Positions 1 to 64,000 of a DNA stretch of 64,000 nt are shown here, piece after piece. Location: positions 1 to 64,000 of the forward strand of contig QNFX01000001.1 of NCBI GenBank assembly GCA_003650125.1, written 5' to 3'. This DNA is from Campylobacterota bacterium (GTDB lineage: Bacteria; Bdellovibrionota; Bacteriovoracia; Bacteriovoracales; Bacteriovoracaceae). The first letter of the stretch is position 1. Each line of letters opens with the position of its first letter. The notes beneath the pieces are model-generated. The model was given only the letters and a program-made list of their open reading frames with translations, was not told the origin of the DNA and did not search any database. The position numbers and the translations under genes are program-made.

Positions 1-21
1 AATCTGTTTAAAATCTGTCAT
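1..21 (-). CDS. 5' end of a minus-strand gene cut by the window edge
   Basis: Only seven codons are inside the window (Met-Thr-Asp-Phe-Lys-Gln-Ile). The support is a strong ribosome-binding sequence: reading the minus strand, TTAGGAG stands 9 bases before the ATG at 21. An in-frame ATG at 30 is too close to the AGGAG to be preferred. A second AGGAG lies further upstream. The product cannot be named. Confidence 0.35.
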
Positions 22-88
22 CGAAATCATCTCCTAATACTCCTAAAATTTTCCTAGGAATATTGTTCAAAAATCTCAATGTGACAAA

Positions 89-577
89 TTAATTGGCCGG
101 TAAAAGTGACATTTTAATAGACCCTATCCAGTGAGGACAGGTCCATACTCCTCTCTGTGTTTCCTTCCAACTTTTTATACAATTCTTGCACATGGTTTTA
201 CCGCATTTTAATTTCATTGGACTTGTCTTCTTTTTCTTGTACTCGGCATAGCATACCTGGCAATCATCCTCTGCTTCACTGGCACTTGAATCAGTGTCTG
301 GGTACCACTTTACCAACTCATCAGCGCTGATGACCCATTTCTGCCGTTTTCCTCCAGGGTCCTCTCCTATTTCAACCTTTGGAGGATTTCCTCTGTCAAC
401 GAACCTGTACAAATAAACACTTTTTCCTTTCCATTCATATACATGTTTTTTCATTCCTTTATCTGAAATTTCAATCCCTCGTTTGTTAAAAAATACATCA
501 CCCTTCCATTTTCCGGCGAAAACATTTGAGGTACTAATCAAAATTAAAATAGAAATAAGATTAAAGAAAAGTTTCAT
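89..577 (-). CDS. Secreted protein with a degenerate RING-finger-like C-terminus
   Basis: This 162-aa protein has a signal peptide (about residues 1-21, ending SNVFA) and starts at an ATG behind AAGGAGCGG. Residues 23-90 are a basic region rich in beta-prone residues that I do not recognise. Residues 106-150 follow RING spacing: C106-x2-C109, then C125-G-K-x2-C130-x2-C133, then C147-P-H-W. The core resembles the classical C-G-H-x-x-C-x-x-C-I of RING domains, but the histidine is Lys127 and the last cysteine is Trp150, so two of eight zinc ligands are missing. RING domains are E3 ubiquitin ligase or zinc modules in eukaryotes. A secreted bacterial one could be an effector, but the changed ligands may mean lost zinc binding or chance resemblance. 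It is transcribed divergently from protease A at 784. Confidence 0.7.
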   Translation of the reverse strand: MKLFFNLISILILISTSNVFAGKWKGDVFFNKRGIEISDKGMKKHVYEWKGKSVYLYRFVDRGNPPKVEIGEDPGGKRQKWVISADELVKWYPDTDSSASEAEDDCQVCYAEYKKKKTSPMKLKCGKTMCKNCIKSWKETQRGVWTCPHWIGSIKMSLLPAN

Positions 578-747
578 ACTCCGCTCCTTTTTTAACCTAT
601 TTTAACATGATTTGTTTTACCCAAGACTATTTATTTAAGACCCTTATGGTTTCTTGATTCGCTCTTGATTAAGCTTTTAATCTTAAACTTAATTTGTTTA
701 GGAAGACCTTAGTTATTTTAATTTCCAATTTTATTAGTCAAGATTTA

Positions 748-756
748 TGGTAAAAT
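748..756 (+). promoter_or_regulatory. Extended -10 promoter of protease A
   Basis: TGGTAAAAT is an extended -10 (TGN plus hexamer) at the same distance before the start codon as in the other four module genes. No good -35 hexamer is visible. The predicted leader is only about 20 nt and contains the GGAG ribosome-binding site. Confidence 0.55.
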
Positions 757-783
757 GGAATGTGATTAAAACTGGAGCTGAAT

Positions 784-2010
784 ATGAAAAAGCTATTTTT
801 AATTCTTCCACTGGCTGCCTTATTGTTTGCGACACAGGGCTGGGCGCCGCCTCCGGGGAAAGGTGGAGCTACAGGCGGTCCAGATATTTCAAAATGTGAT
901 TTGAAACCAAAAGATCAGACTAAACTAAAATTAAAGGATAAATCTGGAAAAATCCACTATATTTGTACCGGAGTTGCGATATGTGGAGGAAAAGCTACTC
1001 CCGTTTCTTGTAAAGTTAGCGAAAGAGAATCTTGTCCAACAGCAAAGGTTTGTATTGGTTCTCCGGTGCATAATATTCTTAAGGATTCGCCCATAAAATA
1101 TAATATTCCCAAAGCCTATCAGTCTATTAAATTTTGTAAAGACGCCAAACAATCCCTGGAACCTTTTCCCGATATTAAGAGAGAAGAATTTATTCCGATT
1201 ACTGTTGTTGAGGCACAGCCGAAAATTTTATCAGCTCCAAGCGGAATAAATAATTATACTCCACCAAAGCATGAACTTGGAAAGGCTCAAGAAGTTACCT
1301 CATCAGTATATAAGGCAAATACATTTTTTAAACCAGCAGGAAAGTTAAAAATGTGTGAAAAATTTAATTTTGAACCTAACGAATGGCATGATTGCTCTGC
1401 TTCAGTTATTAAAATTGGCAAAAAAATGGCCTTGGTAACAGCAGCCCATTGTGTGTTCAATTATAGAGCAGAAAAAAAGCCTTATTTATTCTATTATGAC
1501 TTACACTTTATACCAGGATTGGGCCTAGAATCATCTGAAAAGAAATTTTTTGTAACTAGTATTATTATTCCTTGGGGATTTAGGCAGTTGGGACCAGGTT
1601 ATCATAATTATGATATTGCAATTCTTGAATTAGCCCAGGAGCCAAGAGAAAATTGTTGTTTTGGTTTGATAAATACAGCCATGACAACTCCTGGAATTCA
1701 AATTGGCTATCCTGTAGCACCACCCTTTTCAGATAAGGAAAAGAAGATGTATTATTTATCTATAGAAAAATTTTTGGAAGAGTCAGTTATCCCTTCGGAT
1801 ATGACTCAGGGGTCTAGCGGAGGGCCTTGGGTAGGAAATTTTCAAAAGAAGGGAAATTATGGGTATATTTCTGGCATAAATTCACGAAAAAGTGAATTAG
1901 ATAAAAAGAAGGTTATGCGGTCCCCAGGAAGGTGGGACGTAATTGAAAATCTATTCCTTTGCTCAAAGGGAGAAATGGATTGTGAGATTATAAATTTGCC
2001 TACAAAATAA
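784..2010 (+). CDS. Secreted trypsin-like serine protease A with shared six-Cys N-terminal module
   Basis: This 408-aa protein opens with a signal peptide (residues 1 to about 16-21), a Pro/Gly-rich APPPGKGG stretch and the shared module with Cys38, 61, 67, 76, 84 and 90. A variable linker (about 91-185) leads into a chymotrypsin-fold (S1 family) protease domain. His222 (VTAAHC), Asp277 (NYDIAI) and Ser345 (GSSGGP) form the triad, so it should be active. A Cys-Cys pair near 291 recurs in proteases C and E. The ATG has GGAG 5 bases upstream. The linker has the right place to be a propeptide, but no cleavage site is obvious. The companion gene at 2090 follows after a perfect hairpin. Likely secreted to the periplasm or beyond; the substrate is unknown. 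Confidence 0.92.
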   Translation: MKKLFLILPLAALLFATQGWAPPPGKGGATGGPDISKCDLKPKDQTKLKLKDKSGKIHYICTGVAICGGKATPVSCKVSERESCPTAKVCIGSPVHNILKDSPIKYNIPKAYQSIKFCKDAKQSLEPFPDIKREEFIPITVVEAQPKILSAPSGINNYTPPKHELGKAQEVTSSVYKANTFFKPAGKLKMCEKFNFEPNEWHDCSASVIKIGKKMALVTAAHCVFNYRAEKKPYLFYYDLHFIPGLGLESSEKKFFVTSIIIPWGFRQLGPGYHNYDIAILELAQEPRENCCFGLINTAMTTPGIQIGYPVAPPFSDKEKKMYYLSIEKFLEESVIPSDMTQGSSGGPWVGNFQKKGNYGYISGINSRKSELDKKKVMRSPGRWDVIENLFLCSKGEMDCEIINLPTK

Positions 2011-2014
2011 ATAC

Positions 2015-2062
2015 TTATTATATTTAAAAATTGGTGAATTCTCCAATTTTTAAATATAATAA
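2015..2062. terminator. Perfect 20-bp hairpin between protease A and its companion
   Basis: Arms 2015-2034 and 2043-2062 are perfectly complementary over 20 bp, with an 8-base loop (TGAATTCT). The stem begins 5 bases after the protease stop codon and ends 27 bases before the companion start. No uridine run follows on the plus strand, so it is not a classical terminator for the protease. It may protect or process the mRNA, or separate expression of the two genes. Confidence 0.7.
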
Positions 2063-2089
2063 TAAAAAGCAAAAAAAAGGAATTCTTCT

Positions 2090-2953
2090 TTGAAAATAAA
2101 ATTTATTATTTTTATTATTATGTTTTTAAAAACCTCAGTTGGTTTTTCAGAAGAAGTTTTGTTAAATGAATATCAAAAAATGTTATATGAAAATGTTGAG
2201 TCCTTAAATCAGTATAAGACCGGATTGGTATTTCTTGAAAAAATGAATTCAGACGGACTATTTATCTACCCTAGAGATGGAAATTCCAAAACCACAATTG
2301 TTTGCTACGGAAGATCTGAGAAAAAATATACTATTTTGCTTTCTGGAGTTGAAAAAGAGAGCCTGGGGGTAAAGGTCGATGAGCGCTATTACCAACTGGA
2401 AGAAAAGAAATTTTTTTTAAAGAAAGGTGAGCCAAATTATTCTAGATGTAAGGAGTATTTTGGTGCAGAGATTGCTAAAATAGATCGTATTAAACTAAAG
2501 AAAAAAAAACTTGTTTCCCTTTTAAATTTTAAAAAGATTAACAATGATGATTGGATTTTAGGGGTTCATAAAATTGATAAAAAAAGATTAGAAGTTACAT
2601 TAGAACCTAGGCCTATATTGGGACCTTCTCCTTATTGCGGACCTCGAGGGGTATTTATTGAAGAGCCTAGGCCTAAGACCCTCAAATTAGATGACCTCGA
2701 TGCTCATGTTATTACGTATGATTTAAGTCGCCCTTGGGAATTTGCGAAAGAGAAGATATATCGGATAAAAGACAAGGGGGTTAAAGTAACATTGGAAAAA
2801 CTCCCCCGTATTCATATAAGTACAATATATGAAAAGATTAAGGATGTTGAAGTAGATTTTGGAGATTTTACCTATACTACCAGCAGACATGGATGTTTAG
2901 GGCAGGTTCAGGGGCCAAAGAAGACATGGCGGGAGATTTATGAGAGAATCTAA
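2090..2953 (+). CDS. Secreted companion protein, type I, behind protease A
   Basis: This 287-aa protein starts at TTG behind AAAAAAGGA and has a signal peptide (about 1-20). I do not recognise the family. It is a clear paralogue of the product of 4639-5529. They share CxGRSE (Cys72), a Tyr-Gln-Leu-x-Glu-Lys-Lys-Phe segment near 101-108, CKE near Cys120, a Tyr-Cys-Gly-Pro turn at Cys183, a DVEV segment near 255 and a final Cys near 269. The four conserved cysteines could form two disulfides in the periplasm. The fixed position behind a protease suggests an inhibitor, chaperone or co-secreted subunit, but this is inference only. Confidence 0.85.
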   Translation: MKIKFIIFIIMFLKTSVGFSEEVLLNEYQKMLYENVESLNQYKTGLVFLEKMNSDGLFIYPRDGNSKTTIVCYGRSEKKYTILLSGVEKESLGVKVDERYYQLEEKKFFLKKGEPNYSRCKEYFGAEIAKIDRIKLKKKKLVSLLNFKKINNDDWILGVHKIDKKRLEVTLEPRPILGPSPYCGPRGVFIEEPRPKTLKLDDLDAHVITYDLSRPWEFAKEKIYRIKDKGVKVTLEKLPRIHISTIYEKIKDVEVDFGDFTYTTSRHGCLGQVQGPKKTWREIYERI

Positions 2954-3108
2954 TAAAATACCATCTTGGAATCGTTAATATATTTTTTTTTGATTAGAAA
3001 AATCCTTAACCTCTCTCTCTTTTGATATAATTAATAATAAAAAATGAGCAGAGGGTTTTGGTTCTGAGAGACATCGAAACAGACTCAACCGTAGACTTTA
3101 AAATTTAA

Positions 3109-3189
3109 ATAACCTTTGTTTAATTTCTAGATTCGACCTTGAGTTAATCTTTAGTTATCAACTTAATTTATTTAGAAGGAGCTAAGTTA
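3109..3189 (+). repeat. 81-bp direct repeat, copy 1, upstream of protease B
   Basis: This stretch is base-for-base identical to 11237-11317, which lies at the same distance upstream of module gene D. It ends just before the variable inverted repeat at 3196. Identity at non-coding positions over 81 bp means recent duplication or gene conversion of the promoter region. Confidence 0.9.
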
Positions 3190-3195
3190 CTTTAA

Positions 3196-3230
3196 TTCCT
3201 GACCAACAAGGGCAAGAATTGTGGTAAAAT
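3196..3230 (+). promoter_or_regulatory. Promoter of protease B: inverted repeat plus extended -10
   Basis: TTCCTGACC (3196-3204) and GGGCAAGAA (3210-3218) form an imperfect inverted repeat (7 of 9 pairs) around a 5-base centre. It covers the -35 area, and TGGTAAAAT (3222-3230) follows as extended -10. The matching stretch upstream of gene D differs in sequence but keeps the symmetry. This suggests an operator for a dimeric regulator. Confidence 0.5.
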
Positions 3231-3257
3231 AGAAGGTGATTTAAAAAGGAGTTCATT

Positions 3258-4541
3258 ATGAAAAAGCTATTTTTAATTTTTCCACTAGCTGCCTTATTGT
3301 TTGCGACACAGGGCTGGGCGCCACCTCCGGGGAAAGGTGGAGCAGCTGGTTTTGATGCTTCAAAGTGTGATTTAAAGCCCAAGGAGCAGACTAAAGTTGC
3401 CCTAAAAGATAAATCAGGTAAATTAATATTTGTTTGTATAGGATCAGCTGTATGCGGAGGTAAAACAGTTCCTGTTAGCTGTAAGGTCTCGGAAAGGGAA
3501 GCATGTCCCATGGCAAAAAAATGTGTCGTTTCAGATGCTACTGGTATCAACGAATATTATGGAATTCTTTGTAGTGATTTAAATAGACCAAATGCTCCAC
3601 AAAAGAAAATGTTTGATAATATAAAACCTGAAATGCTCAAGCCTCAGGTTATAGAAATTCAAGAAAATAAATTAAAAGAATTTTTAAAAACTTTTAAGGG
3701 AGAGAAAATTTTAAGGGATAATGTAATAGAGATTAATTTAAAAAGCGGTCATCCTTATCATACAGAACAGGTTTCCACCGGTAAATCATGGAATGTTGGC
3801 GAAAGGAAGGGAGCTTATTTACCAGTTGGGAAACTAGAAGTTTTTGATAAGGGAAATCCAAATGAGTATATTCCATGTACAGCTTCCTTAATCAAAGTTC
3901 CAGCAACCGGAAGGTATGGTTTAGTTACTGCAGCTCATTGCTTAATGGTCAGTCATAAGAAAATATGGCCAAAAACGATTAAATTTAGCCTTAACTACAA
4001 CTATGGGGACCCAATAATTTTATATGGGACCAGGGCCATCATTAATAAAGGATATTTTACTCTTCCTGGTGGAAGCTTTGACCAATTTATATTTGATCTT
4101 GCCTTAGTAGAATTAGAGGAAACTAATCTTAAATTAGAAACATTTGGTCTTATAACAAATCCGAATAAAGATATTTTAAGGGGTACCTCTCTTGGATATC
4201 CTATTTGGCTTCCGGGCACGGGTTGGGTGAAGGATAATATGAGAGCAGTTGAAATTAAAGACATGGAAGCTATTACAAGCCCTCCCCCGGCTAATAATAT
4301 TTATAACTATAAAATACCAACCGATTTAACCTGGGGTTCTAGCGGAGGTCCTTGGATTGGATGGGACAAAAAAAATGGTTCATCAACAAATCGGAAATTC
4401 GGATTTATATTAGGAGTAAATTCCAAAGGGAAAAGAGGGAAATATGTTTTAAGTCCTTTTTTTGGTTCCGCAATGTTGAATCAATATAGATGCTTGAATA
4501 GGGACGATTCTCAATGTAAAGATACTTGTCCAAATAGGTAA
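3258..4541 (+). CDS. Secreted trypsin-like serine protease B with shared six-Cys module
   Basis: This 427-aa protein has the same signal peptide and module as protease A (Cys37, 60, 66, 75, 83, 89). A longer linker (about 90-190) leads into an S1-type protease domain with His227 (VTAAHC), Asp280 (FDLALV) and Ser362 (GSSGGP). It lacks the Cys-Cys pair seen in A, C and E. The first 75 coding bases are nearly identical to the other copies, including silent positions, while the rest is strongly diverged, so the 5' end has been homogenised or is constrained as nucleic acid. AAAGGAG precedes the ATG. A type I companion follows at 4639. Confidence 0.92.
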   Translation: MKKLFLIFPLAALLFATQGWAPPPGKGGAAGFDASKCDLKPKEQTKVALKDKSGKLIFVCIGSAVCGGKTVPVSCKVSEREACPMAKKCVVSDATGINEYYGILCSDLNRPNAPQKKMFDNIKPEMLKPQVIEIQENKLKEFLKTFKGEKILRDNVIEINLKSGHPYHTEQVSTGKSWNVGERKGAYLPVGKLEVFDKGNPNEYIPCTASLIKVPATGRYGLVTAAHCLMVSHKKIWPKTIKFSLNYNYGDPIILYGTRAIINKGYFTLPGGSFDQFIFDLALVELEETNLKLETFGLITNPNKDILRGTSLGYPIWLPGTGWVKDNMRAVEIKDMEAITSPPPANNIYNYKIPTDLTWGSSGGPWIGWDKKNGSSTNRKFGFILGVNSKGKRGKYVLSPFFGSAMLNQYRCLNRDDSQCKDTCPNR

Positions 4542-4638
4542 AACTTATTCACAAAGTTTTTATAAAAAATAATATTGATCATTTAGCTACTAAGCTCTAC
4601 CCTTTAAATAAAAAAAAACTTTACTGCTAAGGGAAAAA

Positions 4639-5529
4639 ATGGGAATTAAAATTTTCAAGGAAGTCTTTAAAAAATCAAAGCTGCATTGGATAACCATTTG
4701 TCTACTTTTTATGGTAATTACTGGAGCTTTTGGGGAAGATCAAATAACTGTTGATGAATATAAAAATCTTCTCCTAAAAAATGTAGAAGTTCAGAATAGT
4801 TTAAAGGAGGGCATGGTATTTTTAACTAGTTTTGAAAAAGACTATATTTTTGGCAATTTTCGAACAGATGAACTTGCCAAAAATGTTCCTTGTAGAGGAC
4901 GTTCAGAAGTTAAGTCCACAATCCTATTTTTTGAATTTAAAGGAAACCGCTTCTATCAACTTGATGAAAAGAAATTTTGGTTGGATGATAATGATATAGA
5001 TTATTTAAATTGTAAGGAACATTTTAAGGGAGACCTAATTGAAACACAAGAAATCACTTTAAAAGAGAAAAAAACTCTCAGTTTGCTTGATTTCAAAAAT
5101 CTTTTAAAAGATAAAAAACCCGAATTTTTTGTATTAAAAAACCATATAATAAAGATTATCCGGGAACCTGATTTTAACCATTCAATACCTACTTACTGCG
5201 GTCCTATCCCCCCTCAACCCTATTCTAATAAAAAAATAGACTTTGCAAAGGATGAAAGAACCTTAGAAATGGAAGAATATATTAATTTAAAATGGCCTGA
5301 GCCTTTTAGGGTTAAGAAAATATATTTAAATTACCTTAGAAGATGGGGCTTCAAAAGGGAAAGACTTCCCAATATAGATATCAAAGAAAAATACAAAAAA
5401 ATTATGGATGTTGAAGTCAATTTAGGGTCGTATTCTTATCCGCTCACAGAAGGGTGTAAAAAAGAAAAATCCTTTCCCAAAAAAAAATGGAAGCATATTA
5501 TAAATTGGCGTCCTCCTTGGCCTTATTAA
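4639..5529 (+). CDS. Secreted companion protein, type I, behind protease B
   Basis: This 296-aa paralogue of the 2090-2953 product has the same four cysteine positions and the same RSExK, YQLDEKKF, CKEHF, YCGP and DVEV landmarks. The N-terminus is longer: a basic stretch precedes the hydrophobic segment near residues 18-32, so a later start or an uncleaved anchor is possible. The gap after protease B is 97 bp and holds a weak hairpin (AAAACTT with AAGTTTT) but not the long stem seen behind protease A. Function unknown; its conserved place behind a protease points to a partner role. Confidence 0.82.
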   Translation: MGIKIFKEVFKKSKLHWITICLLFMVITGAFGEDQITVDEYKNLLLKNVEVQNSLKEGMVFLTSFEKDYIFGNFRTDELAKNVPCRGRSEVKSTILFFEFKGNRFYQLDEKKFWLDDNDIDYLNCKEHFKGDLIETQEITLKEKKTLSLLDFKNLLKDKKPEFFVLKNHIIKIIREPDFNHSIPTYCGPIPPQPYSNKKIDFAKDERTLEMEEYINLKWPEPFRVKKIYLNYLRRWGFKRERLPNIDIKEKYKKIMDVEVNLGSYSYPLTEGCKKEKSFPKKKWKHIINWRPPWPY

Positions 5530-5851
5530 TAACAAATGGAATTTTTTCTTTAAAATGCTCTCGTGAAGTCACTTCTCTCACCCACTCCACTCTATTTCTA
5601 ATAACTCCCTTTGTTAGGAATAAAATTTATAAATTTTTGCCCTGCTTCAATAGCCAAAATCATTCAGAAATCTTAAGAAAAATTTCCAACACGTTTCTTA
5701 ATTCAAGAAAAAATGAAGAAATCGACCAAAAACAGTCGGATTCTCTTGATATCGAGAATAAATATCCTTAATCCATTTGTTTCCAAAATCTGATTAAGAC
5801 GATTTCATAACAAGATTTGTTGCGATTAAATATCCAGCTAAATAAAGTCCT
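5530..5851. other. Intergenic stretch carrying a repeated 53-bp block
   Basis: No convincing gene is seen. Bases 5573-5625 align without gaps to 12981-13033 (43 of 53 identical). Each copy contains a small inverted repeat (TTAGGAA with TTCCTAA or a one-mismatch form). An open frame of 94 codons crosses the block, but it begins inside the companion gene and has no ribosome-binding site. Confidence 0.5.
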
Positions 5852-6204
5852 TTAGAAAGTCTCAAGTATGGCCTTCACGGTTTTTAACTTTTCCGCCTTA
5901 AGCCGCTTCAAAATTTCAATGCACTCAGAGAGAGTGTGTTCTGGTGCCTCTTTCTTTTCTGTCAGGAAATCCAAAAAATCCTTATAGGAATATCCATAGG
6001 CCTGAACTACTTTAAAATAAAATCCGGGTGAAGGTCTTTTCTTCCATTCTCTGCATGATTTACCTGGGCATTACTAATCCCCACAACTTTAGCTGCTTTT
6101 CTCATAGAAAGCTTTTTTGACTCTCTCATGTACTTTAATATGAGGGCCTCCTTAGTCATTTTTTTGGTGTCTGACCTTCTTTTCCATTTCCTTTTTACTG
6201 TCAT
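5852..6204 (-). pseudogene. Frameshifted XRE-family regulator, paralogue of 16730-17083
   Basis: The first 65 codons (6204 down to 6007) encode a helix-turn-helix of the XRE/Cro type, nearly identical to the intact paralogue. Near 6010 one base is missing relative to the paralogue, giving a premature TAG. The rest of the protein (KVVQAYGYSYKDFLDFL and on to a C-terminal ILETF) continues in the next frame to a TAA at 5852. The -38 side is cut by the IS66 element at 6243: the two paralogues match up to TCGCTCTTTTTT and part exactly at the IS end. So both the reading frame and the upstream control region are broken. Confidence 0.85.
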
Positions 6205-6311
6205 AGCAATTCTCCTTTATATTGGTTGAATCGCTCTTTTTTGGTAAGTTGGGCCTAGACCCCTCATAAAAAGTAATGGCCATGATCCGATCAATGAGCA
6301 TCGGAGGTTCC

Positions 6312-6668
6312 ATGGATTCTAAAAATTTAATCATCATCGAAAAAATTAAAAGTCTTTACTCACAACTTAAAAGCACTGGCGTTGGGAAAAAATATCCACC
6401 GGCAATGAAGGTCCTTATTCGAGAATTATTTATAAATGGGATGGCCAAAAAAGAAATAGCCAGATCCATTCCCGTTTCCATGTTTACCATCAGGAAATGG
6501 ACCGCTGACATTGAGGTACCTGAAAATAATGATTTTGATTTTTCGCCAATCTCAATTAAATATGATTCTGATCAAAAATATATTATAAGACATGTTTCGG
6601 GATTTTCTATTGAAGTGAATGATCTCAATTCTCTTTCCTTAATCTTGATGAAAATTAAATCACTTTGA
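6312..6668 (+). CDS. TnpA-like helix-turn-helix protein of the IS66 element, inverted
   Basis: The start is placed at 6312, behind CGGAGG, giving 118 aa. A longer frame from 6276 has no ribosome-binding site. Residues near 30-60 form a transposase-type helix-turn-helix (pattern KYPPAMKVLIRELFINGM then KKEIA...FTIRKW). The last 25 residues, with GFSIEV and a leucine-rich tail, resemble the C-terminal end of IS66 TnpA. In usual IS66 elements tnpA lies just upstream of tnpB on the same strand. Here it is at the opposite end, pointing toward tnpC, and the two coding ends overlap by 9 bases. Assignment to TnpA is by pattern only. Confidence 0.65.
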   Translation: MDSKNLIIIEKIKSLYSQLKSTGVGKKYPPAMKVLIRELFINGMAKKEIARSIPVSMFTIRKWTADIEVPENNDFDFSPISIKYDSDQKYIIRHVSGFSIEVNDLNSLSLILMKIKSL

Positions 6669-8180
6669 TGGTGGCGATAGCGCCGATAATTCTTTGACCA
6701 ACTTGTCCATGATCTCGCTACTGAGCCGTGAGGAATACTGGTAAGGACTTTCAAGCTCTTCACCTTTGGCCGAACGATGGGCCATCTCATTAATGTAGCC
6801 CCTGGCATCGAGCCCATTTGATTTACAAGATTCTATCACGGAATAAAAAAATGAACCTACATCCGCACCATTGATCGATTTAAAATGAAGGAAGTTTTTT
6901 CTCCCCATTACTGGGCACCTTTGTCTTCTTTCCGCCATATTATTATCTATCGGAACATTTTCATCATAAAGAAAAAGGTGAAGGCCATCTTTCCTATCTA
7001 AATAATAATTGATCGCCTTCCCCATAGAAGAGGAATCTAGATAATGTCCATCTTGATTTTGAATCCAGTTATCAATTTCCTTTATGACTTTTAAAGATTT
7101 GTCCGATCTAAGATCTTTTAAATCTTTCACTTCCTCGGCCTCATGTTCAATTTCATAAAGTTCATCGATGAAATCCACCATCTTTTCTGCCTTTGGATCA
7201 TGATTCATGGCCTCAAAAAATTTGCGCCTAACATGGGCCCAGCAAAAGGCATGGCCTATATTTTTCATTTGATCTAAAAAATTGTAACCGCCATAACCGT
7301 CTGTCACCACATTGCCAGAGGTGTAGCCTCTCAACATTTCTCTTGCAACCGATCCCGATCTTGTTGGCTCAAATTGATAAAATGCCCCTCTTGGATTGGA
7401 CATGGACCAAATGTATCCCTTGCTTTTATTAGGGTTATAAAAGTTTATGGGGGATTCATCGATATGAATCCATTTTTCGCCAAGGATATCTTGCCTGATC
7501 ATTTCTTGAAGTGGATAAAGACGATTGTAAAGGTGTTCGGTTAATCCAAAAAGGGTTTTAACTTCAACATTTAGTCCTGCCCTTTTCATTTGTTTGCGCT
7601 GTCTTTCCAGAGGCAGATGATCTTCAAACTTATCACAAGCAATTTGTGTTGCCATTTGAATCGAATACTCACCACCGGGAGTTAATTTTACTCCTCCAGG
7701 AGCGGTTGAAATCTTGTTACAACATTTACAGGAATACTTTTTTCTCTTGTGCCTTTTTAAAAGATAACGTCTTTCGATGACTTCAAACTCTGAAGATTCT
7801 TCAAAACAGTTTTTCATTTCAGAGACTTTATCACTTCCACATTTAGGGCATAGGCCATCTTCAAGATTGTATTCAATGATTTTCTGATCAAGAGTTATCT
7901 CTTCATCTTCATGGTTTTCATTTTTGGATTTATTATGGGGAAGCTTTCCCTTTTTTCTTTTATTTTTTGGACTATTGGCCTTTCTTTCCTGTTTGGAATC
8001 GAAGACTCTTTTTCTAAGGGCCTTTAATTCTTCGCTTAATTTTTGAAGAATTTTAACATCCTTTTCTTTTTCTTTTTGCTTTTGGGCAACTAGCTTTTCA
8101 AGGGTGAGAACTTTTTCTTGAAGAAGTTTGCCGGCTTCCCTTAAAAATTCTTTGTCATTTTCTTTATCAAAGTCATACAT
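6660..8180 (-). CDS. tnpC: IS66 transposase TnpC
   Basis: This 506-aa protein has the full IS66 layout: an N-terminal coiled coil and basic region (1-100), a zinc-binding motif (CPKCGS near 113-118 and CKCC near 150), and the DDE catalytic domain. Catalytic acids are in HIDESP, VVTDGYGGY and NNMAERR, and the hallmark CWAHVRRKFFEA is present. An IS66-type C-terminal tail (SCKSNGLDARGYI) follows. Nothing is truncated, so it may still be active. It lies 43 bp after tnpB. Confidence 0.95.
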   Translation of the reverse strand: MYDFDKENDKEFLREAGKLLQEKVLTLEKLVAQKQKEKEKDVKILQKLSEELKALRKRVFDSKQERKANSPKNKRKKGKLPHNKSKNENHEDEEITLDQKIIEYNLEDGLCPKCGSDKVSEMKNCFEESSEFEVIERRYLLKRHKRKKYSCKCCNKISTAPGGVKLTPGGEYSIQMATQIACDKFEDHLPLERQRKQMKRAGLNVEVKTLFGLTEHLYNRLYPLQEMIRQDILGEKWIHIDESPINFYNPNKSKGYIWSMSNPRGAFYQFEPTRSGSVAREMLRGYTSGNVVTDGYGGYNFLDQMKNIGHAFCWAHVRRKFFEAMNHDPKAEKMVDFIDELYEIEHEAEEVKDLKDLRSDKSLKVIKEIDNWIQNQDGHYLDSSSMGKAINYYLDRKDGLHLFLYDENVPIDNNMAERRQRCPVMGRKNFLHFKSINGADVGSFFYSVIESCKSNGLDARGYINEMAHRSAKGEELESPYQYSSRLSSEIMDKLVKELSALSPPSK

Positions 8181-8223
8181 AGATAAATTTTAAGTTGGCC
8201 AACACAATAGGCCCAGAAAAAAA

Positions 8224-8568
8224 TCATCTTTTTCGTAATATTTTTTTTCCTGACTTGCTGAGAGGAATTTGACCGCCATTTAAAATCAGATTTAGTTCAT
8301 TGGAGTTGATCTCAGTCACTTCAGAAATGCGATCAAAAGACATAAAACGGCCACGTTCGAGTTTTTTATGAATGAGCACCAGGCCATTGCCATCAAAGAA
8401 AATGGCCTTAGCGGCCTTTCTATTCTTTGCGACGAATAAAAACAGTGATCCAGTCATGATTTCTTTTTTAATTTTATTTATGACGATGAAGGATAGGGTA
8501 TTGTGGCCTTTGCGCATATCTGTGTATTCGTGAAAAAGATAAATGGGATATTTGGGATCAAAAATCAT
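8224..8568 (-). CDS. tnpB: IS66 accessory protein TnpB
   Basis: This 114-aa protein matches IS66 Orf2/TnpB: IYLFHEYTDMRKG near the N-terminus, GSLFLFVAKNRKAAKAIFF, then DGNGLVLIHKKLERGRF. It is needed with TnpC for transposition in studied IS66 elements. It starts 60 bp inside the right inverted repeat, leaving no room for a tnpA upstream, which fits with the tnpA-like gene at the other end. Confidence 0.9.
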   Translation of the reverse strand: MIFDPKYPIYLFHEYTDMRKGHNTLSFIVINKIKKEIMTGSLFLFVAKNRKAAKAIFFDGNGLVLIHKKLERGRFMSFDRISEVTEINSNELNLILNGGQIPLSKSGKKILRKR

Positions 8569-8727
8569 CTAGGGAGAATAACGGAACTTTTAGGATCGAG
8601 CTAGAACGTGGTGTTCGCCCAAGTTACCAATTAACTTAACAATAGTTTATTTAACATTGATTCTTCTATTCATTTTATTTGAAAATTAAATTTCTTTCTT
8701 TTTTGCAACCAATTAAGTCAGGTGTTG

Positions 8728-8736
8728 TGGTAGAAT
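8728..8736 (+). promoter_or_regulatory. Extended -10 promoter of protease C
   Basis: TGGTAGAAT stands at the conserved place before the start. The preceding region has only a weak inverted repeat (CAACC with GTTG). The IS66 right end lies 100 bp upstream, so regulatory DNA further upstream has been cut off from this gene. Confidence 0.5.
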
Positions 8737-8763
8737 AGAAGGTGCTTCAAAAAGGAGATGATG

Positions 8764-10089
8764 ATGAACAAGCTATTTTTAATTTTTCCACTAGCTGCCT
8801 TATTGTTTGCGACACAGGGCTGGGCGCCACCTCCAGGAAAGGGTGGGGCGACTGGCGGTCAAGATGTATCAAAATGTGATTTGAAACCAAAAGAGCAAAC
8901 AAAAATTACTCTCAAAGATAAAGCCGGGAAGGTACACTATATTTGTACTGGAATTGCGGTTTGTGGAGGCCAGTCAGTACCTGTCAGCTGTAGAGTGAGC
9001 GAGAGAGAAGCTTGCCCCATGGCTTCAAAGTGTATTAGTTTTTCTAATTTTCATTTGGACACCTCCCAAAATTTAGAAAATAACGATGAAGTACTTATTT
9101 ATGACCTTCCGGATCGAATCCAAGAGTCGGACAGAAGAGTAATCGAGAGAGGAGAAAGCTCTATGCCTTGGCCAATGCCAGAATTTGAAGATAAAATTGA
9201 AAACCCTTTCGAATTTATTGAATTAAAGACAAAAAAAAATCCTACCTACCTGGCCGAACCGCTCAATCTAATAAATTACTTTGGGGAGCAAGGACAAAAA
9301 GCGGGAAAAGGTGTGAAAGTACAAATATCTAATCCTTTTTTAAAGCCGATTGGAAAATATCATAAGTATATCAATAATAAATATGCTGGGGCTTGCTCAG
9401 GGTCAACAATTTCATTAGATCCCAAAGGAAAAAAAACAGGAAGCATTGCGGTTGTTACTGCTGCTCATTGTTTAATGAATCCAAATAGGACTATGTTAAT
9501 TAATAAAGCTGAATTTACCCCTATGGCCGGTTTAAAAGATAAACTTGGAAACCCTGAAAATACTAAAGCCTATGCTGTAAGGAGTATAGTTTTTCCCGCC
9601 AATTTTATAAAAAGAAAGGACTTTTCATTTTGGAATTTTGATTTTGCAATTCTTATACTTGATGAAATAATACCAACAGATTTCTGTTGTTATGGTTTAA
9701 TCGCAAATGGTGGAATCGCTCCAGGGTTATCTTTGGGGTACCCTTCCGTACCTGGAACAGATTTTCAGGGAGACCTTTGGGATGTTTTAATAAAATGGAA
9801 TGGCATTAAAACAGGTGGATATCAAACTGGACAAAGAAAGGTGTATTATAAAGAAATATCTAGTAATTTAGATACAGGAATAAGTGGTGGGCCTTGGATT
9901 GGAAGCAATTCTGATGGGAGTAAGTATGGATATATAATTGGTATAAACTCTCGTGTTGGACCTAGGGGTAAAAGACCCCGAACCCTTACGAGATCATCAA
10001 TCTTAGAAGACTGGATCATTGATGTAATTAATTGTGCTAAAGTAGGAAAAACGAAGGGAAAGTGTAAAAAAATAACGAGGTTGCCTTAA
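8764..10089 (+). CDS. Secreted trypsin-like serine protease C with shared six-Cys module
   Basis: Three ATG codons are in a row (8758, 8761, 8764). The third lies 6 bases from the GGAG and gives the same N-terminus as its paralogues, so it is chosen (441 aa). The signal peptide and module have Cys38, 61, 67, 76, 84 and 90. A long acidic linker (91-190) precedes an S1-type protease domain with His235 (VTAAHC), Asp293 (FDFAIL) and Ser374. The serine motif is GISGGP instead of GSSGGP, still compatible with activity. A Cys-Cys pair near 308 matches A and E. The type II companion pair follows at 10181. Confidence 0.92.
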   Translation: MNKLFLIFPLAALLFATQGWAPPPGKGGATGGQDVSKCDLKPKEQTKITLKDKAGKVHYICTGIAVCGGQSVPVSCRVSEREACPMASKCISFSNFHLDTSQNLENNDEVLIYDLPDRIQESDRRVIERGESSMPWPMPEFEDKIENPFEFIELKTKKNPTYLAEPLNLINYFGEQGQKAGKGVKVQISNPFLKPIGKYHKYINNKYAGACSGSTISLDPKGKKTGSIAVVTAAHCLMNPNRTMLINKAEFTPMAGLKDKLGNPENTKAYAVRSIVFPANFIKRKDFSFWNFDFAILILDEIIPTDFCCYGLIANGGIAPGLSLGYPSVPGTDFQGDLWDVLIKWNGIKTGGYQTGQRKVYYKEISSNLDTGISGGPWIGSNSDGSKYGYIIGINSRVGPRGKRPRTLTRSSILEDWIIDVINCAKVGKTKGKCKKITRLP

Positions 10090-10180
10090 TTGATATTTTG
10101 AGCAATTTCACGAGGCTTTTTAAAATAAGAAGTTATTTTGGATTTACAGGAGATACTTTTGTGGTTGATAATAAACTAAA

Positions 10181-10552
10181 GTGAAAAAAAATATATTTAA
10201 GTTAATTATTATTACAGCATTTTTAATTCTGCCTATAAAAGTATTTTCCGGCACGAATACTTTTCCAAGTTCTTTTAATACAAAAAAGGTTCAAATCCTT
10301 TTACTAAATGATTTTATAGAATTAATGAGAAAACCTTCAAATAAGAGTTATTATAGAATTAAGGTTATTGATGTTAACCTAAAAGTCCTTGATAATGGCC
10401 TAAACATTTATGATGGTAAAATTTATTTTAATACCCCTGAGTGTGAGAATAGAACCTTTAAGAAAGAGTGGATTTCCAGTGCCTGTGAAAATGATTACTG
10501 TATGGCCATTTGGTCTGAACTAAATGAATGCTCAGTAAAGGATGGGTCATGA
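10181..10552 (+). CDS. Small secreted companion, type II, first of pair behind protease C
   Basis: This 123-aa protein starts at GTG without a clear ribosome-binding site and has a signal peptide (about 1-23, ending VFSG). The mature part starts with FPSSF, followed by a helix-like region, beta-prone segments and four cysteines in the last 40 residues (pattern C-x14-C-x4-C-x11-C). Three paralogues share this (10549, 14697, 15059). I do not recognise the family. The size, the helix-then-strand pattern and the disulfides are what one would see in cystatin-like inhibitors, but no sequence motif of cystatins is present. Its stop overlaps the next start. Confidence 0.8.
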   Translation: MKKNIFKLIIITAFLILPIKVFSGTNTFPSSFNTKKVQILLLNDFIELMRKPSNKSYYRIKVIDVNLKVLDNGLNIYDGKIYFNTPECENRTFKKEWISSACENDYCMAIWSELNECSVKDGS

Positions 10553-10905
10553 AATTTTTCATCCTCCCTATTTTACTCCTTTTGTTGACCCAAGTATCTC
10601 AGGCAAAATCAGATTCTTTTCCATCTGGGTTTAAACCTAAAAAGGCAAAATTATTATCTATTAAAAATTTTATTTCTGACATGGAACAAAACTCAAAATA
10701 TAGGGACATATTCTACAATATAACATACGTAAATCTAAAAATAACGGAAGAAAGCTACTATATTGAGGTAGTTTTTAGTACCCCAAATTGCGTGGAAAGA
10801 AGGGCATACTATACTTGGCGACCAGTCTCCTGTACTGATTTTAAGTGCAAACCGACTGATAGCAAAATTGAAAATTGTCTATATTTTAAAAATCATGTGC
10901 ATTAA
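10549..10905 (+). CDS. Small secreted companion, type II, second of pair behind protease C
   Basis: The start is set at the ATG at 10549, which overlaps the preceding stop (ATGA) and gives a normal signal peptide of about 20 residues. A frame from 10528 exists but begins inside the preceding gene. The mature protein opens with FPSGF and shows the same four-cysteine ending as its neighbour (NC, SC, KC, NC). Stop-start overlap means coupled translation and suggests the two products are needed in fixed ratio, perhaps as a heterodimer. Confidence 0.8.
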   Translation: MKFFILPILLLLLTQVSQAKSDSFPSGFKPKKAKLLSIKNFISDMEQNSKYRDIFYNITYVNLKITEESYYIEVVFSTPNCVERRAYYTWRPVSCTDFKCKPTDSKIENCLYFKNHVH

Positions 10906-11236
10906 ACCAGTTCTATCACAACATTTCCCCTCTTCCCCAAAAATCTACTTATGATAATCTCATAGGTCCCATTCAGGATAGGGCCTATTATGAAATCGTT
11001 ACTCAAGATTTGAGGCTGAGTTTGTGCTCCTTTTTGCCCGTTGGTATCTAGCATACCCGCTTTCATATAGGAACATAGAAGAAATGATGAAAATGAGAGA
11101 GCCTTAGGAAGATCCTGGCGACTTAAGGAGAGAGGAGAAAGGTCAGCGCAGCTTTTCTTGTTTTTAAAAATAAGGAAAGGAAAATTCCACTTTTGTGAAA
11201 TAACGAAATAAATTCAACCTTAACTAAATTTTTTAT
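10906..11236. other. Long intergenic stretch upstream of the promoter repeat of gene D
   Basis: I see no gene. An inverted repeat (ATAGGTCC at 10962-10969 with AGGGCCTAT at 10980-10988) lies near the left end but no T-run follows. The base composition (stretches of AGGAGA and GCGCAGC) is more GC-rich than the flanks, so it may be a decayed gene. From 11237 the 81-bp repeat begins. Confidence 0.4.
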
Positions 11237-11317
11237 ATAACCTTTGTTTAATTTCTAGATTCGACCTTGAGTTAATCTTTAGTTATCAACTTAATTTATT
11301 TAGAAGGAGCTAAGTTA
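11237..11317 (+). repeat. 81-bp direct repeat, copy 2, upstream of module gene D
   Basis: Identical over 81 bp to 3109-3189. Downstream, 35 bases differ at about 12 positions, then identity resumes through the -10, the leader and the first codons. So the two promoters differ almost only in the inverted repeat. Confidence 0.9.
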
Positions 11318-11323
11318 TCTATT

Positions 11324-11358
11324 TTCCTGATCACGATGGTCGGGAATTGTGGTAAAAT
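11324..11358 (+). promoter_or_regulatory. Promoter of module gene D: inverted repeat plus extended -10
   Basis: TTCCTGATC (11324-11332) and GGTCGGGAA (11338-11346) pair over nine positions if G-T pairs are allowed, around a 5-base centre. TGGTAAAAT (11350-11358) follows at the same spacing as for protease B. Changes relative to that copy partly compensate each other across the symmetry axis. Confidence 0.5.
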
Positions 11359-11385
11359 AGAAGGTGATTTAAAAAGGAGTTCATT

Positions 11386-12297
11386 ATGAACAAGCTATTT
11401 TTAATTCTTCCCCTAGCTGCCCTATTGTTTGCGACACAGGGCTGGGCGCCGCCTCCGGGAAAAGGTGGGGCGACAGGGGGTCAAAACCTTTCCAAATGCG
11501 ATCTCAAGCCTAAAGATCAGGAAAAGTTTGATTTTACTGACAAAAAAGGGAAAACCCACTTTCTTTGCACTGGCGAAGCCAGTTGTGCAGGTAAAACCAT
11601 CCCAATTTCCTGCAAGGTAACTGAAAAAGAAGAATGTCCAATGGCTAAAAAATGTGTAGTTTTTCCTATTGGTGTAACTGATGAAATTTTCAAAACAGAG
11701 TCATACCACCGGAGCACATGTAGAAATGTTGATTTAATTTTTAAAAGCACGGAAAAGGGTAATGAGATGGAGTTCAAGGTCTCTCTAAAAAGTCAATTTT
11801 GGATGAAAGTGAGTTCTACTAACGGAGGAGCTCGGGGAAAGTACAAGAGAACTACAGTTTTTTACATGTATACGGACGGATTAACCCACAGACAAGCCGA
11901 TATCAAGGTTGATCCAAAGCTTAAGGTCTTAGAATATTTTCGTAAGAAAAAAATCACAAAAGAGCAAATTATTCCTTTCTGGGCCATCCAAAAAGAAGGT
12001 TGGGGTTACGTAGGAGGACATAATAATCACAGGGATGTTGCTAAATTTATCGACAGTGAAGTATTAAAAGAAAAAGATAAAAATGGTTTAGGAAAAAGAC
12101 TATACAAAGATTTAGATAAAGAATTTCAAAGTCACCTGAATGATTTCATGCTAATGCTGAAAAAAGAACTTGGGGGAGGCAAGGTTATACCTAAAATAAC
12201 AGCCGATACTAAGGGAAGATGCCTCGTACCTATAGACGCAGACATATCACGGTACTTTGGAAACCCTGGTTCATATTTAATAGAATTTAAAAAATAA
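11386..12297 (+). CDS. Secreted protein with the shared six-Cys module but a non-protease C-terminus
   Basis: This 303-aa protein has the same signal peptide and module as the four proteases (Cys38, 61, 67, 76, 84, 90). After about residue 95 the sequence has no relation to them: no VTAAHC and no GSSGGP. The unknown domain (about 100-303) has a Lys-rich, beta-prone first half, a GGHNNHRD cluster near 206-213, a charged helical segment (KEKDKNGLGKRLYKDLDKEF), and one late cysteine near 285. It may be another hydrolase or binding domain. This swap shows that the N-terminal module is a portable unit. No companion follows on the same strand; a convergent secreted gene lies at 12327. Confidence 0.85.
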   Translation: MNKLFLILPLAALLFATQGWAPPPGKGGATGGQNLSKCDLKPKDQEKFDFTDKKGKTHFLCTGEASCAGKTIPISCKVTEKEECPMAKKCVVFPIGVTDEIFKTESYHRSTCRNVDLIFKSTEKGNEMEFKVSLKSQFWMKVSSTNGGARGKYKRTTVFYMYTDGLTHRQADIKVDPKLKVLEYFRKKKITKEQIIPFWAIQKEGWGYVGGHNNHRDVAKFIDSEVLKEKDKNGLGKRLYKDLDKEFQSHLNDFMLMLKKELGGGKVIPKITADTKGRCLVPIDADISRYFGNPGSYLIEFKK

Positions 12298-12326
12298 CAT
12301 CCTTTAATCTCTATTAAAAGCAAGAG

Positions 12327-12860
12327 TTAAATCTCATTAAAAATTATATTTTCGGAATATAAAACAAATTCTGGATAATTAAAATCTTCGGCCATTGCCA
12401 GACCGTATATTGGAAAAGGTCCATGATAAAAAGCCTTCCCTTTTTCAAAGGGAGGGTAAACGTCAAAATGAATCAGAGGTGTCTTACAAACCTCCACTAA
12501 CTTGACCATATTTTTAACTTCGGAAAATACTTTAAGCACCTCTATCACTCCATTAAATTCCTGACATTGATTAACCATATGGGCAATTTCATACTTATCA
12601 GGAAATTTATTTGATCTCACCCACCTTTCAGAAATTTCACTTACACCTTTTTCATTAATTTTTTCTTCCCTCAATAAATAAAATTTCAATACACTATCAT
12701 ACTCAATAATTTCTGCAGATATCCTTCTTTCAATCGGTGCCTCAGTTGAGTTAACAAAACCTTTCCAGATGAATTTGATCCGATCCCCCACTTCAACAGA
12801 GTAGGCTCTAAAAGCGAGAACAAAACAGAAAAAAACAAGAAAAATCATTTTAAAAAACAT
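12327..12860 (-). CDS. Secreted protein of unknown function, convergent with gene D
   Basis: This 177-aa protein has a signal peptide (about 1-21) and an ATG behind GGGAGGGCA. The mature part starts VEVGDRIKFIWKG, beta-rich, with two cysteines (near 99 and 125). I do not recognise it. It ends 30 bp from the end of gene D on the opposite strand. It could serve as partner to D in the way the companions serve the proteases, but the opposite orientation argues for separate control. Confidence 0.75.
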   Translation of the reverse strand: MFFKMIFLVFFCFVLAFRAYSVEVGDRIKFIWKGFVNSTEAPIERRISAEIIEYDSVLKFYLLREEKINEKGVSEISERWVRSNKFPDKYEIAHMVNQCQEFNGVIEVLKVFSEVKNMVKLVEVCKTPLIHFDVYPPFEKGKAFYHGPFPIYGLAMAEDFNYPEFVLYSENIIFNEI

Positions 12861-12980
12861 ACTGCCCTCCCTATAAATATATCTATTAATGAAATACTTT
12901 AAGATTAAATTCTCGAAGAATCAAAATTTGAATGTTTTTAACAAAACAGTGCGTAAAATATCACAAAAAAGATCTGCTTA

Positions 12981-13033
12981 TTCTCTCACCAACTCACTTT
13001 TATTCCTAACAGCTCCCCTTATTAGGAATAAAA
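12981..13033 (+). repeat. Second copy of the 53-bp repeated block
   Basis: Ungapped match to 5573-5625 (43 of 53). This copy has a clean inverted repeat (TTCCTAA at 13003-13009 and TTAGGAA at 13022-13028). Both copies lie in gaps of the cassette island. A 61-codon frame crosses the block, and both copies could encode SLT-S-LFL-x2-P-x2-RNK, so a decayed small gene is possible. Confidence 0.5.
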
Positions 13034-13285
13034 ACTTACAACCGATATCATCAACCTTTTTATTTAAGCTCTAAGGCCTATTTTTTATCCGGCCCTAACC
13101 TTGATATCTTTTTTCCCTTGATCACCCCGCTTGTGCGATTTATGGGCCTTATACTTATAGAAAATTTAAACCCTTTAAAACAAATTTTATTTAGAAGTGT
13201 CTTTTCAATTCCTTGTCCCTCCTCAGGTCAACAGCTTTTTACGGGATACTAAAGGGAAATTCAATTTTTAGCTATAACCGCCTTA

Positions 13286-13318
13286 CTTGATAAATAAAAT
13301 CAAGCTTCGTGGTATAAT
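13286..13318 (+). promoter_or_regulatory. Promoter of protease E: inverted repeat plus consensus extended -10
   Basis: CTTGAT (13286-13291) and ATCAAG (13299-13304) are a perfect 6-bp inverted repeat. TGGTATAAT (13310-13318) is a consensus extended -10, the best of the five copies. The inverted repeat has the same place as in B and D but another sequence. Confidence 0.55.
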
Positions 13319-13345
13319 AGGAAGTAGCTTAATCAGGAGACAAAA

Positions 13346-14587
13346 GTGAAAAAGCTATTTTTAATTCTTCCACTAACTGCCTTATTGTTTGCGACACAGG
13401 GCTGGGCGCCGCCTCCGGGAAAAGGTGGGGCGACAGGGGGTCAAGATCTTTCTAAATGTGACCTTAAACCTAAAGAGCAGACTAAAGTTACTTTAAAAGA
13501 TAAATCTGGAAAAGTTCATCATATTTGTACTGGGCTGGCGGTTTGTGGAGGAAAATCAGTAACTGTCAGTTGTAAAGTAAGTGAAAAGGAAGAATGCCCG
13601 ATAGCAAAAAAATGTGTAACGATGTCGGGTGTTGAATCTGCGATAGATGGAATTGAGGATCATGAATACGACTCCATGACAACTGAGGAGCTTAAGAAAT
13701 ATTGGACTCCAGAAAGAATTGAGAAGGCGATTCCTGAAGAGATGGAAGTAGACCCTAAAGATCTTAGGGGTCTTAGTCAGTCTGAGGAACCTCTTGGACG
13801 TTCCCTAATAATATCTAATCCAAGAAATATTCCAGATCAACTTACAGATTCTGCTGGAAAGCTGACAGAAGGCCCTGCCATTAAAGTGAAAGAGCTGACT
13901 CCATTATATCGACCAACAGGAGTCCTTCTCTATAATAAAAAGGGTATCACTGGTGATTTTAGGTGTACAGCCTCTTTAATTTACCTAGAAAAGACTAAAG
14001 AGATAGGCATGCTATCGGCGGCGCATTGCTTCTATGACCAAAAGACTAGAAAGCCATCCCGTTGGCATACTTTTGTCCCTGAATATGGGTTTATAGATAA
14101 AAGAAAACATGAATACTACGGGGTTAAAAGACATATGGTTTTCGGTCCATGGAAGCGTGTGGGACGAGTGCGATGGGACATTGATTTTGTTATTGCGACC
14201 TTTAGTAAAAAGGTGCCAGAAAAATTTTGCTGTCATGGGATAATTAAAGGGTTATCAAGGCCCCCCAAATTTACACTAGGCTACCCTGCGGTTGGACGCT
14301 TTGCAGGCAATCGAAATATGCTCTTAATTAATCTATACAACTTACATACTGGGGAGAGACCATTTATAAGATCTGAGAATGAGTTTACGGGGGGATCAAG
14401 CGGAGGGCCTTGGATAGGAGGTGACCCTCAATCAAAAAAGTACGGCTATATTTTTGGTATTAATAGTTGGATTCGTGGAAAAACGAATCCAAATAAACAA
14501 ATGTATTCCCCCCCATTTGGAAAAAATATTGAAAATATGTATAAATGTTTTCTTAAAGAACGGGGAATTCCAGGATGCCCATATTAA
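13346..14587 (+). CDS. Secreted trypsin-like serine protease E with shared six-Cys module
   Basis: This 413-aa protein starts at GTG behind CAGGAG. The module is almost the same as in C (Cys38, 61, 67, 76, 84, 90). The acidic linker (91-185) has several acidic clusters. The S1-type protease domain has His227 (LSAAHC), Asp280 (WDIDFV) and Ser352 (GSSGGP), so it should be active. The Cys-Cys pair near 295 matches A and C. The type II pair at 14697 and 15059 follows. Together C and E form one subgroup by companion type. Confidence 0.92.
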   Translation: MKKLFLILPLTALLFATQGWAPPPGKGGATGGQDLSKCDLKPKEQTKVTLKDKSGKVHHICTGLAVCGGKSVTVSCKVSEKEECPIAKKCVTMSGVESAIDGIEDHEYDSMTTEELKKYWTPERIEKAIPEEMEVDPKDLRGLSQSEEPLGRSLIISNPRNIPDQLTDSAGKLTEGPAIKVKELTPLYRPTGVLLYNKKGITGDFRCTASLIYLEKTKEIGMLSAAHCFYDQKTRKPSRWHTFVPEYGFIDKRKHEYYGVKRHMVFGPWKRVGRVRWDIDFVIATFSKKVPEKFCCHGIIKGLSRPPKFTLGYPAVGRFAGNRNMLLINLYNLHTGERPFIRSENEFTGGSSGGPWIGGDPQSKKYGYIFGINSWIRGKTNPNKQMYSPPFGKNIENMYKCFLKERGIPGCPY

Positions 14588-14696
14588 TTATCGCCATTGA
14601 TGCTTAGCTCAAGAAAGTATATTTTACAAATTATAGTTTTCATTGCTTTGATTCTTCGATTAATGTAACCCTAAAGATAAATGGGGTTATTAAAAC

Positions 14697-15059
14697 ATGA
14701 TGCGGTTTCTTTTTATTCTCCTTTTCTATTTTTGCTCTGGAATACCTGCCTACTCTGAAGACAATCCATTTCCCCAATGGTTTACCCCTGAGCTAGCAAA
14801 ATTAAAAACTATGGAAGAATTCATCAGAATTCAAAAAAAATCTTCTGAAAATGTATTTTATCATATTCAAAAAATTGAGATTAAAGAAATAATGTATAAT
14901 GTTGGCTCCAATGTTTTTGAGGGTAATATTGTTTTTACCTCTAAAGAATGTTCAAAAAAAACCTTTGTTGTGATGTGGTTTGCAGATGCCTGTGACGACC
15001 AAGAATGTCCCTTGATGGTCATTGGTGAAACTCTTTGTGAAGATAAGGAAAGCGATTAA
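14697..15059 (+). CDS. Small secreted companion, type II, first of pair behind protease E
   Basis: This 120-aa protein has a signal peptide (about 1-20, ending AYSED). The mature N-terminus has FPQWFTPELAKL, like FPSSF and FPSGF in the pair behind protease C. The four late cysteines have the same spacing (SKEC, DAC, QEC, LC). The last base of the stop is the first base of the next start (TAATG), so translation is coupled. Function unknown. Confidence 0.8.
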   Translation: MMRFLFILLFYFCSGIPAYSEDNPFPQWFTPELAKLKTMEEFIRIQKKSSENVFYHIQKIEIKEIMYNVGSNVFEGNIVFTSKECSKKTFVVMWFADACDDQECPLMVIGETLCEDKESD

Positions 15060-15406
15060 TGAAAAAGATAATATTTTTTTTAACTGTTCTTCTATCTATC
15101 CCGACTTATTCGAATATAGCTAAGTTTCCTCCCTGGTTTTCACCAAATAGTGCCAAAATCTATGCTATAAAACATTTTATCACCGAAATGAGTATAGAGA
15201 AGGAGACCCTTTATCAAATTAGCGAATTGGATTTAACTCAAAAAATCTTGGAATCCGGGGAAAAAGGAATCGAAGTCAATCTTCTTTTTAAAACTGATAA
15301 ATGTATTGGTAGGAAGGCCATTTTTAAATGGAGATCCAGCCAATGCAGCAATTTAAAATGTAAGCCCTACTTAGAAGAAATTGGGAAATGTCCTCAAACT
15401 ATTTAA
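15059..15406 (+). CDS. Small secreted companion, type II, second of pair behind protease E
   Basis: This 115-aa protein has a signal peptide (about 1-19) and mature start FPPWFSPNSAKI. It resembles the second gene behind protease C more than its own neighbour in the region of RxAxxxWR followed by QC-x4-KCKP. So the pair as a unit was duplicated, not the single genes. Four cysteines are conserved. Confidence 0.8.
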   Translation: MKKIIFFLTVLLSIPTYSNIAKFPPWFSPNSAKIYAIKHFITEMSIEKETLYQISELDLTQKILESGEKGIEVNLLFKTDKCIGRKAIFKWRSSQCSNLKCKPYLEEIGKCPQTI

Positions 15407-15657
15407 AAAATACGTAAAGTCTACTCATCTTAATGTGTAAAATTTTAATGATTGATCTGAATTCAAAAAAGTATAAAATAAAGAGGGATGAATCCTAAAA
15501 AATCCCCCACTCAATTAAATTCCAACCCCCCCCTTTTATTATTGTCTAGAAAAAGAAGACCCTAATTGAGCACATGACTATTACAATCAACTTCTTTTAA
15601 CTTTTTAATCATATTCATGAGATAATTAGGTCCATAAAAAATTATTTAGGAGCAAAA

Positions 15658-16656
15658 ATGAGGAAAATTAAAGGAGTTATTTTTATCACTTCTTTTTTAG
15701 TTTCAAGTAGCGTACTTGCCTGGAAAAATATTGGTCATAGTTCAGTGGCATTTATCACCTTAAAACTTGTAAATAAAAAGACTGAGACCGAATTAAAAAA
15801 GATTTTGGGGTTAAATTTGCTTGATACTTTACCACAGGCTTGCAATTGGCCTGATACTATCTGGGACACCATTTTTGGAAAGACCCAAGGAGTCTGGCAT
15901 TTTGTAACAGTTCCGAACGGAAAGACTTATTTAAATACCCCTAAAAATCCCAAGGGTGATGCCATTGTTAAATTGATAGAATATGAAGACAATTTGCGCA
16001 AGGGTTATAAAAACCCCGGAAAGAAAGCAGATAATGAAGAGGCCTTGCGATACATCTGTCATTTGATCGCAGACCTTCATCAACCTCTTCATATTGGAAG
16101 GCCGGAAGATAGAGGAGGAAACTCTATTAGATTAGATTTTAAATATAGCACAGAAAAGGGACCCGAAAGTGTCAAGACAAGCTTACATAATCTCTGGGAT
16201 GATTATTTAGTGGGAGTTTTAATAGGTAAGTTAAATCATGTGATGCCTTGTGGAAAGAATCTTCACAAGAATTGTTACTGGATTCCTAGTTTACCAAAAA
16301 CTCCCGGGGAATATGCTCAAAATATCAAACACAATCTGGATTTTAGTAATAAGCTTGCCGAATCTTTAATGGCCTGGGATTCAAATAATAAAAGATGGGC
16401 CAGTGGGACCTATATGACTTGGGCAGATGAATCACAGGGTTTAAGGGCAGTAACTTACGAAGGATCAGGGGTTTTGCTTAAAATGGGCCAAGATGTCTCC
16501 AACTTTAACCTTGATCGTTATTATAAATTCCATAAAAATATGCTCTCCCAAAGAATCCTTCAGGCAGGTGTAAGACTTGCCTTTATATTAGATAATATTT
16601 TTTCTGGAAAAGCTCTCTCTACAGCTGAAAAAGATATGCGATCACAAGTTAAATAA
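15658..16656 (+). CDS. Secreted S1/P1-type zinc nuclease
   Basis: This 332-aa protein has a signal peptide (1-21) and then Trp22 as the likely mature N-terminus, the residue whose amino group binds zinc in P1 nuclease. All expected zinc ligands can be seen: His27 (NIGH), Asp in NWPD, His in WHFVTVP, the HLIADLHQPLH cluster, and LHNLWDD. The enzyme class cleaves single-stranded DNA and RNA and removes 3' phosphates. AGGAG precedes the ATG. In a predator it would degrade prey nucleic acid in the periplasm. A second member is at 59929. It closes the secreted island. Confidence 0.93.
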   Translation: MRKIKGVIFITSFLVSSSVLAWKNIGHSSVAFITLKLVNKKTETELKKILGLNLLDTLPQACNWPDTIWDTIFGKTQGVWHFVTVPNGKTYLNTPKNPKGDAIVKLIEYEDNLRKGYKNPGKKADNEEALRYICHLIADLHQPLHIGRPEDRGGNSIRLDFKYSTEKGPESVKTSLHNLWDDYLVGVLIGKLNHVMPCGKNLHKNCYWIPSLPKTPGEYAQNIKHNLDFSNKLAESLMAWDSNNKRWASGTYMTWADESQGLRAVTYEGSGVLLKMGQDVSNFNLDRYYKFHKNMLSQRILQAGVRLAFILDNIFSGKALSTAEKDMRSQVK

Positions 16657-16729
16657 AAAATTACTATTTGAATTTTTTTTGATTTTGGCCTTGAACTCTT
16701 GCAGGGTCAAAGGCCGAAACCAGTAACCT

Positions 16730-17083
16730 TTAAAAGCTTTGAAGAATTGTTTTCAAAGTTTTCAGCTTCTCTGGTGAAAATCGCTTCAACACCACGATGC
16801 ACTCAGATAGGGTGTGTTCTGGAGCCTCTTTCTTTTCTGTCAAGAAATCCAAAAAATCTTTATAAGAATATCCATAGGCCTGAATGACTTTGAGAATAAA
16901 ATCTGGGTGAAGGTCTTTTCTTCCATTCTCTGCATGGTTGATCTGTGCATCACTGATTCCAATAATTTTTGCGACCTTTCTCATTGAAAGTTTTTTGGAC
17001 TCTCTCATGTACTTTAATATGAGGGCCTCCTTGGTCATTTTTTTTGTATCTGACCTTCTGGTCCATTTCCTTTTTTGTGTCAT
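16730..17083 (-). CDS. XRE-family transcriptional regulator
   Basis: This 117-aa protein has a basic N-terminus (about 1-20) and an XRE/Cro-type helix-turn-helix (about 29-77: SMRKVAKIIGISDAQINHAENG). A C-terminal helical part follows (about 80-117). AAAGGAG lies before the ATG. The frameshifted copy at 5852 is its paralogue. Upstream DNA holds two inverted repeats, likely operators for self-control. The neighbour regulator at 17916 has the same size and build but diverged sequence. Confidence 0.88.
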   Translation of the reverse strand: MTQKRKWTRRSDTKKMTKEALILKYMRESKKLSMRKVAKIIGISDAQINHAENGRKDLHPDFILKVIQAYGYSYKDFLDFLTEKKEAPEHTLSECIVVLKRFSPEKLKTLKTILQSF

Positions 17084-17121
17084 AGCAATTCTCCTTTATT
17101 TTAGTTGAATCGCTCTTTTTT

Positions 17122-17192
17122 GGAGACACAATGTCTCCTTTAAAAACAATCGACTACACTGTGTAGGGCAGTTGCCGAGACACTGTGTAGTC
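17122..17192. promoter_or_regulatory. Two strong inverted repeats upstream of the XRE gene
   Basis: GGAGACA-CAA-TGTCTCC (17122-17138) is perfect. Then GACTACACTGTGT (17152-17164) pairs with ACACTGTGTAGTC (17180-17192) with one mismatch, and the first arm contains a near-perfect palindrome of its own (CTACACTGTGTAG). They lie 39 to 109 bp upstream of the regulator start, where operators are expected. Confidence 0.55.
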
Positions 17193-17340
17193 ATTAATTT
17201 GGGTGGATCTTTTTCATAAAGCATTTTTAAAGCACTTATGAAGCACAAATGCAGTGATGCTTAGTGATTTTCTGTGATGGAAGCAGTTATGTGGCCTAAT
17301 CCCCGATTGAGAACTAGGTTTAAGTGATTAAAAATACTTA

Positions 17341-17420
17341 TGATTCATATTGGGGAGGGGTGACCCACCACCGTAAATCCGGTGGAGGATTCGGCCCCTA
17401 CTTTACCGGACTGTTTATAA
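17341..17420. other. Hairpin-rich non-coding stretch
   Basis: GC-rich against an AT-rich background. CCACCG (17367-17372) pairs with CGGTGG (17380-17385), AATCC with GGATT is an alternative pairing, and GGGG near 17352 can close with CCCC near 17395. A structured RNA or an origin-like or attachment-like site is possible. It matches no RNA class I know. The remaining gap from 17193 to 17491 shows only short AAGCAC repeats. Confidence 0.35.
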
Positions 17421-17491
17421 GATTATAGGTATTTTAAGCATAGACAAAAAAATGATTTTTATTAATTAATCCGGTACTCCTTCAAAATATA

Positions 17492-17824
17492 TTATTTTTC
17501 AAGAAATTTAGATTCAAGAGAGGAGGTTATACTATTTTCCAACCTAGTTAAAGATTTTTGAGTTACATTCTTTATTTCTTCTAAATCCTTCAAGAAACTA
17601 TGAGTTATAATCCATTCTTTCTCATTTAATGCCTCTCGGTTGGACCAATTTATTTCCTTCTTAAATTCAAATTTTTTAAAAATAGTTAGTTTGGATTTTG
17701 AAAAGACAAAAAGAATATAAATCTCTAGCCAGGGTAAAATTTCTACTTTGGGCTCAAATTTAATTAATATAAATGCACAATTTGAAGGAGCTGTATAGAG
17801 AAAATAAAAAAACAAGATAACCAA
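17492..17824 (-). CDS. Small hypothetical protein with hydrophobic N-terminus
   Basis: 110 codons from a TTG at 17824 behind TAGGAAG. The first 20 residues are hydrophobic and could be a signal peptide or anchor, followed by a charged helical C-terminal half. No family is recognised. The spacing of the ribosome-binding site is short and base composition is very AT-rich, so the gene is uncertain. Confidence 0.4.
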   Translation of the reverse strand: MVILFFYFLYTAPSNCAFILIKFEPKVEILPWLEIYILFVFSKSKLTIFKKFEFKKEINWSNREALNEKEWIITHSFLKDLEEIKNVTQKSLTRLENSITSSLESKFLEK

Positions 17825-17915
17825 GAGCTTCCTAAATTATTTTATTAAAAAGCGAACTATTGAAACAGTTGATCTTGAAATACCACAATCTTAAAATTAA
17901 CCCTGAGATAGAAAT

Positions 17916-18248
17916 TTATAAACCTAATAGAAGTTCATGAGCCTGTTCCAACTTGCTTGGTTCAATTGAATTAAGGAGTTCATGGCACTTATCCCTCATG
18001 CCATAAAATTTGTCCTTCTTGCTAATCTGAAAGGCCCAGTCATCCCAAGATAATTGCACGGCATCCAAGAATTTTTGAATATAGTCCTGGGAAATATTCT
18101 CTCGGCCAGATTCCATTTGGTGGACTCTGGATTTTGACATATCCATTGCTTCGGCCAATTTCCTTACCGAAAGATCAACTTTTAACCGCAGTGCTTTCAA
18201 GACCTCGGATTCGGGTGATTCTTGTACAATTTTGTTTCGTTTGCTCAT
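17916..18248 (-). CDS. XRE-family transcriptional regulator, second
   Basis: The start is set at 18248, behind GGAGG with 6 bases spacing; a longer open frame to 18485 has no signal and unlikely composition. The product is 110 aa. The helix-turn-helix spans about 20-75 (SVRKLAEAMDMSKSRVHQMESG). The C-terminal helical part resembles the regulator at 16730 in layout. Its upstream region holds repeats of AAGCACAAAT, one of which also occurs upstream of the other regulator, so the two may share a binding site or cross-regulate. Confidence 0.85.
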   Translation of the reverse strand: MSKRNKIVQESPESEVLKALRLKVDLSVRKLAEAMDMSKSRVHQMESGRENISQDYIQKFLDAVQLSWDDWAFQISKKDKFYGMRDKCHELLNSIEPSKLEQAHELLLGL

Positions 18249-18380
18249 TAATTTCCTCCTTTTTTTGGTGAAAATTAATATGGTGACGACGAGAAAAAGT
18301 GCTGTTTTGTCCAGCCGCTTGTGATCGCTGAAACAGCGACTACAAAGGCGTATAGGAGTTTTGCTATTGCTAAATAGGCC

Positions 18381-18436
18381 ATTTGTGCTTAGAAATTTAT
18401 GGTGCTGTGTTTCGTAAGCACAAGTTAAGCACAAAT
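18381..18436. promoter_or_regulatory. Repeated AAGCACAAAT motif upstream of the second XRE gene
   Basis: AAGCACAAAT occurs at 18427-18436 and inverted at 18381-18390, and AAGCACAAGT at 18416-18425. The same 10-mer is at 17241-17250, upstream of the first XRE gene. Spacing of 11 bases between the direct copies puts them on the same helix face. Confidence 0.45.
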
Positions 18437-18534
18437 TAAGCCAATCAGTGAAAGTGCTAGACAGTCCCAGACAGTTTGGGGCCAAAAGAAATGATTAAGT
18501 AACTGAAACCTCGTGTGAATAATTTTAATTAGAT

Positions 18535-18573
18535 AAAAAAAAAGCTACACGATCATTCAATCAGTAGCTTTTA
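18535..18573 (-). terminator. Rho-independent terminator of tRNA-Cys
   Basis: Read on the minus strand, AAAGCTAC and GTAGCTTT form an 8-bp stem (arms 18541-18548 and 18564-18571) and a run of nine T follows. It lies directly downstream of the tRNA. Confidence 0.85.
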
Positions 18574-18575
18574 TT

Positions 18576-18653
18576 TGGAGGTGACGGCCGGATTCGAACC
18601 GGCGACTGGACGGTTTTGCAAACCGTTCCTTTGGACCACTCAGGCACGTCACC
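18576..18653 (-). tRNA. tRNA-Cys (anticodon GCA)
   Basis: Cloverleaf on the minus strand: acceptor GGTGACG/CGTCACC, anticodon stem ACGGT/ACCGT with loop TTGCAAA (anticodon GCA), T-stem GCCGG/CCGGC with loop TTCGAAT, discriminator T and encoded CCA. It is the only tRNA seen in the window. Confidence 0.95.
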
Positions 18654-18720
18654 ATTGAAGAGAAAAATATCACTTTAATGGTGGTTTTTGTCAATGAATA
18701 GAAGGTATTTTTGCGACGCT

Positions 18721-19026
18721 CTAGGCTTCTCTGATAATGTATTTATCTTTGCCCGCATCCACCATCTCTTTAAGCTCTTTTCCAACCTTAAAAAAGGGAA
18801 CTTTTTTTGGCTCTACTTTAACAACCTTTCCAGTCTTGGGATTGCGCCCTTCGTAGGCCTTATAGTTTCGATTGGCAAAAGAACCAAATCCCCTAATCTC
18901 AATTCTCTCATCGCCATAAAGAGACTTGATCATACTCTCAAAACAGATGTTAACTATAGATTCCGCCTGCTTATGAGTGAGGTTTGCTTGTTTTTCCATC
19001 GCCGTAATTAAATCTGCCTTAGTCAT
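18721..19026 (-). CDS. HU/IHF-family DNA-bending protein
   Basis: This 101-aa protein starts behind TAGGAG. The family fold is clear: N-terminal helices (MTKADLITAMEKQANLTHKQAE), then the signature GFGSFANRNYKAYEGRNPKTG in the beta arm, and a final helix. Residue choice near RIEIRGFGSF and the arm resembles IHF beta more than HU, but the two cannot be told apart safely here. It compacts and bends DNA. It stands alone, next to tRNA-Cys. Confidence 0.93.
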   Translation of the reverse strand: MTKADLITAMEKQANLTHKQAESIVNICFESMIKSLYGDERIEIRGFGSFANRNYKAYEGRNPKTGKVVKVEPKKVPFFKVGKELKEMVDAGKDKYIIREA

Positions 19027-19162
19027 AGATACTCCTAAATAACTTGCCTTGTTATTAATTTTACAGGCCTTGCAGCATTTGGGTCAAGATATTGAAAATA
19101 AAGGATTCTTTTTTCCCCTTTTAAGATAAAGATTTTCTCTGTTTTTTCCGAAATATTTATAA

Positions 19163-20851
19163 ATGAATATAGTTTACTCTTTTACTTTAGCTTTTTTCCT
19201 TGTCTCCTGTGCAGATGACCCCTATCCAGGCAGAACACTCATCGACCCGTTTGACCCCGCTACAGTGGATATCTGTGAGGGTTACGTCGATCCTCTGGCC
19301 GAAACCTGCTCTACCGAATGCGATCTAACTCAAAATCATGTGGCCGACCGAGATGAGCGGTTAAAACTAGAAGAGGAACTAGAAGAATCGCTAGCAAATA
19401 TTGATGAAGAAGATAGGCAGTTCAAATTAGACAACTTTGCAGCGGCAAAAGATATCTGTGTTCCCGGAGTTCTAACCGCGAGACCTGATGAAGCTGTTTT
19501 TATCAACTCCGATTTTTGCTCATGTAATAATAAAAAATCTGAAATCATAAACCTTGGATGTGAGCACAAATGTGCGGCCACCATCGAGGGGCCAACGCTT
19601 TTTGCCTCAGTTGCTGTAGATCAGAGAATTTCAGAAAATCCTGAAATGGAAAATCTCCAAGGCTGGTGTAACAATGAACTCACCAATGACCCGGCCAATG
19701 GTGTCTCCCCAAGTTGTGTTTTTGAAGTAAGCGATGGTGTCAGTACTCAAGATCTCAATCTCGCAACCATTAGCGGAAACAGCTTTACCGTTAATTTAAA
19801 TTCACTTGTTAAATATCGAACCTATACAGGCAGATTAGTAGAAAAGGGAACTAATACTACGGATCCAGCATCAAGCAGCATCCAAATCTATAGAAGAGAT
19901 CCTCAAGACGGCCTAACCCCTTTTCCCGGAGTTTTAAAATTAAGCCCTATTTCGCAATATACTTGTATCACTCGAGTTGGTGCCTTTGATCCTCAATCAA
20001 GAACTTCCTTTTATGATAATTCCGCCAGACTGCATTTTTATTATAATGACCGAGAAATGCCTACTGTTAGACCGCCCGATCCAAATCTTTTTTGTCATGA
20101 CATTGAAAACCTTGGATACATTGACCGTCCTACATATCCTCGACTTGAACTTATTCCCCAGGCCTTTTCGTTATGGGATACCACCGATATTCGTTTTTCC
20201 GATGTAAATCAAGATAGTCGTATGGATATTAATGAAATTATTGAAACACAAATTATAAGACAATTTAATACCACCCCCCCTACTGTAGATTATTTTGTTC
20301 CTTTCCAATGGCCGAATGCTCCTCAATCAGAAGAGGAGTCCACAGTCCCTACCCTTGGTTATATGATGAGAGTTTTTGTCGATCCTAAAACAGGAAGAGG
20401 AAAATGCCCCACCCAAGAGGATTACCAGGGAGTCGATCCTTCCTTTATTGTCTTAGGACAATATGTTGGGGTCGATACCGAGGCACTTTATATCGCCTTT
20501 AGGCAAAAGATAAATTTAGTGGAAGAAGATGGCTCCACCACTGAAGCACCTGATGATGTTTTGCTAATTCGACAAAGTTTATTAGAACAGATTTGGTGGT
20601 ATCAGGAAGGAAACTTGCAGGTGGAACCGGATGAAGTTACCGCAGGACAGAGGACTCTTTATTTTTACTATCCTCCAGATCCAGTTCACCCCTATATAAA
20701 AAAATCTTATCAAGAGCTCTATACGGTAAGAGATAGAAGTGCGCTATCAACTGGTGCTGATGCAGGGGAAACTACCGGAGGGCTTCCTTCCTATGATAAA
20801 AGATTTGGCTGCGTTCCCGCTAATGTGTCCCCAGAATATGAATCTGACTAA
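19163..20851 (+). CDS. Large lipoprotein of unknown function with a calcium-loop motif
   Basis: This 562-aa protein begins with a short signal peptide ending in the lipobox LVSC (Cys16), so it should be lipid-anchored; Asp residues at +2 and +3 may hold it in the inner membrane if E. coli rules apply. The N-terminal part (20-150) is Cys-rich with acidic helices. The rest is beta-prone. Near residues 348-360, DVNQDSRMDINE matches the D-x-N-x-D-x3-D calcium loop of dockerin or EF-hand type. No ribosome-binding site is seen. Its stop overlaps the convergent secF end by 4 bases. Confidence 0.85.
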   Translation: MNIVYSFTLAFFLVSCADDPYPGRTLIDPFDPATVDICEGYVDPLAETCSTECDLTQNHVADRDERLKLEEELEESLANIDEEDRQFKLDNFAAAKDICVPGVLTARPDEAVFINSDFCSCNNKKSEIINLGCEHKCAATIEGPTLFASVAVDQRISENPEMENLQGWCNNELTNDPANGVSPSCVFEVSDGVSTQDLNLATISGNSFTVNLNSLVKYRTYTGRLVEKGTNTTDPASSSIQIYRRDPQDGLTPFPGVLKLSPISQYTCITRVGAFDPQSRTSFYDNSARLHFYYNDREMPTVRPPDPNLFCHDIENLGYIDRPTYPRLELIPQAFSLWDTTDIRFSDVNQDSRMDINEIIETQIIRQFNTTPPTVDYFVPFQWPNAPQSEEESTVPTLGYMMRVFVDPKTGRGKCPTQEDYQGVDPSFIVLGQYVGVDTEALYIAFRQKINLVEEDGSTTEAPDDVLLIRQSLLEQIWWYQEGNLQVEPDEVTAGQRTLYFYYPPDPVHPYIKKSYQELYTVRDRSALSTGADAGETTGGLPSYDKRFGCVPANVSPEYESD

Positions 20852-21753
20852 TTAGTATCACCTAGTATTTTTTGCATTCCCAATGTAACTGGTGCCGCAA
20901 TAAAAATTGAAGAGTAAGTACCAATTATAACCCCAAGAGAAATACATAGAAAGAAATCCTTAATGGCGAGTCCTCCCATGAAATACATGGTTAGTGAAAT
21001 GAAGAGAGTAGTACCAGAGGTCAAAATAGTTCTCGATAAGGTTTCATTAATCGCTGTGTTAATATGAGAACTTAAAGGCAACTGCTTATCTTTTTGCTCA
21101 TGCTCGCGAACTCTATCGTAGACAATAACCGTATCGTTAACTGAGTAACCAATAACCGCTAGAAGCGCCGCCACTGTTTGTAGCGTAAAATCAATTCCAG
21201 AGAAGGCAAAAAGTCCTAAGATAATACTGACATCATGAAACAGAGCTATGATAGCGCCTGGTGAATATTTAAAATCAAAGCGAAGTCCAATATAGAGCAT
21301 AATTGCCAATAAGGCCCAAAGCATCGACTGGAAACCGGAAACTCTAAGTGCCGCCCCCGCTTTAGGACCTACGATATCCACTTTTCTAATTTGAATCCCT
21401 TGAGTTTTAAAATCTTTTTTTAAAGAGTCACTGACCTTTTGAGTAATTTCATTTAAATTCGCTTCAGTACCAGCAACTTTAATCAGTACTTCATTTTGAT
21501 CCGCCTCGCCAATAGTTTGCACTGAGGCCCCTTTGTGCCCATAACTTTTAAGCGATTTTCTCAACGTATTCAGGGTTACCCTCTGGTTAAACTTGGCCTG
21601 AATTTCCGCCCCTCCTTTGAAATCAACTCCATAAGTTAATTTAAAAAATATGGCATACAAAGAAATCAAAACGAGGATACTAGATATTATTGTAGTGACT
21701 CCAAACTTGGAGACAAAATTATATTTAGTATTACTTTTAATTATTTCAATCAT
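20848..21753 (-). CDS. secF: Protein translocase subunit SecF
   Basis: The start is set at 21753, behind GGGAG with 8 bases spacing, 16 bases after secD; an upstream in-frame ATG at 21795 lies inside secD. The product has about 301 aa with six membrane segments, the GVDFKGG signature in the first periplasmic loop, and the conserved NDTVIVYDR segment of RND-like Sec proteins. SecDF uses proton flow to help pull exported proteins out of the SecYEG channel. A predator with this many secreted proteins depends heavily on it. Confidence 0.95.
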   Translation of the reverse strand: MIEIIKSNTKYNFVSKFGVTTIISSILVLISLYAIFFKLTYGVDFKGGAEIQAKFNQRVTLNTLRKSLKSYGHKGASVQTIGEADQNEVLIKVAGTEANLNEITQKVSDSLKKDFKTQGIQIRKVDIVGPKAGAALRVSGFQSMLWALLAIMLYIGLRFDFKYSPGAIIALFHDVSIILGLFAFSGIDFTLQTVAALLAVIGYSVNDTVIVYDRVREHEQKDKQLPLSSHINTAINETLSRTILTSGTTLFISLTMYFMGGLAIKDFFLCISLGVIIGTYSSIFIAAPVTLGMQKILGDTN

Positions 21754-21769
21754 CTCAATTTTCTCCCAA

Positions 21770-23476
21770 CTAAATACTGAGGTCTTGGCCTTCAACTTTA
21801 TTCATATAAAATTCAAATAGTAACTTACTAACAAAGTAAGCTGTGTAGATCGTAGCAAAAATCCCAATCAAAAGAGTTACAGCAAATCCTTTAATCGGGC
21901 CTGTTCCAAAATTTAAAAGACAAAGGCCGGCCAGTGCTGTTGTGACGTTAGCATCAAGGATGGTCCAAAATGCCTGGGCGAATCCCCCTTCAACGGCCTT
22001 ATAATAACCAAGGCCCTTGCGCACTTCTTCCCGTATCCGCTCATAGATAATAATATTAGCATCAACCGCCATTCCAATAGTCAGGGCGATACCGGCGATA
22101 CCAGGAAGAGTTAGCGTGGCATCAAAACCAACTAAAATTCCTAAGACAAAAATAATATTTAAAACTAAGGAGACGATGGCAATGGCGCCAGATAGTTTAT
22201 AATAAAATAAAATAAAGAGAAAAACTAAAGCAGCTCCTATTAAGGAAGCCGTTCTGGCCTTCATAATGGAATCTTCACCAAGACTTGGTCCAACCGTTCT
22301 TTGTTCTAAAAAGTCTAATTGAACTGGAAGAGCTCCGGCCCGAAGAACAAGTGCTAGATCTCGCGCCTCTTTTAACATCTTGTTATAACCTCCAGTGCCT
22401 AAGGTAATCTGCGCTCTCCCCCCACCAATTTTTGCTTGAATATTAGGTGCACTATAGACATTGCCATCAAGGATAATGGCCATTCTATTGCCAATATTTT
22501 TACCAGTGATCTCCTCAAAGGCCTTGGCCCCAGCAGATTTAAAATTTAAAGAGACGTAGGGTTGATTTTTTTGCTGATCAATTTGCACTCTAGCGTCTTG
22601 AAGGGCCTCTCCAGTAAGTTGTGGAGTTGCCTCTACCAGATATGGAATTTTAGTCGTAAGCTCATTAGTAAGTTTATTTACTTTCTTTTCAAAGGCCAGT
22701 TCATAACCTTCAGGAATATCTTTTTTAAGATATTCATTTACGGTTTGAATATACTCAGAAAAACGTTGACCTTTTTTAAAGTTGATTCCAGCCGCTTCTG
22801 TCTTTTTCAGCCAACCAGCAAGGGTTGCAGGAGAAACCTTATCATTAACCATTTTAAATTCTAGCTTGGCCGTTTTACCAATTAATTCTTTGGCCCGTTC
22901 AATATCCTTAACACCTGGAAGCTGAACAACGATGCGGTCATCACCTTGAGAGACAATCTCTGGCTCAGTCACCCCAAACTCATCAATTCTATTTCGAATA
23001 ACTTCAATAGATTTGGTTACTGATTGTTCTTCGATGTTGGTTTTAGTTATTTTAGAAAGGCCATAAGTTAAGACCTCATCTTCTTCATGAGTGAGCCTAA
23101 TAACGCTGCCAAAATATTTTTTAATCAGCTCTTTGGCCTTAGCAACCTCAACAGGATTTACAATCCTGATAGAATGGAAGGGATCATCAGCAAGCTCTTT
23201 ATTTAAAGAACCTACTTGTGCTTTTATGCCCTCGTCATTTAAGAGAAATTCCATTCTTCTGGCATAACCTTTGATTTCATCTTGATAAACTTTTTTAAAA
23301 TCAATCCCCAGAACCATATAAAGACCACCTTGCAGGTCAAGGCCTAGATTCAGTCGAGATTTAACAGGGTATGTGCTTTCACGGTCAAATTTCAACACAG
23401 TGGGAACTAAAACAAAGATGGCCAATGAGGCCATAGCAATAAGAAAGCTAAATCGGTACCACCAATTCCGTTTCAT
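21770..23476 (-). CDS. secD: Protein translocase subunit SecD
   Basis: 568 aa. The first membrane segment (about 9-27) is followed by LGLDLQGGLYMVLG, the SecD signature, then a large periplasmic part (about 50-390, P1 domain) and five more membrane segments with the motif GMAVDANIIIYERIREE. Length is normal for proteobacterial SecD. It lies in the order yajC-tatA-secD-secF. Confidence 0.96.
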   Translation of the reverse strand: MKRNWWYRFSFLIAMASLAIFVLVPTVLKFDRESTYPVKSRLNLGLDLQGGLYMVLGIDFKKVYQDEIKGYARRMEFLLNDEGIKAQVGSLNKELADDPFHSIRIVNPVEVAKAKELIKKYFGSVIRLTHEEDEVLTYGLSKITKTNIEEQSVTKSIEVIRNRIDEFGVTEPEIVSQGDDRIVVQLPGVKDIERAKELIGKTAKLEFKMVNDKVSPATLAGWLKKTEAAGINFKKGQRFSEYIQTVNEYLKKDIPEGYELAFEKKVNKLTNELTTKIPYLVEATPQLTGEALQDARVQIDQQKNQPYVSLNFKSAGAKAFEEITGKNIGNRMAIILDGNVYSAPNIQAKIGGGRAQITLGTGGYNKMLKEARDLALVLRAGALPVQLDFLEQRTVGPSLGEDSIMKARTASLIGAALVFLFILFYYKLSGAIAIVSLVLNIIFVLGILVGFDATLTLPGIAGIALTIGMAVDANIIIYERIREEVRKGLGYYKAVEGGFAQAFWTILDANVTTALAGLCLLNFGTGPIKGFAVTLLIGIFATIYTAYFVSKLLFEFYMNKVEGQDLSI

Positions 23477-23539
23477 CGAGAACTCCTAAAAAAGGGATAA
23501 ATCATGGAAATTATAATTTAAAGCTGTGTTGTAAGTAAA

Positions 23540-23752
23540 TTAAATTTTAGAAGATTTCTCCGGAGACTGATTTGTTGCATCAATATCTTCCGGAGGATTA
23601 TCAATTTGATCTTTAATGTCATCCTTGGCCTTTTGAAATTCACGAATACCTTTTCCTAAACCTCTTGCCAGTTCAGGTAGCTTCTTCGGCCCTATAAAGA
23701 TAAGGGCCGCCACTCCAATAATCGCTAATTCACCTGCGCCAAGACCAAACAT
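23540..23752 (-). CDS. tatA: Twin-arginine translocase subunit TatA
   Basis: This 70-aa protein has the TatA/TatE layout: short N-terminus MFGLGAGELAIIG, one membrane segment, the hinge FIGPKKLPELARGLGKGI, an amphipathic helix and a charged tail. It forms the pore part of the Tat system for folded proteins. Its start shares one base with the yajC stop (TAATG). TatA placed inside the yajC-secDF cluster is unusual and couples parts of the two export systems in one transcript. No tatB or tatC is in the window. Confidence 0.93.
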   Translation of the reverse strand: MFGLGAGELAIIGVAALIFIGPKKLPELARGLGKGIREFQKAKDDIKDQIDNPPEDIDATNQSPEKSSKI

Positions 23753-24093
23753 TATTTTCCTTTGGACTCTTTAGTTTCAAATAGAGGTGCAGAAAATCCT
23801 GCGATATGTCCTCTTAAAACTTTCATCTTTACCCCATCAGAAACTTCTAGAGTAATGACTTTATCTGTTAGTCCTTGAATAACTCCTAGGACTCCCGATT
23901 TAGTATAAACCTCATCGCCTTTGCCTAACTTGGCCAAAAGATTTTTCTCTTCTTCCAATTTCTTTTTTTGAGGACGAATCATCAAAAAATAAAAAACTGC
24001 AAAAATTAGGATAAACGGCATGAATGACATCATAGCATTTGGTTTTTGTGCTGTTGCTTCTGCAAAAGCAGGAGAGATAAAAAAGTCCAACAT
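23752..24093 (-). CDS. yajC: Sec translocon accessory protein YajC
   Basis: 113 aa. One N-terminal membrane segment (about 22-40) is followed by MIRPQKKK and a small KOW-like domain (KGDEVYTKSGVLGVI), the standard YajC build. It joins the SecDF-YajC complex. It starts 78 bp after tgt. Confidence 0.94.
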   Translation of the reverse strand: MLDFFISPAFAEATAQKPNAMMSFMPFILIFAVFYFLMIRPQKKKLEEEKNLLAKLGKGDEVYTKSGVLGVIQGLTDKVITLEVSDGVKMKVLRGHIAGFSAPLFETKESKGK

Positions 24094-24171
24094 AATTTTT
24101 CCTTTTTAGGTTAAGTCCAATTGAGACCATTTATAAATTGGATGGGGTTATTCGTCAATCAGGGCAGTAAA

Positions 24172-25287
24172 TCATTTCCATTCTGCAGAGGTGTAATTCT
24201 TTCTAAACTCTTGAAAAAAGGACTCAAATCGATCTTCTCTAATGGCCTGCCGGGTATTTTCCATCATCTGATGGTAAAAATGGATATTGTGGAAGGTTAT
24301 TAGCTGTCCTGCAAGATATTCACCCACATTGTAGAGATGACGAATATAGGCGCGAGAATACCGGGCACAGACCTTACACCCACAGCTGGGATCCGGTGCT
24401 CTTTGATCTTCTTTGAATTTTTCTTTTTTAATATTCAAAGGACCTAATGAGGTAATAAATTGACCATTCCTAGCGTTTCGCGTTGGGAGAACACAATCAA
24501 ACATATCAAGTCCGGCCCTAACCCCATTAAGGATATCTAGAGGATTTCCCACCCCCATCAAATAGCGTGGTTTATTTTCCGGCATAAGATGGACGAAATT
24601 ATTTAAAAACTCCACCATCTCTTCATTCTTCTCCCCTACGGAAAGTCCTCCTAGGGCCAAACCTGGAAAATTCATCTCCTCTAGGGCCTGCATACACTCA
24701 AGCCTCAAATCTAGCTCAAGCCCCCCTTGGATGATCCCAAATAGGTTTTGATACCCCTTAAGAGAGACACTCTGGCATCTCTTGGCCCATCTCAGAGTAA
24801 GCTCCATGCTTTTTTTCAGTTCTTCCTTAGTTGAAGGAAGGGGTGGGCACTCATCGAAGGCCATAACAATATCTGCGCCTAAGGCCCGTTGAATCTCCAT
24901 AGATTTCTCGGGGGTAATCATATGAGAGGAACCATCGAGGTGAGATTTGAAAACGACTCCCTCCTCGCTCAGTTTATTCATTTTGGAGAGGGAAAAAACC
25001 TGATATCCACCAGAATCCGTTAAAATTGGCCCATCCCAAGACATGAAACCATGTAACCCATCCCCTACTCTTTCTACTAACTCATGTCCGGGACGAAGGT
25101 AGAGATGGTAGGTATTTCCCAAGATGATCTGGGACTTAAGCTCTTCTAGATCTTCCTGCCAAAGTCCTTTTACCGAGGCACGAGTTCCTACTGGCATAAA
25201 GACAGGGGTCTCTATATCCCCATGATGGGTCTTAATCAGACCTGTTCTGGCCTTACCAGATTTGGAAATGGGGGTAAAAAATTTCAT
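24172..25287 (-). CDS. tgt: Queuine tRNA-ribosyltransferase
   Basis: 371 aa, standard length. The enzyme swaps guanine-34 of GUN tRNAs for preQ1. Visible landmarks: DSGGYQVFSL with the general-base Asp, the second Asp in DMFDCVLPTRNARNG, and the zinc site CGCKVC with a distal His in TFHNIHFY. It follows queA by 21 bases. Confidence 0.96.
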   Translation of the reverse strand: MKFFTPISKSGKARTGLIKTHHGDIETPVFMPVGTRASVKGLWQEDLEELKSQIILGNTYHLYLRPGHELVERVGDGLHGFMSWDGPILTDSGGYQVFSLSKMNKLSEEGVVFKSHLDGSSHMITPEKSMEIQRALGADIVMAFDECPPLPSTKEELKKSMELTLRWAKRCQSVSLKGYQNLFGIIQGGLELDLRLECMQALEEMNFPGLALGGLSVGEKNEEMVEFLNNFVHLMPENKPRYLMGVGNPLDILNGVRAGLDMFDCVLPTRNARNGQFITSLGPLNIKKEKFKEDQRAPDPSCGCKVCARYSRAYIRHLYNVGEYLAGQLITFHNIHFYHQMMENTRQAIREDRFESFFQEFRKNYTSAEWK

Positions 25288-25308
25288 AGGAGAGATTTAG
25301 CATAGTGT

Positions 25309-26337
25309 CTAAGGCAAAATCAACATGGCATCTCCATAGGAGAAAAAGCGGTATTTTTTATCTACTGCCTCTTTATAAATCCGCAAGACTTCATCCCGTC
25401 CTATGAGACAAGAAATCAGCATTAAAAGGGATGATTTTGGTAGATGAAAGTTGGTTAAAAGTCCCTTGATTGATTTAACCTCTTTTCCTGGGTGAAGAAA
25501 GATATCAGTTTCATAAACCTTATCGGGATCAATCTCTTTTTGATAGGAGCTCTCAAGAGTTCTAAGCGAGGTAGTTCCCACGGCAAAAACATTTTGATTA
25601 TTTTTTATTTTTTTAAGATTTTCTACAGTTATATGAAAACTTTCTCCATGCATTTGATGTTTTCGAATATCTTCCGTTTTTACGGGAGAAAAAGTACCCA
25701 TTCCCACATGCAAAGTTACAAAGGCCCTTTTTATATTCTTGCTCTCAAGGTTTTTAAAAACCTTGTCAGTGAAATGAAGTCCTGCCGTTGGCGCTGCCAC
25801 AGACCCGGTATTTTTAGCAAATACAGTTTGATAATCCTCACGGTCTTTTTGATCAGCATTACCTTTTCTAATATAAGGTGGAATCGGTACACTTCCATGT
25901 TTTTCCAAATATGAGGCAATCTCTTTAATATTAAATTCTACCCAAAAAGTTCCATCACTACTTGACTCAATTAAAGTCGCACTGAGGTTTTCGGGAAAAT
26001 AAAAGACTTCTCCTATTTTCTTTTTTCCGGTGGTTTTCATTAAACAGTGATAGCGCCCATTTCTTGGTTTGGTATTTAAAATAAAAAGCTCACACTTTCC
26101 ACCGGTGCTCTTTTTACCTTGTAGCCGACAAGGAAAAACCTTGGTCTCATTAAAAACCATCAGGGATTTTTCAGGTATATATTCAGAAATATTTAAAAAA
26201 CTTGTATGAGTAATCTCTCCCGTACTCTTTTTATAAACTAAAAGCCTAGAATGATGCCTTCCCGCTACCGGACGTTCGGCAATGAGCTCTGGAGGAAGCT
26301 CGAAATTATAAGAGTTGAGGTTAAAATCTAAATTCAT
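25309..26337 (-). CDS. queA: S-adenosylmethionine:tRNA ribosyltransferase-isomerase
   Basis: 342 aa. The enzyme makes epoxyqueuosine from preQ1-tRNA, using the ribosyl part of SAM. Recognised by FELPPELIAERP near the N-terminus, the AAPTAGLHFT motif near 195, HVGMGTF near 226, and the C-terminal NFHLPKSSLLMLISC and YRFFSYGDAMLI. The upstream gap is only 36 bp, with a divergent gene, so no room for a riboswitch. Confidence 0.96.
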   Translation of the reverse strand: MNLDFNLNSYNFELPPELIAERPVAGRHHSRLLVYKKSTGEITHTSFLNISEYIPEKSLMVFNETKVFPCRLQGKKSTGGKCELFILNTKPRNGRYHCLMKTTGKKKIGEVFYFPENLSATLIESSSDGTFWVEFNIKEIASYLEKHGSVPIPPYIRKGNADQKDREDYQTVFAKNTGSVAAPTAGLHFTDKVFKNLESKNIKRAFVTLHVGMGTFSPVKTEDIRKHQMHGESFHITVENLKKIKNNQNVFAVGTTSLRTLESSYQKEIDPDKVYETDIFLHPGKEVKSIKGLLTNFHLPKSSLLMLISCLIGRDEVLRIYKEAVDKKYRFFSYGDAMLILP

Positions 26338-26373
26338 ACTTGCAATTCTTGTTAAACATTTTAAAATCTAGGC

Positions 26374-26688
26374 ATGGTATATCATTTTCCTAAAACTATT
26401 TTCTACCTCTTTTTCCTTTTTATAGGCCTTTTTAACCCTTGTTGGGCAAAAAAAGGGGGATTTAAAGAGGCCACAAGGCTTCAAAAGGAAATGAATTTTC
26501 TAAAAATGTACGCTGAACCATATATCTTTCTTCAAAAAAAAGAGGAGGAAGAGGAAATTGACAGTATTTCCACCAAACAAGCAGCGATCAAAAAGACAGA
26601 TAAAAAAGTCGATGCGGATGCTATTTTACAGGCATTAGAAGAAGAGACAGGGGCCTTTAAGCCCTCACCCCCCAATTATAGCAATTGA
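26374..26688 (+). CDS. Small secreted protein with acidic coiled segment
   Basis: This 104-aa protein has a signal peptide (about 1-25, ending CWAKK). The mature part is helical and charged: a KKEEEEEEID run near 55-65 and an EALEEETG-like tail. No family is recognised. It is transcribed divergently from queA and converges on the 26657-26917 frame, with 32 bases of overlap, so one of those two annotations may be wrong; this one has the better N-terminus. Confidence 0.6.
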   Translation: MVYHFPKTIFYLFFLFIGLFNPCWAKKGGFKEATRLQKEMNFLKMYAEPYIFLQKKEEEEEIDSISTKQAAIKKTDKKVDADAILQALEEETGAFKPSPPNYSN

Positions 26689-26917
26689 GCATAGAAAAAA
26701 AGTCTAAAAGCTTCTCCAAATAGGCCCAGAATTGTTGATAAAGATTTAAAAGTTCTCGCGCGAGTATAGATGACTTCACTTGAAGAAGAATAAAATCCCA
26801 AAAATTCAATAAAAAATTAATATAGGGTTCAAGGCCATATTTTTTTTTCAAAAAATCGAAATGCCCTCTATATTCTTGAACAATTCCACCGGTAATTACG
26901 AATTTTTTATTTTTCAT
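26657..26917 (-). CDS. Small hypothetical protein behind the 1590-aa lipoprotein gene
   Basis: 86 codons, starting 10 bases after the lipoprotein stop. No ribosome-binding site is visible. The predicted protein is rich in Leu, Phe and Tyr, mostly helical. It overlaps the end of the convergent 26374 gene. It is kept because of its position in the operon, but it may not be real. Confidence 0.4.
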   Translation of the reverse strand: MKNKKFVITGGIVQEYRGHFDFLKKKYGLEPYINFLLNFWDFILLQVKSSILARELLNLYQQFWAYLEKLLDFFSMLNCYNWGVRA

Positions 26918-26927
26918 AGTCTATGAT

Positions 26928-29900
26928 TTATTCTAGATAAAGGGATGGGTCAATAGGATTAAGACAACGAAAGCCCGTATCTTCCCGGTTATTAACCGCC
27001 TCTTCGGTGGTATCGATTAAAAGAGTTTCATTCATCGGAGAGGCCACTTCAGAAGTAGTAAGCCCAATAAACATCCTAGTCTCTAATACTTGAGCACAAT
27101 TCCCAGTACAATTACATCCCGCTAAGGAAGGATTATTAAGACAGGAACTTATTTCTAGGTAGTTGGTGCTAAGAGCAGAATCACTATTGGTTGCTAAGTT
27201 TATTAAAATTTTATTATCCAATACATTCATATTAAAAAAACCGTTGGCGATATTCGGGTTTTTCATTTCAAGAGTCCAGGGAATGCTATCAAGTGATCTA
27301 AGGGCCATCTCAGAACCAAGAGTTAAATAGCTAGTCGCATCTGCACCACAAGTGAGGAATTCAAAACTGAACTGTCCTGCTCCATTTGAATCATTAAAAT
27401 TTCCTCCGGTGCTCATAGATCCACATTTATCGCTGGTGGACCAGATATTTTGATTATAAAAGGCCCAAGAATCTTCATGTAGTTGATCGGCAGTAATTCC
27501 ATTAGTCGGGCCAATTTCTAATAGATAAGGATTAACTGGAGATAGCGGGTTTAAAGTAGGATAATCCACCTGAATAGGTAGAGACATGGGAATGGCCATC
27601 CTTCCAGCACCAAAATTTTGTTCTTGAATTGCCCACTTACCTATAACTCCATCACAAACCTGATCAGCATTAGAGTCAACACAAGGACCACGAACTCCAT
27701 CCATGGTCCAAAAATTAAAAGTAGGATCGCTAGGAACGGTAAAGTAATCCTCTTTTTCCCCCACTAATGATAGAGCTTCGCCAAATAAGACTCCTGGACA
27801 TTGAGAAAATGTCGAACACTCAATTCGCTCCAGGGTAAACTCTCCAACATTACCTACATGGTCTTGCACACCAAAAGCAGATTGACATAATTTGGTTTGA
27901 TCAGATCCCGTGATCAGTGATCTGATCGTAGAGGTTAGAGAACCTGGAAGAGTATAAAAAGTATTTGAATCCGGCACTTGAGTTTCAGAATAATCATTAT
28001 CAAGTCCATTTGCCATAGAGGTATTACACTTGGGAGTTGCATTTAAAGATAGTCCCGTTTCTAGAGAAGATATTTCAAAATCCGTTAAATCTGGATGATA
28101 AAAAGAATAGGCCATCTGCTGAAATCTTGAAGGCAATTTTGACTCCAAGTTGGTAGTAGTTGAAGTAAGACCTAAAATCCCCGTAATGCTATTTTGTGTA
28201 TTTTTACAAAATGTATCCGCATCCTCTTGAGTGACATTAACAATGGGAGGCATCTGTCCGGTTCTATGTTTGGCCCCAATTATTTGCCCCCCAAATAAAC
28301 CATTAATAGCAAGCCAACTATCTCCAATGATATTTCTATAACAAGTACCATTAGTTCGATTATAATAAATAGTATCTGCAGGGGCAGAGACTACCGTGTT
28401 GGGATCGGCCAATCCGATACATGCATTATCAGGGGTCCCAGAACAAACCGGGGCCAGAGTCCAGGAACATCCCGCCTCAAACCTATCTACGAGTAAGTCT
28501 TGTCCAATATCGTAAATACCAGGCACTCCCATTTTTTCCCCTGGAGCAATGTAGGGACAACTGAAATTATCTAAAGTATTGATATTTTCAGAATGCAAGA
28601 GTTTACACATTCTTACATTCATTATCCACCTATGAGCAAAAACCATATTATCAGGAGGTGAAGTAATTCTAACCATTTTAAACGGCTCTGAAGTATCCGT
28701 TGGAATTTCGTTAATAATAGGTCTCACTTCATAGTAATAAACTGTTTTAGGAGTGGGAGCATAAATAGAATTAACTCCATTATCCACATATTTATTTTCC
28801 TGTAATTCAATAATCTGTTTGTTGATAGGATTAAAATAATCAAATTTTTCATTAGCAAGTCTTCGATAGATATTATATCCCTCAACCGAGCCAACGCCGG
28901 AGGTAGTGAAATAGTCCCATTCCAAAGTAATTTCGTTTGTGGCGGTATACTTTTGGACTTGATTAATATTTGTAGCGGTATCAATCGATCGCCAACATTC
29001 ACCTTTTTCCATATTGTAATAAAAACTATTAAGGTGATTCGGAGTTAAGGCCTTAATTTCGGCTTCATTATTAAAGATACAGCTTCCATTACTTTGGCAC
29101 TCTGTAGCTATCTCTAAAGGAGAGACATTACAAAAAGTGTTAAAAGGAACCCAAGTATTATTAGTATCTGAAATGTTATTTATCCAACATGTTCCATTTT
29201 CTTGGTTTAAATAGATTACATCTTTTGCCCCGGAAGTTATCCTTCCATTGGGATCATTAATTCCCACACACTTGTAGAATTTATCAACTGTACCGTTGGG
29301 AAGAGAACATTTGTCACGGGTAAAAGAACATGTCGGGATTCCATCTAGAGTTAGGCCAAAGTTATTAGTTTTTGGTCCCACCGCACTTAAGTTTTTCCAG
29401 CCATTATGCTTGGCACTTACATTGTTCACTTTAACATTAAACTTTACAGAGGTTTTTCCATTCCCGGGAGAATCTAAAAGATCAAAAGAAACATCTGCAT
29501 TTCCATACACTCCACCTTGGGGGATAATGCGAATTCTAAAATCAGAATTTGATGCCGATTCTCCTGGAGTCCCAAAAGATTGGCCGGGTTTGTATTCTTG
29601 GGAATTAAAATAAAATTCAATATTAGAGGGCGGAATTAAATTATGATCACTGCTTTGAACATTAGAGATATATAGAAGTTGACTATTTTCACTAAAAAAG
29701 CCACCTCCCTGATCTACTTTAGTGGGAGTGACGATCACTATATCTTTTTCATTAATTTCCTGATCAAAAATATAGGATGGGCCTATGGCCCAATCATTTA
29801 CCGTAAAACCAGTGGATACCCAACAAACCGCCGAAGCTTTATCATAAAATCTTTGATTTAACTTTGATGGTTTTATTCTGCCAATCGGCATTGTATCCCC

Positions 29901-31700
29901 AATACATCCCAAAATTCCACATTCTTGGGCCTGATCAAATCTAGAGTACTGACAAATAACAGGATTATCTTCTGTTTCATCTATATTGATTTGGATCGCT
30001 CCATGGGGGGGATATGATTTCACCACAGTATCAAAAGCATCGATACTAAAGAGATCAAAATCAACGGATCCCCCTGGTACTTGTAAACTCAAAGGAGCTG
30101 GCATCCAGGTTTGAACAAAGTCTCCTCCATCCACGTTGGCAGATACTAAATTTTGGGCATATAAATCGCTATTAATTAAACTGGCAATTTTAGATGCCAA
30201 AGTCTGTCCTGAAGCGATATGAACCTTTATTTGATTACCCGTGACCTCTACGTATTCTACTCCTAAATTAGCACCACTAGTTAATTGATAAGTCACGCTA
30301 TCACTGGAATTCCCATTCCACTTCGCTTCAAGTCTTATATTTTGATGAGTCAGTTCTGCTTTTTTAGAATTGACCCCATTTATATTTCCATCAATGGGCG
30401 TAAAGGTACAAGTTAAGTCATTCATGCCCTCACTTCCTGGACGATCTAGACAGCCTGTAAGCGTTCCCATGGAAGGCAGAGTTAAAATACTATACGATAA
30501 AATTTGATCATTAATCGCAATGCCATCATTGTTATCGTAATCCACTCCACCATTTAAGGTAAAATCAAAAGGTAGTGGAAAAGCACTATTGCTTTCAGGC
30601 CCTACAACTGATTGAGAAAGAGTAAGAGGGGGATCGTTAATTTCATTTATATTTACAGTAACTTTATATATACCGGTATTATCAAAATCATTAAAGATGT
30701 TGTAATTAAAAGAAGCATTGGTTTGGGGAACTGCTAGGCCCTGGTAATAAGTAAAATAATGAGGTCGACCACGAACTGTTACTTTGCATCCATCATTACT
30801 ACAATTACAGGCCCCTATAACTAAAAGGTTCTCAACCTCACTAACGACACAAATTCTTGGAATATCTCCATCTATATCTTGATAGGGCAAATTAATTTCA
30901 ATATCCACATCTTCATCGGCAATAGCAGTTTTAGGCGATCCTGTGGGAGGAGTATCAACAGCTATAATATTAATATTGATTGTCCCTACATTAGAATATG
31001 CTCCATGAGGATCTATCGCTCGCCAGGTGAATAGATCGCTTCCAGTTAAATTATTCCCTGGAAAATAAATGTAGGTTCCGGTTAATGAGTTTAAAGAGAT
31101 CGTTCCTTTAGTTGGGAGACCAACTATTTCATAAGTAAATTGAGAGTCATCAATATCGTTAACTAACGGAACGAGAGAGGAGGTAGATGATTGGTTTTGC
31201 CTGGGGTCTGGTTTTAAATCATGTGGAGTTATGGCCACAGGAGGATCATTAACCCGTTCCACAATTACTTGTGCGACTCTATCCCCTCCAGTGCCATAAA
31301 CGTTAGAGATATTATAAGTAAATCCTGAAATACCAAAAAAATCATTTATGGGTTCGATGACAAAAGAACAAATCCCACCTACACAACTGCAAGGAGGAGG
31401 GATAGGGGATCCGTTATTTATTTCTTCGGAAATTTGAATGATATCGCAATCACTCGCCAAATTATTATTAATGTCTTCATATTCTAAAAAAACCTGATTC
31501 TTACCCGAGTCTTCAAGTATTGTTACTGAATTAGTTATAGGTCGTGGAGTATTAGGAGGTAGTGCCCCAGCGAGACAAGACTGAGTAACTGAGTTATAAG
31601 TCTCGCCGACTCCGCAAGAAACAGTGGAATCTGTTTGTGGAGTACACGAAATCAAAATTCCGTACAAAAATAGTCCGACTATGGCCCAAGGATTTTTCAT
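26928..31700 (-). CDS. Giant lipoprotein with cadherin-like, FnIII and FGE-like parts
   Basis: 1590 aa. Lipobox LISC with Cys19, so lipid-anchored and probably on the outer membrane. About residues 50-370 hold three cadherin-like/Ig-like repeats, each ending in a V-N-DPP or DTPP linker. A long beta-rich part follows (370-910). About 915-1005 is FnIII-like (EITLEWDYF to YYEVRPI). From about 1080 an FGE-sulfatase/C-type-lectin-like domain can be read: VNVTQEDADTFC, LPSRFQQMAYSF, DHVGNVGEFTLER, GGNFND and final GFRC. Many cysteines throughout. Likely a surface adhesin or binding protein for prey attachment; catalytic cysteines of true FGE cannot be assigned. Confidence 0.85.
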   Translation of the reverse strand: MKNPWAIVGLFLYGILISCTPQTDSTVSCGVGETYNSVTQSCLAGALPPNTPRPITNSVTILEDSGKNQVFLEYEDINNNLASDCDIIQISEEINNGSPIPPPCSCVGGICSFVIEPINDFFGISGFTYNISNVYGTGGDRVAQVIVERVNDPPVAITPHDLKPDPRQNQSSTSSLVPLVNDIDDSQFTYEIVGLPTKGTISLNSLTGTYIYFPGNNLTGSDLFTWRAIDPHGAYSNVGTININIIAVDTPPTGSPKTAIADEDVDIEINLPYQDIDGDIPRICVVSEVENLLVIGACNCSNDGCKVTVRGRPHYFTYYQGLAVPQTNASFNYNIFNDFDNTGIYKVTVNINEINDPPLTLSQSVVGPESNSAFPLPFDFTLNGGVDYDNNDGIAINDQILSYSILTLPSMGTLTGCLDRPGSEGMNDLTCTFTPIDGNINGVNSKKAELTHQNIRLEAKWNGNSSDSVTYQLTSGANLGVEYVEVTGNQIKVHIASGQTLASKIASLINSDLYAQNLVSANVDGGDFVQTWMPAPLSLQVPGGSVDFDLFSIDAFDTVVKSYPPHGAIQINIDETEDNPVICQYSRFDQAQECGILGCIGDTMPIGRIKPSKLNQRFYDKASAVCWVSTGFTVNDWAIGPSYIFDQEINEKDIVIVTPTKVDQGGGFFSENSQLLYISNVQSSDHNLIPPSNIEFYFNSQEYKPGQSFGTPGESASNSDFRIRIIPQGGVYGNADVSFDLLDSPGNGKTSVKFNVKVNNVSAKHNGWKNLSAVGPKTNNFGLTLDGIPTCSFTRDKCSLPNGTVDKFYKCVGINDPNGRITSGAKDVIYLNQENGTCWINNISDTNNTWVPFNTFCNVSPLEIATECQSNGSCIFNNEAEIKALTPNHLNSFYYNMEKGECWRSIDTATNINQVQKYTATNEITLEWDYFTTSGVGSVEGYNIYRRLANEKFDYFNPINKQIIELQENKYVDNGVNSIYAPTPKTVYYYEVRPIINEIPTDTSEPFKMVRITSPPDNMVFAHRWIMNVRMCKLLHSENINTLDNFSCPYIAPGEKMGVPGIYDIGQDLLVDRFEAGCSWTLAPVCSGTPDNACIGLADPNTVVSAPADTIYYNRTNGTCYRNIIGDSWLAINGLFGGQIIGAKHRTGQMPPIVNVTQEDADTFCKNTQNSITGILGLTSTTTNLESKLPSRFQQMAYSFYHPDLTDFEISSLETGLSLNATPKCNTSMANGLDNDYSETQVPDSNTFYTLPGSLTSTIRSLITGSDQTKLCQSAFGVQDHVGNVGEFTLERIECSTFSQCPGVLFGEALSLVGEKEDYFTVPSDPTFNFWTMDGVRGPCVDSNADQVCDGVIGKWAIQEQNFGAGRMAIPMSLPIQVDYPTLNPLSPVNPYLLEIGPTNGITADQLHEDSWAFYNQNIWSTSDKCGSMSTGGNFNDSNGAGQFSFEFLTCGADATSYLTLGSEMALRSLDSIPWTLEMKNPNIANGFFNMNVLDNKILINLATNSDSALSTNYLEISSCLNNPSLAGCNCTGNCAQVLETRMFIGLTTSEVASPMNETLLIDTTEEAVNNREDTGFRCLNPIDPSLYLE

Positions 31701-31790
31701 CTATAAACTATTCGTTTTTTATTGATATTTCTTAAATTTTTAAAGCTAGATATCCATGTTATAATTGATATAAATTATTAATCGATAAAA

Positions 31791-32660
31791 ATGAAAAAAG
31801 TAATTTGGTTTGTTTTATTCCTTCCCCTTCTCTCCTACTCTGAGGAATTGGTTTTAATTAAGGCCATCTCCAATACATCGAGATCTTTTGTTATTCCTCT
31901 TGGATCCAAACATGGAATAAGTTTGGGACAAGAATCTCTTTTTACCACTAAAAACTTATCAGTTGCTGCCACTGCCAAAGAAGTCACCCGCCATCATAGC
32001 TTTTGGGAATTAAATGATAAAATGGCCCGTATTCCCTTTCATAAAGGGCAATACATAAATTATACAAATGATATAAAAAGCATCTATAACGAGATTCCTC
32101 TAATAAAATCAGGGGCCAAAATGGTAGAATACCTTGCAAAGACATTTTGGATTTTTAGAATAAGCTATACATCCTCTCTAACCCAAACCACATCAAATGT
32201 TTCTGGAAGTCAGGAGTCTTCCAGAACATCTACTCAGATCCAGGGCCTTTATAGCAAAAGAGTTTCCGATAAGGTCAGTTGGGCCGCAGGACTAAGATAT
32301 GATTGGGAGACAAACCAATTAAATTCACCGACAACAGAAATTCCCAGCAATCGTATTTATCTCTTAGGGCAAGGTCTTTACCACTTTAATGATGTTGGCG
32401 TTTCAAAAAATCATTTTTATTCAGGTCTAACTATTGGACTTGGTAGATCATCTACAAACTCTGGAGGGGTGGTCAGTTCCGGTTTCTCTCTACTTTTACC
32501 TGAACTAATATTTGGTTTTAACTTAAACGCTTTTCATAAACTTGCCTTTCTACTCGAGTTGGCGCTAGAAAATATCGTCAGTCTCGAAAGCTACAGTGAT
32601 GGCCTGGACCAAAATACTGACCTACTCAATTTCAAATTTTCTCTAGGACTTAAATTTTAG
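31791..32660 (+). CDS. Probable outer-membrane beta-barrel protein
   Basis: 289 aa with signal peptide (about 1-17). Residues 20-100 resemble a small beta domain (PLGSKHGISLGQESLF). From about 125 to the end, alternating hydrophobic strands run to a terminal Phe, the usual end of outer-membrane barrels. No family name can be given. Divergent from the giant lipoprotein (90 bp apart), perhaps sharing control. Its last bases overlap the convergent Hsp20 gene by 11. Confidence 0.75.
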   Translation: MKKVIWFVLFLPLLSYSEELVLIKAISNTSRSFVIPLGSKHGISLGQESLFTTKNLSVAATAKEVTRHHSFWELNDKMARIPFHKGQYINYTNDIKSIYNEIPLIKSGAKMVEYLAKTFWIFRISYTSSLTQTTSNVSGSQESSRTSTQIQGLYSKRVSDKVSWAAGLRYDWETNQLNSPTTEIPSNRIYLLGQGLYHFNDVGVSKNHFYSGLTIGLGRSSTNSGGVVSSGFSLLLPELIFGFNLNAFHKLAFLLELALENIVSLESYSDGLDQNTDLLNFKFSLGLKF

Positions 32661-33213
32661 CTTTTTTTGGAAATTTAAGGATCAATGCTCCATCCTTATG
32701 CTCAATGACAACGTCTTCTTCCTGAATCTCTTCAGGTACAGGAAAAGATTTATGAAAACTTGAAATGGATATACTTGTGCTGCTACCAAATTTATTTTGG
32801 GTAGTATTTTCTATTTTGGTCTGCCCTTTAATAGTGACATTGCCATCTTTTATTTGCAGATTAAGGGAGTTTTTATCGATCTCCCCAAGTTTAAATTCTA
32901 AATAGATAAAATTTTCATCTTCCCATCGATTGAGCTCTCCATTGCTGATACCCACTTGCCTAGAGTTCATCCCCTGGCCCATCTGTTTCATCATTTCTTC
33001 AGTCATCTGATCCATCTGTTTAAAAACTTCCTCATCAAAAAAGTCATCACCACCAAAGAGGCCACCAAAGAAGGACCTTGTCTTAGGTTTCTTGCGATCC
33101 TCTAATTTAACTATTTCTTCTTTGGGTTTTTTATCAAAATATATTTTTGTCCCCGTGGCGGCCACCAAGGCACCTAACAAAAATATTAAAATATAGATCA
33201 GTTTATTTTTCAT
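32650..33213 (-). CDS. Membrane-anchored or periplasmic Hsp20 (alpha-crystallin) protein
   Basis: 187 aa. A hydrophobic N-terminal segment (about 5-22) acts as anchor or signal peptide, followed by a Lys-rich linker, a Gly/Phe-rich and Met-rich middle (SFFGGLFGGDDFF near 47-59), and an alpha-crystallin domain (about 95-185). The latter has the classical order: ENFIYLEFKLG, NLQIKDGNVTIKGQ, FHKSFPVPEEI, then DGALILKFPKK. Cytoplasmic Hsp20 proteins have no such N-terminus. Start and preceding stop share one base (TAATG), so it is coupled to the DUF4340-type gene of the ABC operon. Confidence 0.82.
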   Translation of the reverse strand: MKNKLIYILIFLLGALVAATGTKIYFDKKPKEEIVKLEDRKKPKTRSFFGGLFGGDDFFDEEVFKQMDQMTEEMMKQMGQGMNSRQVGISNGELNRWEDENFIYLEFKLGEIDKNSLNLQIKDGNVTIKGQTKIENTTQNKFGSSTSISISSFHKSFPVPEEIQEEDVVIEHKDGALILKFPKKAKI

Positions 33214-34229
33214 TAGGACTCACTACCAAATTCATTTTTTTTCTTAATAAATTTATTATATTCATATTCAGAAATTTCAAAAACCCAATTTTTAAACCTC
33301 AAGTTAAAATTTTCCGCACCACTTTGTACTTTTATAAGGTCATTTACCTCTTCCAATTTTTCACTGCTGGCATTTGGATTTAAGACAATCTCTTCAGGCG
33401 TTTCTGCCTGGGCCTTTAAAAAGTACCTATTCTTATCTCTGGCCAGTGCTAATTTGTAAATCATTTTGTTGCTTAGAGTTATATTTGCGCCCTGGGTAAA
33501 GCTGAGGTTTGCAACATTTGCATCATCTTCTGGATAGAAATTATCAAATTCTACTTTTTGCAAATCATCTATCGCCTCTTCAATATATTCATCCTGGTAT
33601 TTCGCTTTAGAAAGACCATCAATGACCCAAGCTTCATCTTTTTTTACGATCACTACATCACCACTTAACTCCAGTCTTTCAAGCTTTTCTTTATCAAAAT
33701 CTAAAATATTTTTTTCCACAAATGATTTTTTATCAAGTTTTACCTCTAAGGGACTTTCACTAAGATATATCTGCGTGCTTTGGGCCTTTCTAATATAATT
33801 CCCCTTATTGTTATAAGACTTACCCACATAAAAGTTTAAAACTATTTCGCTTTTTTCATTTAAAAAGGAAAAATGATAGTTCGCATCAGATTCATCCACC
33901 CCGTATTTTTTAAAGTCGTTACCTGAAACTTTCTCTCTTACAGAAATTGTTGATAACTTGTATAAAAGCTCATTAATCTCAGACCCTGAGGCAGGATAAT
34001 TACTATAATTTTGTAAATTAAAAGAATCCCCGGTCCTGGTAAAAACTAACGACTCTCCGTTTTTAGCTCTTATAGAAAAGCTTGAAATATTATCTATATC
34101 TAAAGCATTTAAAAACTCACTTCCTGCCACTAGCTCCACACCTCGATAGTGGTCCCATTTATAAGTTAGGATTGAGAGTACAAAAAGCACCACGCAAGTT
34201 AGTGTTAACTTTAAAATACTTTTTTTCAT
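33213..34229 (-). CDS. DUF4340-type membrane-anchored protein of the ABC cluster
   Basis: The start is set at 34229, 8 bases after AAAGGAG; an earlier start at 34259 overlaps the previous gene. About 338 aa. One N-terminal membrane segment (about 4-24), then a beta-rich domain repeated in form: the SFSIRAKNGESLVF and FNLQNYSNYPA parts and a second half with VVIVKKDEAWVI. This matches DUF4340, which usually follows a GldG-like gene in such clusters. Role unknown. Confidence 0.8.
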   Translation of the reverse strand: MKKSILKLTLTCVVLFVLSILTYKWDHYRGVELVAGSEFLNALDIDNISSFSIRAKNGESLVFTRTGDSFNLQNYSNYPASGSEINELLYKLSTISVREKVSGNDFKKYGVDESDANYHFSFLNEKSEIVLNFYVGKSYNNKGNYIRKAQSTQIYLSESPLEVKLDKKSFVEKNILDFDKEKLERLELSGDVVIVKKDEAWVIDGLSKAKYQDEYIEEAIDDLQKVEFDNFYPEDDANVANLSFTQGANITLSNKMIYKLALARDKNRYFLKAQAETPEEIVLNPNASSEKLEEVNDLIKVQSGAENFNLRFKNWVFEISEYEYNKFIKKKNEFGSES

Positions 34230-34242
34230 TTCCATATCTCCT

Positions 34243-36120
34243 TTAAATTGCCTCGGCAATGCTTTTACGTCTCATAAGGTTGTAAGTGATTCCTCCCAGA
34301 ATTAACAAAATTGGAATCAAAAGGGTGTTCAGATATTGAAAAAATCGACCAATTCCTTCAATCTTTTCTCGTCCCTGCCTTTTAACTTCACGAAGTTGAC
34401 CTTTGTAAAAGGCCAGTTTTTTATCCAATTCTTTTTTCTTGCTTAGTGCTGCAGATTTAATCACCGCTAGATTCTCTTCATCGACCCGTGCCCCAAGTTC
34501 ATTTAATTCTACTTGGGCCTTAGTAATAGAAGCATTGATTCTATCAACCGTCTGAGCGGTTTCCTTATCAGCTGCAATTTCTATTTCATCAATAACTTTA
34601 AAGTTTCTATTTTTTGCTCCTTTTGAACGAATAGATAACAAATCTTTTGAACCACTTAAATTTTCTACCGAATTAAGAAATAAATCAGCATTATCATTAG
34701 ATAAGGCCAAACCAAATAAAGTCTCTTTGAAAGCAAACTGGTTATGGATAAAATCCACATCTGAAATTATAATAATTGATGAATCTCGCTCTGATTTAAT
34801 CAGGCCTGTAAGCTTTTCTCCAGATTTTTCAACAGTAATCCCCTGAGGAAATGCCGAATTAAAATTCCCTACGATTTTAACCCCCATAATAGTTCCAAGA
34901 CCTTCAGAAAAATTACTCCATAAGGAGATGGGATCATTGAGTTCCATATCTGTGGCCTGGAAAGAATTTCCTTTATCGGTAGTTCCAAGGATCGTAGTCA
35001 CCTGCTTCTCATCAAGGATTTTCAAACTTCCTGGAAGCAAAAATACTAAATCACTCAGACCTGAGCTCGTAATATCCTTATAAGGAGTGCTACAACGTTC
35101 ATCACAATGAACAATTTGCAGCATCTTGGCAGTTGGGGACTCGGGTGTTACCCGACCAAGTCCTGCTAGATACTTATCACCTGCAAATTTCCCTTCCTCC
35201 AATTTCACTCCCCAGCTTTCCATCAAAACGGGTAAGTTTGAACTACGAGAAAATCCTGACCGCATCCCAGAAGGATTGGCAGGTCTATCAATAACTGCCA
35301 TGGGATCTACTAGGAGTAGTAAAGATCCTCCTCTTAAAATATATTGATCAATGGCCCATTTTATCTTTGAGGTGAAACCTTTGGGATGAATCACCAGTAA
35401 AACATCAAGGTCTTTAATTTCTTGAACGCCTGGATCAATTTTTTCTACTTCATAAAATTCGGTGAGAAGTTCTATAATACTCCAGGATTCGGGAGGGTTT
35501 TTTCCCTGCATTCTCATCATCTGGGCAAGGTATGGATTAAGATCACTTTGTATGGGTAGACTTGAAATAATTCCAATTTTTTTCTTAGCTGGTCTGGCCA
35601 CACTATAGAGGGTTTTTGTAATAGTATATTCTAATTTGTCCTTTTCACTGGGATCAAAAAATTCGATAATTTTTTCTGTCCCTGAATCATTTGCCACCAC
35701 CAGACCAAAAAAGTATCTCTCTGTCTCCGTAAGATTAAACTTTTTAAGCCCGTAAGTTATAGCATCCTCTTCATCTTTAGTATCAGGTCTTGGATCAATT
35801 ATTTCTAGCGTCAGGTTATTACGAGAATGCCCTACATATTCAAAAAGGAGATCTTTGACATAAGTAAAATAATTATTAAAAGCGCGAATACCCTCTGTCC
35901 CTTTATTTGCGGCGGTTTTGGAATAATACAATTTTATCCGCAAAGGAGAATTAATTTTTTTAACCACATTAATACTGCCATCAGAGAGTCCATAGAGATT
36001 CTCTTCAGTAAGGTCCCATTTTATTTTTTTTGTCCAGGTAGTCCCAATATAAATGGAAAAAACCATAATGAGGGATGATAAAAGAATAATTAAATAATTT
36101 TCTCTTTTTCTCTTGTCCAT
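34243..36120 (-). CDS. GldG-like ABC transporter auxiliary protein
   Basis: 625 aa. One membrane segment near 10-28 (signal anchor) and one near 597-615. In between is the large extracytoplasmic region of the GldG/ABC_transp_aux type (WDLTEENLYGLSDG, then LLVIHPKGFTSKIKWAIDQYILRGGSLLLLVDP). Gliding bacteria use GldA-F-G as an ABC machine for motility, but related clusters occur in many non-gliding bacteria with unknown substrate. 11 bases separate it from the permease gene. Confidence 0.88.
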   Translation of the reverse strand: MDKRKRENYLIILLSSLIMVFSIYIGTTWTKKIKWDLTEENLYGLSDGSINVVKKINSPLRIKLYYSKTAANKGTEGIRAFNNYFTYVKDLLFEYVGHSRNNLTLEIIDPRPDTKDEEDAITYGLKKFNLTETERYFFGLVVANDSGTEKIIEFFDPSEKDKLEYTITKTLYSVARPAKKKIGIISSLPIQSDLNPYLAQMMRMQGKNPPESWSIIELLTEFYEVEKIDPGVQEIKDLDVLLVIHPKGFTSKIKWAIDQYILRGGSLLLLVDPMAVIDRPANPSGMRSGFSRSSNLPVLMESWGVKLEEGKFAGDKYLAGLGRVTPESPTAKMLQIVHCDERCSTPYKDITSSGLSDLVFLLPGSLKILDEKQVTTILGTTDKGNSFQATDMELNDPISLWSNFSEGLGTIMGVKIVGNFNSAFPQGITVEKSGEKLTGLIKSERDSSIIIISDVDFIHNQFAFKETLFGLALSNDNADLFLNSVENLSGSKDLLSIRSKGAKNRNFKVIDEIEIAADKETAQTVDRINASITKAQVELNELGARVDEENLAVIKSAALSKKKELDKKLAFYKGQLREVKRQGREKIEGIGRFFQYLNTLLIPILLILGGITYNLMRRKSIAEAI

Positions 36121-36131
36121 AAAAGATCCTT

Positions 36132-36878
36132 TTAGTTCGCCTTATTTTCTCTAAGAAGAAGTCCACAACCAATAAGCCATCCCATCATCATCACCATATA
36201 AAACCACATATCACTTAACCTCAAAAGGCCTTTAGTTAGTGATTCAAAGTGATTTAACATAGAAAGTGATTCAAACAGGGAAACAACATAGCTGGGAAAA
36301 ACGTTTGACAAAAATTCAAGTATAGGAGGCGAACCGGCCATCGTTAAAACATAACAGGTCCCTACAGATAAAATAAAACTTATCACCTGATTTTTGGTAA
36401 GAGCAGAAAAAAAGCTTCCAATCGCCAGGAATGCTCCACCTAAAAGAAGCGCTCCTAAATAACCCAAAAAAATAACTCCCCAATCAGGATTACCCAAATA
36501 GGCAACCGTTAAGGCCATGGGAAAAGTTAACAACAAAGATAAAAAAATTATAAACCAGGCCGCCAAAAATTTTCCCAGCACTGCTTCTTTAATACTTACT
36601 GGTAACGTAAGAAGAAGCTCTATAGTTCCCGTTTTCCTCTCCTCAGACCATAATCTCATAGCAATAGCAGGAACTAAAAAAACAAATAGCCAGGGAATAT
36701 ATTTGAAAAAACTTCCCAGATCAGCTTTTCTCATCATAAAAAAGCTGCCCCTACCAGGCTCAAAGGTTACATAACCAATTGAAAATAAAAAAATAACAAT
36801 AAAGACATATCCAACAGGAGTGGCAAAATATCCCTTAACCTCCCGTCTAAAAATAGTCTTAAGTGAGGGGGAAATCAT
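36132..36878 (-). CDS. ABC-2 type permease, GldF-like
   Basis: 248 aa with six predicted membrane segments. The typical ABC-2 features are a short cytoplasmic N-terminus (FRREVKGYFATPVGYVF), the EERKTGTIELLLTLPVS segment, and a Gly-rich fourth helix. Start overlaps the ATPase stop by 4 bases (ATGA). Confidence 0.9.
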   Translation of the reverse strand: MISPSLKTIFRREVKGYFATPVGYVFIVIFLFSIGYVTFEPGRGSFFMMRKADLGSFFKYIPWLFVFLVPAIAMRLWSEERKTGTIELLLTLPVSIKEAVLGKFLAAWFIIFLSLLLTFPMALTVAYLGNPDWGVIFLGYLGALLLGGAFLAIGSFFSALTKNQVISFILSVGTCYVLTMAGSPPILEFLSNVFPSYVVSLFESLSMLNHFESLTKGLLRLSDMWFYMVMMMGWLIGCGLLLRENKAN

Positions 36879-37612
36879 AAAGACACTCCTTGTACCAATT
36901 CTCCCGTAGTATAGGCCCGAAAAACATCATCAACTTTTCCCGTTTGTGATTTTTTCTTTAGGTCATCTGGGGTTCCATCAAATAGTATTTTTCCATGCGA
37001 GATTATAACTGCCCTGGAGCAAACCGCTTCCACCTCTTCTAAAATATGTGTGGAAAGGATAATTTGTTTATCGACCGCCAATTCCTTGATCAATTTTCTG
37101 ACCTCATATTTTTGATTAGGGTCGAGCCCATCAGTTGGCTCATCTAAAAACAAAACCTCAGGGTCGTGGATTAAGGCCTGTGCAAGCGATACTCTTCGTT
37201 TGTAGCCTTTGGAAAGGGTTTCAATTTTTTGATTCTTTACTTTTTCAAGCGCACACATTTTCACTACGTTTAAAATGGCACTATCTCTTTCTAAAACGGG
37301 GATGATTCGCAGCTCAGCAATAAACTCTAAGAACTCCCAAACATACATATCATCATAAAGGGGAGCATTCTCGGGCACATAACCAATAATTTTTCTTATC
37401 TCATTTGGATTTTTTAAAATGGAATAACCGCAAATACTGGCATCACCTGAGGAGGGATCAATAAAACATGACAACATCTTCATGGTAGTCGACTTACCTG
37501 CCCCATTAGGACCTAAAAAGCCTAGCACTTCCCCTTTATTGACCTCAAAGGAGATATTATCAACAACCTTATTCTGAGAAAAAAATTTAGTAAGACCTGA
37601 GACTTTAATCAT
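36875..37612 (-). CDS. ABC transporter ATP-binding protein, GldA-like
   Basis: 245 aa. Walker A GPNGAGKST (near 34-42), Q-loop region GYVPENAPLYDDM, signature LSKGYKRR, Walker B VLFLDEPTDGLDP and switch His in STHILEEVE. It is the first gene of the five-gene run ATPase-permease-GldG-DUF4340-Hsp20 on the minus strand, each overlapping or closely spaced. It powers the ABC-2 permease. Confidence 0.94.
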   Translation of the reverse strand: MIKVSGLTKFFSQNKVVDNISFEVNKGEVLGFLGPNGAGKSTTMKMLSCFIDPSSGDASICGYSILKNPNEIRKIIGYVPENAPLYDDMYVWEFLEFIAELRIIPVLERDSAILNVVKMCALEKVKNQKIETLSKGYKRRVSLAQALIHDPEVLFLDEPTDGLDPNQKYEVRKLIKELAVDKQIILSTHILEEVEAVCSRAVIISHGKILFDGTPDDLKKKSQTGKVDDVFRAYTTGELVQGVSL

Positions 37613-37686
37613 ATAAAATTCCTTTAATGGGATTTTATACGAAATTAATTTTCATTATCAATAGAAATTTTAAATAATGCTTTATG

Positions 37687-38757
37687 TTAGTATTTTGGTT
37701 TTAGGTATATTTTCATCATTCCCTTGCCTAGCGAAAACCCCTGGGAATTAAATTTTTCAATCTCTCCTAGAAGCTCTAGACCAAAATCCAGCTCATTTTC
37801 TCGAAGAACAACTTTATAATAAATACCAGTTAACTCTTCCTTCCAATTGAGAAGAGCACGTTTTTCATGGATCTCAAACTCTAAAGTAGGAATAGGTCCA
37901 TCTAAGTATTGTTTAACTTTTATAATGCCACTGCTCTCATCATCATCCTTCTCACTATCAAACTTATATCTCAAGAATCTATTCGGTGCGCCTTCTTTGA
38001 CATTATTGAATTTAATAGAGAGCGAAATATTTGGATTTTCTTTGCCTTTTATAAATTCAACATTACTAACCTTAGTTTGAAACCAAAACTGCCACTTATC
38101 ACTATTAGTTTCACCACCTTCAAGAATATCAGTAATTGCATCGGCCTTAGCTGTCACAATCTCGAGTTCTTCACTTATTTTATCTTCAATCGGAGCAAGC
38201 TCTTCTTCTAAGTCCATAAGTCGTTCTTCAATTTCCTCGCTTAAAGCTTCACTTTCATCTTCACACTCAATTGATAAATCTTCAGAGTTCCAAGGACTAT
38301 CTTCTAAATCCCAACACTCTTCTGGGGTTTTCAACTCACCCTCTTGGGCCTCTCCGCAAACTTCACTATCTTCTGAGTTCACCCAACACTTATAGTTTTT
38401 AAGGACTTTTGCTAACTCTTTTTCTAGATTAGCTTCTAAATTCTCAACCTTTTTTTCAATAGGTGATTTTTCAAAGCTTAAAACATCAATTCGCTTATAT
38501 ACTTCTTCAATCTGCAATCCCAACTGGGCCACTTTGGCAGAAACCTGAACTTTTTCTTCCCGAGAAACATTAGGCCAAAGAAAAAAGTTAAATATTTCAG
38601 TTCCTGTTTGGTAGTTTTTTTTTATTTGCAGTGAACGACTATTAAATTCAGCGGGGGGAACAAGCTCTCTTTTAATCGCAGAGACGCTAATAGGATTTGG
38701 CGCTTTTGCACAAGAAGCTAAAATTAAAAGAAATGTCAGTGCTATAAATCTTTTCAT
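37687..38757 (-). CDS. Lipoprotein with a long acidic coiled coil
   Basis: 356 aa. Lipobox LASC with Cys16. Two coiled-coil segments (about 65-115 and 170-215, the second rich in Glu) flank an acidic Cys-rich insert (about 120-165). The C-terminal 140 residues are beta-prone. Not recognised. Third gene of an envelope operon with 38765 and 40031; 7-base gap. Confidence 0.8.
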   Translation of the reverse strand: MKRFIALTFLLILASCAKAPNPISVSAIKRELVPPAEFNSRSLQIKKNYQTGTEIFNFFLWPNVSREEKVQVSAKVAQLGLQIEEVYKRIDVLSFEKSPIEKKVENLEANLEKELAKVLKNYKCWVNSEDSEVCGEAQEGELKTPEECWDLEDSPWNSEDLSIECEDESEALSEEIEERLMDLEEELAPIEDKISEELEIVTAKADAITDILEGGETNSDKWQFWFQTKVSNVEFIKGKENPNISLSIKFNNVKEGAPNRFLRYKFDSEKDDDESSGIIKVKQYLDGPIPTLEFEIHEKRALLNWKEELTGIYYKVVLRENELDFGLELLGEIEKFNSQGFSLGKGMMKIYLKPKY

Positions 38758-38764
38758 AAGTTAC

Positions 38765-40027
38765 CTAAAAATATGTCGCCAGCTCAAAAGAAAGTAACGG
38801 GTTCTTAACCGTATTTTTACCCGCCAAAAAGCCCAAATAGCTTACGTTCAGTTCGAGCGGTAGAAAGTTTTTTGAAACCCTGACCCAAGGAATATTGGAA
38901 ACACTTATACCAAGCATGTAAGTATGAACCCACTGCTCGCTGTCTTGTCCCAACCAAGAATATCTCACCGACTCAAAGCTGTTTCCTTTATAGAGATCTC
39001 TTCCTTTATAATGAAAATTATAAGCAAGCCTGGTCTGTAGACCTTTAAGCGGAGATACTTGTCCGCCAAGTTGAAAATGCACATGATCCCCTAAATTACG
39101 ATCTACATCGGTATCAATATCAGGGCTTGCAATCATATCGCTGGCAAAAGGAATTCGCTCGGAAGAAGTATCACTTATCTCCCAAGTATATTTTAAAGAC
39201 GTGGTCAAATATGTATCTTCATTAAAGTAATAATCATAGATGGCAGAAAAGCCAAGATCTAATTGCCCATCACCAATAGGAAAATAAACCAGTTTATTTA
39301 TATTTTTTTCTTGTCCCGTGGGAAAGGTAATATCTGTTTGAAGAGCAAGACCATGATTTGTTTCACTTAAAACTCGGTATTTAAAGGCCGTGATTAAATC
39401 TCCGATGGCCTGGCCTTCTTGATTTTCAAAAGGCTCATAATTATATCTTTCAACACCTTCTTCAACTGGTCGATTCATTCCTTCAATTAATTCATTAAGA
39501 GCGTAGTATTTCTTCTCTTTTCTAAATTTCTCGGCCAATTTTTCAAGGGAAGCATTGGCCACAAATCCAGAATCTACTGAAATTTTGTATTTAAAAATTG
39601 GTAATGCAACGGCAATGGTAAGACGATTGGTTATCCCATGAACAAATATGGGAACAGAAGTAGAGACTCCTACACTTATATCGCCAGTAACCCTCCCGGC
39701 CTCTTGATCCAGAGTAATACCTAACTCATCTCCCCACTCATTAAGAACACCTAAAAGGCCTCCTCTTTCGGCAGGGTCTGAAGTAGGATCTTCTATTCCA
39801 ACTAATTTTCTATAGGTGAGCGGAGTTTCAAAGAGCTCGGCCATAGAACCAGACTGTCTTTGATCATTAAATCTTTCAGTAGCACGGGTAAGAATACCTT
39901 TCCACCGCAGACTAGTAATCCTTTTTGGCATTACTCGAGCAGTATTTAAATCCACAAAGGGCGATAAGGTTACCGCCCTTATTTCAGAAATAAATAATAA
40001 GGTTATTAAAGGCCAAAGTTTTTTCAT
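38765..40027 (-). CDS. Probable outer-membrane beta-barrel protein of the same operon
   Basis: 420 aa. Signal peptide (1-18). Long amphipathic strands in the second half (LALQTDITFPTG, YYFNEDTYLTTSLKYTW, LRAL-like turns) and a terminal Phe (SFELATYF) are those of a barrel of perhaps 12-16 strands. The N-terminal 100 residues, with many polar turns, may be a plug or periplasmic part. It lies 3 bases after the preceding gene and 7 before the lipoprotein. The three may build one envelope complex, function unknown. Confidence 0.78.
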   Translation of the reverse strand: MKKLWPLITLLFISEIRAVTLSPFVDLNTARVMPKRITSLRWKGILTRATERFNDQRQSGSMAELFETPLTYRKLVGIEDPTSDPAERGGLLGVLNEWGDELGITLDQEAGRVTGDISVGVSTSVPIFVHGITNRLTIAVALPIFKYKISVDSGFVANASLEKLAEKFRKEKKYYALNELIEGMNRPVEEGVERYNYEPFENQEGQAIGDLITAFKYRVLSETNHGLALQTDITFPTGQEKNINKLVYFPIGDGQLDLGFSAIYDYYFNEDTYLTTSLKYTWEISDTSSERIPFASDMIASPDIDTDVDRNLGDHVHFQLGGQVSPLKGLQTRLAYNFHYKGRDLYKGNSFESVRYSWLGQDSEQWVHTYMLGISVSNIPWVRVSKNFLPLELNVSYLGFLAGKNTVKNPLLSFELATYF

Positions 40028-40030
40028 AAT

Positions 40031-40897
40031 TTACTTAAGTGATTGGAGCACTTCTCTACACATTTCTATTTCATGTAAAGTTTCAAACCAACGATAATCA
40101 CCGTAAAGTTTCTCTGCTTCCGCATTTAATGCTCTTAATTTCTCTTCATCTTCTGCAAGAGTAAGAGTTTTTTCTAAAATAACTTTTGCTTCCTCTGCCT
40201 TGCCTTTAGCAATTAAAGACTCTGCATAGTAAACAGTATTTAATGGATAGACGGAAACCTTAAAAGTTTTAGAACGACTCTTCATATAGGCCTTTTTCAT
40301 AAACCTTAGAGATTTTGATTTCCCCGCAGGAATTGAATAGTAGGCACGGCCAAGAGCTCTATAAGGGCCCCAGCCTAACATCTTCCCCATTTCCATTTGT
40401 TCAATTAAAGATTCAAGAATTGGCTTTACTTCATTCTTCCAATATTTAAGAGCACTGAATTTACTTTCATCTTCAAACCATCTTCCAAAAACAGTAGTGT
40501 ACCAAAAATAAAGATCGGCCAAAACCTCTCTATCCTCAGAATTTTTTGGTTCTCCTAAATCTTGTTCTAAAAGTTTAATACCCTTTTTACAATGTTGAGA
40601 ACCTTCATGAAATTCAATTTTTCTTTCTGCTCTAGATACCGGTAAATATTCACCACGAAAGTTTTTTGCTCTACAAGCAGTCAAAGCTCCTCTGGCCCTA
40701 ATTTGATCAGAAAGATCTTCAGAATTAAAAATCTCAAGGCCCATGGCCTCAAGGTTTAACATACTTTCAAAACCAGCATCATCCATGCTTCTTTGTTTAA
40801 ACTCTTGTTCAATGTCTTGAACACTTACCCCAAAAGTGGCAAATGAGTAGAACGAGAGAGTACATACAAAAACTAGATTTAAAAAAATATTCATCAA
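40031..40897 (-). CDS. Periplasmic helical-repeat protein, TAtT-like
   Basis: 288 aa with signal peptide (about 1-23). The mature protein is all helical, with TPR-like spacing in LGWGPYRALGRAYYSIPAG, AYMKSRSKTFKVSVYPLNTVYYAESLIAKGK and AEEAKVILEKTLTLA. The layout resembles the periplasmic T-component of TRAP-associated systems (TAtT family), but no transporter genes are next to it. First gene of the operon with a barrel and a lipoprotein. Confidence 0.65.
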   Translation of the reverse strand: MMNIFLNLVFVCTLSFYSFATFGVSVQDIEQEFKQRSMDDAGFESMLNLEAMGLEIFNSEDLSDQIRARGALTACRAKNFRGEYLPVSRAERKIEFHEGSQHCKKGIKLLEQDLGEPKNSEDREVLADLYFWYTTVFGRWFEDESKFSALKYWKNEVKPILESLIEQMEMGKMLGWGPYRALGRAYYSIPAGKSKSLRFMKKAYMKSRSKTFKVSVYPLNTVYYAESLIAKGKAEEAKVILEKTLTLAEDEEKLRALNAEAEKLYGDYRWFETLHEIEMCREVLQSLK

Positions 40898-40998
40898 ACT
40901 AACCTCAGTTATCTTTTTTATAACTATAACCTTATAGTGGAAAATTTTGTAGATTTATTGACATACCCTGTCAATGTTACCTGCACCAACGCTAAGTC

Positions 40999-43900
40999 TT
41001 AGGAATCCTTTCTTCGAAATAAACCTATAAGGTCATCTCCCACAGCATAAATGCAGGGAACAAGAACCAAAGTCAAGAAAGTAGCAAATAAAAGCCCATA
41101 ACCCATCGCAAGTGCCATAGGAACCATAAACATATCAACACCACCAACTCCATAGGCCAAAGGTAAAAGACCTGCTACTGTAGTCAAAGTAGTAATAATA
41201 ATGGCCCTCAGTCGATTTGTTGTCCCAATCGCCACAATTTCTATGATTTCCTTCTCCGGAAACTCTTTTCTGAGCTGATTTATATGATCCACTAAAACTA
41301 GAGAGTCATTTACAACAACTCCTGCCAGTCCAATTATCCCCAAAGTTGCAAGAAAACTTAAAGGTTCACCATGCGCCGCAAAGGCAAAAATAACACCAAT
41401 CAGACCAAAAGGAATCGCTATTAGGACATAAAATGGCTGTAATAATGAGTTAAAGAGTAAAATTAAAAGAAAATAGATACCAACAGCACTAATAGTAAAA
41501 GTTTGTAATAAACTTATAACCGATTTGGCAGTTTCATCGGCCTCTCCACCTACTACAAATTTCATTCCTTGCCAGTCACGAGTTAAGTTATAATGAGCAT
41601 TAACTTTTTTAATGGCCTCAAGAGGAGTGATAATATCTTTTTCAACATCTGCAACAACATTTAGAGATCTCTCTCCATCGTAGTGCCTAACCTCATCTAC
41701 CCCAGGTTCTACCGTAAAATTGGCAACCTTTTTAAGCGGAATCACTTTGCCATAATTATTTGAAATTAAAAGATTACTAATGTTTTTATCATCAAGCCTA
41801 GACTTCCTATCTAGAATAACTCGAAAGTCCACATCTTCATCCTGATAGCGAACATCTGTTGCCACCATCCCATCAATCGCCATTCTAATAGTATTTGCCA
41901 CTTGAGAGACAGATAATCCATATCTAGAAAGTACTGGATAATTTAGATCTACATGGATTTCATCTTTACCAAATTTAGCATCACTATCGATATCCTTAAC
42001 ACCTTTGATAGTGCCTAAATATTTCATTAGATCCAAGGATAAGGCCTTTCTTTTTTTGTCATCGCTTCCAACAACATTGATACTTATCGGTCGCCCTAAA
42101 GGAGGTCCACCTTCGGCAATTTCAAACTTTATAGAATTAAAATCTTTTAATTTTGCAGTTTGAGCTCTTAACTCATTAGTAATTTCAAGAGCACTTTTTG
42201 TCCTCTTACCAAAAGGAGTAAGGTTTATTTCAATGGTACCAAAATTCTTACCTGGTCTAAAGTAACCATGTTGTCCGGCAAGAACTCCAATTCTAGTTAC
42301 ATAAGAACTAAGATCTTCCTTCGAAATATTATTTATCAAGAACTCTATTTCCTTTAATTTTTCACCATTGGCCTTAAGAGAAGTCCCAGGGCTAAGTTCT
42401 GTTCTTAAATAAATTCTCTCAGCAGTAGATGCAGGAAAGAGAGTAAAGTTCATATAATGTGTAAAATACAAAATTGAACCGGCCAGGGCCAAAAAGAAGA
42501 ACCCAATGGAAACATAACGATATTTTAAAACTTTTTTAATAAAAGAAAAGAAAGGATTTCGTATTTTAATAAACCAGTTTTCCTTATCCTTTTTCTTACT
42601 ACGATGAAGTCCATGAGCAATGTGGGCAGGCAAAAAGAAACACGACTCTATAAGGGATATGACCAATGCAAAGGTTATCACGAGAGGAATAATATAAATA
42701 AACTTCCCCATTAATCCTGACATAAAAAACATAGGGCCAAAGGCCAGCATGGTAGTTAAAACAGTAGTTAAAACAGGAAAAAAGACCTCTTTAATACCAT
42801 CAACAGCGGCATCAATTGGCTTCTTACCCAGTTCGTCATAATGTCGATAAATGTTTTCTGAAATGATAATAGCATCATCAACGATAATTCCAATTACAAT
42901 CACAATCGCAGATAAACCAATAGCATCGAGAGAATGACCTGAGATCTTTAATAAAAACACCACACCACAAACACTTATAGGAATACCAAGACCTACCCAA
43001 AAGGCCGTTCTAAAATTCAAGAAAAAAGTTAAAAGGACTAATACTAGGGCCAAACCGATGGCGCCATTGGAGGCAACAATTTCAAATCTATTTTTAACAA
43101 TTCTTGAAACATCATTACTAAAACTAAATTCAACGCCTTTTGGCAGAAACTTTTTCTCTTCCTCTACTAGTTTTTTTATTTCCTCAACAGTCTCAACAAT
43201 ATCAGCATACTCTTTTTTATAAACGACAAAAGAGACGGCCAGTTTTCCGTTCATTTTAGAGATAATATCATCTTTTTTAAAGTCATCTTTAATAACTGCT
43301 AGATCCTTAACCCGGATCATGATTCCTTCAAAATTTGATTTAATAATAACATCACCAACTTCACTTGGTGATTTAAATTGTGAAAGGGTTACTACATTTT
43401 TCTGTCCTACATAGGATTCAAAATGTCCCCCACTAGCACGAACATTTCTATTCTGAATAGCAGAGTAAATCTGCTCTAAGGAAATATTATAATTTTCTAT
43501 TTTATCTGGAGAAACTTCAATTTTAACTTCTCGGGCCCGATAGGAAAAAGGATCCAGTCTGGAAACGCCTGAAATATTTTCCAGTTTTCTTTTTAAATTT
43601 TTGGCCAAAATCCTTAATTTATTATATTCAATATTTCCGCCAAGGCCCACTTCAATTACGGGAAAAATGGATGAATTTAAATCTATAATCTTAGGCCTTG
43701 TATCCACTTCAGGAGGAAAGTCAGTGACTTGATCCACTGCTCTTCTCACTTCATCTTTTACCCTTTCCTGATCTCTCACGTCATCATCAATGAAAAGATA
43801 TATTTCCGATCTGTTTTCCATGGATACTGAGTTAGTCCATTTTAGGCCAGAAACTGTTTTTAATTCTCTTTCGATTTTATTAGTGACATTTAATTCAACA

Positions 43901-44076
43901 TCTTGTGGAGAGGCACCAGGAAAAACAGTTACAATTAGCATTCTGCCAAAATCAACTTGAGGATTGATATCCCGATTGATATTCATTAAAGAATAAGACC
44001 CAAGTATTAACACAATAATGGTCATCAAGCTGGCAAGTTTATGGTTTTTTGCAAAGTATCTAAAGATCGTTTCCAT
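40999..44076 (-). CDS. RND-family efflux transporter
   Basis: 1025 aa, the usual size of HAE-type RND proteins. Helix 1 (about 14-32), then the large periplasmic porter domain, then helices 2-6 with the signature GIIVDDAIIISENIYRH near 400 (two Asp of the proton relay) and PVLTTVLTTMLAFGPM. The second half repeats the design, ending GIIGLAGVVVNDSLVLVDHIN and the final helices. Follows the TolC-like gene after 2 bases. No membrane-fusion (adaptor) gene is next to it. Confidence 0.93.
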   Translation of the reverse strand: METIFRYFAKNHKLASLMTIIVLILGSYSLMNINRDINPQVDFGRMLIVTVFPGASPQDVELNVTNKIERELKTVSGLKWTNSVSMENRSEIYLFIDDDVRDQERVKDEVRRAVDQVTDFPPEVDTRPKIIDLNSSIFPVIEVGLGGNIEYNKLRILAKNLKRKLENISGVSRLDPFSYRAREVKIEVSPDKIENYNISLEQIYSAIQNRNVRASGGHFESYVGQKNVVTLSQFKSPSEVGDVIIKSNFEGIMIRVKDLAVIKDDFKKDDIISKMNGKLAVSFVVYKKEYADIVETVEEIKKLVEEEKKFLPKGVEFSFSNDVSRIVKNRFEIVASNGAIGLALVLVLLTFFLNFRTAFWVGLGIPISVCGVVFLLKISGHSLDAIGLSAIVIVIGIIVDDAIIISENIYRHYDELGKKPIDAAVDGIKEVFFPVLTTVLTTMLAFGPMFFMSGLMGKFIYIIPLVITFALVISLIESCFFLPAHIAHGLHRSKKKDKENWFIKIRNPFFSFIKKVLKYRYVSIGFFFLALAGSILYFTHYMNFTLFPASTAERIYLRTELSPGTSLKANGEKLKEIEFLINNISKEDLSSYVTRIGVLAGQHGYFRPGKNFGTIEINLTPFGKRTKSALEITNELRAQTAKLKDFNSIKFEIAEGGPPLGRPISINVVGSDDKKRKALSLDLMKYLGTIKGVKDIDSDAKFGKDEIHVDLNYPVLSRYGLSVSQVANTIRMAIDGMVATDVRYQDEDVDFRVILDRKSRLDDKNISNLLISNNYGKVIPLKKVANFTVEPGVDEVRHYDGERSLNVVADVEKDIITPLEAIKKVNAHYNLTRDWQGMKFVVGGEADETAKSVISLLQTFTISAVGIYFLLILLFNSLLQPFYVLIAIPFGLIGVIFAFAAHGEPLSFLATLGIIGLAGVVVNDSLVLVDHINQLRKEFPEKEIIEIVAIGTTNRLRAIIITTLTTVAGLLPLAYGVGGVDMFMVPMALAMGYGLLFATFLTLVLVPCIYAVGDDLIGLFRRKDS

Positions 44077-44078
44077 AA

Positions 44079-45485
44079 TTAATTATTTCCCCTGGAAACA
44101 AGATAGTTTTCCAAATCGCCATAAATAATGGACTGCGACACAAGGATTTGTTCTAACTGTAAAAGAAATTGGGCCAAACGCATTTCATTTAAAATCAACT
44201 GTTCTTCTGCAATAACCACAGTATCCAGAGGTGCTCTTCCTTTTAAGTACAGTCTATTTTGCTCTTCCAACGTTTTAGCAGAGATTCTTCTTCTCTTTGT
44301 TGCACTCTCAATATTTTTTCTAACCATTTCAACTCGATCTTTTAAACCACTCTCCATGTTATCAAGCTCAGAGCGCAAGTTTTTCATCTGATATTGTTGC
44401 CTATTAAGAGCAATTCTCTTGGACGCTTGATCCACCTTGTTTTGCTCATATCCCAGAGGTATGACCAATGAAATTGACCCTGCTAATTTCCCCCCTTGAC
44501 CAAGGTTTCCCTCGCCTAGGGTATCTGTTACTTCAAATCCAGAACCTTCAGTTTTATAACTAAGCCTAATATTAATATCGGGAAGAAAGGACCTTTTTAT
44601 TTTTTTAAGGTTTTCTTTAATAAACTTAATTTCTTTTTTCTTCTCCGAAACTTTAAAATTGCTTTCTAAGTCACCTTTTACTTCTCCAGGGAGTACTACT
44701 TTTCTCAAAGAAAAATAAGGAACTTCAGATTCTTGAATCTTTCGATGAACTCCTGCAGAAACCTCTTGTAGATTTTCATTTAAAGAAAAGCGTGCACTTT
44801 TAATATCTTCTTCCTTGGCCATAACCGCAATTTCTGCACGGTAGGCATCAACCTTTTCTAAAATTCCCGCCTCAACTCTTTTAACAATATTGTCTTTTCT
44901 TTTAACCGCCCGCTTCTTGGCCTCTGTCTGTAAATTGACCATAGTTCTATGAAATTTAGCACTGATAAATGTCATGTAGAATTTCTGTAATAATGCCTGA
45001 TTAGCACCTTTTACAATGACTTCAGTTTTTTCCTTATTGATATTGGCCATGGCAAGCTCTAACTTAAAAGACTTCCCTAAGAAGTCTCGTCCCATGTTTT
45101 GAGAGTAGCTTATATCTTGGGTGAACATATTAATTTGTTTTAATGCATTAAAACGGTTGTTAAAACTGAATTCACCACCCCAGTTAAAAGTTTTATTTAA
45201 GGAAAGATTATAGTTATTAAAGTCTCCTGCTTCAAAATCTGATGCTTCCCTATTGGCCGATCTAGAGGGAGTGGTATTAAATCCGGCAGAAAAGTTTAAA
45301 AAGTAGGTTTTAGAGGCCCAAAGAGCATTGAACTCTTGTGCCGATTCATCAACAGATAATTTATTAGATTTTAATAAATAATTTTTTTCTAAAAATTCGT
45401 TTAGCAGACCTTTTATAGAGGCCTGAGAACTCATAGAGGTTAAGAAAAATATTAAGATCAAGATATGTTTTTTCATATAGCCCAA
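44079..45485 (-). CDS. TolC-like outer-membrane efflux protein
   Basis: 468 aa. Signal peptide (about 1-21). The protein is built from two helical-hairpin halves, with KVDAYRAEIAVMAKEEDIKSARFSL in the first and RGAPLDTVVIAEEQLILNEMRLAQ in the second; strands for the barrel lie in between (LNKTFNWGGEFSFNN). Together with the RND protein it would make a drug or metabolite efflux pump, with an adaptor encoded elsewhere. Confidence 0.88.
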   Translation of the reverse strand: MGYMKKHILILIFFLTSMSSQASIKGLLNEFLEKNYLLKSNKLSVDESAQEFNALWASKTYFLNFSAGFNTTPSRSANREASDFEAGDFNNYNLSLNKTFNWGGEFSFNNRFNALKQINMFTQDISYSQNMGRDFLGKSFKLELAMANINKEKTEVIVKGANQALLQKFYMTFISAKFHRTMVNLQTEAKKRAVKRKDNIVKRVEAGILEKVDAYRAEIAVMAKEEDIKSARFSLNENLQEVSAGVHRKIQESEVPYFSLRKVVLPGEVKGDLESNFKVSEKKKEIKFIKENLKKIKRSFLPDINIRLSYKTEGSGFEVTDTLGEGNLGQGGKLAGSISLVIPLGYEQNKVDQASKRIALNRQQYQMKNLRSELDNMESGLKDRVEMVRKNIESATKRRRISAKTLEEQNRLYLKGRAPLDTVVIAEEQLILNEMRLAQFLLQLEQILVSQSIIYGDLENYLVSRGNN

Positions 45486-45565
45486 AAAAAAAGGAAATTA
45501 CGCTATATGTAATAACATCTCATAGGCTTTATTGGAAGAATATTTACATATTTACACACACCTAG

Positions 45566-45585
45566 CGCGAAAAGGTTCTTTCGCG
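45566..45585. promoter_or_regulatory. Inverted repeat between the efflux operon and the 45663 gene
   Basis: CGCGAAA and TTTCGCG are separated by 6 bases (AGGTTC). It is the most GC-rich spot in the gap between two divergent genes, 81 bp upstream of the efflux operon start. No T-run follows, so an operator is more likely than a terminator. Confidence 0.45.
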
Positions 45586-45662
45586 TGAAGTCAAAGGTCT
45601 ACATATTGACCCATGCCTCCTAAACTAATAGAAATATACAATTATTTACTAGGAGAAAAAAA

Positions 45663-46259
45663 ATGAAAAAATTAATTGTAACCTTAATTCTTGTACTTGG
45701 AAGTACAAACCTTTTTGCTGATATCCAATGTGGAAAAGGAAGCTGGGTATTTCCACCAAAATTTGAGGGCAAAATTCTTAAAGTTGAAATCAAGGGAACG
45801 TGTACCCTTACTACAGAGGGTGATTTAGAGAAACTTAAAGAGTTCTATATTGCTAGCATGACTGATGCACCTGAAGTGCGAGAAGTTCACAATGTTAATG
45901 ATAAGGATACTTTTAGTGAAATTCCTGCAACTGAGATAGATTCCACTATTTTTAACTCTACCGATAATGGAGACCTAGAGATTAGATTCCTTACCCACGT
46001 TGGAATAAATCAAGATAGGCTGCTCTTTAACAAAGAGTCTAAGGAGATCCTTAGGGCCACAGGCAACTCTAAGTACTTAAGGAAAATCACTGAGGTCTTA
46101 AATATTAGCAAAACTTCAGAAGGATTTAAGGTAGAAATTACCAGTGGTACGCATTTAAAGATGCCAAAATTCTTTAAGAAGATGGCACTTAAAGAAATCA
46201 AAAAAACCTTTCCTAGCATGTTAAAAGAAATTACTAGCGAAATAGCTGATAACCTATAA
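45663..46259 (+). CDS. Secreted protein of unknown function
   Basis: 198 aa. Signal peptide (1-19, ending LFAD). The mature part has Cys23 and Cys47 close to the N-terminus, likely a disulfide, and then alpha/beta sequence with a Lys-rich C-terminal helix (FFKKMALKEIKKTFPSM). A possible -35 (TTGACC, about 45606) lies upstream. No family is recognised. It ends 4 bases before a strong terminator. Confidence 0.8.
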   Translation: MKKLIVTLILVLGSTNLFADIQCGKGSWVFPPKFEGKILKVEIKGTCTLTTEGDLEKLKEFYIASMTDAPEVREVHNVNDKDTFSEIPATEIDSTIFNSTDNGDLEIRFLTHVGINQDRLLFNKESKEILRATGNSKYLRKITEVLNISKTSEGFKVEITSGTHLKMPKFFKKMALKEIKKTFPSMLKEITSEIADNL

Positions 46260-46263
46260 ATTC

Positions 46264-46288
46264 AGGGCCCTCTCTGAGGGCCTTTTCC
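46264..46288 (+). terminator. Rho-independent terminator of the 45663 gene
   Basis: GGCCCTC and GAGGGCC form a 7-bp GC stem with loop TCT, extended by G-T and A-T pairs, followed by TTTTCCTTT. Confidence 0.85.
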
Positions 46289-46311
46289 TTTAATACCAAA
46301 TACTTAACACA

Positions 46312-46341
46312 CCCTTGACATTAATATTATGGCCCCCATCT
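46312..46341 (+). promoter_or_regulatory. Sigma-32-type heat-shock promoter of the ClpB-like gene
   Basis: CCCTTGAC (46312-46319), 14 bases, CCCCATCT (46334-46341). This matches the RpoH consensus CCCTTGAA-N13/14-CCCCATNT at 14 of 15 defined positions, with spacing of 14. The start of the gene is 31 bases downstream, with GGAGG in the leader. Confidence 0.75.
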
Positions 46342-46372
46342 TTATAATAGAACCAGTTAGGAGGGGGAAAAG

Positions 46373-48745
46373 ATGCATAAATTTGATTCCATAGTCACCG
46401 GATCCATAGATGTGGCCCACACCGAGGCACTCAAGAGACAAAATACTGAACTCTATCCAGAACACCTCTTACTAGGGCTGCTTCTAAACCCCAGCAGTTA
46501 CTCCTCACGTGCCCTAAAAAAGTATAAAGAAGATATTGAAAAGGAACTCGCCAAATATCCAGTTTCCGGTTCTTCTGTTTCTATTGAACAGTTAAAACCT
46601 TCTCCTATGTTTTCTCAATGGATCACTCAGGCCAGCTCCACGGTCATTCAGCAAAACAGACAAGAAATTGCAGAGCGGGACCTTTTAAAGCTTTTACCCC
46701 AAATACTTCCTAACCTTAAAATAGATTATTCAGACCTCTCTGAGGAGGCCGATGGAGAGAGTGAAGTTCCCACCTTTTTAGTTAACTTAAATGAATTGGC
46801 CGAAAGTGGAAAACTAGATCCGGTAATTGGCAGAACAAAAGAAATTAGAGCAGTGATGGAAATCCTCGGAAGAAGAGGAAAAAATAATCCCGTTTTAGTA
46901 GGTCCTGCTGGAGTTGGAAAGACCGCGATTGTAGAGGGACTTGCTGGACAAATCGTGGCCGGAAAGGTTCCTGATCTTTTAAAGGGGCGAACCGTCTATT
47001 CCCTTAATATGGGATCTTTAATGGCCGGAACCAAATATCGAGGTGAATTTGAAGAACGCATTCAAAAACTTTTAAAATTTATTAAAGATGCCGGTGGAGA
47101 GATGATTCTCTTTATCGATGAAATGCACCTGCTGGTAGGTGCTGGAAAAACTGAAGGCTCTATGGATGCCGCGAATCTTTTAAAGCCGGCACTCGCTAGG
47201 GGAGAGCTTCATTGTATAGGGGCCACAACCTTTGATGAATATCAAAAATATATTCTCTCTGATTCGGCCTTAGAGCGAAGATTTAGAGAAGTCCCAGTGC
47301 TTGAGCCCTCAAAAGAGGACTCTATTGAAATATTAATGGGACTAAAAGATAAGCTAGAGGGGCACCATGGAATAAAAATTTCTGATGATGCTATCTATAA
47401 TGCCGTTATGTTATCTACCCAATATATAACTAATAAAAATTTACCAGACAAGGCCATTGACCTTCTAGATGAGGCCGCTAGTGCACTTAAGCTTTCCGCT
47501 GAAGCGATGCCAGCGTCTTTAGTTGAGCTTCAATCTGAAATTAGGTCAAAAAAGGTTCTCTCAAATGTAGAAAAAAACAATATTGAACTTGAAAGCGAAA
47601 TTAAAGAACTGCAGAAAAAGTTTGATGATGAAAAGAGAGTCTGGGAGAAGGAAGTACTGTCTTTAAAAAAAGTCAGTGAAATAAAAAATAAATTAGACAA
47701 ATTAAAGTTTGATCTTGAAACAGCACTGCGGGAACAAGATTTTGAGCAGGCATCCCAATTAAAATATTCTGATATTCCTGCAGCGGAGGAAGAGCTAGAG
47801 GGAATTGGCCATGACTGGATTCTATCTGCTAAGCATATTGCTTTAGTCATATCCAGACAAACCGGTATTCCGGTAGAAAAAATTCTAAAATCCAAGCAAG
47901 AAAATATTTTAGAAATTGAAAACTATCTTAAAGATAGAGTCTTTGGACAAGAAGGGCCGTTGACAGAAATAAGTGAAACCCTAATTAGTTCTCATGCGGG
48001 GCTGTCTGATCAAACCAGACCTCTAGGATCGTTTCTCCTTTTAGGCCCATCAGGGGTTGGTAAAACAGAAACTGCCAAAGCTATTTGTAATTTTCTCTTT
48101 AACAGTGAAAAAAACATGATCCGTTTGGACATGAGTGAATATTCGGAAAAACATTCTGTGGCAAAACTAATTGGCGCTCCTGCTGGTTATATTGGATATG
48201 ATGAAGGTGGAGTGCTAACTGAGGCGGTAAGAAGAAGGCCATACTCAGTAATTTTATTTGATGAAATTGAAAAGGCCCACAGGGATTTTGCCGATATCCT
48301 ATTACAAATTCTTGATGATGGACGACTAACCGATAATAAAGGCAGGACCATAAATTTTAAAAACACCATTATTCTTTTAACTTCTAATAGTAAAAACATC
48401 GAAATGGATTTCAAACCTGAGGTTTTAGGCCGTCTCGATGGAATCTTAGAATACAATTCTCTTGATTCAAGAGTGATGAAAAAATTAGTGACCAAGCAAA
48501 TCAAGCTTTTAAATAAAAGGTTAAAAGATAAAAATGTAACCGTACACCTAGACCCTGAAGTTAAGACTGAAATCATGAATGCAGGTTATGATCCTAAATA
48601 CGGTGCCAGGCCTTTAGCTTCAATTTTTAACAAAATTATTATCAGGCCTCTTTCTAAAAGACTTCTAAAAGATGGCATGAGTGAAGGTATTATTAGAGTT
48701 AAAAAATTGGATGAGGGGATTGAATTTATCAGTGAGAAAGTCTAA
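46373..48745 (+). CDS. ClpB-like disaggregase (AAA+ Hsp100)
   Basis: 790 aa. N-domain (1-120), D1 with Walker A GPAGVGKT (177-184), Walker B LFIDEMH and arginine finger ALERRF, a middle coiled coil of about 100 residues (370-475), and D2 with Walker A GPSGVGKT (near 558-565) and [10 protein letters not shown]. No IGF/IGL tripeptide that binds ClpP is seen in D2, and the segment where it would sit is short ([19 protein letters not shown]). So it is more a disaggregase than a protease partner. The middle region is shorter than the 125 or so residues of ClpB, and the whole protein shorter than ClpB (about 860). Could also be a ClpC/ClpA relative; ClpB-like role is supported by the heat-shock promoter. 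Confidence 0.88.
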
Positions 48746-48777
48746 AAAAGAGGGCCCTTTATAGGGCCCTTATAAAA
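48745..48777. terminator. Bidirectional terminator between the ClpB-like gene and the 48783 gene
   Basis: GGGCCC (48753-48758) and GGGCCC (48764-48769) pair, with AAGA/TCTT-like flanks. A-run before and a T-rich stretch after allow use on both strands, fitting the convergent genes. Confidence 0.75.
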
Positions 48778-48782
48778 TAAAA

Positions 48783-49481
48783 CTAGTATTGAGCGTCATA
48801 TCCAAAATCGTACCAAGTTAAAAGCTTACCGCATTCAACTTTTCCTTTTTCTTCTTTTTTCTCCATATTAGAAGATTCTAGAGCACTGATTACATCACTT
48901 GAACTTGTGAACTTATATGACCAATCAGGGTTAATAATAGTTCTAAGTTGGTCATTTCTCTTAACAACATTTCTTCTAAGAACTACAAAAGTATGTTGCA
49001 TATATTTCATGTCTGCTTTGGCCACATAAAGATTTAAGGCACCATCCATATCTTCAAAGGTGTTGTTGTTTTCTTCACCATTATAAGATCGATTATCAAA
49101 AACGACTCTTCGAGAAAGAGTTTTATATTTCAAAGTATCACCATAATACCCTCGATATGGAGCATACTCATCCTTTAAATAGACCATTCCCATCTCACCT
49201 TCCATTTGTCCCATCATCTCAGTTGGGTGGATAACCATTTTATTATAGTGGTGATCTAAATAAACTTTTAAATTCTTTCTCTGCGCTCTTTTGAAGTTTC
49301 TGGCGGCCTTATGGAGTGATTTCATCTGATTATAAACACATCCATCATCTTTTTCGACGTTCATATCAATTTGAACACCTGTTATTCTAGTTAGTTTCTG
49401 TGCCATTCTAGCGGTATCAATTCTTTCTGCAAATGCGTTTGCCGTTAACAGAAAAGTTAAAATAAAAATCAGTTTTTTCAT
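48783..49481 (-). CDS. Secreted protein of unknown function
   Basis: 232 aa. Signal peptide (1-18, ending NAFAE). The mature part starts with a helix (RIDTARMAQKLTRI), then DDGCVYN, and a His/Tyr-rich segment (YLDHHYNKMVIHPTEMM near 74-90). Two cysteines. The His-rich part could bind a metal, but no family motif is known to me. AAAGGAGC precedes the ATG. Monocistronic. Confidence 0.8.
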   Translation of the reverse strand: MKKLIFILTFLLTANAFAERIDTARMAQKLTRITGVQIDMNVEKDDGCVYNQMKSLHKAARNFKRAQRKNLKVYLDHHYNKMVIHPTEMMGQMEGEMGMVYLKDEYAPYRGYYGDTLKYKTLSRRVVFDNRSYNGEENNNTFEDMDGALNLYVAKADMKYMQHTFVVLRRNVVKRNDQLRTIINPDWSYKFTSSSDVISALESSNMEKKEEKGKVECGKLLTWYDFGYDAQY

Positions 49482-49598
49482 TAATAAGCTCCTTTAATAT
49501 TAAGATTGAAAAACCCTAGATAGATAATCTTTTGGCGTCAAGATCAAAGGGGAAAGTTACACGATATATATTTTGAAACCAACGCGATGCGTCTAGAG

Positions 49599-50264
49599 CT
49601 AGCACTGATGTGGCGCAAAAAGATATCTTCCAACTCTCACAAAGTCACTTCCAATCTCCACTGCGATTTCAAAGTCTTTACTCATCCCCATAGATAGTTT
49701 TAAAGGACCTATATTTAAATCTTGTTCTAATTTTTGTTTTATTTCCAACAAAGTTGAAAAAGAATCTATAGCATCTTGTTTAAAATCATTCCCTCTAATT
49801 TTCCCAATAGTCATAAGCCCTATCAAGTTCATGTTAGGAAGGTCTTGGATTATTTTTTCTGCTGCCACTTTTAAATCATCATAGTTTATAAAACCATGTT
49901 TTTCCTCTTCGCCTGAAGTATTAAATTCTAAAAAAAGACCAAGAGAGTCTCCGATAAATTCACCTTTTTGTTTTATAAACTCATCAATAAGTTTTAATGA
50001 ATCAATGCTATGGATATATTTTAGATGCTTGACCTTTAAAAGTTTTTTCACCTTGTTTCTCTGTAGAGGGCCGATGAAATGCCAATTGATGGGAAGATCT
50101 TTTAACTCCCCCTCTTTTCTTATTATCTCTTGAACTCTATTTTCACCAAAATCTCTTTGACCTTCTTCATAAAGTTCCATTAACTGTGCAACAGTTGCAT
50201 TTTTAGTGACTGCCACTAGTTCGGCCTGTTTTAATTTACCTTTTATATTGGCCAGATTGGTCAT
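49599..50264 (-). CDS. YggS-family PLP-binding protein
   Basis: 221 aa. PLP-binding Lys in LVAVTKNAT near 21, the GQRDFGENRVQEI motif, WHFIGPLQRNK, and C-terminal LSMGMSKDFEIAVEIGSDFVRVGRYLF. Family proteins keep free pyridoxal phosphate at the right level. Immediately follows the 50265 gene (no gap). Confidence 0.94.
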   Translation of the reverse strand: MTNLANIKGKLKQAELVAVTKNATVAQLMELYEEGQRDFGENRVQEIIRKEGELKDLPINWHFIGPLQRNKVKKLLKVKHLKYIHSIDSLKLIDEFIKQKGEFIGDSLGLFLEFNTSGEEEKHGFINYDDLKVAAEKIIQDLPNMNLIGLMTIGKIRGNDFKQDAIDSFSTLLEIKQKLEQDLNIGPLKLSMGMSKDFEIAVEIGSDFVRVGRYLFAPHQC

Positions 50265-50591
50265 TTATTTTTTCTTAGTTTTTTTCTTGGTCTTTTTCTT
50301 GGGGACAAGAGTAAAGGTGGCGTTGACTTCAATATTATTTTTTTTAAGAACTTCTTCTACAATACTACTAGGATTAATTTTAGAAAGTTGATTTTTAATT
50401 TCTTCAGCAACAATATCATTTAATTTTATCTTGGTTGTTTTGGCCTGCTGGATTAATCCATTGAGCATTTCTTTAGGGATCGGTGCATCCTGCAAAACTT
50501 TTTTAACTGCTTCTTCAGTCATAAAAGCTGCGCCAATTCCCACGGAGATGGTTTTTCTGATTAATTCATTTAAAGTGTCTTTATCTTTCAT
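50265..50591 (-). CDS. Phasin-like small protein with Lys-rich tail
   Basis: 108 aa. Helical, with the layout of the phasin/polyhydroxyalkanoate-granule-like family found next to UbiJ or in deltaproteobacteria (LIRKTISVGIGAAFMTEEAVKKVL). The C-terminal part ends in repeats of KKKT, a histone-like basic tail. It might bind DNA, RNA or an acidic surface. Head-to-tail with the YggS-like gene. Confidence 0.7.
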   Translation of the reverse strand: MKDKDTLNELIRKTISVGIGAAFMTEEAVKKVLQDAPIPKEMLNGLIQQAKTTKIKLNDIVAEEIKNQLSKINPSSIVEEVLKKNNIEVNATFTLVPKKKTKKKTKKK

Positions 50592-50599
50592 TTTTACCT

Positions 50600-51550
50600 C
50601 TAGTATCTAGGTTTTCGGTCAAAATGATGTTCAGCTTTAATGTGTCTTAAAGTTCCCGATTGAGATCTCATAACGATAGAATGAGTAATTGCCCCCCAGG
50701 GTTTAAAAAGCACGCCATTTAAAAAACTTCCGTTAGTAACACCTGTTGCAGAAAATACAATATCTCCTTCAACGAGGTCTTCTGTATCAAAAACCCTATC
50801 CAAGCTGATCTCATGATCAATTAAAAGTTTTTCCTCTGTGCTATTTTTAGGACGAAAGATTCCTTGAAACCCTCCACCCATACACTTAATTGCAGCAGCG
50901 GCCATTACCCCTTCCGCGGCCCCACCTTCGCCAAACATTATATCAATGCCAGAATCAGGCATGCAGGTTGAAATAGCTCCCGCCACATCACCATCAAAAA
51001 TAAGTTGAATTCTGGCGCCAGTATTTCGAACTTCTTGAATAAGCTTTTCATGTCGGGGACGATTTAAAATAACACAGGTTAGATCTTGTACTCGACACTT
51101 TTTTATATCGGCCAATCTATTTAAATTTTCTTTAGGAGATTCTCTTAGATCAATGACGTCTCTCGCCTCAGGACCTACCCCAATTTTATCCATATAGACT
51201 TCCGGTGGGCTAAAGATTGATCCTTTCTCCGCAATAGCGAGAAGGGATAAGGCATTATATCCACCGGTAGCACAAACTTTCGCCCCCTCTAGTGGGTTGA
51301 GAGCTATTTCTAGTTCTGGGCCCTCACCTTTTCCAATCTCGGTTCCCTCTTCTATGGAACTCCCTTGAAAAATACCTTTTTCACCTATTATCACTTTGGC
51401 CTTACATTCAATCGAGTCAATCATTGCTTTCATGGCCAGAATCGATTCTGCCATGGCCAATTTTTCATCACCACGGCCCATAAGCCTAGCGGAGGCCATA
51501 GCGGCAGCTTCAGTTGCCCTTACAAATTCTATTGCTAAGTTTCTGTCCAT
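50600..51550 (-). CDS. glpX: Fructose-1,6-bisphosphatase class II
   Basis: The start is set at 51550 (MDRNLAIEFVRATEAAAM), matching the usual N-terminus of GlpX; a start at 51568 would overlap the previous gene. About 316 aa. Metal-binding acidic motifs: GRGDE, EGTEIGKGEGPELEIALNPLEG, FDGDVAGAIST and the MFGEGGAAEGV loop. It removes the 1-phosphate of fructose-1,6-bisphosphate in gluconeogenesis, needed by a cell living on amino acids. Confidence 0.94.
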   Translation of the reverse strand: MDRNLAIEFVRATEAAAMASARLMGRGDEKLAMAESILAMKAMIDSIECKAKVIIGEKGIFQGSSIEEGTEIGKGEGPELEIALNPLEGAKVCATGGYNALSLLAIAEKGSIFSPPEVYMDKIGVGPEARDVIDLRESPKENLNRLADIKKCRVQDLTCVILNRPRHEKLIQEVRNTGARIQLIFDGDVAGAISTCMPDSGIDIMFGEGGAAEGVMAAAAIKCMGGGFQGIFRPKNSTEEKLLIDHEISLDRVFDTEDLVEGDIVFSATGVTNGSFLNGVLFKPWGAITHSIVMRSQSGTLRHIKAEHHFDRKPRY

Positions 51551-51560
51551 AATTCCCGGG

Positions 51561-52277
51561 TCAATCACCCAATTTAAGTTTGAGAAAATCTATAACATGG
51601 CGGGGTAAAAAGTCATCAGGTAATTTCCTCACTAAAGAGCTAACCGCCTGTAATTTGTTGCTGTCTATTTGATCATCCATGCCAAAGACAAATTCATCCT
51701 GTTCAAAAAGCGGAGTTTCTAAATTTCTTTTAGTTAGGACCTCTCCAGTCCTTATCCCTGCGCCATCGATCCATTCGACAAAGGTTTTAAAAAGAATAAT
51801 TTGGAACTCTTCCCACTCTCCATCTAGATGTCCCCACATAAAGAGATCAACAGGGCCATCAGCATGCAGCCAGTATTTGAGATTTCCAGGGAGATCCACC
51901 CCTAAGTCATTCTCATGCAAAGGTTGGAGAAGCTTTATAATATTATCGTTCGATAAAAAGTCTAAAATATCTGCTTTTAAAATCTCTTCAAACCTTATTC
52001 CCAAACGGGCCTTTTTCACCCATTGAACAACTCCTTTAATCTGCAAGTCTCTTCCTTTCCAATGAAGATGGCCTTGAATATTATCTCCCTTAGAAAAATG
52101 GGGTTCCCCATCCTTTAAGAGAAGTTGCATTCCAGAGTGACCAATTTCTTTAACTTCATAGGCCATTTTTAAGGCCTCATCCATGTCCTTAAACGTTAAA
52201 AAACAAAAGGGGAAATGGGGTAGCTTTCGTCTTTCAAATTCGGGCCCATGATTTTTAAGAATTTTTAATGTGGTCAT
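51561..52277 (-). CDS. PilZ-like domain protein
   Basis: 238 aa. About residues 40-105 have PilZ-like beta-strand order (HSGMQLLLKDGEPHFSKGDNIQG then IKGVVQWVKKARLGIRFEEI). The RxxxR motif for cyclic-di-GMP is not clear in the N-terminal part, so binding is doubtful. The C-terminal half is unrecognised. Divergent from pgsA with a palindrome in the gap; the start of glpX is 10 bases behind its stop. Confidence 0.6.
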   Translation of the reverse strand: MTTLKILKNHGPEFERRKLPHFPFCFLTFKDMDEALKMAYEVKEIGHSGMQLLLKDGEPHFSKGDNIQGHLHWKGRDLQIKGVVQWVKKARLGIRFEEILKADILDFLSNDNIIKLLQPLHENDLGVDLPGNLKYWLHADGPVDLFMWGHLDGEWEEFQIILFKTFVEWIDGAGIRTGEVLTKRNLETPLFEQDEFVFGMDDQIDSNKLQAVSSLVRKLPDDFLPRHVIDFLKLKLGD

Positions 52278-52282
52278 GTATA

Positions 52283-52296
52283 ATAGGATATCCTAT
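52283..52296. promoter_or_regulatory. Perfect 14-bp palindrome between divergent genes
   Basis: ATAGGATATCCTAT lies 6 bases upstream of the PilZ-like gene start and 78 bases upstream of pgsA. A dimeric regulator could bind here and control the leftward gene. Confidence 0.4.
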
Positions 52297-52373
52297 CTAT
52301 AATTATTTTAGGAGCGAAATCCCATCTTTTTGACTTGCTGGACAAGACTTCTTGGTTTTGATAAAAATTTCTA

Positions 52374-52985
52374 ATGAAAATCGCTGATGAATGGGACATC
52401 GATAATTTGCCCAACAGATTGACCATGTTTAGGATTGCACTAATTCCGGTAATCATTGTCTCTCTATTTCTTCAATCCACTAATTGGCTGGTTTCCCACC
52501 ACCTTCTTTTGGCCCATATTGCCGGCTGGACCTTTGTCCTGGCCTCCATCACTGATTTTCTTGATGGTTATATCGCCAGAAAGCGCAAGATTGTAACAGT
52601 GTTTGGTTCTTTCCTAGATCCCATAGCTGACAAATGTCTCATCGTGTCATCTTTAATTATATTGCTCGCTTTAAACAGAATCCCGGTTCTTATCGTTATC
52701 ATCCTCGTTATTCGAGAGATCTATATTATGGCCTTGCGCCTTTTATCCTTAGAGCGTGGTTTTAATATTAAAGTAGGACAACTTGGTAAATGGAAAACTG
52801 CGCTGCAGATGATTGGGATTCCCATGCTGATGGTGAACTCCCCCCTTCTCGGTATTCCTCTTCCATTAATCGGAATTATTATGATTTACGCCACTACTGT
52901 TTTATCCCTGTACTCTGCCACTGAATATTCCATTGAGACGGTTAAAAAATTAAAAATGGCGAGAAAAACTAAAGAGGCCCTTTAA
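52374..52985 (+). CDS. pgsA: CDP-alcohol phosphatidyltransferase (PgsA-type)
   Basis: 203 aa. Membrane enzyme with the family signature DGYIARKRKIVTVFGSFLDP-IADK (D-G-x2-A-R-x8-G-x3-D-x3-D) at about 64-87, between the first two of five or so helices. It makes phosphatidylglycerol phosphate from CDP-diacylglycerol and glycerol-3-phosphate. Related enzymes use other alcohols, so the exact product is by length and similarity to PgsA. Stop and serB start share one base (TAATG). Confidence 0.88.
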   Translation: MKIADEWDIDNLPNRLTMFRIALIPVIIVSLFLQSTNWLVSHHLLLAHIAGWTFVLASITDFLDGYIARKRKIVTVFGSFLDPIADKCLIVSSLIILLALNRIPVLIVIILVIREIYIMALRLLSLERGFNIKVGQLGKWKTALQMIGIPMLMVNSPLLGIPLPLIGIIMIYATTVLSLYSATEYSIETVKKLKMARKTKEAL

Positions 52986-54169
52986 TGAACGCATCCCATG
53001 TTCTCGTTACAGTTTCAGGCCCTGATCATCCCGGTATTACCGCCACTTTAATGGACATCATTGTTGATAGTGGAAACTCAGTTTGTGATATGGGGCAATC
53101 GGTAACCCATGGTCTTTTATCTCTAAGTATCTACATTCAAATCGATTCTGAAGCTGGAAGAAAAAATGATATGGTAAAAGATTTGCTTTTTGCCACCAAA
53201 AATATAGGCCTGGTGCTAAATTATCAAATGATTGATGAACAAAATTCTGATCTGGCCTTTCAAACCAAAGATAAATTTATTCTTAACTGTATATCTGTAA
53301 ATAAGCTCCATCCTAAATTTTTAAGAGATATCTCAAAAGTCCTCGCTGATCATAAAATCAATATTTTAAGAATTGATAATGTCACTCCAAAAAGCTTTAA
53401 ATCTTTAGAGATGACCACCACCCTTCCTGATGGACTAGATATTCAAGACCTAAAAAGTAAACTCATGGAGGTATCTACTTCCCATGAAGTCGATATGGCC
53501 TTTTTAAAAGATAATGTTTTTAGAAGATCCAAAAGACTGATTGTTTTTGATATGGATTCGACCCTAGTCCAAACGGAAGTTATTGATGAGATGGCCGACC
53601 AGTTGGGAGTTGGCAAAGAGGTTAGAGAAATCACTCATCGGGCAATGAATGGAGAAATAGATTTTGATCAGTCCTTGATTGAAAGGGTCTCTCTTTTAAA
53701 GGGTCTCAAAGTAGAAAAACTTCAAGAAATTTTAGATGGACTCTCCTTTACCCATGGGGCGGAAGAGTTTATTAAGAAAGTAAAATCACTGGGCTATAAA
53801 ATCGCCCTTATCTCAGGGGGCTTCAGCTTTTTTGCTGATGCTTTAAAGGAAAAGCTAGACCTTGATTATTCTTTTGCCAATGAACTAGATATTATCAATG
53901 GCGCATTAACCGGAAAGCTTGATGGTACCATCATCAATGCCAATCAAAAAGCAATGCTCTTAAAGTTAATCGCTCAACAAGAAAAGATATCCCTCGAACA
54001 AGTAGTTGCAGTTGGAGATGGGGCCAATGACCTACCTATGCTTTCCATCGCAGGTCTTGGTATCGCCTATCACGCCAAAGATATTGTAAAAAAAGAGGCC
54101 CCTCACCATATGGGCCATGGACCTATGACTTCAATTCTTTATTTTTTAGGAATTAATGGGGAAAGCTAA
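52985..54169 (+). CDS. serB: Phosphoserine phosphatase with N-terminal ACT domains
   Basis: 394 aa. Residues 1-170 form two ACT-like domains (VTVSGPDHPGITATLMDII, then LNCISVNKLHPKFLRDISKVL). The HAD phosphatase part has DMDSTLVQ (nucleophile Asp near 189), ISGGFSFF, the Lys in NQKAMLL and VGDGANDLPML. Final step of serine synthesis. ACT domains may give serine feedback. Confidence 0.95.
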   Translation: MNASHVLVTVSGPDHPGITATLMDIIVDSGNSVCDMGQSVTHGLLSLSIYIQIDSEAGRKNDMVKDLLFATKNIGLVLNYQMIDEQNSDLAFQTKDKFILNCISVNKLHPKFLRDISKVLADHKINILRIDNVTPKSFKSLEMTTTLPDGLDIQDLKSKLMEVSTSHEVDMAFLKDNVFRRSKRLIVFDMDSTLVQTEVIDEMADQLGVGKEVREITHRAMNGEIDFDQSLIERVSLLKGLKVEKLQEILDGLSFTHGAEEFIKKVKSLGYKIALISGGFSFFADALKEKLDLDYSFANELDIINGALTGKLDGTIINANQKAMLLKLIAQQEKISLEQVVAVGDGANDLPMLSIAGLGIAYHAKDIVKKEAPHHMGHGPMTSILYFLGINGES

Positions 54170-54745
54170 TTACTTTTTTACCTGAGAATCGGCATACTCC
54201 TTCATCATTTCACGACATTTATCATCTTTAGGATTGGCCAAAGCTTGTTTCATACACGATTGATATTTTTTCATTAGATTATTTCCTTGAGAGGCCCTAC
54301 CATCTCTAAAAGCAATTTCCATATCAATTTCAATATGACCACATTCAACCATCAAAAGTCCCTCACAAGATTTCTGTACTTTTTTCATCTCCTCTTGATC
54401 TGGTATTTTAGGAGCTCCATCTTCCGTAATTTTTTCCTGGCACCCAGTTGTAAGACTATTTCGATTGATTAAAATACAATCTTGAGCACTACCAGGTGGG
54501 CAAAGTTTTTGCTGTTCCACCAAACAAGGATCTGGATATTTCCCATCTTTCATTTTTGCTATAATTTTTGGAGTACATTCTTTGGAAAAATAATTTTTAT
54601 TGCTCTTTAGCCCATCAATTATACAGTCATAGATAGCAATATTAGGGTCGCATTTTATCTCTATCTCTTTATCACATTTATCTGGTACTTCCTGGGCATA
54701 AATAAACAAAGGTATTAGAAGTATAAATAAAATTAATTTTTTCAT
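54170..54745 (-). CDS. Secreted protein with GLG1-like cysteine-rich repeats
   Basis: 191 aa. Signal peptide (1-17). The mature part has three repeats of the pattern C-x7-8-C-x8-9-C-x9-13-C (near 24-57, 74-102 and 127-169). This is the layout of the cysteine-rich repeats of Golgi protein GLG1 (Cys_rich_FGFR family), which also appears in secreted bacterial proteins. Function in bacteria is unknown. Convergent with serB with no gap. Confidence 0.72.
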   Translation of the reverse strand: MKKLILFILLIPLFIYAQEVPDKCDKEIEIKCDPNIAIYDCIIDGLKSNKNYFSKECTPKIIAKMKDGKYPDPCLVEQQKLCPPGSAQDCILINRNSLTTGCQEKITEDGAPKIPDQEEMKKVQKSCEGLLMVECGHIEIDMEIAFRDGRASQGNNLMKKYQSCMKQALANPKDDKCREMMKEYADSQVKK

Positions 54746-54872
54746 GCCCTCATATTATATCATTTTAACTAAAAGGCCCAATATATACTATTTAACTCAA
54801 CCTTATTGATTTAGTTAAAAAAAGTAAAATATCTGCTAAAATATAAAGACTACTTCTACAAGGAAATTGAGG

Positions 54873-57800
54873 TTGAAATTCCTCCCGCTAATTTTAATAC
54901 ATTCTTTACTAATGACCTCTCTGCCTAGTTACGGTCAATCCAATGCTGAGAAAAATGTTCAGGCCATAAAACAGATACAAGAAGACAAGAAAAAAACACA
55001 AAAAAGATCAGATTTTGAAAAGAAGGCCACTGGTAGAGAAACCGATATTTTCACTAAATGTCGAACAAAGGTCGAAAGAAATCAAGAAAGAAAAGAGAAT
55101 GACTTAAAACTTCTTGAAGAAGCAAATAGTCTTCACACTGATGAAATAAAAACCAAGGAAGTAGAACTCGCAGAAAAAGTGAAACAATTAGAAGCTGCCA
55201 AGAAAAAAGAACAAAAACAAGGCAGTAAAGATAATGTAAAAGATCTTAAAGACACTACTGTTATAGATGAAAGACAAAGATTAATTGAAGAGGTAAAAAA
55301 ATTAGAAAAAGAATTGGTAGTTCTAAGAAAAAAAAGTGATAAAATCGCCCAAGATTTAGAACAGACACAAAAGGATTTACTGGCCGAAAGAGAGGAAGAG
55401 AAACTCAAATCACCTCCTTTTAAAATTTTTGAATTGACTACCCAAGAATTAGACTCACAATCTGTCGCCGGCTCTGCTGCCGAATCCAACATGCAGATGA
55501 TGGCCCTCTCCACATCACTTGTAAATTACCTAGATTGTCGTAATGCCAGCGATACCATGTCTAAATCCTACTACGTTCTCCGAGCTGCTGCCTCCGTATA
55601 TCTGACTAATTTTTTAGGTGAAAGTATCGACTACACTCAAGTCGGTGAGTGCATAGTGAATGAAGCTTTGGAACCACATGAAGAAAAAGATAAACAAATA
55701 GCCCTTCTTAGAAAAGCACGAAATCTATATGCTGAAATGGTAAAACATATTGAAAAATCAAATGAGGCCAGAACTGATGCCTTAAGCTTATTTTCTAAGG
55801 CCTTACAATTTGCTGTAGAAGAATGGTCACAAAAAAAGGCACGAGTAGCATCTGGCTGGGCAATGTATAGTACTGCCAAGAAAAATTATGATGATGCTTA
55901 TAAAAAATACCGTGATGTCCTAATTGCGGCATCTGTTTTAATGGGAATCGGTGCTGCCAATATCCTTTGGGGGGGATATGTTTTAATAGCTATCGCTACA
56001 GGACTATATATTTGGATGGGAGTTGAGCTCATCCCCAAAAAGAATAAGGCCCGAACAGAATTATCAGAGACCAAAAAAGAATTAAAACTCGGCCATGAAC
56101 ACACTTACCTGAAATGTAACTACCATGAGGCAAGAAATTGGGATTTAGCGGAAGAACTTAAAAAATACGAGGAACTCGCTGCCTATCAAGAAGAACAAAA
56201 GAAAAAAGAAGAAGAAGAAGAAGAGGGAAATACCACCTATTTCAAAAATCATTTTAAAGGGATGTTGGGGAACCCAGTTCTTGATTTTCTCTTTACTCCA
56301 GCTTTCGCACAAGATGAAATTCTTCTTAAAAAGACTATACAAGATATTAAAGGACAGTATGAAAAAACATCAGAAGAAGACCTCAAGGGAGGTCTTGGAA
56401 GTGAATACACAAGTTCGGTAAATATTCCGCCAAATGTTCGAGGAGAACCTGCCGGAGATGCCATTGTAAAATCTTACGAAAAAAAATATTTGGCCCAAAA
56501 GAAACAGTTTAAAAAACAAGAGGCAATCTTAAAAGGACATTATGATAAATACAATGAGCAACAAAGCATACTAGGAAAACTTAATGATGACCTAGGCGAA
56601 GTGGCCTCTAAAGAACCTTATATCCCTTGTGAATATGAATGGCCTATAACTTGGTATAAAACCTATCAATATTCCATATGTACTGGAAGTGGTGATGATA
56701 AAAAATGTAGCTCAACTGCATATTGGACAAAAGCGAAAGAAAAATCCTGGCGTGAGAAATGGAGAAAATATGGATGTTCCACTGACAACAAGAATAAAAT
56801 TGAGGCGCAAGAAAAAGTGGTTCAAGATATTTGGAATGTAATAGATCCTCTTGAAAACATACTTGAAATATTTGAAAAGGCCATGGATCAAGCGGAAATC
56901 GATTGGTATACCGCTATGAACATCAATGAAACAGGTTCTCCAGAAGGCGACCCAAATATTGAGAAACCAGATCCAAAAACGAGAATAGGACACTCCTATT
57001 TAAAATTCATCTCTAAAATTAAGGCCGAGTGGATGACCTCTGCCATCGATGTTAAACGAGATAATAATATCGTAATTGATATGCTTAGCGATTCTGATTT
57101 AGAAAGACTTTTAAATGAGCACAATGATTTAAAGGCACTGCCAGATAATAAAAAAGCAGGTTTATCTGATGCCTACACCAGATATATATATACCCAATAT
57201 GCCCATAATCTCTTAATAAAAAATATTGCTATGATGGGCACCTCTTATCAACTAGCGGCAGACCATTTGGCCGCTTTTCAAAATCTTTTGGCCGATGCTG
57301 AGGCGAAGTTAGGCCTTGATGCAATGGCCATGCCTGATCAACTACCACAGGAGCTTGTTAGAAAACCTTCCTGTGCTAAAACTGCTGGAGGAGGTATATC
57401 TGCTGATCCATCTTGCTCTTGTAAGGCAAAAGGAAATTGTGCCAAAATCGATTTCCCCTCAGCAGTTTTATGGAGTGGAAAAAAGGGTGATTCTGGAGCA
57501 GTTTTTAGAGACTATACCAACAGCACTTTAAGTGGAGACGCTAAAGGGGCCAGAGTTAGTGGTAGTGCCATCAAAAGAAATGCTGCTGCTGTTCGCGGAC
57601 GAATTGAAGATGGAAAAACATCCATTCTAAAGGCCCAGAAAAAGGCCGGTTACCAACCAACCAATTTTAACAATATCACCGCAGGGCTTGAAAGCTCTAT
57701 CAATAAACTAAGTAACAGAAATGCCGTGGCCGCTACTACTAGTGATTCTTCCCTGACAAGAAGAATAAGAAGAGCGGCCCTGATTGATAAGGTTACTGAA

Positions 57801-58124
57801 AAAGATAAAGTTCTAACTATACCTACCAGCAAAAAAATTACGAGGGCAAAACGTAAAAAGGCCACTAAAAGAAAACCTAGGCCTGGTGAAGGGATGAACC
57901 TTGGTATTGACGAAACAGATCTTGAACTTGAAGGGGAGCTAGAAGTAGAAAGTCTAGACTTTGGTTCTGGAGGAATCAAAAAATCTGCCAAGGTTGATAA
58001 GGCATCTACTAAAGAAAAAAGAAAAGGTGTAGTTGAAGATAATACTAGATCTCTTTTTGAAATCGTAACCCGCCGGTATAAAAGATCCGGCTACCCCAGA
58101 CTTCTCAAGAAGAAAAAGGAATAA
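54873..58124 (+). CDS. Very large coiled-coil membrane or secreted protein, TTG start
   Basis: The start is a TTG: one at 54867 is 2 bases after AGGA, one at 54873 is 8 bases after, so 54873 is preferred (1083 aa). Signal peptide to about residue 20. Residues 25-175 form a highly charged coiled coil. Two membrane segments are packed near 350-385. A Lys/Glu-rich part is followed by an internal hydrophobic stretch ending TPAFAQ near 475. The C-terminal third has a Cys cluster (near 850-870) and a basic region (near 980-1010). Not recognised. The size and design recall envelope-spanning scaffold proteins. Confidence 0.78.
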   Translation: MKFLPLILIHSLLMTSLPSYGQSNAEKNVQAIKQIQEDKKKTQKRSDFEKKATGRETDIFTKCRTKVERNQERKENDLKLLEEANSLHTDEIKTKEVELAEKVKQLEAAKKKEQKQGSKDNVKDLKDTTVIDERQRLIEEVKKLEKELVVLRKKSDKIAQDLEQTQKDLLAEREEEKLKSPPFKIFELTTQELDSQSVAGSAAESNMQMMALSTSLVNYLDCRNASDTMSKSYYVLRAAASVYLTNFLGESIDYTQVGECIVNEALEPHEEKDKQIALLRKARNLYAEMVKHIEKSNEARTDALSLFSKALQFAVEEWSQKKARVASGWAMYSTAKKNYDDAYKKYRDVLIAASVLMGIGAANILWGGYVLIAIATGLYIWMGVELIPKKNKARTELSETKKELKLGHEHTYLKCNYHEARNWDLAEELKKYEELAAYQEEQKKKEEEEEEGNTTYFKNHFKGMLGNPVLDFLFTPAFAQDEILLKKTIQDIKGQYEKTSEEDLKGGLGSEYTSSVNIPPNVRGEPAGDAIVKSYEKKYLAQKKQFKKQEAILKGHYDKYNEQQSILGKLNDDLGEVASKEPYIPCEYEWPITWYKTYQYSICTGSGDDKKCSSTAYWTKAKEKSWREKWRKYGCSTDNKNKIEAQEKVVQDIWNVIDPLENILEIFEKAMDQAEIDWYTAMNINETGSPEGDPNIEKPDPKTRIGHSYLKFISKIKAEWMTSAIDVKRDNNIVIDMLSDSDLERLLNEHNDLKALPDNKKAGLSDAYTRYIYTQYAHNLLIKNIAMMGTSYQLAADHLAAFQNLLADAEAKLGLDAMAMPDQLPQELVRKPSCAKTAGGGISADPSCSCKAKGNCAKIDFPSAVLWSGKKGDSGAVFRDYTNSTLSGDAKGARVSGSAIKRNAAAVRGRIEDGKTSILKAQKKAGYQPTNFNNITAGLESSINKLSNRNAVAATTSDSSLTRRIRRAALIDKVTEKDKVLTIPTSKKITRAKRKKATKRKPRPGEGMNLGIDETDLELEGELEVESLDFGSGGIKKSAKVDKASTKEKRKGVVEDNTRSLFEIVTRRYKRSGYPRLLKKKKE

Positions 58125-58186
58125 CTCAGGTATAAGGTATTTTTTCCTCTAGAAGAAATTTTTTGTCAGTATGATAGCCTTCTTTT

Positions 58187-59932
58187 ATGAAGAAAATAAT
58201 ATTCCTGATCCTTTTTGTTTCCTCTAATGTTTACTCTATAGATTTAAGCTCTCCCCGGGCCACCATGAAAACCTATCTGATGGCCATGCATAACTATAAA
58301 AAGGGAGATAATAGTGCCATTCATATTGCGATGGAAACTATAAATCTAGCTCACCTAGACAGTGCCATAAAAGAGACCTCTGGAAAACTCATAGCAGAAC
58401 AACTCATCCAAACCCTTGATCGAATCGAAAAAATTAACTATGCAGAAATACCAATTAATCTAAAAGAAAAAATCTGGATTTATAAAAAGAAAAGCGTCCA
58501 TGTAGGAGAAAAAGTTTATCCGGTAGAAATCTCTATTAGCCTACAAAAAAATGGTGATAAAGATAAACGCAAACATAAACAGATATGGAAATTCACTAAA
58601 AACACCTCTGATACTATTGGCCATTTTTGGAATTCCCTTAAAAAGAAAAAAGTTGTTCATGGGGTAGTCGAACTTAAAAGTAAAAAAGACAAAATTAAGC
58701 GCTTAATGCCGGCATGGACTGCTGATAGAAATTTCATTCTACTAAATGGCCAATGGCTCGGATTCATTGGAATTCTTTTTTTGGGCTGGCTTTTTTCCGT
58801 CATCATCATTTTTAATCTCGATAGAGTCATTATCGGTATCCTGGCCAAAGACCGTGTGAAGATACCAAAGAAGGTTAAAAATAAAGTCTACAAATCCTTA
58901 AAGTGGCTTATCATTTCATTGATTTGGATTTCTGGAATACGTTTACTAGAACTACACCTAGAGATATTAAATCCTCTAATTCGTTTTGGACAAATTATTG
59001 GGACCATTTCATTAGTTGTTCTGCTCTATTATTTTTGCGATATGGTGGCCGCTTATTTTTTAAAAAAGGCCAAGGAGTCAGAAGATGGTTTTGATGATAT
59101 CCTCGTACCCTTGCTGCAAAAAACCGCAAAGTTTTTAGTTATTGCAATTGGTTTTATATTTATTGGACAGAGTTTAGCTCTCGATATGAAAGGTATTCTC
59201 GCCGGACTAGGGATTGGTGGTATCGCCTTTGCCTTTGCTGCAAAAGATGCCCTCGCAAATTTTTTTGGTTCCATTACAGTCTTATTTGACAGGCCTTTTC
59301 ATATTGGTGACTGGGTAGTTATTGACGGAACTATTGAGGGTCAAGTGGAATCTGTAGGACTTCGTTCTACCAAGATCCGTACCTTTTATAATTCCCTGAC
59401 AATCGTTCCTAATGGGACTATATCTAATTCCTCCATTGATAATTATAATCAAAGGAAGTTCCGTCGCTTTAAAACTACCGTCGGAGTTCAATATGATACT
59501 CCTCCAGAAAAAATTGAGGCCTTCTGTGAAGGGATAAGAGAACTTATCATCACCAATAAATTTGCCCGTAAAGATTATTTTAATGTCTACCTAAATGAAA
59601 TGTCTGATAGCTCTTTAAATATTCTCCTGCATATGTTCTGGGAAGTTCCCAACTACCCCACAGAACTTGCCGAAAAGCATCGTCTTTTAATTGATATTAT
59701 CCGCCTGGCCAAAAAGATGGATGTTGAATTTGCCTTTCCCACAAGTACTATTCATATGTACACTGAAGAAAAAAGTACAGGAGTGGAAGTCCCTAAAGAA
59801 GAAGCACCTCAAATTTATGGTAAAAATCTGGCAAAAAAGATCGCCAAAAAATCCATCTCTCCTAAAAATCCTCGAAGTGATATTAAAGGTACCCAGGATT
59901 TTGATGAATCTGATCTCGACTCTGGAGATTAA
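58187..59932 (+). CDS. MscS-family mechanosensitive channel
   Basis: 581 aa. Signal peptide (1-18), a periplasmic domain (20-185), four or five membrane helices (about 190-340), then the pore helix signature GILAGLGIGGIAFAFAAKD and the MscS beta domain FDRPFHIGDWVVIDGTIEGQV, followed by the C-terminal alpha/beta domain. This larger version resembles YbdG/YnaI/MscM-like channels. It relieves osmotic pressure, which matters when a predator moves between prey and medium. Confidence 0.92.
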   Translation: MKKIIFLILFVSSNVYSIDLSSPRATMKTYLMAMHNYKKGDNSAIHIAMETINLAHLDSAIKETSGKLIAEQLIQTLDRIEKINYAEIPINLKEKIWIYKKKSVHVGEKVYPVEISISLQKNGDKDKRKHKQIWKFTKNTSDTIGHFWNSLKKKKVVHGVVELKSKKDKIKRLMPAWTADRNFILLNGQWLGFIGILFLGWLFSVIIIFNLDRVIIGILAKDRVKIPKKVKNKVYKSLKWLIISLIWISGIRLLELHLEILNPLIRFGQIIGTISLVVLLYYFCDMVAAYFLKKAKESEDGFDDILVPLLQKTAKFLVIAIGFIFIGQSLALDMKGILAGLGIGGIAFAFAAKDALANFFGSITVLFDRPFHIGDWVVIDGTIEGQVESVGLRSTKIRTFYNSLTIVPNGTISNSSIDNYNQRKFRRFKTTVGVQYDTPPEKIEAFCEGIRELIITNKFARKDYFNVYLNEMSDSSLNILLHMFWEVPNYPTELAEKHRLLIDIIRLAKKMDVEFAFPTSTIHMYTEEKSTGVEVPKEEAPQIYGKNLAKKIAKKSISPKNPRSDIKGTQDFDESDLDSGD

Positions 59933-60777
59933 AAATTACTGTTAATCTCTTTGCGAAGTAATTTATTTTCTTTACTAATAGGTTTCCTAAGAAAAGATCT
60001 ATTTAAAATATACGCTAGGCGAAAACCTGCCTGCTTTAATAGTTTTTTTAATAACTTTTTATGAACATATTGATATTTATATCTGATCTGCTTTGGAAAT
60101 ACATAAATAGAATCTAGACTGGATCGAACATCCTCTGCCCAATCTAAGATTGAACCCGCTTCCCATTCAAGAACTTCTTTAGTTTTTGGTACTCCTATAT
60201 AATAGGCCCATTCAGTAAAGGATAATTTTTGAAAATCGATCATCGCCTCATCCCAAAAACGGTGCAAGTTCATATCTTCACCGAAAAAGTTTATCTTCTT
60301 TTTGGTTCCACCCTTATCATCAACATATCCTAGATGAAGAGGTTGGTGAAAATCACCATAAAAATGAATAAGAAATTTCAAGGCCTGGGCCTTCTCTTTT
60401 TGGTTGTATTTACTAGATCTAAGAACATCCTCAAAATGGATTAAGGCCCAGATAATATTATTTTTTTTTATCTTAATATCTTTTATCTTTTCGCCCTTTT
60501 TAATATTTATATAATGCCAAGATCTGGCATGCCCCCAAGATTTATCAGATTTGATTTCATCGGCCCAAATTGCACTAAAGGGCATCTGTCCTTTTCCAAT
60601 TAATTTATCTACTTCTCTTTTGGCCACGGGATTAAGTTGACGGTAGGCCAACTCTCCGACGATTCGGTGACCATTCTTTCCCCACGGGTAGGCATTCATA
60701 GAAAATAGTAGGGTAAAAATCAGGCTACTTTTTAAAATCAAAAAGCTTCTTTTCTTTAACAATTTTGCTAACAACAT
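59929..60777 (-). CDS. Secreted S1/P1-type zinc nuclease, second copy
   Basis: The start is uncertain: ATG at 60777 gives a 31-residue signal peptide; a GTG at 60807 or a TTG at 60741 are also possible. The mature N-terminus is Trp in PWGKNGH. Zinc ligands all present: His in NGHRIVG, Asp in IWADEI, His in SWHYINI, HFYGDFHQPLH, and LHRFWDE. Only distantly related to the copy at 15658. Its 5' end overlaps the 60725 gene by about 50 bases, so they share a transcript. Confidence 0.92.
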   Translation of the reverse strand: MLLAKLLKKRSFLILKSSLIFTLLFSMNAYPWGKNGHRIVGELAYRQLNPVAKREVDKLIGKGQMPFSAIWADEIKSDKSWGHARSWHYINIKKGEKIKDIKIKKNNIIWALIHFEDVLRSSKYNQKEKAQALKFLIHFYGDFHQPLHLGYVDDKGGTKKKINFFGEDMNLHRFWDEAMIDFQKLSFTEWAYYIGVPKTKEVLEWEAGSILDWAEDVRSSLDSIYVFPKQIRYKYQYVHKKLLKKLLKQAGFRLAYILNRSFLRKPISKENKLLRKEINSNF

Positions 60778-62146
60778 CTGGCACCATCTTTTCAAATTCG
60801 AGGTCACCCTCTTGGATCATTTTGAGCACCTTTCGTGACCAAATAGCGGTCACTTTGATGTCAAAATCTTTTATATCTTCTAGATGATGATTTTTTTGCA
60901 GAAATTGCAACAAAATTTTCATATTTCCATCAATATTTATGTGATCTGAAGTGACCAGTTCATTGGCCAGTGCTGGGCCCTGATCCAGTTCTGTGGCCGG
61001 ATAGACATATAACTTGGTCCTATTCCCCAAAAGTCGACCCAAGCGGCCAAGAAGACCATATTTGTCGTTTTCCTGTCCTTCCTCGTTGAGAATGTACTCC
61101 AAGTTATAGACGCCAAGGATAAAAGCTATTTTACCATTGGTTTTACCTGTTAGGTACTTATTTAGGGAATGGAAATTTTCATGATTAGAGATCAACACCT
61201 TTTGGCCAAGTTTGGCCAAAATATCTACCCGCGCTAGAAAATCTTCATTGTCGACTCTCCCTCTTTCTAAGAGTTTTGACATGGATATCTCAGGAAGTAG
61301 AAGGGTGTTTTTATTATCGCCTAAATCTTTTTCAAAGGCCGCAAGTCCTGACTTTAACATATCCATATTAAGGTTAGTGGGAGGCCTATAACTTCCCCGT
61401 GCGATAGCGATATTTTTTTTATACATAACTTCCGAGGCCTGCCCGACACGTCCTTGCTCATCAAAATAGGCGACATCAGTATAACCGTTTTTAACCAGCT
61501 CAAGACTTAAAATCCGAGAATCAACTCCTTGAAAGGCCGGACCGTTTACCCTGATCATATCAATTTCCACTCTTTCTCTCGAGAGATTTTCCATCAAAGA
61601 TTTTACAAATTCGATAGGGTTTTTGAGATGATAAAAACAACCATAAATGAGATTTACACCAATCGAGCCTAGGGCCTGCTGTTGTTGCTGGTTTTCTCGA
61701 TCCTTCATTCTAATATGGATAATGGCATTACTAGGTTTTTCACCAGGACGTCCCTGAAATTTCACTCCCACCCAGCCATGACAATCTCGACTTCCTTTAA
61801 AACTTTTTGCAGCGACTGTATTTGCTAGGACAAAAAAGCGGGTCTCAGAAGATCTCACCTCTTTAAGCCTTTCAACGAGAATTTTATATTCCTTATCCAA
61901 CATTTTTTGCATGCGGGATTCACTTACATATCTGCCACTATCATCCTTTCCATAAATGGCATCGCTCACTACCATATCGTAGGCAGACATAGATTTAGCA
62001 ACTGTTCCTGCCGCTCCTCCCGCCTGAAAGAAGTTTCGTGCAACTTCTTGGCCGGCACCAATCTCAGCAAAAGTACCATAGATAGTATCATCCAAATTTA
62101 TTTGGAAGGCCTTTTGCTTGGAACTTAAATAGTGCGAGTTAGGCAT
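60725..62146 (-). CDS. Conserved uncharacterised protein (long cytosolic family)
   Basis: 473 aa, no signal peptide. I recognise the family from several phyla by its N-terminal FAEIGAGQEVARNFFQAGGA, SDAIYGKD, and FVLANTVAAKSF, but its function is not known to me; some database entries call it a TonB-related or nicotinate-related protein, which I cannot support. A glutamine run near 155 is odd. The family is usually single and conserved, so a core metabolic or nucleotide function is likely. The nuclease gene overlaps its end. Confidence 0.8.
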   Translation of the reverse strand: MPNSHYLSSKQKAFQINLDDTIYGTFAEIGAGQEVARNFFQAGGAAGTVAKSMSAYDMVVSDAIYGKDDSGRYVSESRMQKMLDKEYKILVERLKEVRSSETRFFVLANTVAAKSFKGSRDCHGWVGVKFQGRPGEKPSNAIIHIRMKDRENQQQQQALGSIGVNLIYGCFYHLKNPIEFVKSLMENLSRERVEIDMIRVNGPAFQGVDSRILSLELVKNGYTDVAYFDEQGRVGQASEVMYKKNIAIARGSYRPPTNLNMDMLKSGLAAFEKDLGDNKNTLLLPEISMSKLLERGRVDNEDFLARVDILAKLGQKVLISNHENFHSLNKYLTGKTNGKIAFILGVYNLEYILNEEGQENDKYGLLGRLGRLLGNRTKLYVYPATELDQGPALANELVTSDHINIDGNMKILLQFLQKNHHLEDIKDFDIKVTAIWSRKVLKMIQEGDLEFEKMVPDVVSKIVKEKKLFDFKK

Positions 62147-62239
62147 ATTAATCCTCTAAATTATTATTATTTAACTAATACTCTCTAATTATTTAACGGA
62201 ATATTTCGAAAAGAAGTAAAAGCAAAAAGGGGTTAAATC

Positions 62240-62383
62240 ATGGATTTTGGGATATTAGTGGCCGGAGTTTTAGTTCTTGGGGCCATTGGCCTTGCGATTG
62301 CTAGTGAAAAACCTAAAAAGGCCCCCATTCCAGTAAAAAAAAAAGAGAATGAGAATAATGAAGATGAAGATCTAGCGGCTTAA
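62240..62383 (+). CDS. Small single-pass membrane protein
   Basis: 47 codons. AAAAAGGGG precedes the ATG by 7 bases. Residues 3-21 are one hydrophobic helix (GILVAGVLVLGAIGLAIA), followed by a Lys-rich then acidic tail ending EDEDLAA. Divergent from 62146 and overlapping the end of convergent hemB by 12 bases. Too short for a family call, but the start signal and composition support a real gene. Confidence 0.65.
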   Translation: MDFGILVAGVLVLGAIGLAIASEKPKKAPIPVKKKENENNEDEDLAA

Positions 62384-63346
62384 AAGTGCCATTTCCTTGG
62401 CAAAATAAGTTAACACCATATCACAGCCTGCTCTTTTAAAACTCGTTAGCATTTCCACCATACATTTTTCTGAGTCAAGCCAGCCCTTTTCAGCGGCCGC
62501 TTTAATCATGGCATACTCTCCACTCACGTTGTAAGCAGCTATGGGTAGATTGCTAGCTTCTCTAAGCTTTGCGATTATATCTAAATAGGGAAGGCCTGGT
62601 TTAACCATTAAAATATCGGCCCCCTCTTTTTCATCTAGGAGTGCCTCTCTAATGGCCTCACGAGAATTAGAAAAGTCCATTTGATAGGTTTTTTTATCTC
62701 CACTTTTAGGAGCTGAATCAAGTGCATCTCTAAAGGGCCCATAAAAACTGGAGGCATATTTAGAGGAATAACTCATGATGGAGACCCCTTGAAAACTCTC
62801 CTGATCTAGGGCCGATCTTATAAAACCAACACGGCCATCCATCATATCCGATGGGCCTATAATATCTGATCCTGCTTGGGCCTGAGTAATCGCCATACTT
62901 GCTAAAATCTCAAGAGTCTGATCATTAACGATCTCTCCTGTCTTGGGGTCAACAAAACCATCATGTCCATCACTTGAATAAGGGTCCATCGCCACATCGG
63001 TCATTACCATCATGTCTGGACAGGCATCTTTAATCGCCTTAATTGCCTGCGGATAAAGTCCATTAGGGTTGGTAGATTCTTTTGCCCAAGAATCTTTAAG
63101 CACTTCATCAATAGCAGGAAAAAGTGAAATACACTTTATCCCTAAATTGTGGAGTTCTTTAACCTCTTTCACTAGAATATCCACACTAAATCTAAACTGT
63201 CCTGGCATGGAACTAATAGGATCTTTTATGCCTGTGCCTCCAAGGACAAAAAGAGGGGCGATGAGATCATTTGCAGTTACGATATTCTCCCTGACAAGAG
63301 ATCTGATCGCTTCATTTTTACGGTTTCTTCGAGGTCTTATTTTCAT
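62372..63346 (-). CDS. hemB: Delta-aminolevulinic acid dehydratase
   Basis: The start is set at 63346 (MKIRPRRNRKN), which gives 324 aa, the usual length; an upstream frame start at 63388 overlaps sufE. Active-site lysines are in SYSSKYASSFYG and ILMVKPGLPY. In place of the three-Cys zinc site there is DVAMDPYSSDGHDG, the form of the magnesium/potassium-dependent type. It joins two aminolevulinate molecules to porphobilinogen. 13 bases after sufE. Confidence 0.95.
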   Translation of the reverse strand: MKIRPRRNRKNEAIRSLVRENIVTANDLIAPLFVLGGTGIKDPISSMPGQFRFSVDILVKEVKELHNLGIKCISLFPAIDEVLKDSWAKESTNPNGLYPQAIKAIKDACPDMMVMTDVAMDPYSSDGHDGFVDPKTGEIVNDQTLEILASMAITQAQAGSDIIGPSDMMDGRVGFIRSALDQESFQGVSIMSYSSKYASSFYGPFRDALDSAPKSGDKKTYQMDFSNSREAIREALLDEKEGADILMVKPGLPYLDIIAKLREASNLPIAAYNVSGEYAMIKAAAEKGWLDSEKCMVEMLTSFKRAGCDMVLTYFAKEMALLSR

Positions 63347-63359
63347 GAAAGGGATATTT

Positions 63360-63779
63360 CTACATTTGGGTCTTAAAGGCAATAGCATATAGTGAAATTT
63401 GCTTGAGCATGGCCGAAAGGCCGTTAGAACGGCTCATAGAGAGGTGTTCACGAAGTCCGATATCTTCTAAAAAAGTGGGCCTGGTAGCGAGAATTTCATC
63501 TGGAGAAGAGCCTGAATAGACATAAAGGAGTAGCGCCACCACTCCTCTCACAATAGCGGCATCACTATCTCCTTGAAAGTAGACAACACCATCTTTCATC
63601 TCAGCGTGAAACCAGACTTTTGACTGACATCCCTTTACCAGAAATTTATCTTCCTTATAGGAATCACCTAAATTATCGAGGGCCTTCCCTTTTTGAATAA
63701 TATGCTTATATTTATCTTCCCAGGAATCTATCTCTTTGAATTCATTGACCAAAGTATCTACTCTGCTGGAAATTTCCAT
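63360..63779 (-). CDS. sufE: Cysteine desulfuration protein SufE
   Basis: 139 aa. Active Cys51 in VKGCQSKVW, with the usual LVNEFKEIDSWEDKYKHII start and SFLEDIGL-like end (TFLEDIGLREHLS). It accepts sulfur from SufS for iron-sulfur clusters. The upstream gene (63841) is on the same strand but 62 bases away. Confidence 0.95.
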   Translation of the reverse strand: MEISSRVDTLVNEFKEIDSWEDKYKHIIQKGKALDNLGDSYKEDKFLVKGCQSKVWFHAEMKDGVVYFQGDSDAAIVRGVVALLLYVYSGSSPDEILATRPTFLEDIGLREHLSMSRSNGLSAMLKQISLYAIAFKTQM

Positions 63780-63840
63780 AATTTGCTCCTAAATTTTTCA
63801 ATAATTATTATAACATTTTAGAGGCAACCGCAAGAAATCA

Positions 63841-64000
63841 CTATCTTTTAAGCTTCCAAAAAAAATGAATTAAATAGATAAAAGGTCGAATCATATTGGT
63901 AAGTATTGGGCCGAGTCTAGGATTTTTAAAAACTTGAACAAGTAAAATAGGTGAACTGCGATAATAGGCACGAACCATTTGTTTGCCGATAGTGCTCCTT
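63841..64000 (-). CDS. C-terminal end of a gene cut by the right window edge
   Basis: About 52 residues, from 64000 down to a TAG at 63841. It includes a segment VRAYYRSSPILL and a hydrophobic end (RPFIYLIHFFWKLKR). R-x-Y-Y-R-x-SP is seen at the end of bacterial proteins with a Cys-rich, membrane-bound tail, but the piece is too short to name. Confidence 0.5.
   Translation of the reverse strand, partial: RSTIGKQMVRAYYRSSPILLVQVFKNPRLGPILTNMIRPFIYLIHFFWKLKR

What the first reader, a model, noticed from the sequence alone, without database searches (positions are those of the whole stretch)
784..15406. Array of five secreted module genes with matching secreted companions
Five genes share signal peptide, six-Cys module, promoter and leader; four end in an S1 protease. 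A and B are each followed by a type I companion, C and E by a coupled type II pair. The link between protease subgroup and companion type suggests functional pairs: inhibitors, chaperones, or subunits that set specificity. Nearly every gene from 89 to 16656 outside the IS and the broken regulator is secreted, as for a predation effector island.
Basis: partly seen in the sequence, partly recalled or inferred. Interest (0 to 1): 0.82.

Follow-up and report, generated by a model that had tools for sequence, protein, structure and literature searches.

The report
Constant-head, variable-tail secreted effectors with partners
This bacterium carries at least 17 gene pairs in which a secreted protein with a shared front end and an interchangeable back end (proteases and other domains) sits next to its own secreted partner, most likely an effector with its antidote, and this front end is found in no other genome searched.

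Summary
Five window genes share promoter, leader, signal peptide and a six-Cys module. Four end in an S1 protease with intact catalytic residues, and each is followed by secreted companion(s). The same genome has 12 more such genes in three other arrays and none occur in 368 other genomes of the phylum. The C-termini fall into nine mutually unrelated classes, and each gene has an adjacent secreted companion. Companion class follows C-terminal class (0 of 200,000 permutations), whereas modules and leaders do not. So a constant 5' half is combined with a variable "C-terminus + companion" cassette, often bounded by a 30-nt palindrome. Eleven of 17 pairs are convergent with 2-29-nt gaps.

Best reading: a lineage-specific polymorphic effector/immunity-like system, with exported effectors and cognate periplasmic inhibitors, working like MafB/MafI or Bdellovibrio Bd3459/Bd3460. 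It differs in its N-terminal module, exported companions and tail-to-tail pairs. Toxicity and inhibition are inferred, not shown.

"Predation island" is unproven. Lone distant relatives of companions I and III exist in related genomes.

The parts
784..2010 (+). Gene A: signal peptide + six-Cys module + S1 protease
   Evidence: ORF; module alignment; S1 triad; PDB profile
2090..2953 (+). Companion cA, type I, secreted; preceded by a ~20-bp AT-rich hairpin at about 2015-2062
   Evidence: type I alignment; family only beside module genes in own genome; hairpin
3258..4541 (+). Gene B: module + S1 protease
4639..5529 (+). Companion cB, type I, secreted
5593..5622 (+). Palindromic boundary element after the B unit (TATTTCTAATAACTCCCTTTGTTAGGAATA)
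   Evidence: 9 copies in four arrays, same orientation, at unit ends; 0 expected by chance in window
8764..10089 (+). Gene C: module + S1 protease
10181..10552 (+). Companion cC1, type II first member, secreted
10546..10905 (+). Companion cC2, type II second member, overlapping cC1
11386..12297 (+). Gene D: module + class III C-terminal domain (no known family)
   Evidence: homologue I at C1:156.7 kb
12327..12860 (-).
13001..13030 (+). Palindromic boundary element between D unit and E unit
13250..13277 (+). Conserved upstream box of gene E (TAAAGGGAAATTCAATTTTTAGCTATAA)
   Evidence: 7 genome hits, all upstream of module genes, 0 in reversed control
13306..13345 (+). Extended -10 (TGGTATAAT) and short leader of E; near-identical to that of gene Q on contig C2
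13346..14587 (+). Gene E: module + S1 protease
14697..15059 (+). Companion cE1, type II first member
15059..15406 (+). Companion cE2, type II second member, 1-nt overlap; AlphaFold2 model pLDDT 82, helix + four strands

Best explanation
The array is one of at least four in this genome of a lineage-specific, polymorphic effector/immunity-like system. Each unit has two halves. The constant half is promoter, leader, Sec signal peptide and a six-Cys export/anchoring module, which exports the protein and co-regulates all units (export and common promoter inferred from sequence). The variable half is a C-terminal effector domain (S1 protease in A, B, C, E; DM9 lectin-like in J; seven classes without a known family) plus an adjacent exported companion. 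The companion most likely binds and blocks its own C-terminal domain in the producer's periplasm, so that the protease or other domain acts only after release onto prey, rivals or non-kin. Because most companions are tail-to-tail with the effector and must be transcribed separately, immunity can stand ready before the effector is made. Units multiply and diversify by recombination in the shared 5' block and between palindromic boundary elements, which swaps C-terminus + companion as a cassette. Shown: constant/variable architecture, pairing, co-segregation, shared promoters, array spread. Inferred: export route, toxicity, inhibition, target, and the recombination route.
For: 17 hits to the N-terminus in four arrays of the genome. 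Nine mutually unrelated C-terminal classes by hhalign. Every gene has an adjacent companion with an N-terminal signal-like segment. Class co-segregation 9 observed, 0 of 200,000 permutations, and closest pairs agree: H-M with cH-cM, L-Q with cL-cQ, D-I with cD-cI. Companion families I-IV in this genome lie only beside module genes, save one orphan in array 2. Module similarity ignores C-terminal class, and E and Q share leader but not C-terminus. DNA homology runs from up to -1070 and stops at the end of signal peptide or module. Promoter boxes occur only before these genes. Boundary palindromes. Proteases retain the triad. Precedents: MafB/MafI, lineage-specific N-terminal domains of Sec/T2SS toxins, predator enzyme with periplasmic immunity protein Bd3459/Bd3460.
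Against: No C-terminal domain except S1 and DM9 matches a family, and none matches a known toxin family; no companion tested matches a known immunity family. DM9 is a carbohydrate-binding domain, not obviously toxic. Companion type I serves both S1 and DM9, and type III serves both class III and K, so pairing is by family, not one-to-one. Companions I and III have distant lone relatives in related genomes that are not beside effectors. The type II model has no significant fold match to an inhibitor. No export system for the module was identified.
Confidence: 0.58

Rival explanations
1. Predation-enzyme arsenal with self-protection: the variable domains are prey-digesting or prey-handling enzymes and lectins, and the companions are periplasmic self-protection proteins, with no role in strain-to-strain competition.
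For: Trypsin-like proteases, a DM9 lectin-like domain and an adjacent secreted S1/P1 nuclease; Bd3459/Bd3460 precedent in a predator.
Against: A digestive arsenal does not need nine unrelated C-termini on one N-terminus with fast divergence and decayed copies; absence from all other genomes of the family argues against a core predatory function; predatory lifestyle and taxon not verified here.
Confidence: 0.2
2. Companions are chaperones, secretion partners or specificity subunits rather than inhibitors: they fold or escort the C-terminal domain after Sec export.
For: Companions are exported like the effectors and are more conserved than the C-termini in each class (e.g. cH-cM 55% vs H-M 41%), as expected for a scaffold; a lipase-foldase type of relation would also track the C-terminus.
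Against: Many unrelated folds would each need their own foldase; type II comes as a tandem of two paralogues plus an orphan copy without effector, which suits spare immunity better than a chaperone; convergent transcription is unusual for subunits.
Confidence: 0.15
3. Host-directed effector family of a eukaryote-associated bacterium, like Amoebophilus APD1/APD2 proteins, with diversity deployed in parallel.
For: Constant N-terminus with parallel diverse C-termini fits APD1/APD2; RING-like secreted protein at 89-577 and DM9, a domain known mainly from animals.
Against: APD proteins have a lipobox, which is absent here; host-only effectors need no cognate companions in the producer; the RING lacks two of eight zinc ligands (read from the sequence).
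Confidence: 0.1
4. Paralogue expansion by hitch-hiking: neighbouring secreted genes were duplicated together and have no functional relation.
For: DNA repeats and recombinase-like fragments show repeated duplication.
Against: Pairs persist at 25-45% C-terminal identity across three contigs while neighbouring 5' halves are reshuffled; companions stay 2-29 nt away in 11 convergent pairs.
Confidence: 0.05

Closest known systems
MafB/MafI of Neisseria (Sec-exported polymorphic toxins; PMC4287609, PMC3482391)
   Same: Signal peptide, genus-restricted constant N-terminal domain, variable C-terminus, adjacent cognate small protein, several genomic islands, extra companion without effector
   Different: No DUF1020 or MafA seen; companions are exported and mostly convergent; all units carry their own promoter and N-terminus rather than promoterless CT cassettes; S1 protease C-termini
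Lineage-specific N-terminal domains: Microscilla-N, APD1/APD2 of Amoebophilus (PMC3482391)
   Same: N-terminal domain confined to one lineage, conserved while C-termini are unrelated and deployed in parallel
   Different: No lipobox; six-Cys module of different sequence; here each gene has a co-varying companion
Bd3459/Bd0816 DD-endopeptidases with periplasmic immunity protein Bd3460 of Bdellovibrio (PMC4686830)
   Same: Exported hydrolase with exported self-protection protein encoded next to it in a predator
   Different: Single ankyrin immunity protein for two enzymes; no constant module, no arrays, no variable C-termini
Mosaic adhesive trimer (MAT) fibres of Bdellovibrio (PMC10769870)
   Same: Expanded family in a predator with shared body and diverse tips
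   Different: Trimeric fibres with adhesive tips; no cognate companions described; different architecture
Secreted S1 (trypsin-like) peptidases, e.g. AL20 (PDB 3cp7)
   Same: Catalytic domain and triad of A, B, C, E
   Different: Fused to the six-Cys module and paired with companions; standalone relatives occur in other genomes of the family (G106)

Membership tests
Polymorphic toxin system (Zhang et al. 2012) | Constant N-terminal trafficking region with highly variable C-terminal domains | tested here: met
   15 full modules + 2 with signal peptide only; nine unrelated C-terminal classes
Polymorphic toxin system (Zhang et al. 2012) | Adjacent immunity gene that co-varies with the C-terminus | tested here: met
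   Adjacency in 17/17, co-segregation 0/200,000 permutations; neutralisation itself untested
Polymorphic toxin system (Zhang et al. 2012) | C-terminal domain is a toxin | not testable with these tools
   S1 protease is plausible; other classes match no toxin model
Polymorphic toxin system (Zhang et al. 2012) | Companion belongs to a known immunity family | tested here: not met
   No Pfam, NCBIfam, PHROG or PADLOC immunity match for the companions tested; new immunity families are common, so this is weak
Polymorphic toxin system (Zhang et al. 2012) | Immunity gene downstream in the same orientation (usual, not strictly defining) | tested here: not met
   11 of 17 convergent, 6 same strand
Polymorphic toxin system (Zhang et al. 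2012) | Standalone C-terminal cassettes and orphan immunity genes | tested here: inconclusive
   One orphan type II companion at C1:159.6 kb and one decayed signal-peptide remnant; no headless C-terminal cassettes seen
MafB/MafI | DUF1020/MAFB-N domain after the signal peptide | tested here: not met
   No Pfam hit in the module
Peptidase family S1 | His-Asp-Ser triad in chymotrypsin-type domain | tested here: met
   Invariant H, D, S in A, B, C, E; PDB S1 profile hits to 1.4e-15; Pfam Trypsin just at cut-off for E
Bd3460-type self-protection protein | Ankyrin repeats | tested here: not met
   No ankyrin hit in any companion tested
Integron gene cassettes | attC site with paired R and L boxes after each gene, and an IntI integrase | tested here: inconclusive
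   Boundary element is a single 30-nt hairpin with a ~6-nt loop, too small for paired R/L boxes; integrase not searched

The most novel reading that the evidence does not exclude
A self-contained, cassette-swapping effector/immunity platform: constant promoter-signal-module heads joined to interchangeable 'effector + exported antidote' tails bounded by a dedicated palindrome. Tail-to-tail gene order uncouples standing immunity in the periplasm from inducible effectors, and the platform is used by one predatory or competing lineage to diversify secreted proteases and binding domains.
Probability: 0.3. Interest if true: 0.78.

Novelty: new variant of a known kind. Interest (0 to 1): 0.64.

Why it matters
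It would add a Sec-exported polymorphic system with exported, mostly convergent antidotes and protease tails, and an N-terminal export module unknown elsewhere. Nine effector classes and eight companion classes, nearly all without a known family, become predicted pairs that can be tested one by one. If the companions are inhibitors, this is a ready set of natural protein inhibitors of S1 proteases and of unknown enzymes. If the organism is a predator, it bears directly on how predators protect themselves from their own secreted enzymes, for which only one case (Bd3460) was described in the papers read.

Tried and rejected
Protease-subgroup link: ML topologies not resolved. Six-Cys module as a known domain (chitin-binding type 2, Kazal and others considered from memory): no Pfam or PDB profile match. 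Class IV C-terminus as an ML lipid-binding domain (hunch from its DG..C..Y..G pattern): AlphaFold2 model pLDDT 43, no support; no fold search run on it. K as a distant class III or V domain, which would make pairing one-to-one: hhalign gave nothing. Type II companion as cystatin: topology of one helix and four strands is compatible, but no PDB match better than E 0.1 and TM below 0.5. Relatives in viral contigs, plasmids and GTDB contigs: none. The GTDB scans used degenerate peptide patterns from the signal peptide and Cys core, so divergent modules could be missed. Boundary palindrome as intrinsic terminator: the hairpin is followed by A-rich sequence on the unit strand, and on the other strand T-rich sequence precedes rather than follows it. 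Boundary palindrome as attC: too short, one hairpin only. An early script for the protease tree timed out and was replaced.
Full report
1. The observation. All five genes are present at the stated coordinates. They share an extended -10 promoter and short leader, a near-identical signal peptide (MKKLFLILPLAALLFATQGWA) and PPPGKGGA linker, and a module with six invariant Cys. A, B, C and E continue into an S1 protease domain: His, Asp and Ser of the triad are invariant, and a profile of the four finds solved serine proteases at 1.4e-15. Pfam Trypsin alone is only at or below its cut-off. The type I (cA, cB) and type II (cC1/cC2, cE1/cE2) companions are real homologous groups.

2. It is a genome-wide family. 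The signal-peptide DNA pattern and a profile of the module find 17 genes in one 2.6-Mb genome: five in the window, six at C1:147.6-166 kb, two on contig C2 and four on C29. Two of these (F, N) share only the signal peptide; 15 have the module. One more decayed signal-peptide remnant lies at about C1:169.0 kb, and gene I carries an in-frame stop. No other genome has the module: 0 of 58 relatives, including one of the same genus (81% complete), 0 of 128 others of the class, 0 of 368 others of the phylum, and no hit in pattern-based scans of GTDB contigs or viral contigs. I label the genes A-E (window), F-K (array 2), L-O (C29), P-Q (C2).

3. Variable tails. Behind the module are nine C-terminal classes with no detectable mutual similarity by BLAST, phmmer or hhalign: S1 protease (A, B, C, E), class III (D, I), IV (G, H, M), V (L, P, Q), DM9 (J; Pfam 6.8e-8), and singletons K, F, N, O. 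Apart from S1 and DM9 they match no Pfam, NCBIfam, PHROG or PADLOC family convincingly in the searches made.

4. Companions follow tails, not heads. Each of the 17 genes has an adjacent companion with an N-terminal signal-like segment. Companion families: I (cA, cB, cJ), II (C and E pairs plus one orphan), III (cD, cI, cK), IV (cG, cH, cM), V (cL, cP, cQ), singletons for F, N, O. Nine of 13 same-class gene pairs also share companion class; 200,000 label permutations never reached this. Within classes the nearest tails have the nearest companions: H-M/cH-cM, L-Q/cL-cQ, D-I/cD-cI. Profile searches of 129 genomes of the class find families I-IV in this genome only at these places, with one orphan type II inside array 2; family V was not searched this way. 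Heads behave differently: the nearest module of E is P and those of H are Q, E and C, all with unrelated tails. E and Q, on different contigs, share a near-identical leader but have unrelated tails. DNA homology between units starts as far as 1070 bp upstream and stops at the end of the signal peptide or of the module. Upstream boxes occur only before these genes (7 of 7 and 6 of 6 hits). A 30-nt palindrome (TATTCCTAATAACTCCCCTTRTTAGGAATA and variants) sits after companions or between units, always in unit orientation, in all four arrays, and is absent from window 17-64 kb. The inferred unit is: head, tail, companion, boundary.

5. Gene order. Eleven pairs are convergent with 2-29-nt gaps and six are on the same strand with 79-172-nt gaps. 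In the same-strand A pair a 20-bp hairpin lies between the genes. Companions must therefore often be expressed from their own promoters.

6. Mechanism (inference). The head would be the export/regulation part and the tail the activity. The companion is exported to the same compartment and co-varies with the tail, so it most likely binds the tail; inhibition in the periplasm is the simplest reason. A chaperone of the constant module should be constant, and it is not. The orphan and doubled type II companions suit spare immunity. AlphaFold2 of cE2 (pLDDT 82, pTM 0.71) gives one helix and four strands, without a significant PDB match, so the inhibitory mode stays open. A full-length model of H was not usable (pLDDT 43).

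7. Limits. Companion families I and III serve more than one tail class and have distant lone relatives in related genomes, so they were probably recruited from ordinary secreted families. The background of N-terminal hydrophobic segments is high in this genome (22 of 37). The genome is a 103-contig assembly, 93% complete, and the window begins at a contig end, so the array may be longer. Members of one class within one array may be tandem duplicates, so the permutation test counts some non-independent pairs; classes I, III, IV and V nevertheless each span two arrays.

8. What is known. Polymorphic toxin systems are defined by constant N-termini, variable C-terminal toxins and adjacent immunity proteins; lineage-restricted N-terminal domains after a signal peptide are described for MAFB-N, Microscilla-N and Amoebophilus APD1/APD2 (PMC3482391; MafB/MafI PMC4287609). 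Trypsin is not mentioned in the held text of that survey. In predators, Bd3460 is a periplasmic immunity protein for exported endopeptidases Bd3459 and Bd0816 (PMC4686830), MAT fibres have diverse tips (PMC10769870), and two-gene systems of secreted lipocone domains are predicted as prey-directed in Bdellovibrionota (PMC12419801). I found no paper on such a system in this group. The present system works like these but meets none of their sequence-defined memberships, so I rate it a new variant of a known kind.

Noticed in passing
window 89-577 (-): Secreted protein with a RING-finger-like C-terminus (Pfam zf-C3HC4_4 9.8e-7) in which the His and the last Cys ligand are missing; its 3' end (69-130) is 98% identical to a stretch near C1:168.4 kb.
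   Followed up: partly
window 15658-16656 (+): Secreted S1/P1 nuclease (Pfam 6.5e-41) directly after the E unit, without module.
   Followed up: no
L009:2267-2530, 4645-5136, 8995-9438, 14185-14448 (-): Short serine-recombinase-like ORFs (one checked: PF07508 Recombinase domain, no catalytic domain) in a ~0.8-1.1-kb repeat upstream of units G, H, I, J; a fifth repeat copy lies before the decayed remnant.
   Followed up: partly
L009:17043-18146 (-) and 18201-18509 (-): Secreted protein ending in a HigB/RelE-like toxin domain (Pfam 3.6e-8) next to a secreted 102-aa protein: a possible further effector/partner pair without the module.
   Followed up: no
window 2015-2062: Long AT-rich hairpin between gene A and its companion; may terminate or attenuate transcription into the companion.
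   Followed up: partly
L009:7395-8992 and L010:2718-3370: HipA-like gene with an XRE-like partner, and a RelE-like/XRE-like pair (the latter read from sequence only), interspersed in array 2: classical toxin-antitoxin genes among the units.
   Followed up: no
L011:2162-2302, 4678-4818, 8467-8579, 10682-10797: A ~140-bp repeat (78-96%) between the units of the C29 array, different from the boundary palindrome.
   Followed up: no
window 5904-6244 vs 16782-17123: Broken copy of the XRE-type regulator (88% identical DNA), suggesting the array ends were duplicated.
   Followed up: partly

What the first reader, a model, noticed from the sequence alone, without database searches (positions are those of the whole stretch)
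10181..15406. Coupled pairs of 120-aa secreted paralogues behind proteases C and E
Each pair overlaps by stop-start and both members are paralogues. The second genes resemble each other more than their partners, so the pair was duplicated together with its protease. The F-P-x2-F start and four late cysteines are conserved. Size and form fit small inhibitors.
Basis: partly seen in the sequence, partly recalled or inferred. Interest (0 to 1): 0.62.

Follow-up and report, generated by a model that had tools for sequence, protein, structure and literature searches.

The report
Paired secreted partners of predator proteases
A relative of bacterium-eating bacteria carries two copies of a pair of small exported proteins, each copy right behind a secreted protein-cutting enzyme, and they are most likely safety catches that keep the enzyme from digesting its own maker; they belong to a larger set of mix-and-match secreted protein gene sets in this genome.

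Summary
Four proteins of 115-123 aa with signal peptides lie as two stop-start-coupled pairs behind proteases C and E. All have FPxxF and four late cysteines spaced exactly 14-5-10. The quartet groups first with first and second with second (99/97; neighbour grouping rejected, AU p 0.012). That each pair was duplicated together with its protease is unproven: the protease tree is unresolved. The predicted fold is one helix plus four strands (pLDDT 87.6), nearest to designed cystatin-fold and NTF2-like proteins, at Z 8 or less. The cystatin QxVxG motif is missing in 6 of 6.

The larger find: a signal peptide and six-cysteine leader occurs 15 times in this genome, on unrelated C-termini that include four proteases. 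I list 17 cassettes. Each has a neighbour with an export-like N-terminus, and neighbour families mostly follow effector families. The leader is in 1 of 368 phylum genomes. Best reading: polymorphic secreted effectors with periplasmic self-protection partners, the pairs being cognate inhibitors (untested). Rivals: chaperones, co-secreted subunits. Two of six family members have no protease beside them. New variant of a known kind.

The parts
10181..10552 (+). small secreted paralogue C1 (123 aa, GTG start; mature part about 10250-10549), FPSSF, four late Cys
10549..10905 (+). small secreted paralogue C2 (118 aa from ATG 10549, ATGA overlap with C1; the ORF lister's start is 10528)
14697..15059 (+). 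small secreted paralogue E1 (120 aa), FPQWF, four late Cys
15059..15406 (+). small secreted paralogue E2 (115 aa, TAATG overlap with E1); mature part modelled at pLDDT 87.6
8764..10089 (+). protease C: leader module + S1 serine protease (His235, Asp293, Ser374, counted from 8764)
13346..14587 (+). protease E: leader module + S1 serine protease (His227, Asp280, Ser352)
784..2010 (+). protease A: same leader module + S1 protease; its partner is of another family
2090..2953 (+). partner of protease A with export-like N-terminus (287 aa), paralogue of the B partner
3258..4541 (+). protease B: same leader module + S1 protease
4639..5529 (+). partner of protease B with export-like N-terminus (296 aa)
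11386..12297 (+). cassette D: leader module + C-terminal domain without Pfam or NCBIfam match
12327..12860 (-). convergent partner of D with export-like N-terminus (177 aa), family shared with two other cassettes
13346..13618 (+). leader module of protease E: signal peptide + GKGGATGG linker + six-Cys domain; the six-Cys part is found at 15 places of the genome by profile

Best explanation
Each pair encodes two Sec-exported proteins of about 100 residues, probably disulfide-stabilised, made in one operon with a secreted S1 serine protease. Most likely they are cognate self-protection proteins: they fold in the periplasm, bind the protease made from the gene in front, and keep it inactive until it leaves the cell towards prey. 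The two members are long-separated paralogues kept side by side in both copies, so they probably do different jobs, for example two halves of a heterodimer, or one for the zymogen and one for the mature enzyme. The proteases are four of 15 genes with a common signal-peptide/leader module (17 cassettes with two that keep only the signal peptide and upstream DNA), with variable C-termini and variable partners. Shown: gene order, coupling, paralogy, cysteine pattern, predicted fold, shared leader, partner-effector association. Inferred: disulfides, one operon with the protease, export of the protease out of the cell, binding, inhibition, predatory use, division of labour.
For: Stop-start coupling within the pair and 91 and 109 nt gaps after the protease. 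Catalytic His/Asp/Ser motifs intact in 4 of 4 proteases. Partner family follows effector family, by families I drew: 7 cassette pairs alike in both, mean 1.05 in shuffles, 2 of 20000 shuffles reach it; outside the proteases 5 of 5 effector-alike pairs, 5 of 20000. Leader shared across effector types. Compact alpha/beta(4) fold at pLDDT 87.6, nearest to a designed cystatin-fold protein and among NTF2-like domains, Z up to 8.0. NTF2-fold immunity proteins exist in polymorphic toxin systems (PMC3482391, passages); a periplasmic self-protection protein in operon with its enzyme exists in Bdellovibrio (PMC4686830, abstract and one section); small inhibitors coupled to secreted proteases are a known arrangement (PMC3462683, passages). 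Nearest named genomes by SecD are Halobacteriovoraceae/Bacteriovoracaceae MAGs.
Against: No inhibitor family matches. Two of six known members have no protease beside them: the own-genome copy at C1:159581 and the G136 homologue (18 kb of ORFs read by eye). Proteases A and B, intact by motif too, have partners of another family, so S1 activity alone does not call for the small pair. The N-terminal part of the A/B partner family also occurs beside a DM9-repeat effector that is no protease. The permutation test does not allow for duplication of whole cassettes. Relatives of the D-partner family lie without a leader gene in two other genera (about 3.4 kb read each). The fold match is at the level the tool calls a common arrangement.
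Confidence: 0.5

Rival explanations
1. The pair is a dedicated periplasmic foldase or secretion chaperone (as lipase-specific foldases are) that the protease needs in order to mature or be exported; it helps rather than inhibits.
For: Behind the protease, with signal peptides, matched to effector family. In several related cassette pairs the partners are better conserved than the effector C-termini: 51 against 31%, 55 against 42%, 48 against 33%, 37 against 25%, and for A/B 33 against 29%; for C/E it is even (29 and 34 against 32%). This fits a scaffold as well as an inhibitor. Lipase-foldase precedent: PMC13381987, search listing and start of abstract only.
Against: Proteases A and B of the same family do without it. 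A foldase would be expected to stay with its client, yet two members are orphans.
Confidence: 0.2
2. The small proteins are co-secreted subunits: a heterodimer that travels with the protease and gives it a target, or that acts on prey by itself.
For: All carry export-like N-termini; pairs kept as two different paralogues in both loci; the listed structural matches include NTF2-like binding domains.
Against: They lack the leader module that marks the presumed exported effectors, so there is no sign that they take the same route out of the cell.
Confidence: 0.17
3. The family has a general periplasmic or surface function, and its place behind two proteases is a by-product of cassette duplication.
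For: Orphan copies in the own genome and in G136; relatives of the D partner family lie apart from any leader gene in two other genera.
Against: Both pairs sit directly behind a protease in coupled form although the protease parts after the module are only 32% identical; chance retention in both is less likely.
Confidence: 0.13

Closest known systems
Bd3460 and DD-endopeptidases Bd3459/Bd0816 of Bdellovibrio (PMC4686830; abstract and section 10 read)
   Same: Exported self-protection protein in operon with a secreted hydrolase (Bd3459) in a predatory bacterium; proposed to hold the enzymes inactive in the predator's periplasm.
   Different: Bd3460 is an ankyrin-repeat protein and its targets cut peptidoglycan; here a small alpha/beta protein with four cysteines, in pairs behind S1 proteases.
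Staphostatins / Bacteroides Bfi-Bti inhibitors next to papain-like proteases (PMC3462683, passages)
   Same: Small inhibitor genes transcriptionally coupled to a secreted protease gene; 116-138 aa for the Bti proteins.
   Different: [quoted passage not shown] a cited title says staphostatins resemble lipocalins, not cystatins. Here serine proteases, signal peptides on the partners, two paralogues per protease.
Lineage-specific leader polymorphic effectors: MafB-N (Neisseria), Microscilla-N, APD1/APD2 (PMC3482391, section 37 read)
   Same: Conserved N-terminal domain by a signal peptide, found in one lineage only, with highly variable C-termini.
   Different: Leader of about 60 aa with six cysteines; no MafA-like constant gene noticed in the ORF lists (not tested); partners with export-like N-termini; S1 proteases as C-termini.
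Imm-NTF2 and Imm-NTF2-2 immunity families (PMC3482391, passages)
   Same: NTF2-type alpha+beta fold used as an immunity protein.
   Different: Linked there to NucA and JAB toxins; no Pfam match to such a family here; the present proteins have four conserved cysteines.

Membership tests
Cystatin family (I25) | QxVxG loop (motif recalled) | tested here: not met
   absent in 6 of 6 sequences
Cystatin family (I25) | helix packed on a four-to-five-strand antiparallel sheet | tested here: inconclusive
   model has helix 11-26 and four strands; best match is a designed cystatin-fold protein, Z 8.0, rmsd 2.9, 75 aligned, tied with TraM and other designed rows, NTF2-like rows at 6.4-7.0, all at the tool's common-arrangement level
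Cystatin family (I25) | inhibits papain-like cysteine proteases | not testable with these tools
   neighbour proteases are S1 serine proteases, so a classical cystatin target is not next door
Latexin-like inhibitors | two cystatin-like domains in tandem in one chain (recalled) | tested here: not met
   single domain of about 100 residues per chain (E2 only modelled); two chains together were not modelled
S1 serine proteases (proteases A, B, C, E) | His-Asp-Ser triad in AAHC ... D ... SGGPW context | tested here: met
   motifs in 4 of 4; Pfam Trypsin 20.9 bits for E (cut-off 20.6) and 20.5 for C (just under), A and B not scanned; PDB match 3cp7 at 9.2e-7 for E. Fold not modelled.
Polymorphic effectors with a lineage-specific leader | constant N-terminus, variable C-termini in one genome | tested here: met
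   15 module copies; the C-termini of 17 cassettes fall into 4 families plus 6 single ones by BLASTP
Polymorphic toxin/immunity systems | adjacent partner that neutralises the toxin | not testable with these tools
   partners present and associated with effector family; neutralisation and toxicity untested
Immunity/inhibitor protein of protease C or E | binds and inhibits the cognate protease | not testable with these tools

The most novel reading that the evidence does not exclude
A Bacteriovoracales-like genome has built its own polymorphic secreted-effector system: a portable signal peptide and six-cysteine leader, often with its upstream DNA, is joined to proteases, a DM9 domain and unknown domains, each guarded in the periplasm by its own exported protein. 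The coupled small pairs would be a new family of heteromeric serine-protease inhibitors on a cystatin/NTF2-type scaffold.
Probability: 0.35. Interest if true: 0.75.

Novelty: new variant of a known kind. Interest (0 to 1): 0.57.

Why it matters
How predatory bacteria keep secreted digestive enzymes from destroying their own envelope is known for very few enzymes (the 2015 Bd3460 paper calls its protein the first such one). If the pairs inhibit their proteases, they give an unrelated self-protection principle in this group, a new inhibitor family for serine proteases, and a simple test: co-expression in laboratory E. coli. The wider cassette set offers many effector-partner pairs, most with no known domain, from which new prey-damaging activities and their antidotes could be sought.

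Tried and rejected
Duplication of the pair together with its protease: tested with the parts after the module and with the cores; unresolved, AB|CE least favoured by column bootstrap in six of six alignments (16-105 of 1000; 27-62 of 1000 on the core). By single score E is nearest to C but C is nearest to A. Called unproven, not refuted.

Known families for the small proteins: Pfam, NCBIfam and PDB sequences gave only sub-threshold hits or none. Foldseek gave no match at E 0.001 or better. No entry titled as a cystatin inhibitor is among the 50 VIA rows shown, which does not exclude one.

Common fold of the partner families: the A/B partner model failed (pLDDT 34.2, two sequences). Profile comparisons of the small family with three other partner families gave nothing. 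BLASTP gave one weak cross-family partner hit (E 0.010). So the partners look unrelated to each other, as far as these tests reach.

Wider distribution: of the nine genomes in the phylum search with the six-row profile, only G000 and G136 convince. Seven weak hits (E 1e-4 to 1e-2) were set aside: six lie in open frames of 530-563 aa and were not looked at further; the G061 hit falls opposite a 508-aa gene. Earlier searches gave eight weak hits with the signal peptide included and one with five stops (G051). The leader profile gave one weak hit with two stops outside the own genome (G029). The leader was not found in the species contigs, viral contigs, plasmids or phages; the small protein E1 was not found in plasmids. 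The contig scans used signal-peptide patterns only, so a diverged leader would be missed.

Upstream DNA: identity was computed without a shuffled control in AT-rich sequence, so values near 60% mean little; protease C, C29:3230 and C29:6011 have no partner above 60%.

HTH gene beside both orphan copies: only a 36-residue similarity (E 2e-5), too common a motif to use.

Promoter/terminator scan: 4 terminator-like sites against 5.7 expected, 36 promoter-like against 24.2; not used.
Full report
What is there. Behind protease C (8764-10089) and protease E (13346-14587) lie two pairs of small genes: 10181-10552 with 10549-10905, and 14697-15059 with 15059-15406. The members overlap as ATGA and TAATG; the lister's start 10528 for the second C gene is replaced by ATG 10549, which starts a normal-looking signal peptide. 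Mature parts are about 100 residues (cleavage sites placed by eye). Every member has FPxxF near the mature N-terminus and four late cysteines spaced 14-5-10. A fifth copy stands alone at C1:159581-159949, and a more distant homologue in genome G136 (another family of the same phylum) has FPSWL and 14-5-9.

Relationships. Pairwise scores, column bootstraps in six alignments, and a likelihood tree agree that first genes go together and second genes go together (143 and 138 against 75-99 for the other four pairings; 974-987 of 1000; 99/97 and p-AU 0.012 against neighbour grouping). With the fifth copy the support is 88/91 or 85/84; branches are long, so this is good but not overwhelming. The pair therefore probably existed before the two loci separated. 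The proteases do not clearly show the same history: the parts after the module are 29-36% identical among A, B, C and E; E scores best with C, C scores best with A, and no topology is supported. That pair and protease were duplicated as one unit is unproven, and not excluded (p-AU 0.39).

Fold. E2, modelled with the other three window sequences, gives one helix (11-26) followed by four strands, pLDDT 87.6, pTM 0.78. Foldseek finds nothing at E 0.001 or better. VIA-align puts a designed cystatin-fold protein first (4r80, Z 8.0, rmsd 2.9, 75 aligned), then TraM and DotI periplasmic domains, other designed proteins, a DUF3887 protein (7.0-7.6), and many NTF2-like domains (7.0 and below). The tool's own note says Z under 8 may mean only a common arrangement. 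So the fold is of the cystatin/NTF2 type in a loose sense; the cystatin family's QxVxG is missing in 6 of 6.

The wider system. The N-terminal 90 residues of the proteases (signal peptide, GKGGATGG linker, six cysteines) recur in this genome: 18 places by sequence at E 10 or better, one of them at E 0.5, 17 at E 0.01, and 15 by a profile of the six-cysteine part. They lie in four clusters (C1 0.8-14 kb, C1 147-166 kb, C2 103-105 kb, C29 3-9 kb). Two of the 17 cassettes I list share only the signal peptide and upstream DNA (C1:147647, C29:7478), and one (C1:156738) is split into two frames. Upstream 200 bases are shared by many cassettes with unrelated C-termini, up to 93% for C1:150102 with C1:162001 and 86% for protease E with C2:103170; 14 of 17 have some partner above 60%, protease A only at 62%, and protease C has none. 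C-termini: four S1 proteases, two D-type, three of a second type, two of a third, and six that match no other, one of which has a DM9 repeat. Each cassette has a neighbour, downstream on the same strand or convergent; I chose these neighbours by position. All 20 neighbour or orphan proteins show an N-terminal hydrophobic segment (one only from a later ATG), against 20 of 35 control genes, some of which are membrane proteins by their look. In the mature parts as I cut them, 19 of 20 have two or four cysteines and one has none. Families of neighbours follow families of C-termini: 7 pairs alike in both against 1.05 expected, 2 of 20000 shuffles. This test ignores shared ancestry by duplication, and the families are my single-linkage groups. 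Exceptions are informative: proteases A/B have a different partner family from C/E; and the A/B partner family (its N-terminal part), the D partner family and the third type's partner family also occur with an effector that does not match (C1:162001, C1:165745, C2:105158).

Distribution. The leader is in 1 of 129 family genomes and 1 of 368 phylum genomes; the same-genus genome G108 lacks it. The small family is in 2 of 368 at E 0.001 (G000 with five copies, G136 with one); at E 0.01 with the six-row profile seven further weak hits were set aside. In G136 I saw no protease or leader gene among the ORFs listed in 18 kb (by eye). The second type's partner family is in 1 of 125, the D partner family in 3 of 125; the two outside copies have a similar xGxFPxxG stretch and no leader gene in about 3.4 kb. 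The host is a Halobacteriovoraceae/Bacteriovoracaceae-like bacterium: best SecD identity over the full length 73%. That it preys on bacteria is inferred from its relatives.

How it most likely works. Protease and pair are made together and exported by Sec. The pair holds the protease in the periplasm; the leader, constant across effectors, takes the protease out or anchors it, and the partner stays behind. This copies the logic proposed for Bd3460 in Bdellovibrio (PMC4686830, section 10) and of protease-inhibitor operons (PMC3462683, passages), within a leader-plus-variable-C-terminus architecture like MafB-N or APD1/2 (PMC3482391, section 37). Steps shown: gene order, export-like N-termini, paralogy, fold model, shared leader. 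Steps inferred: co-transcription with the protease, binding, inhibition, release, target. Why two paralogues per protease is open; the long separate history of the two positions argues for different jobs.

Confidence. Inhibitor/immunity 0.5; foldase or chaperone 0.2; co-secreted subunit 0.17; other 0.13. The orphan copies and the different partners of A and B are the main facts against a simple one-protease-one-inhibitor rule.

Literature. Searches for Bdellovibrio self-protection and inhibitors, polymorphic toxins in Bdellovibrio, protease inhibitors in operons, Halobacteriovorax serine proteases, and cystatin-fold inhibitors in bacteria (12-15 rows shown of 37 to 24,112 each) showed no paper on these proteins among the listed rows; only the named passages and sections were read, and subscription journals are mostly not in the library. 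A 2025 proteome of Bdellovibrio names two serine proteases, predicted to be secreted, as potential prey-damaging enzymes; a term search found 'immunity' and 'self-protect' 0 times in its text (PMC12546842, passages).

Noticed in passing
window 89-577 (-): A signal-peptide protein of 162 aa with a C-terminal RING finger (Pfam zf-RING_2, zf-RING_UBOX and zf-C3HC4 above cut-off), odd in a bacterial genome; the last zinc ligand pair looks altered (CPH, by eye).
   Followed up: partly
L025:12043-13146 (-), C1:164042-165145: A protein that starts with a signal-peptide-like stretch and ends in a HigB/RelE-like toxin domain (E 3.6e-8), lying between two leader cassettes; a secreted RelE-type effector would be unusual.
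   Followed up: partly
L025:10002-11048: Leader module joined to a DM9 repeat (Pfam, 6.8e-8); its neighbour shares the N-terminal part of the protease A/B partner family.
   Followed up: partly
window 6276-8568: Three genes that look like an IS66-type transposon (recalled, no family search) between cassettes B and C.
   Followed up: no
window 15658-16656: S1/P1 nuclease with a signal-peptide-like start (Pfam, 6.5e-41) directly after the E pair, without the leader module.
   Followed up: partly
L025:4700-5665: A D-type cassette split into two successive frames (139 and 171 aa), while its convergent partner is intact.
   Followed up: no
L029:7478-7825: The leader signal peptide joined to a short protein with eight cysteines and no six-cysteine module; its partner has no cysteine in the mature part.
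   Followed up: no
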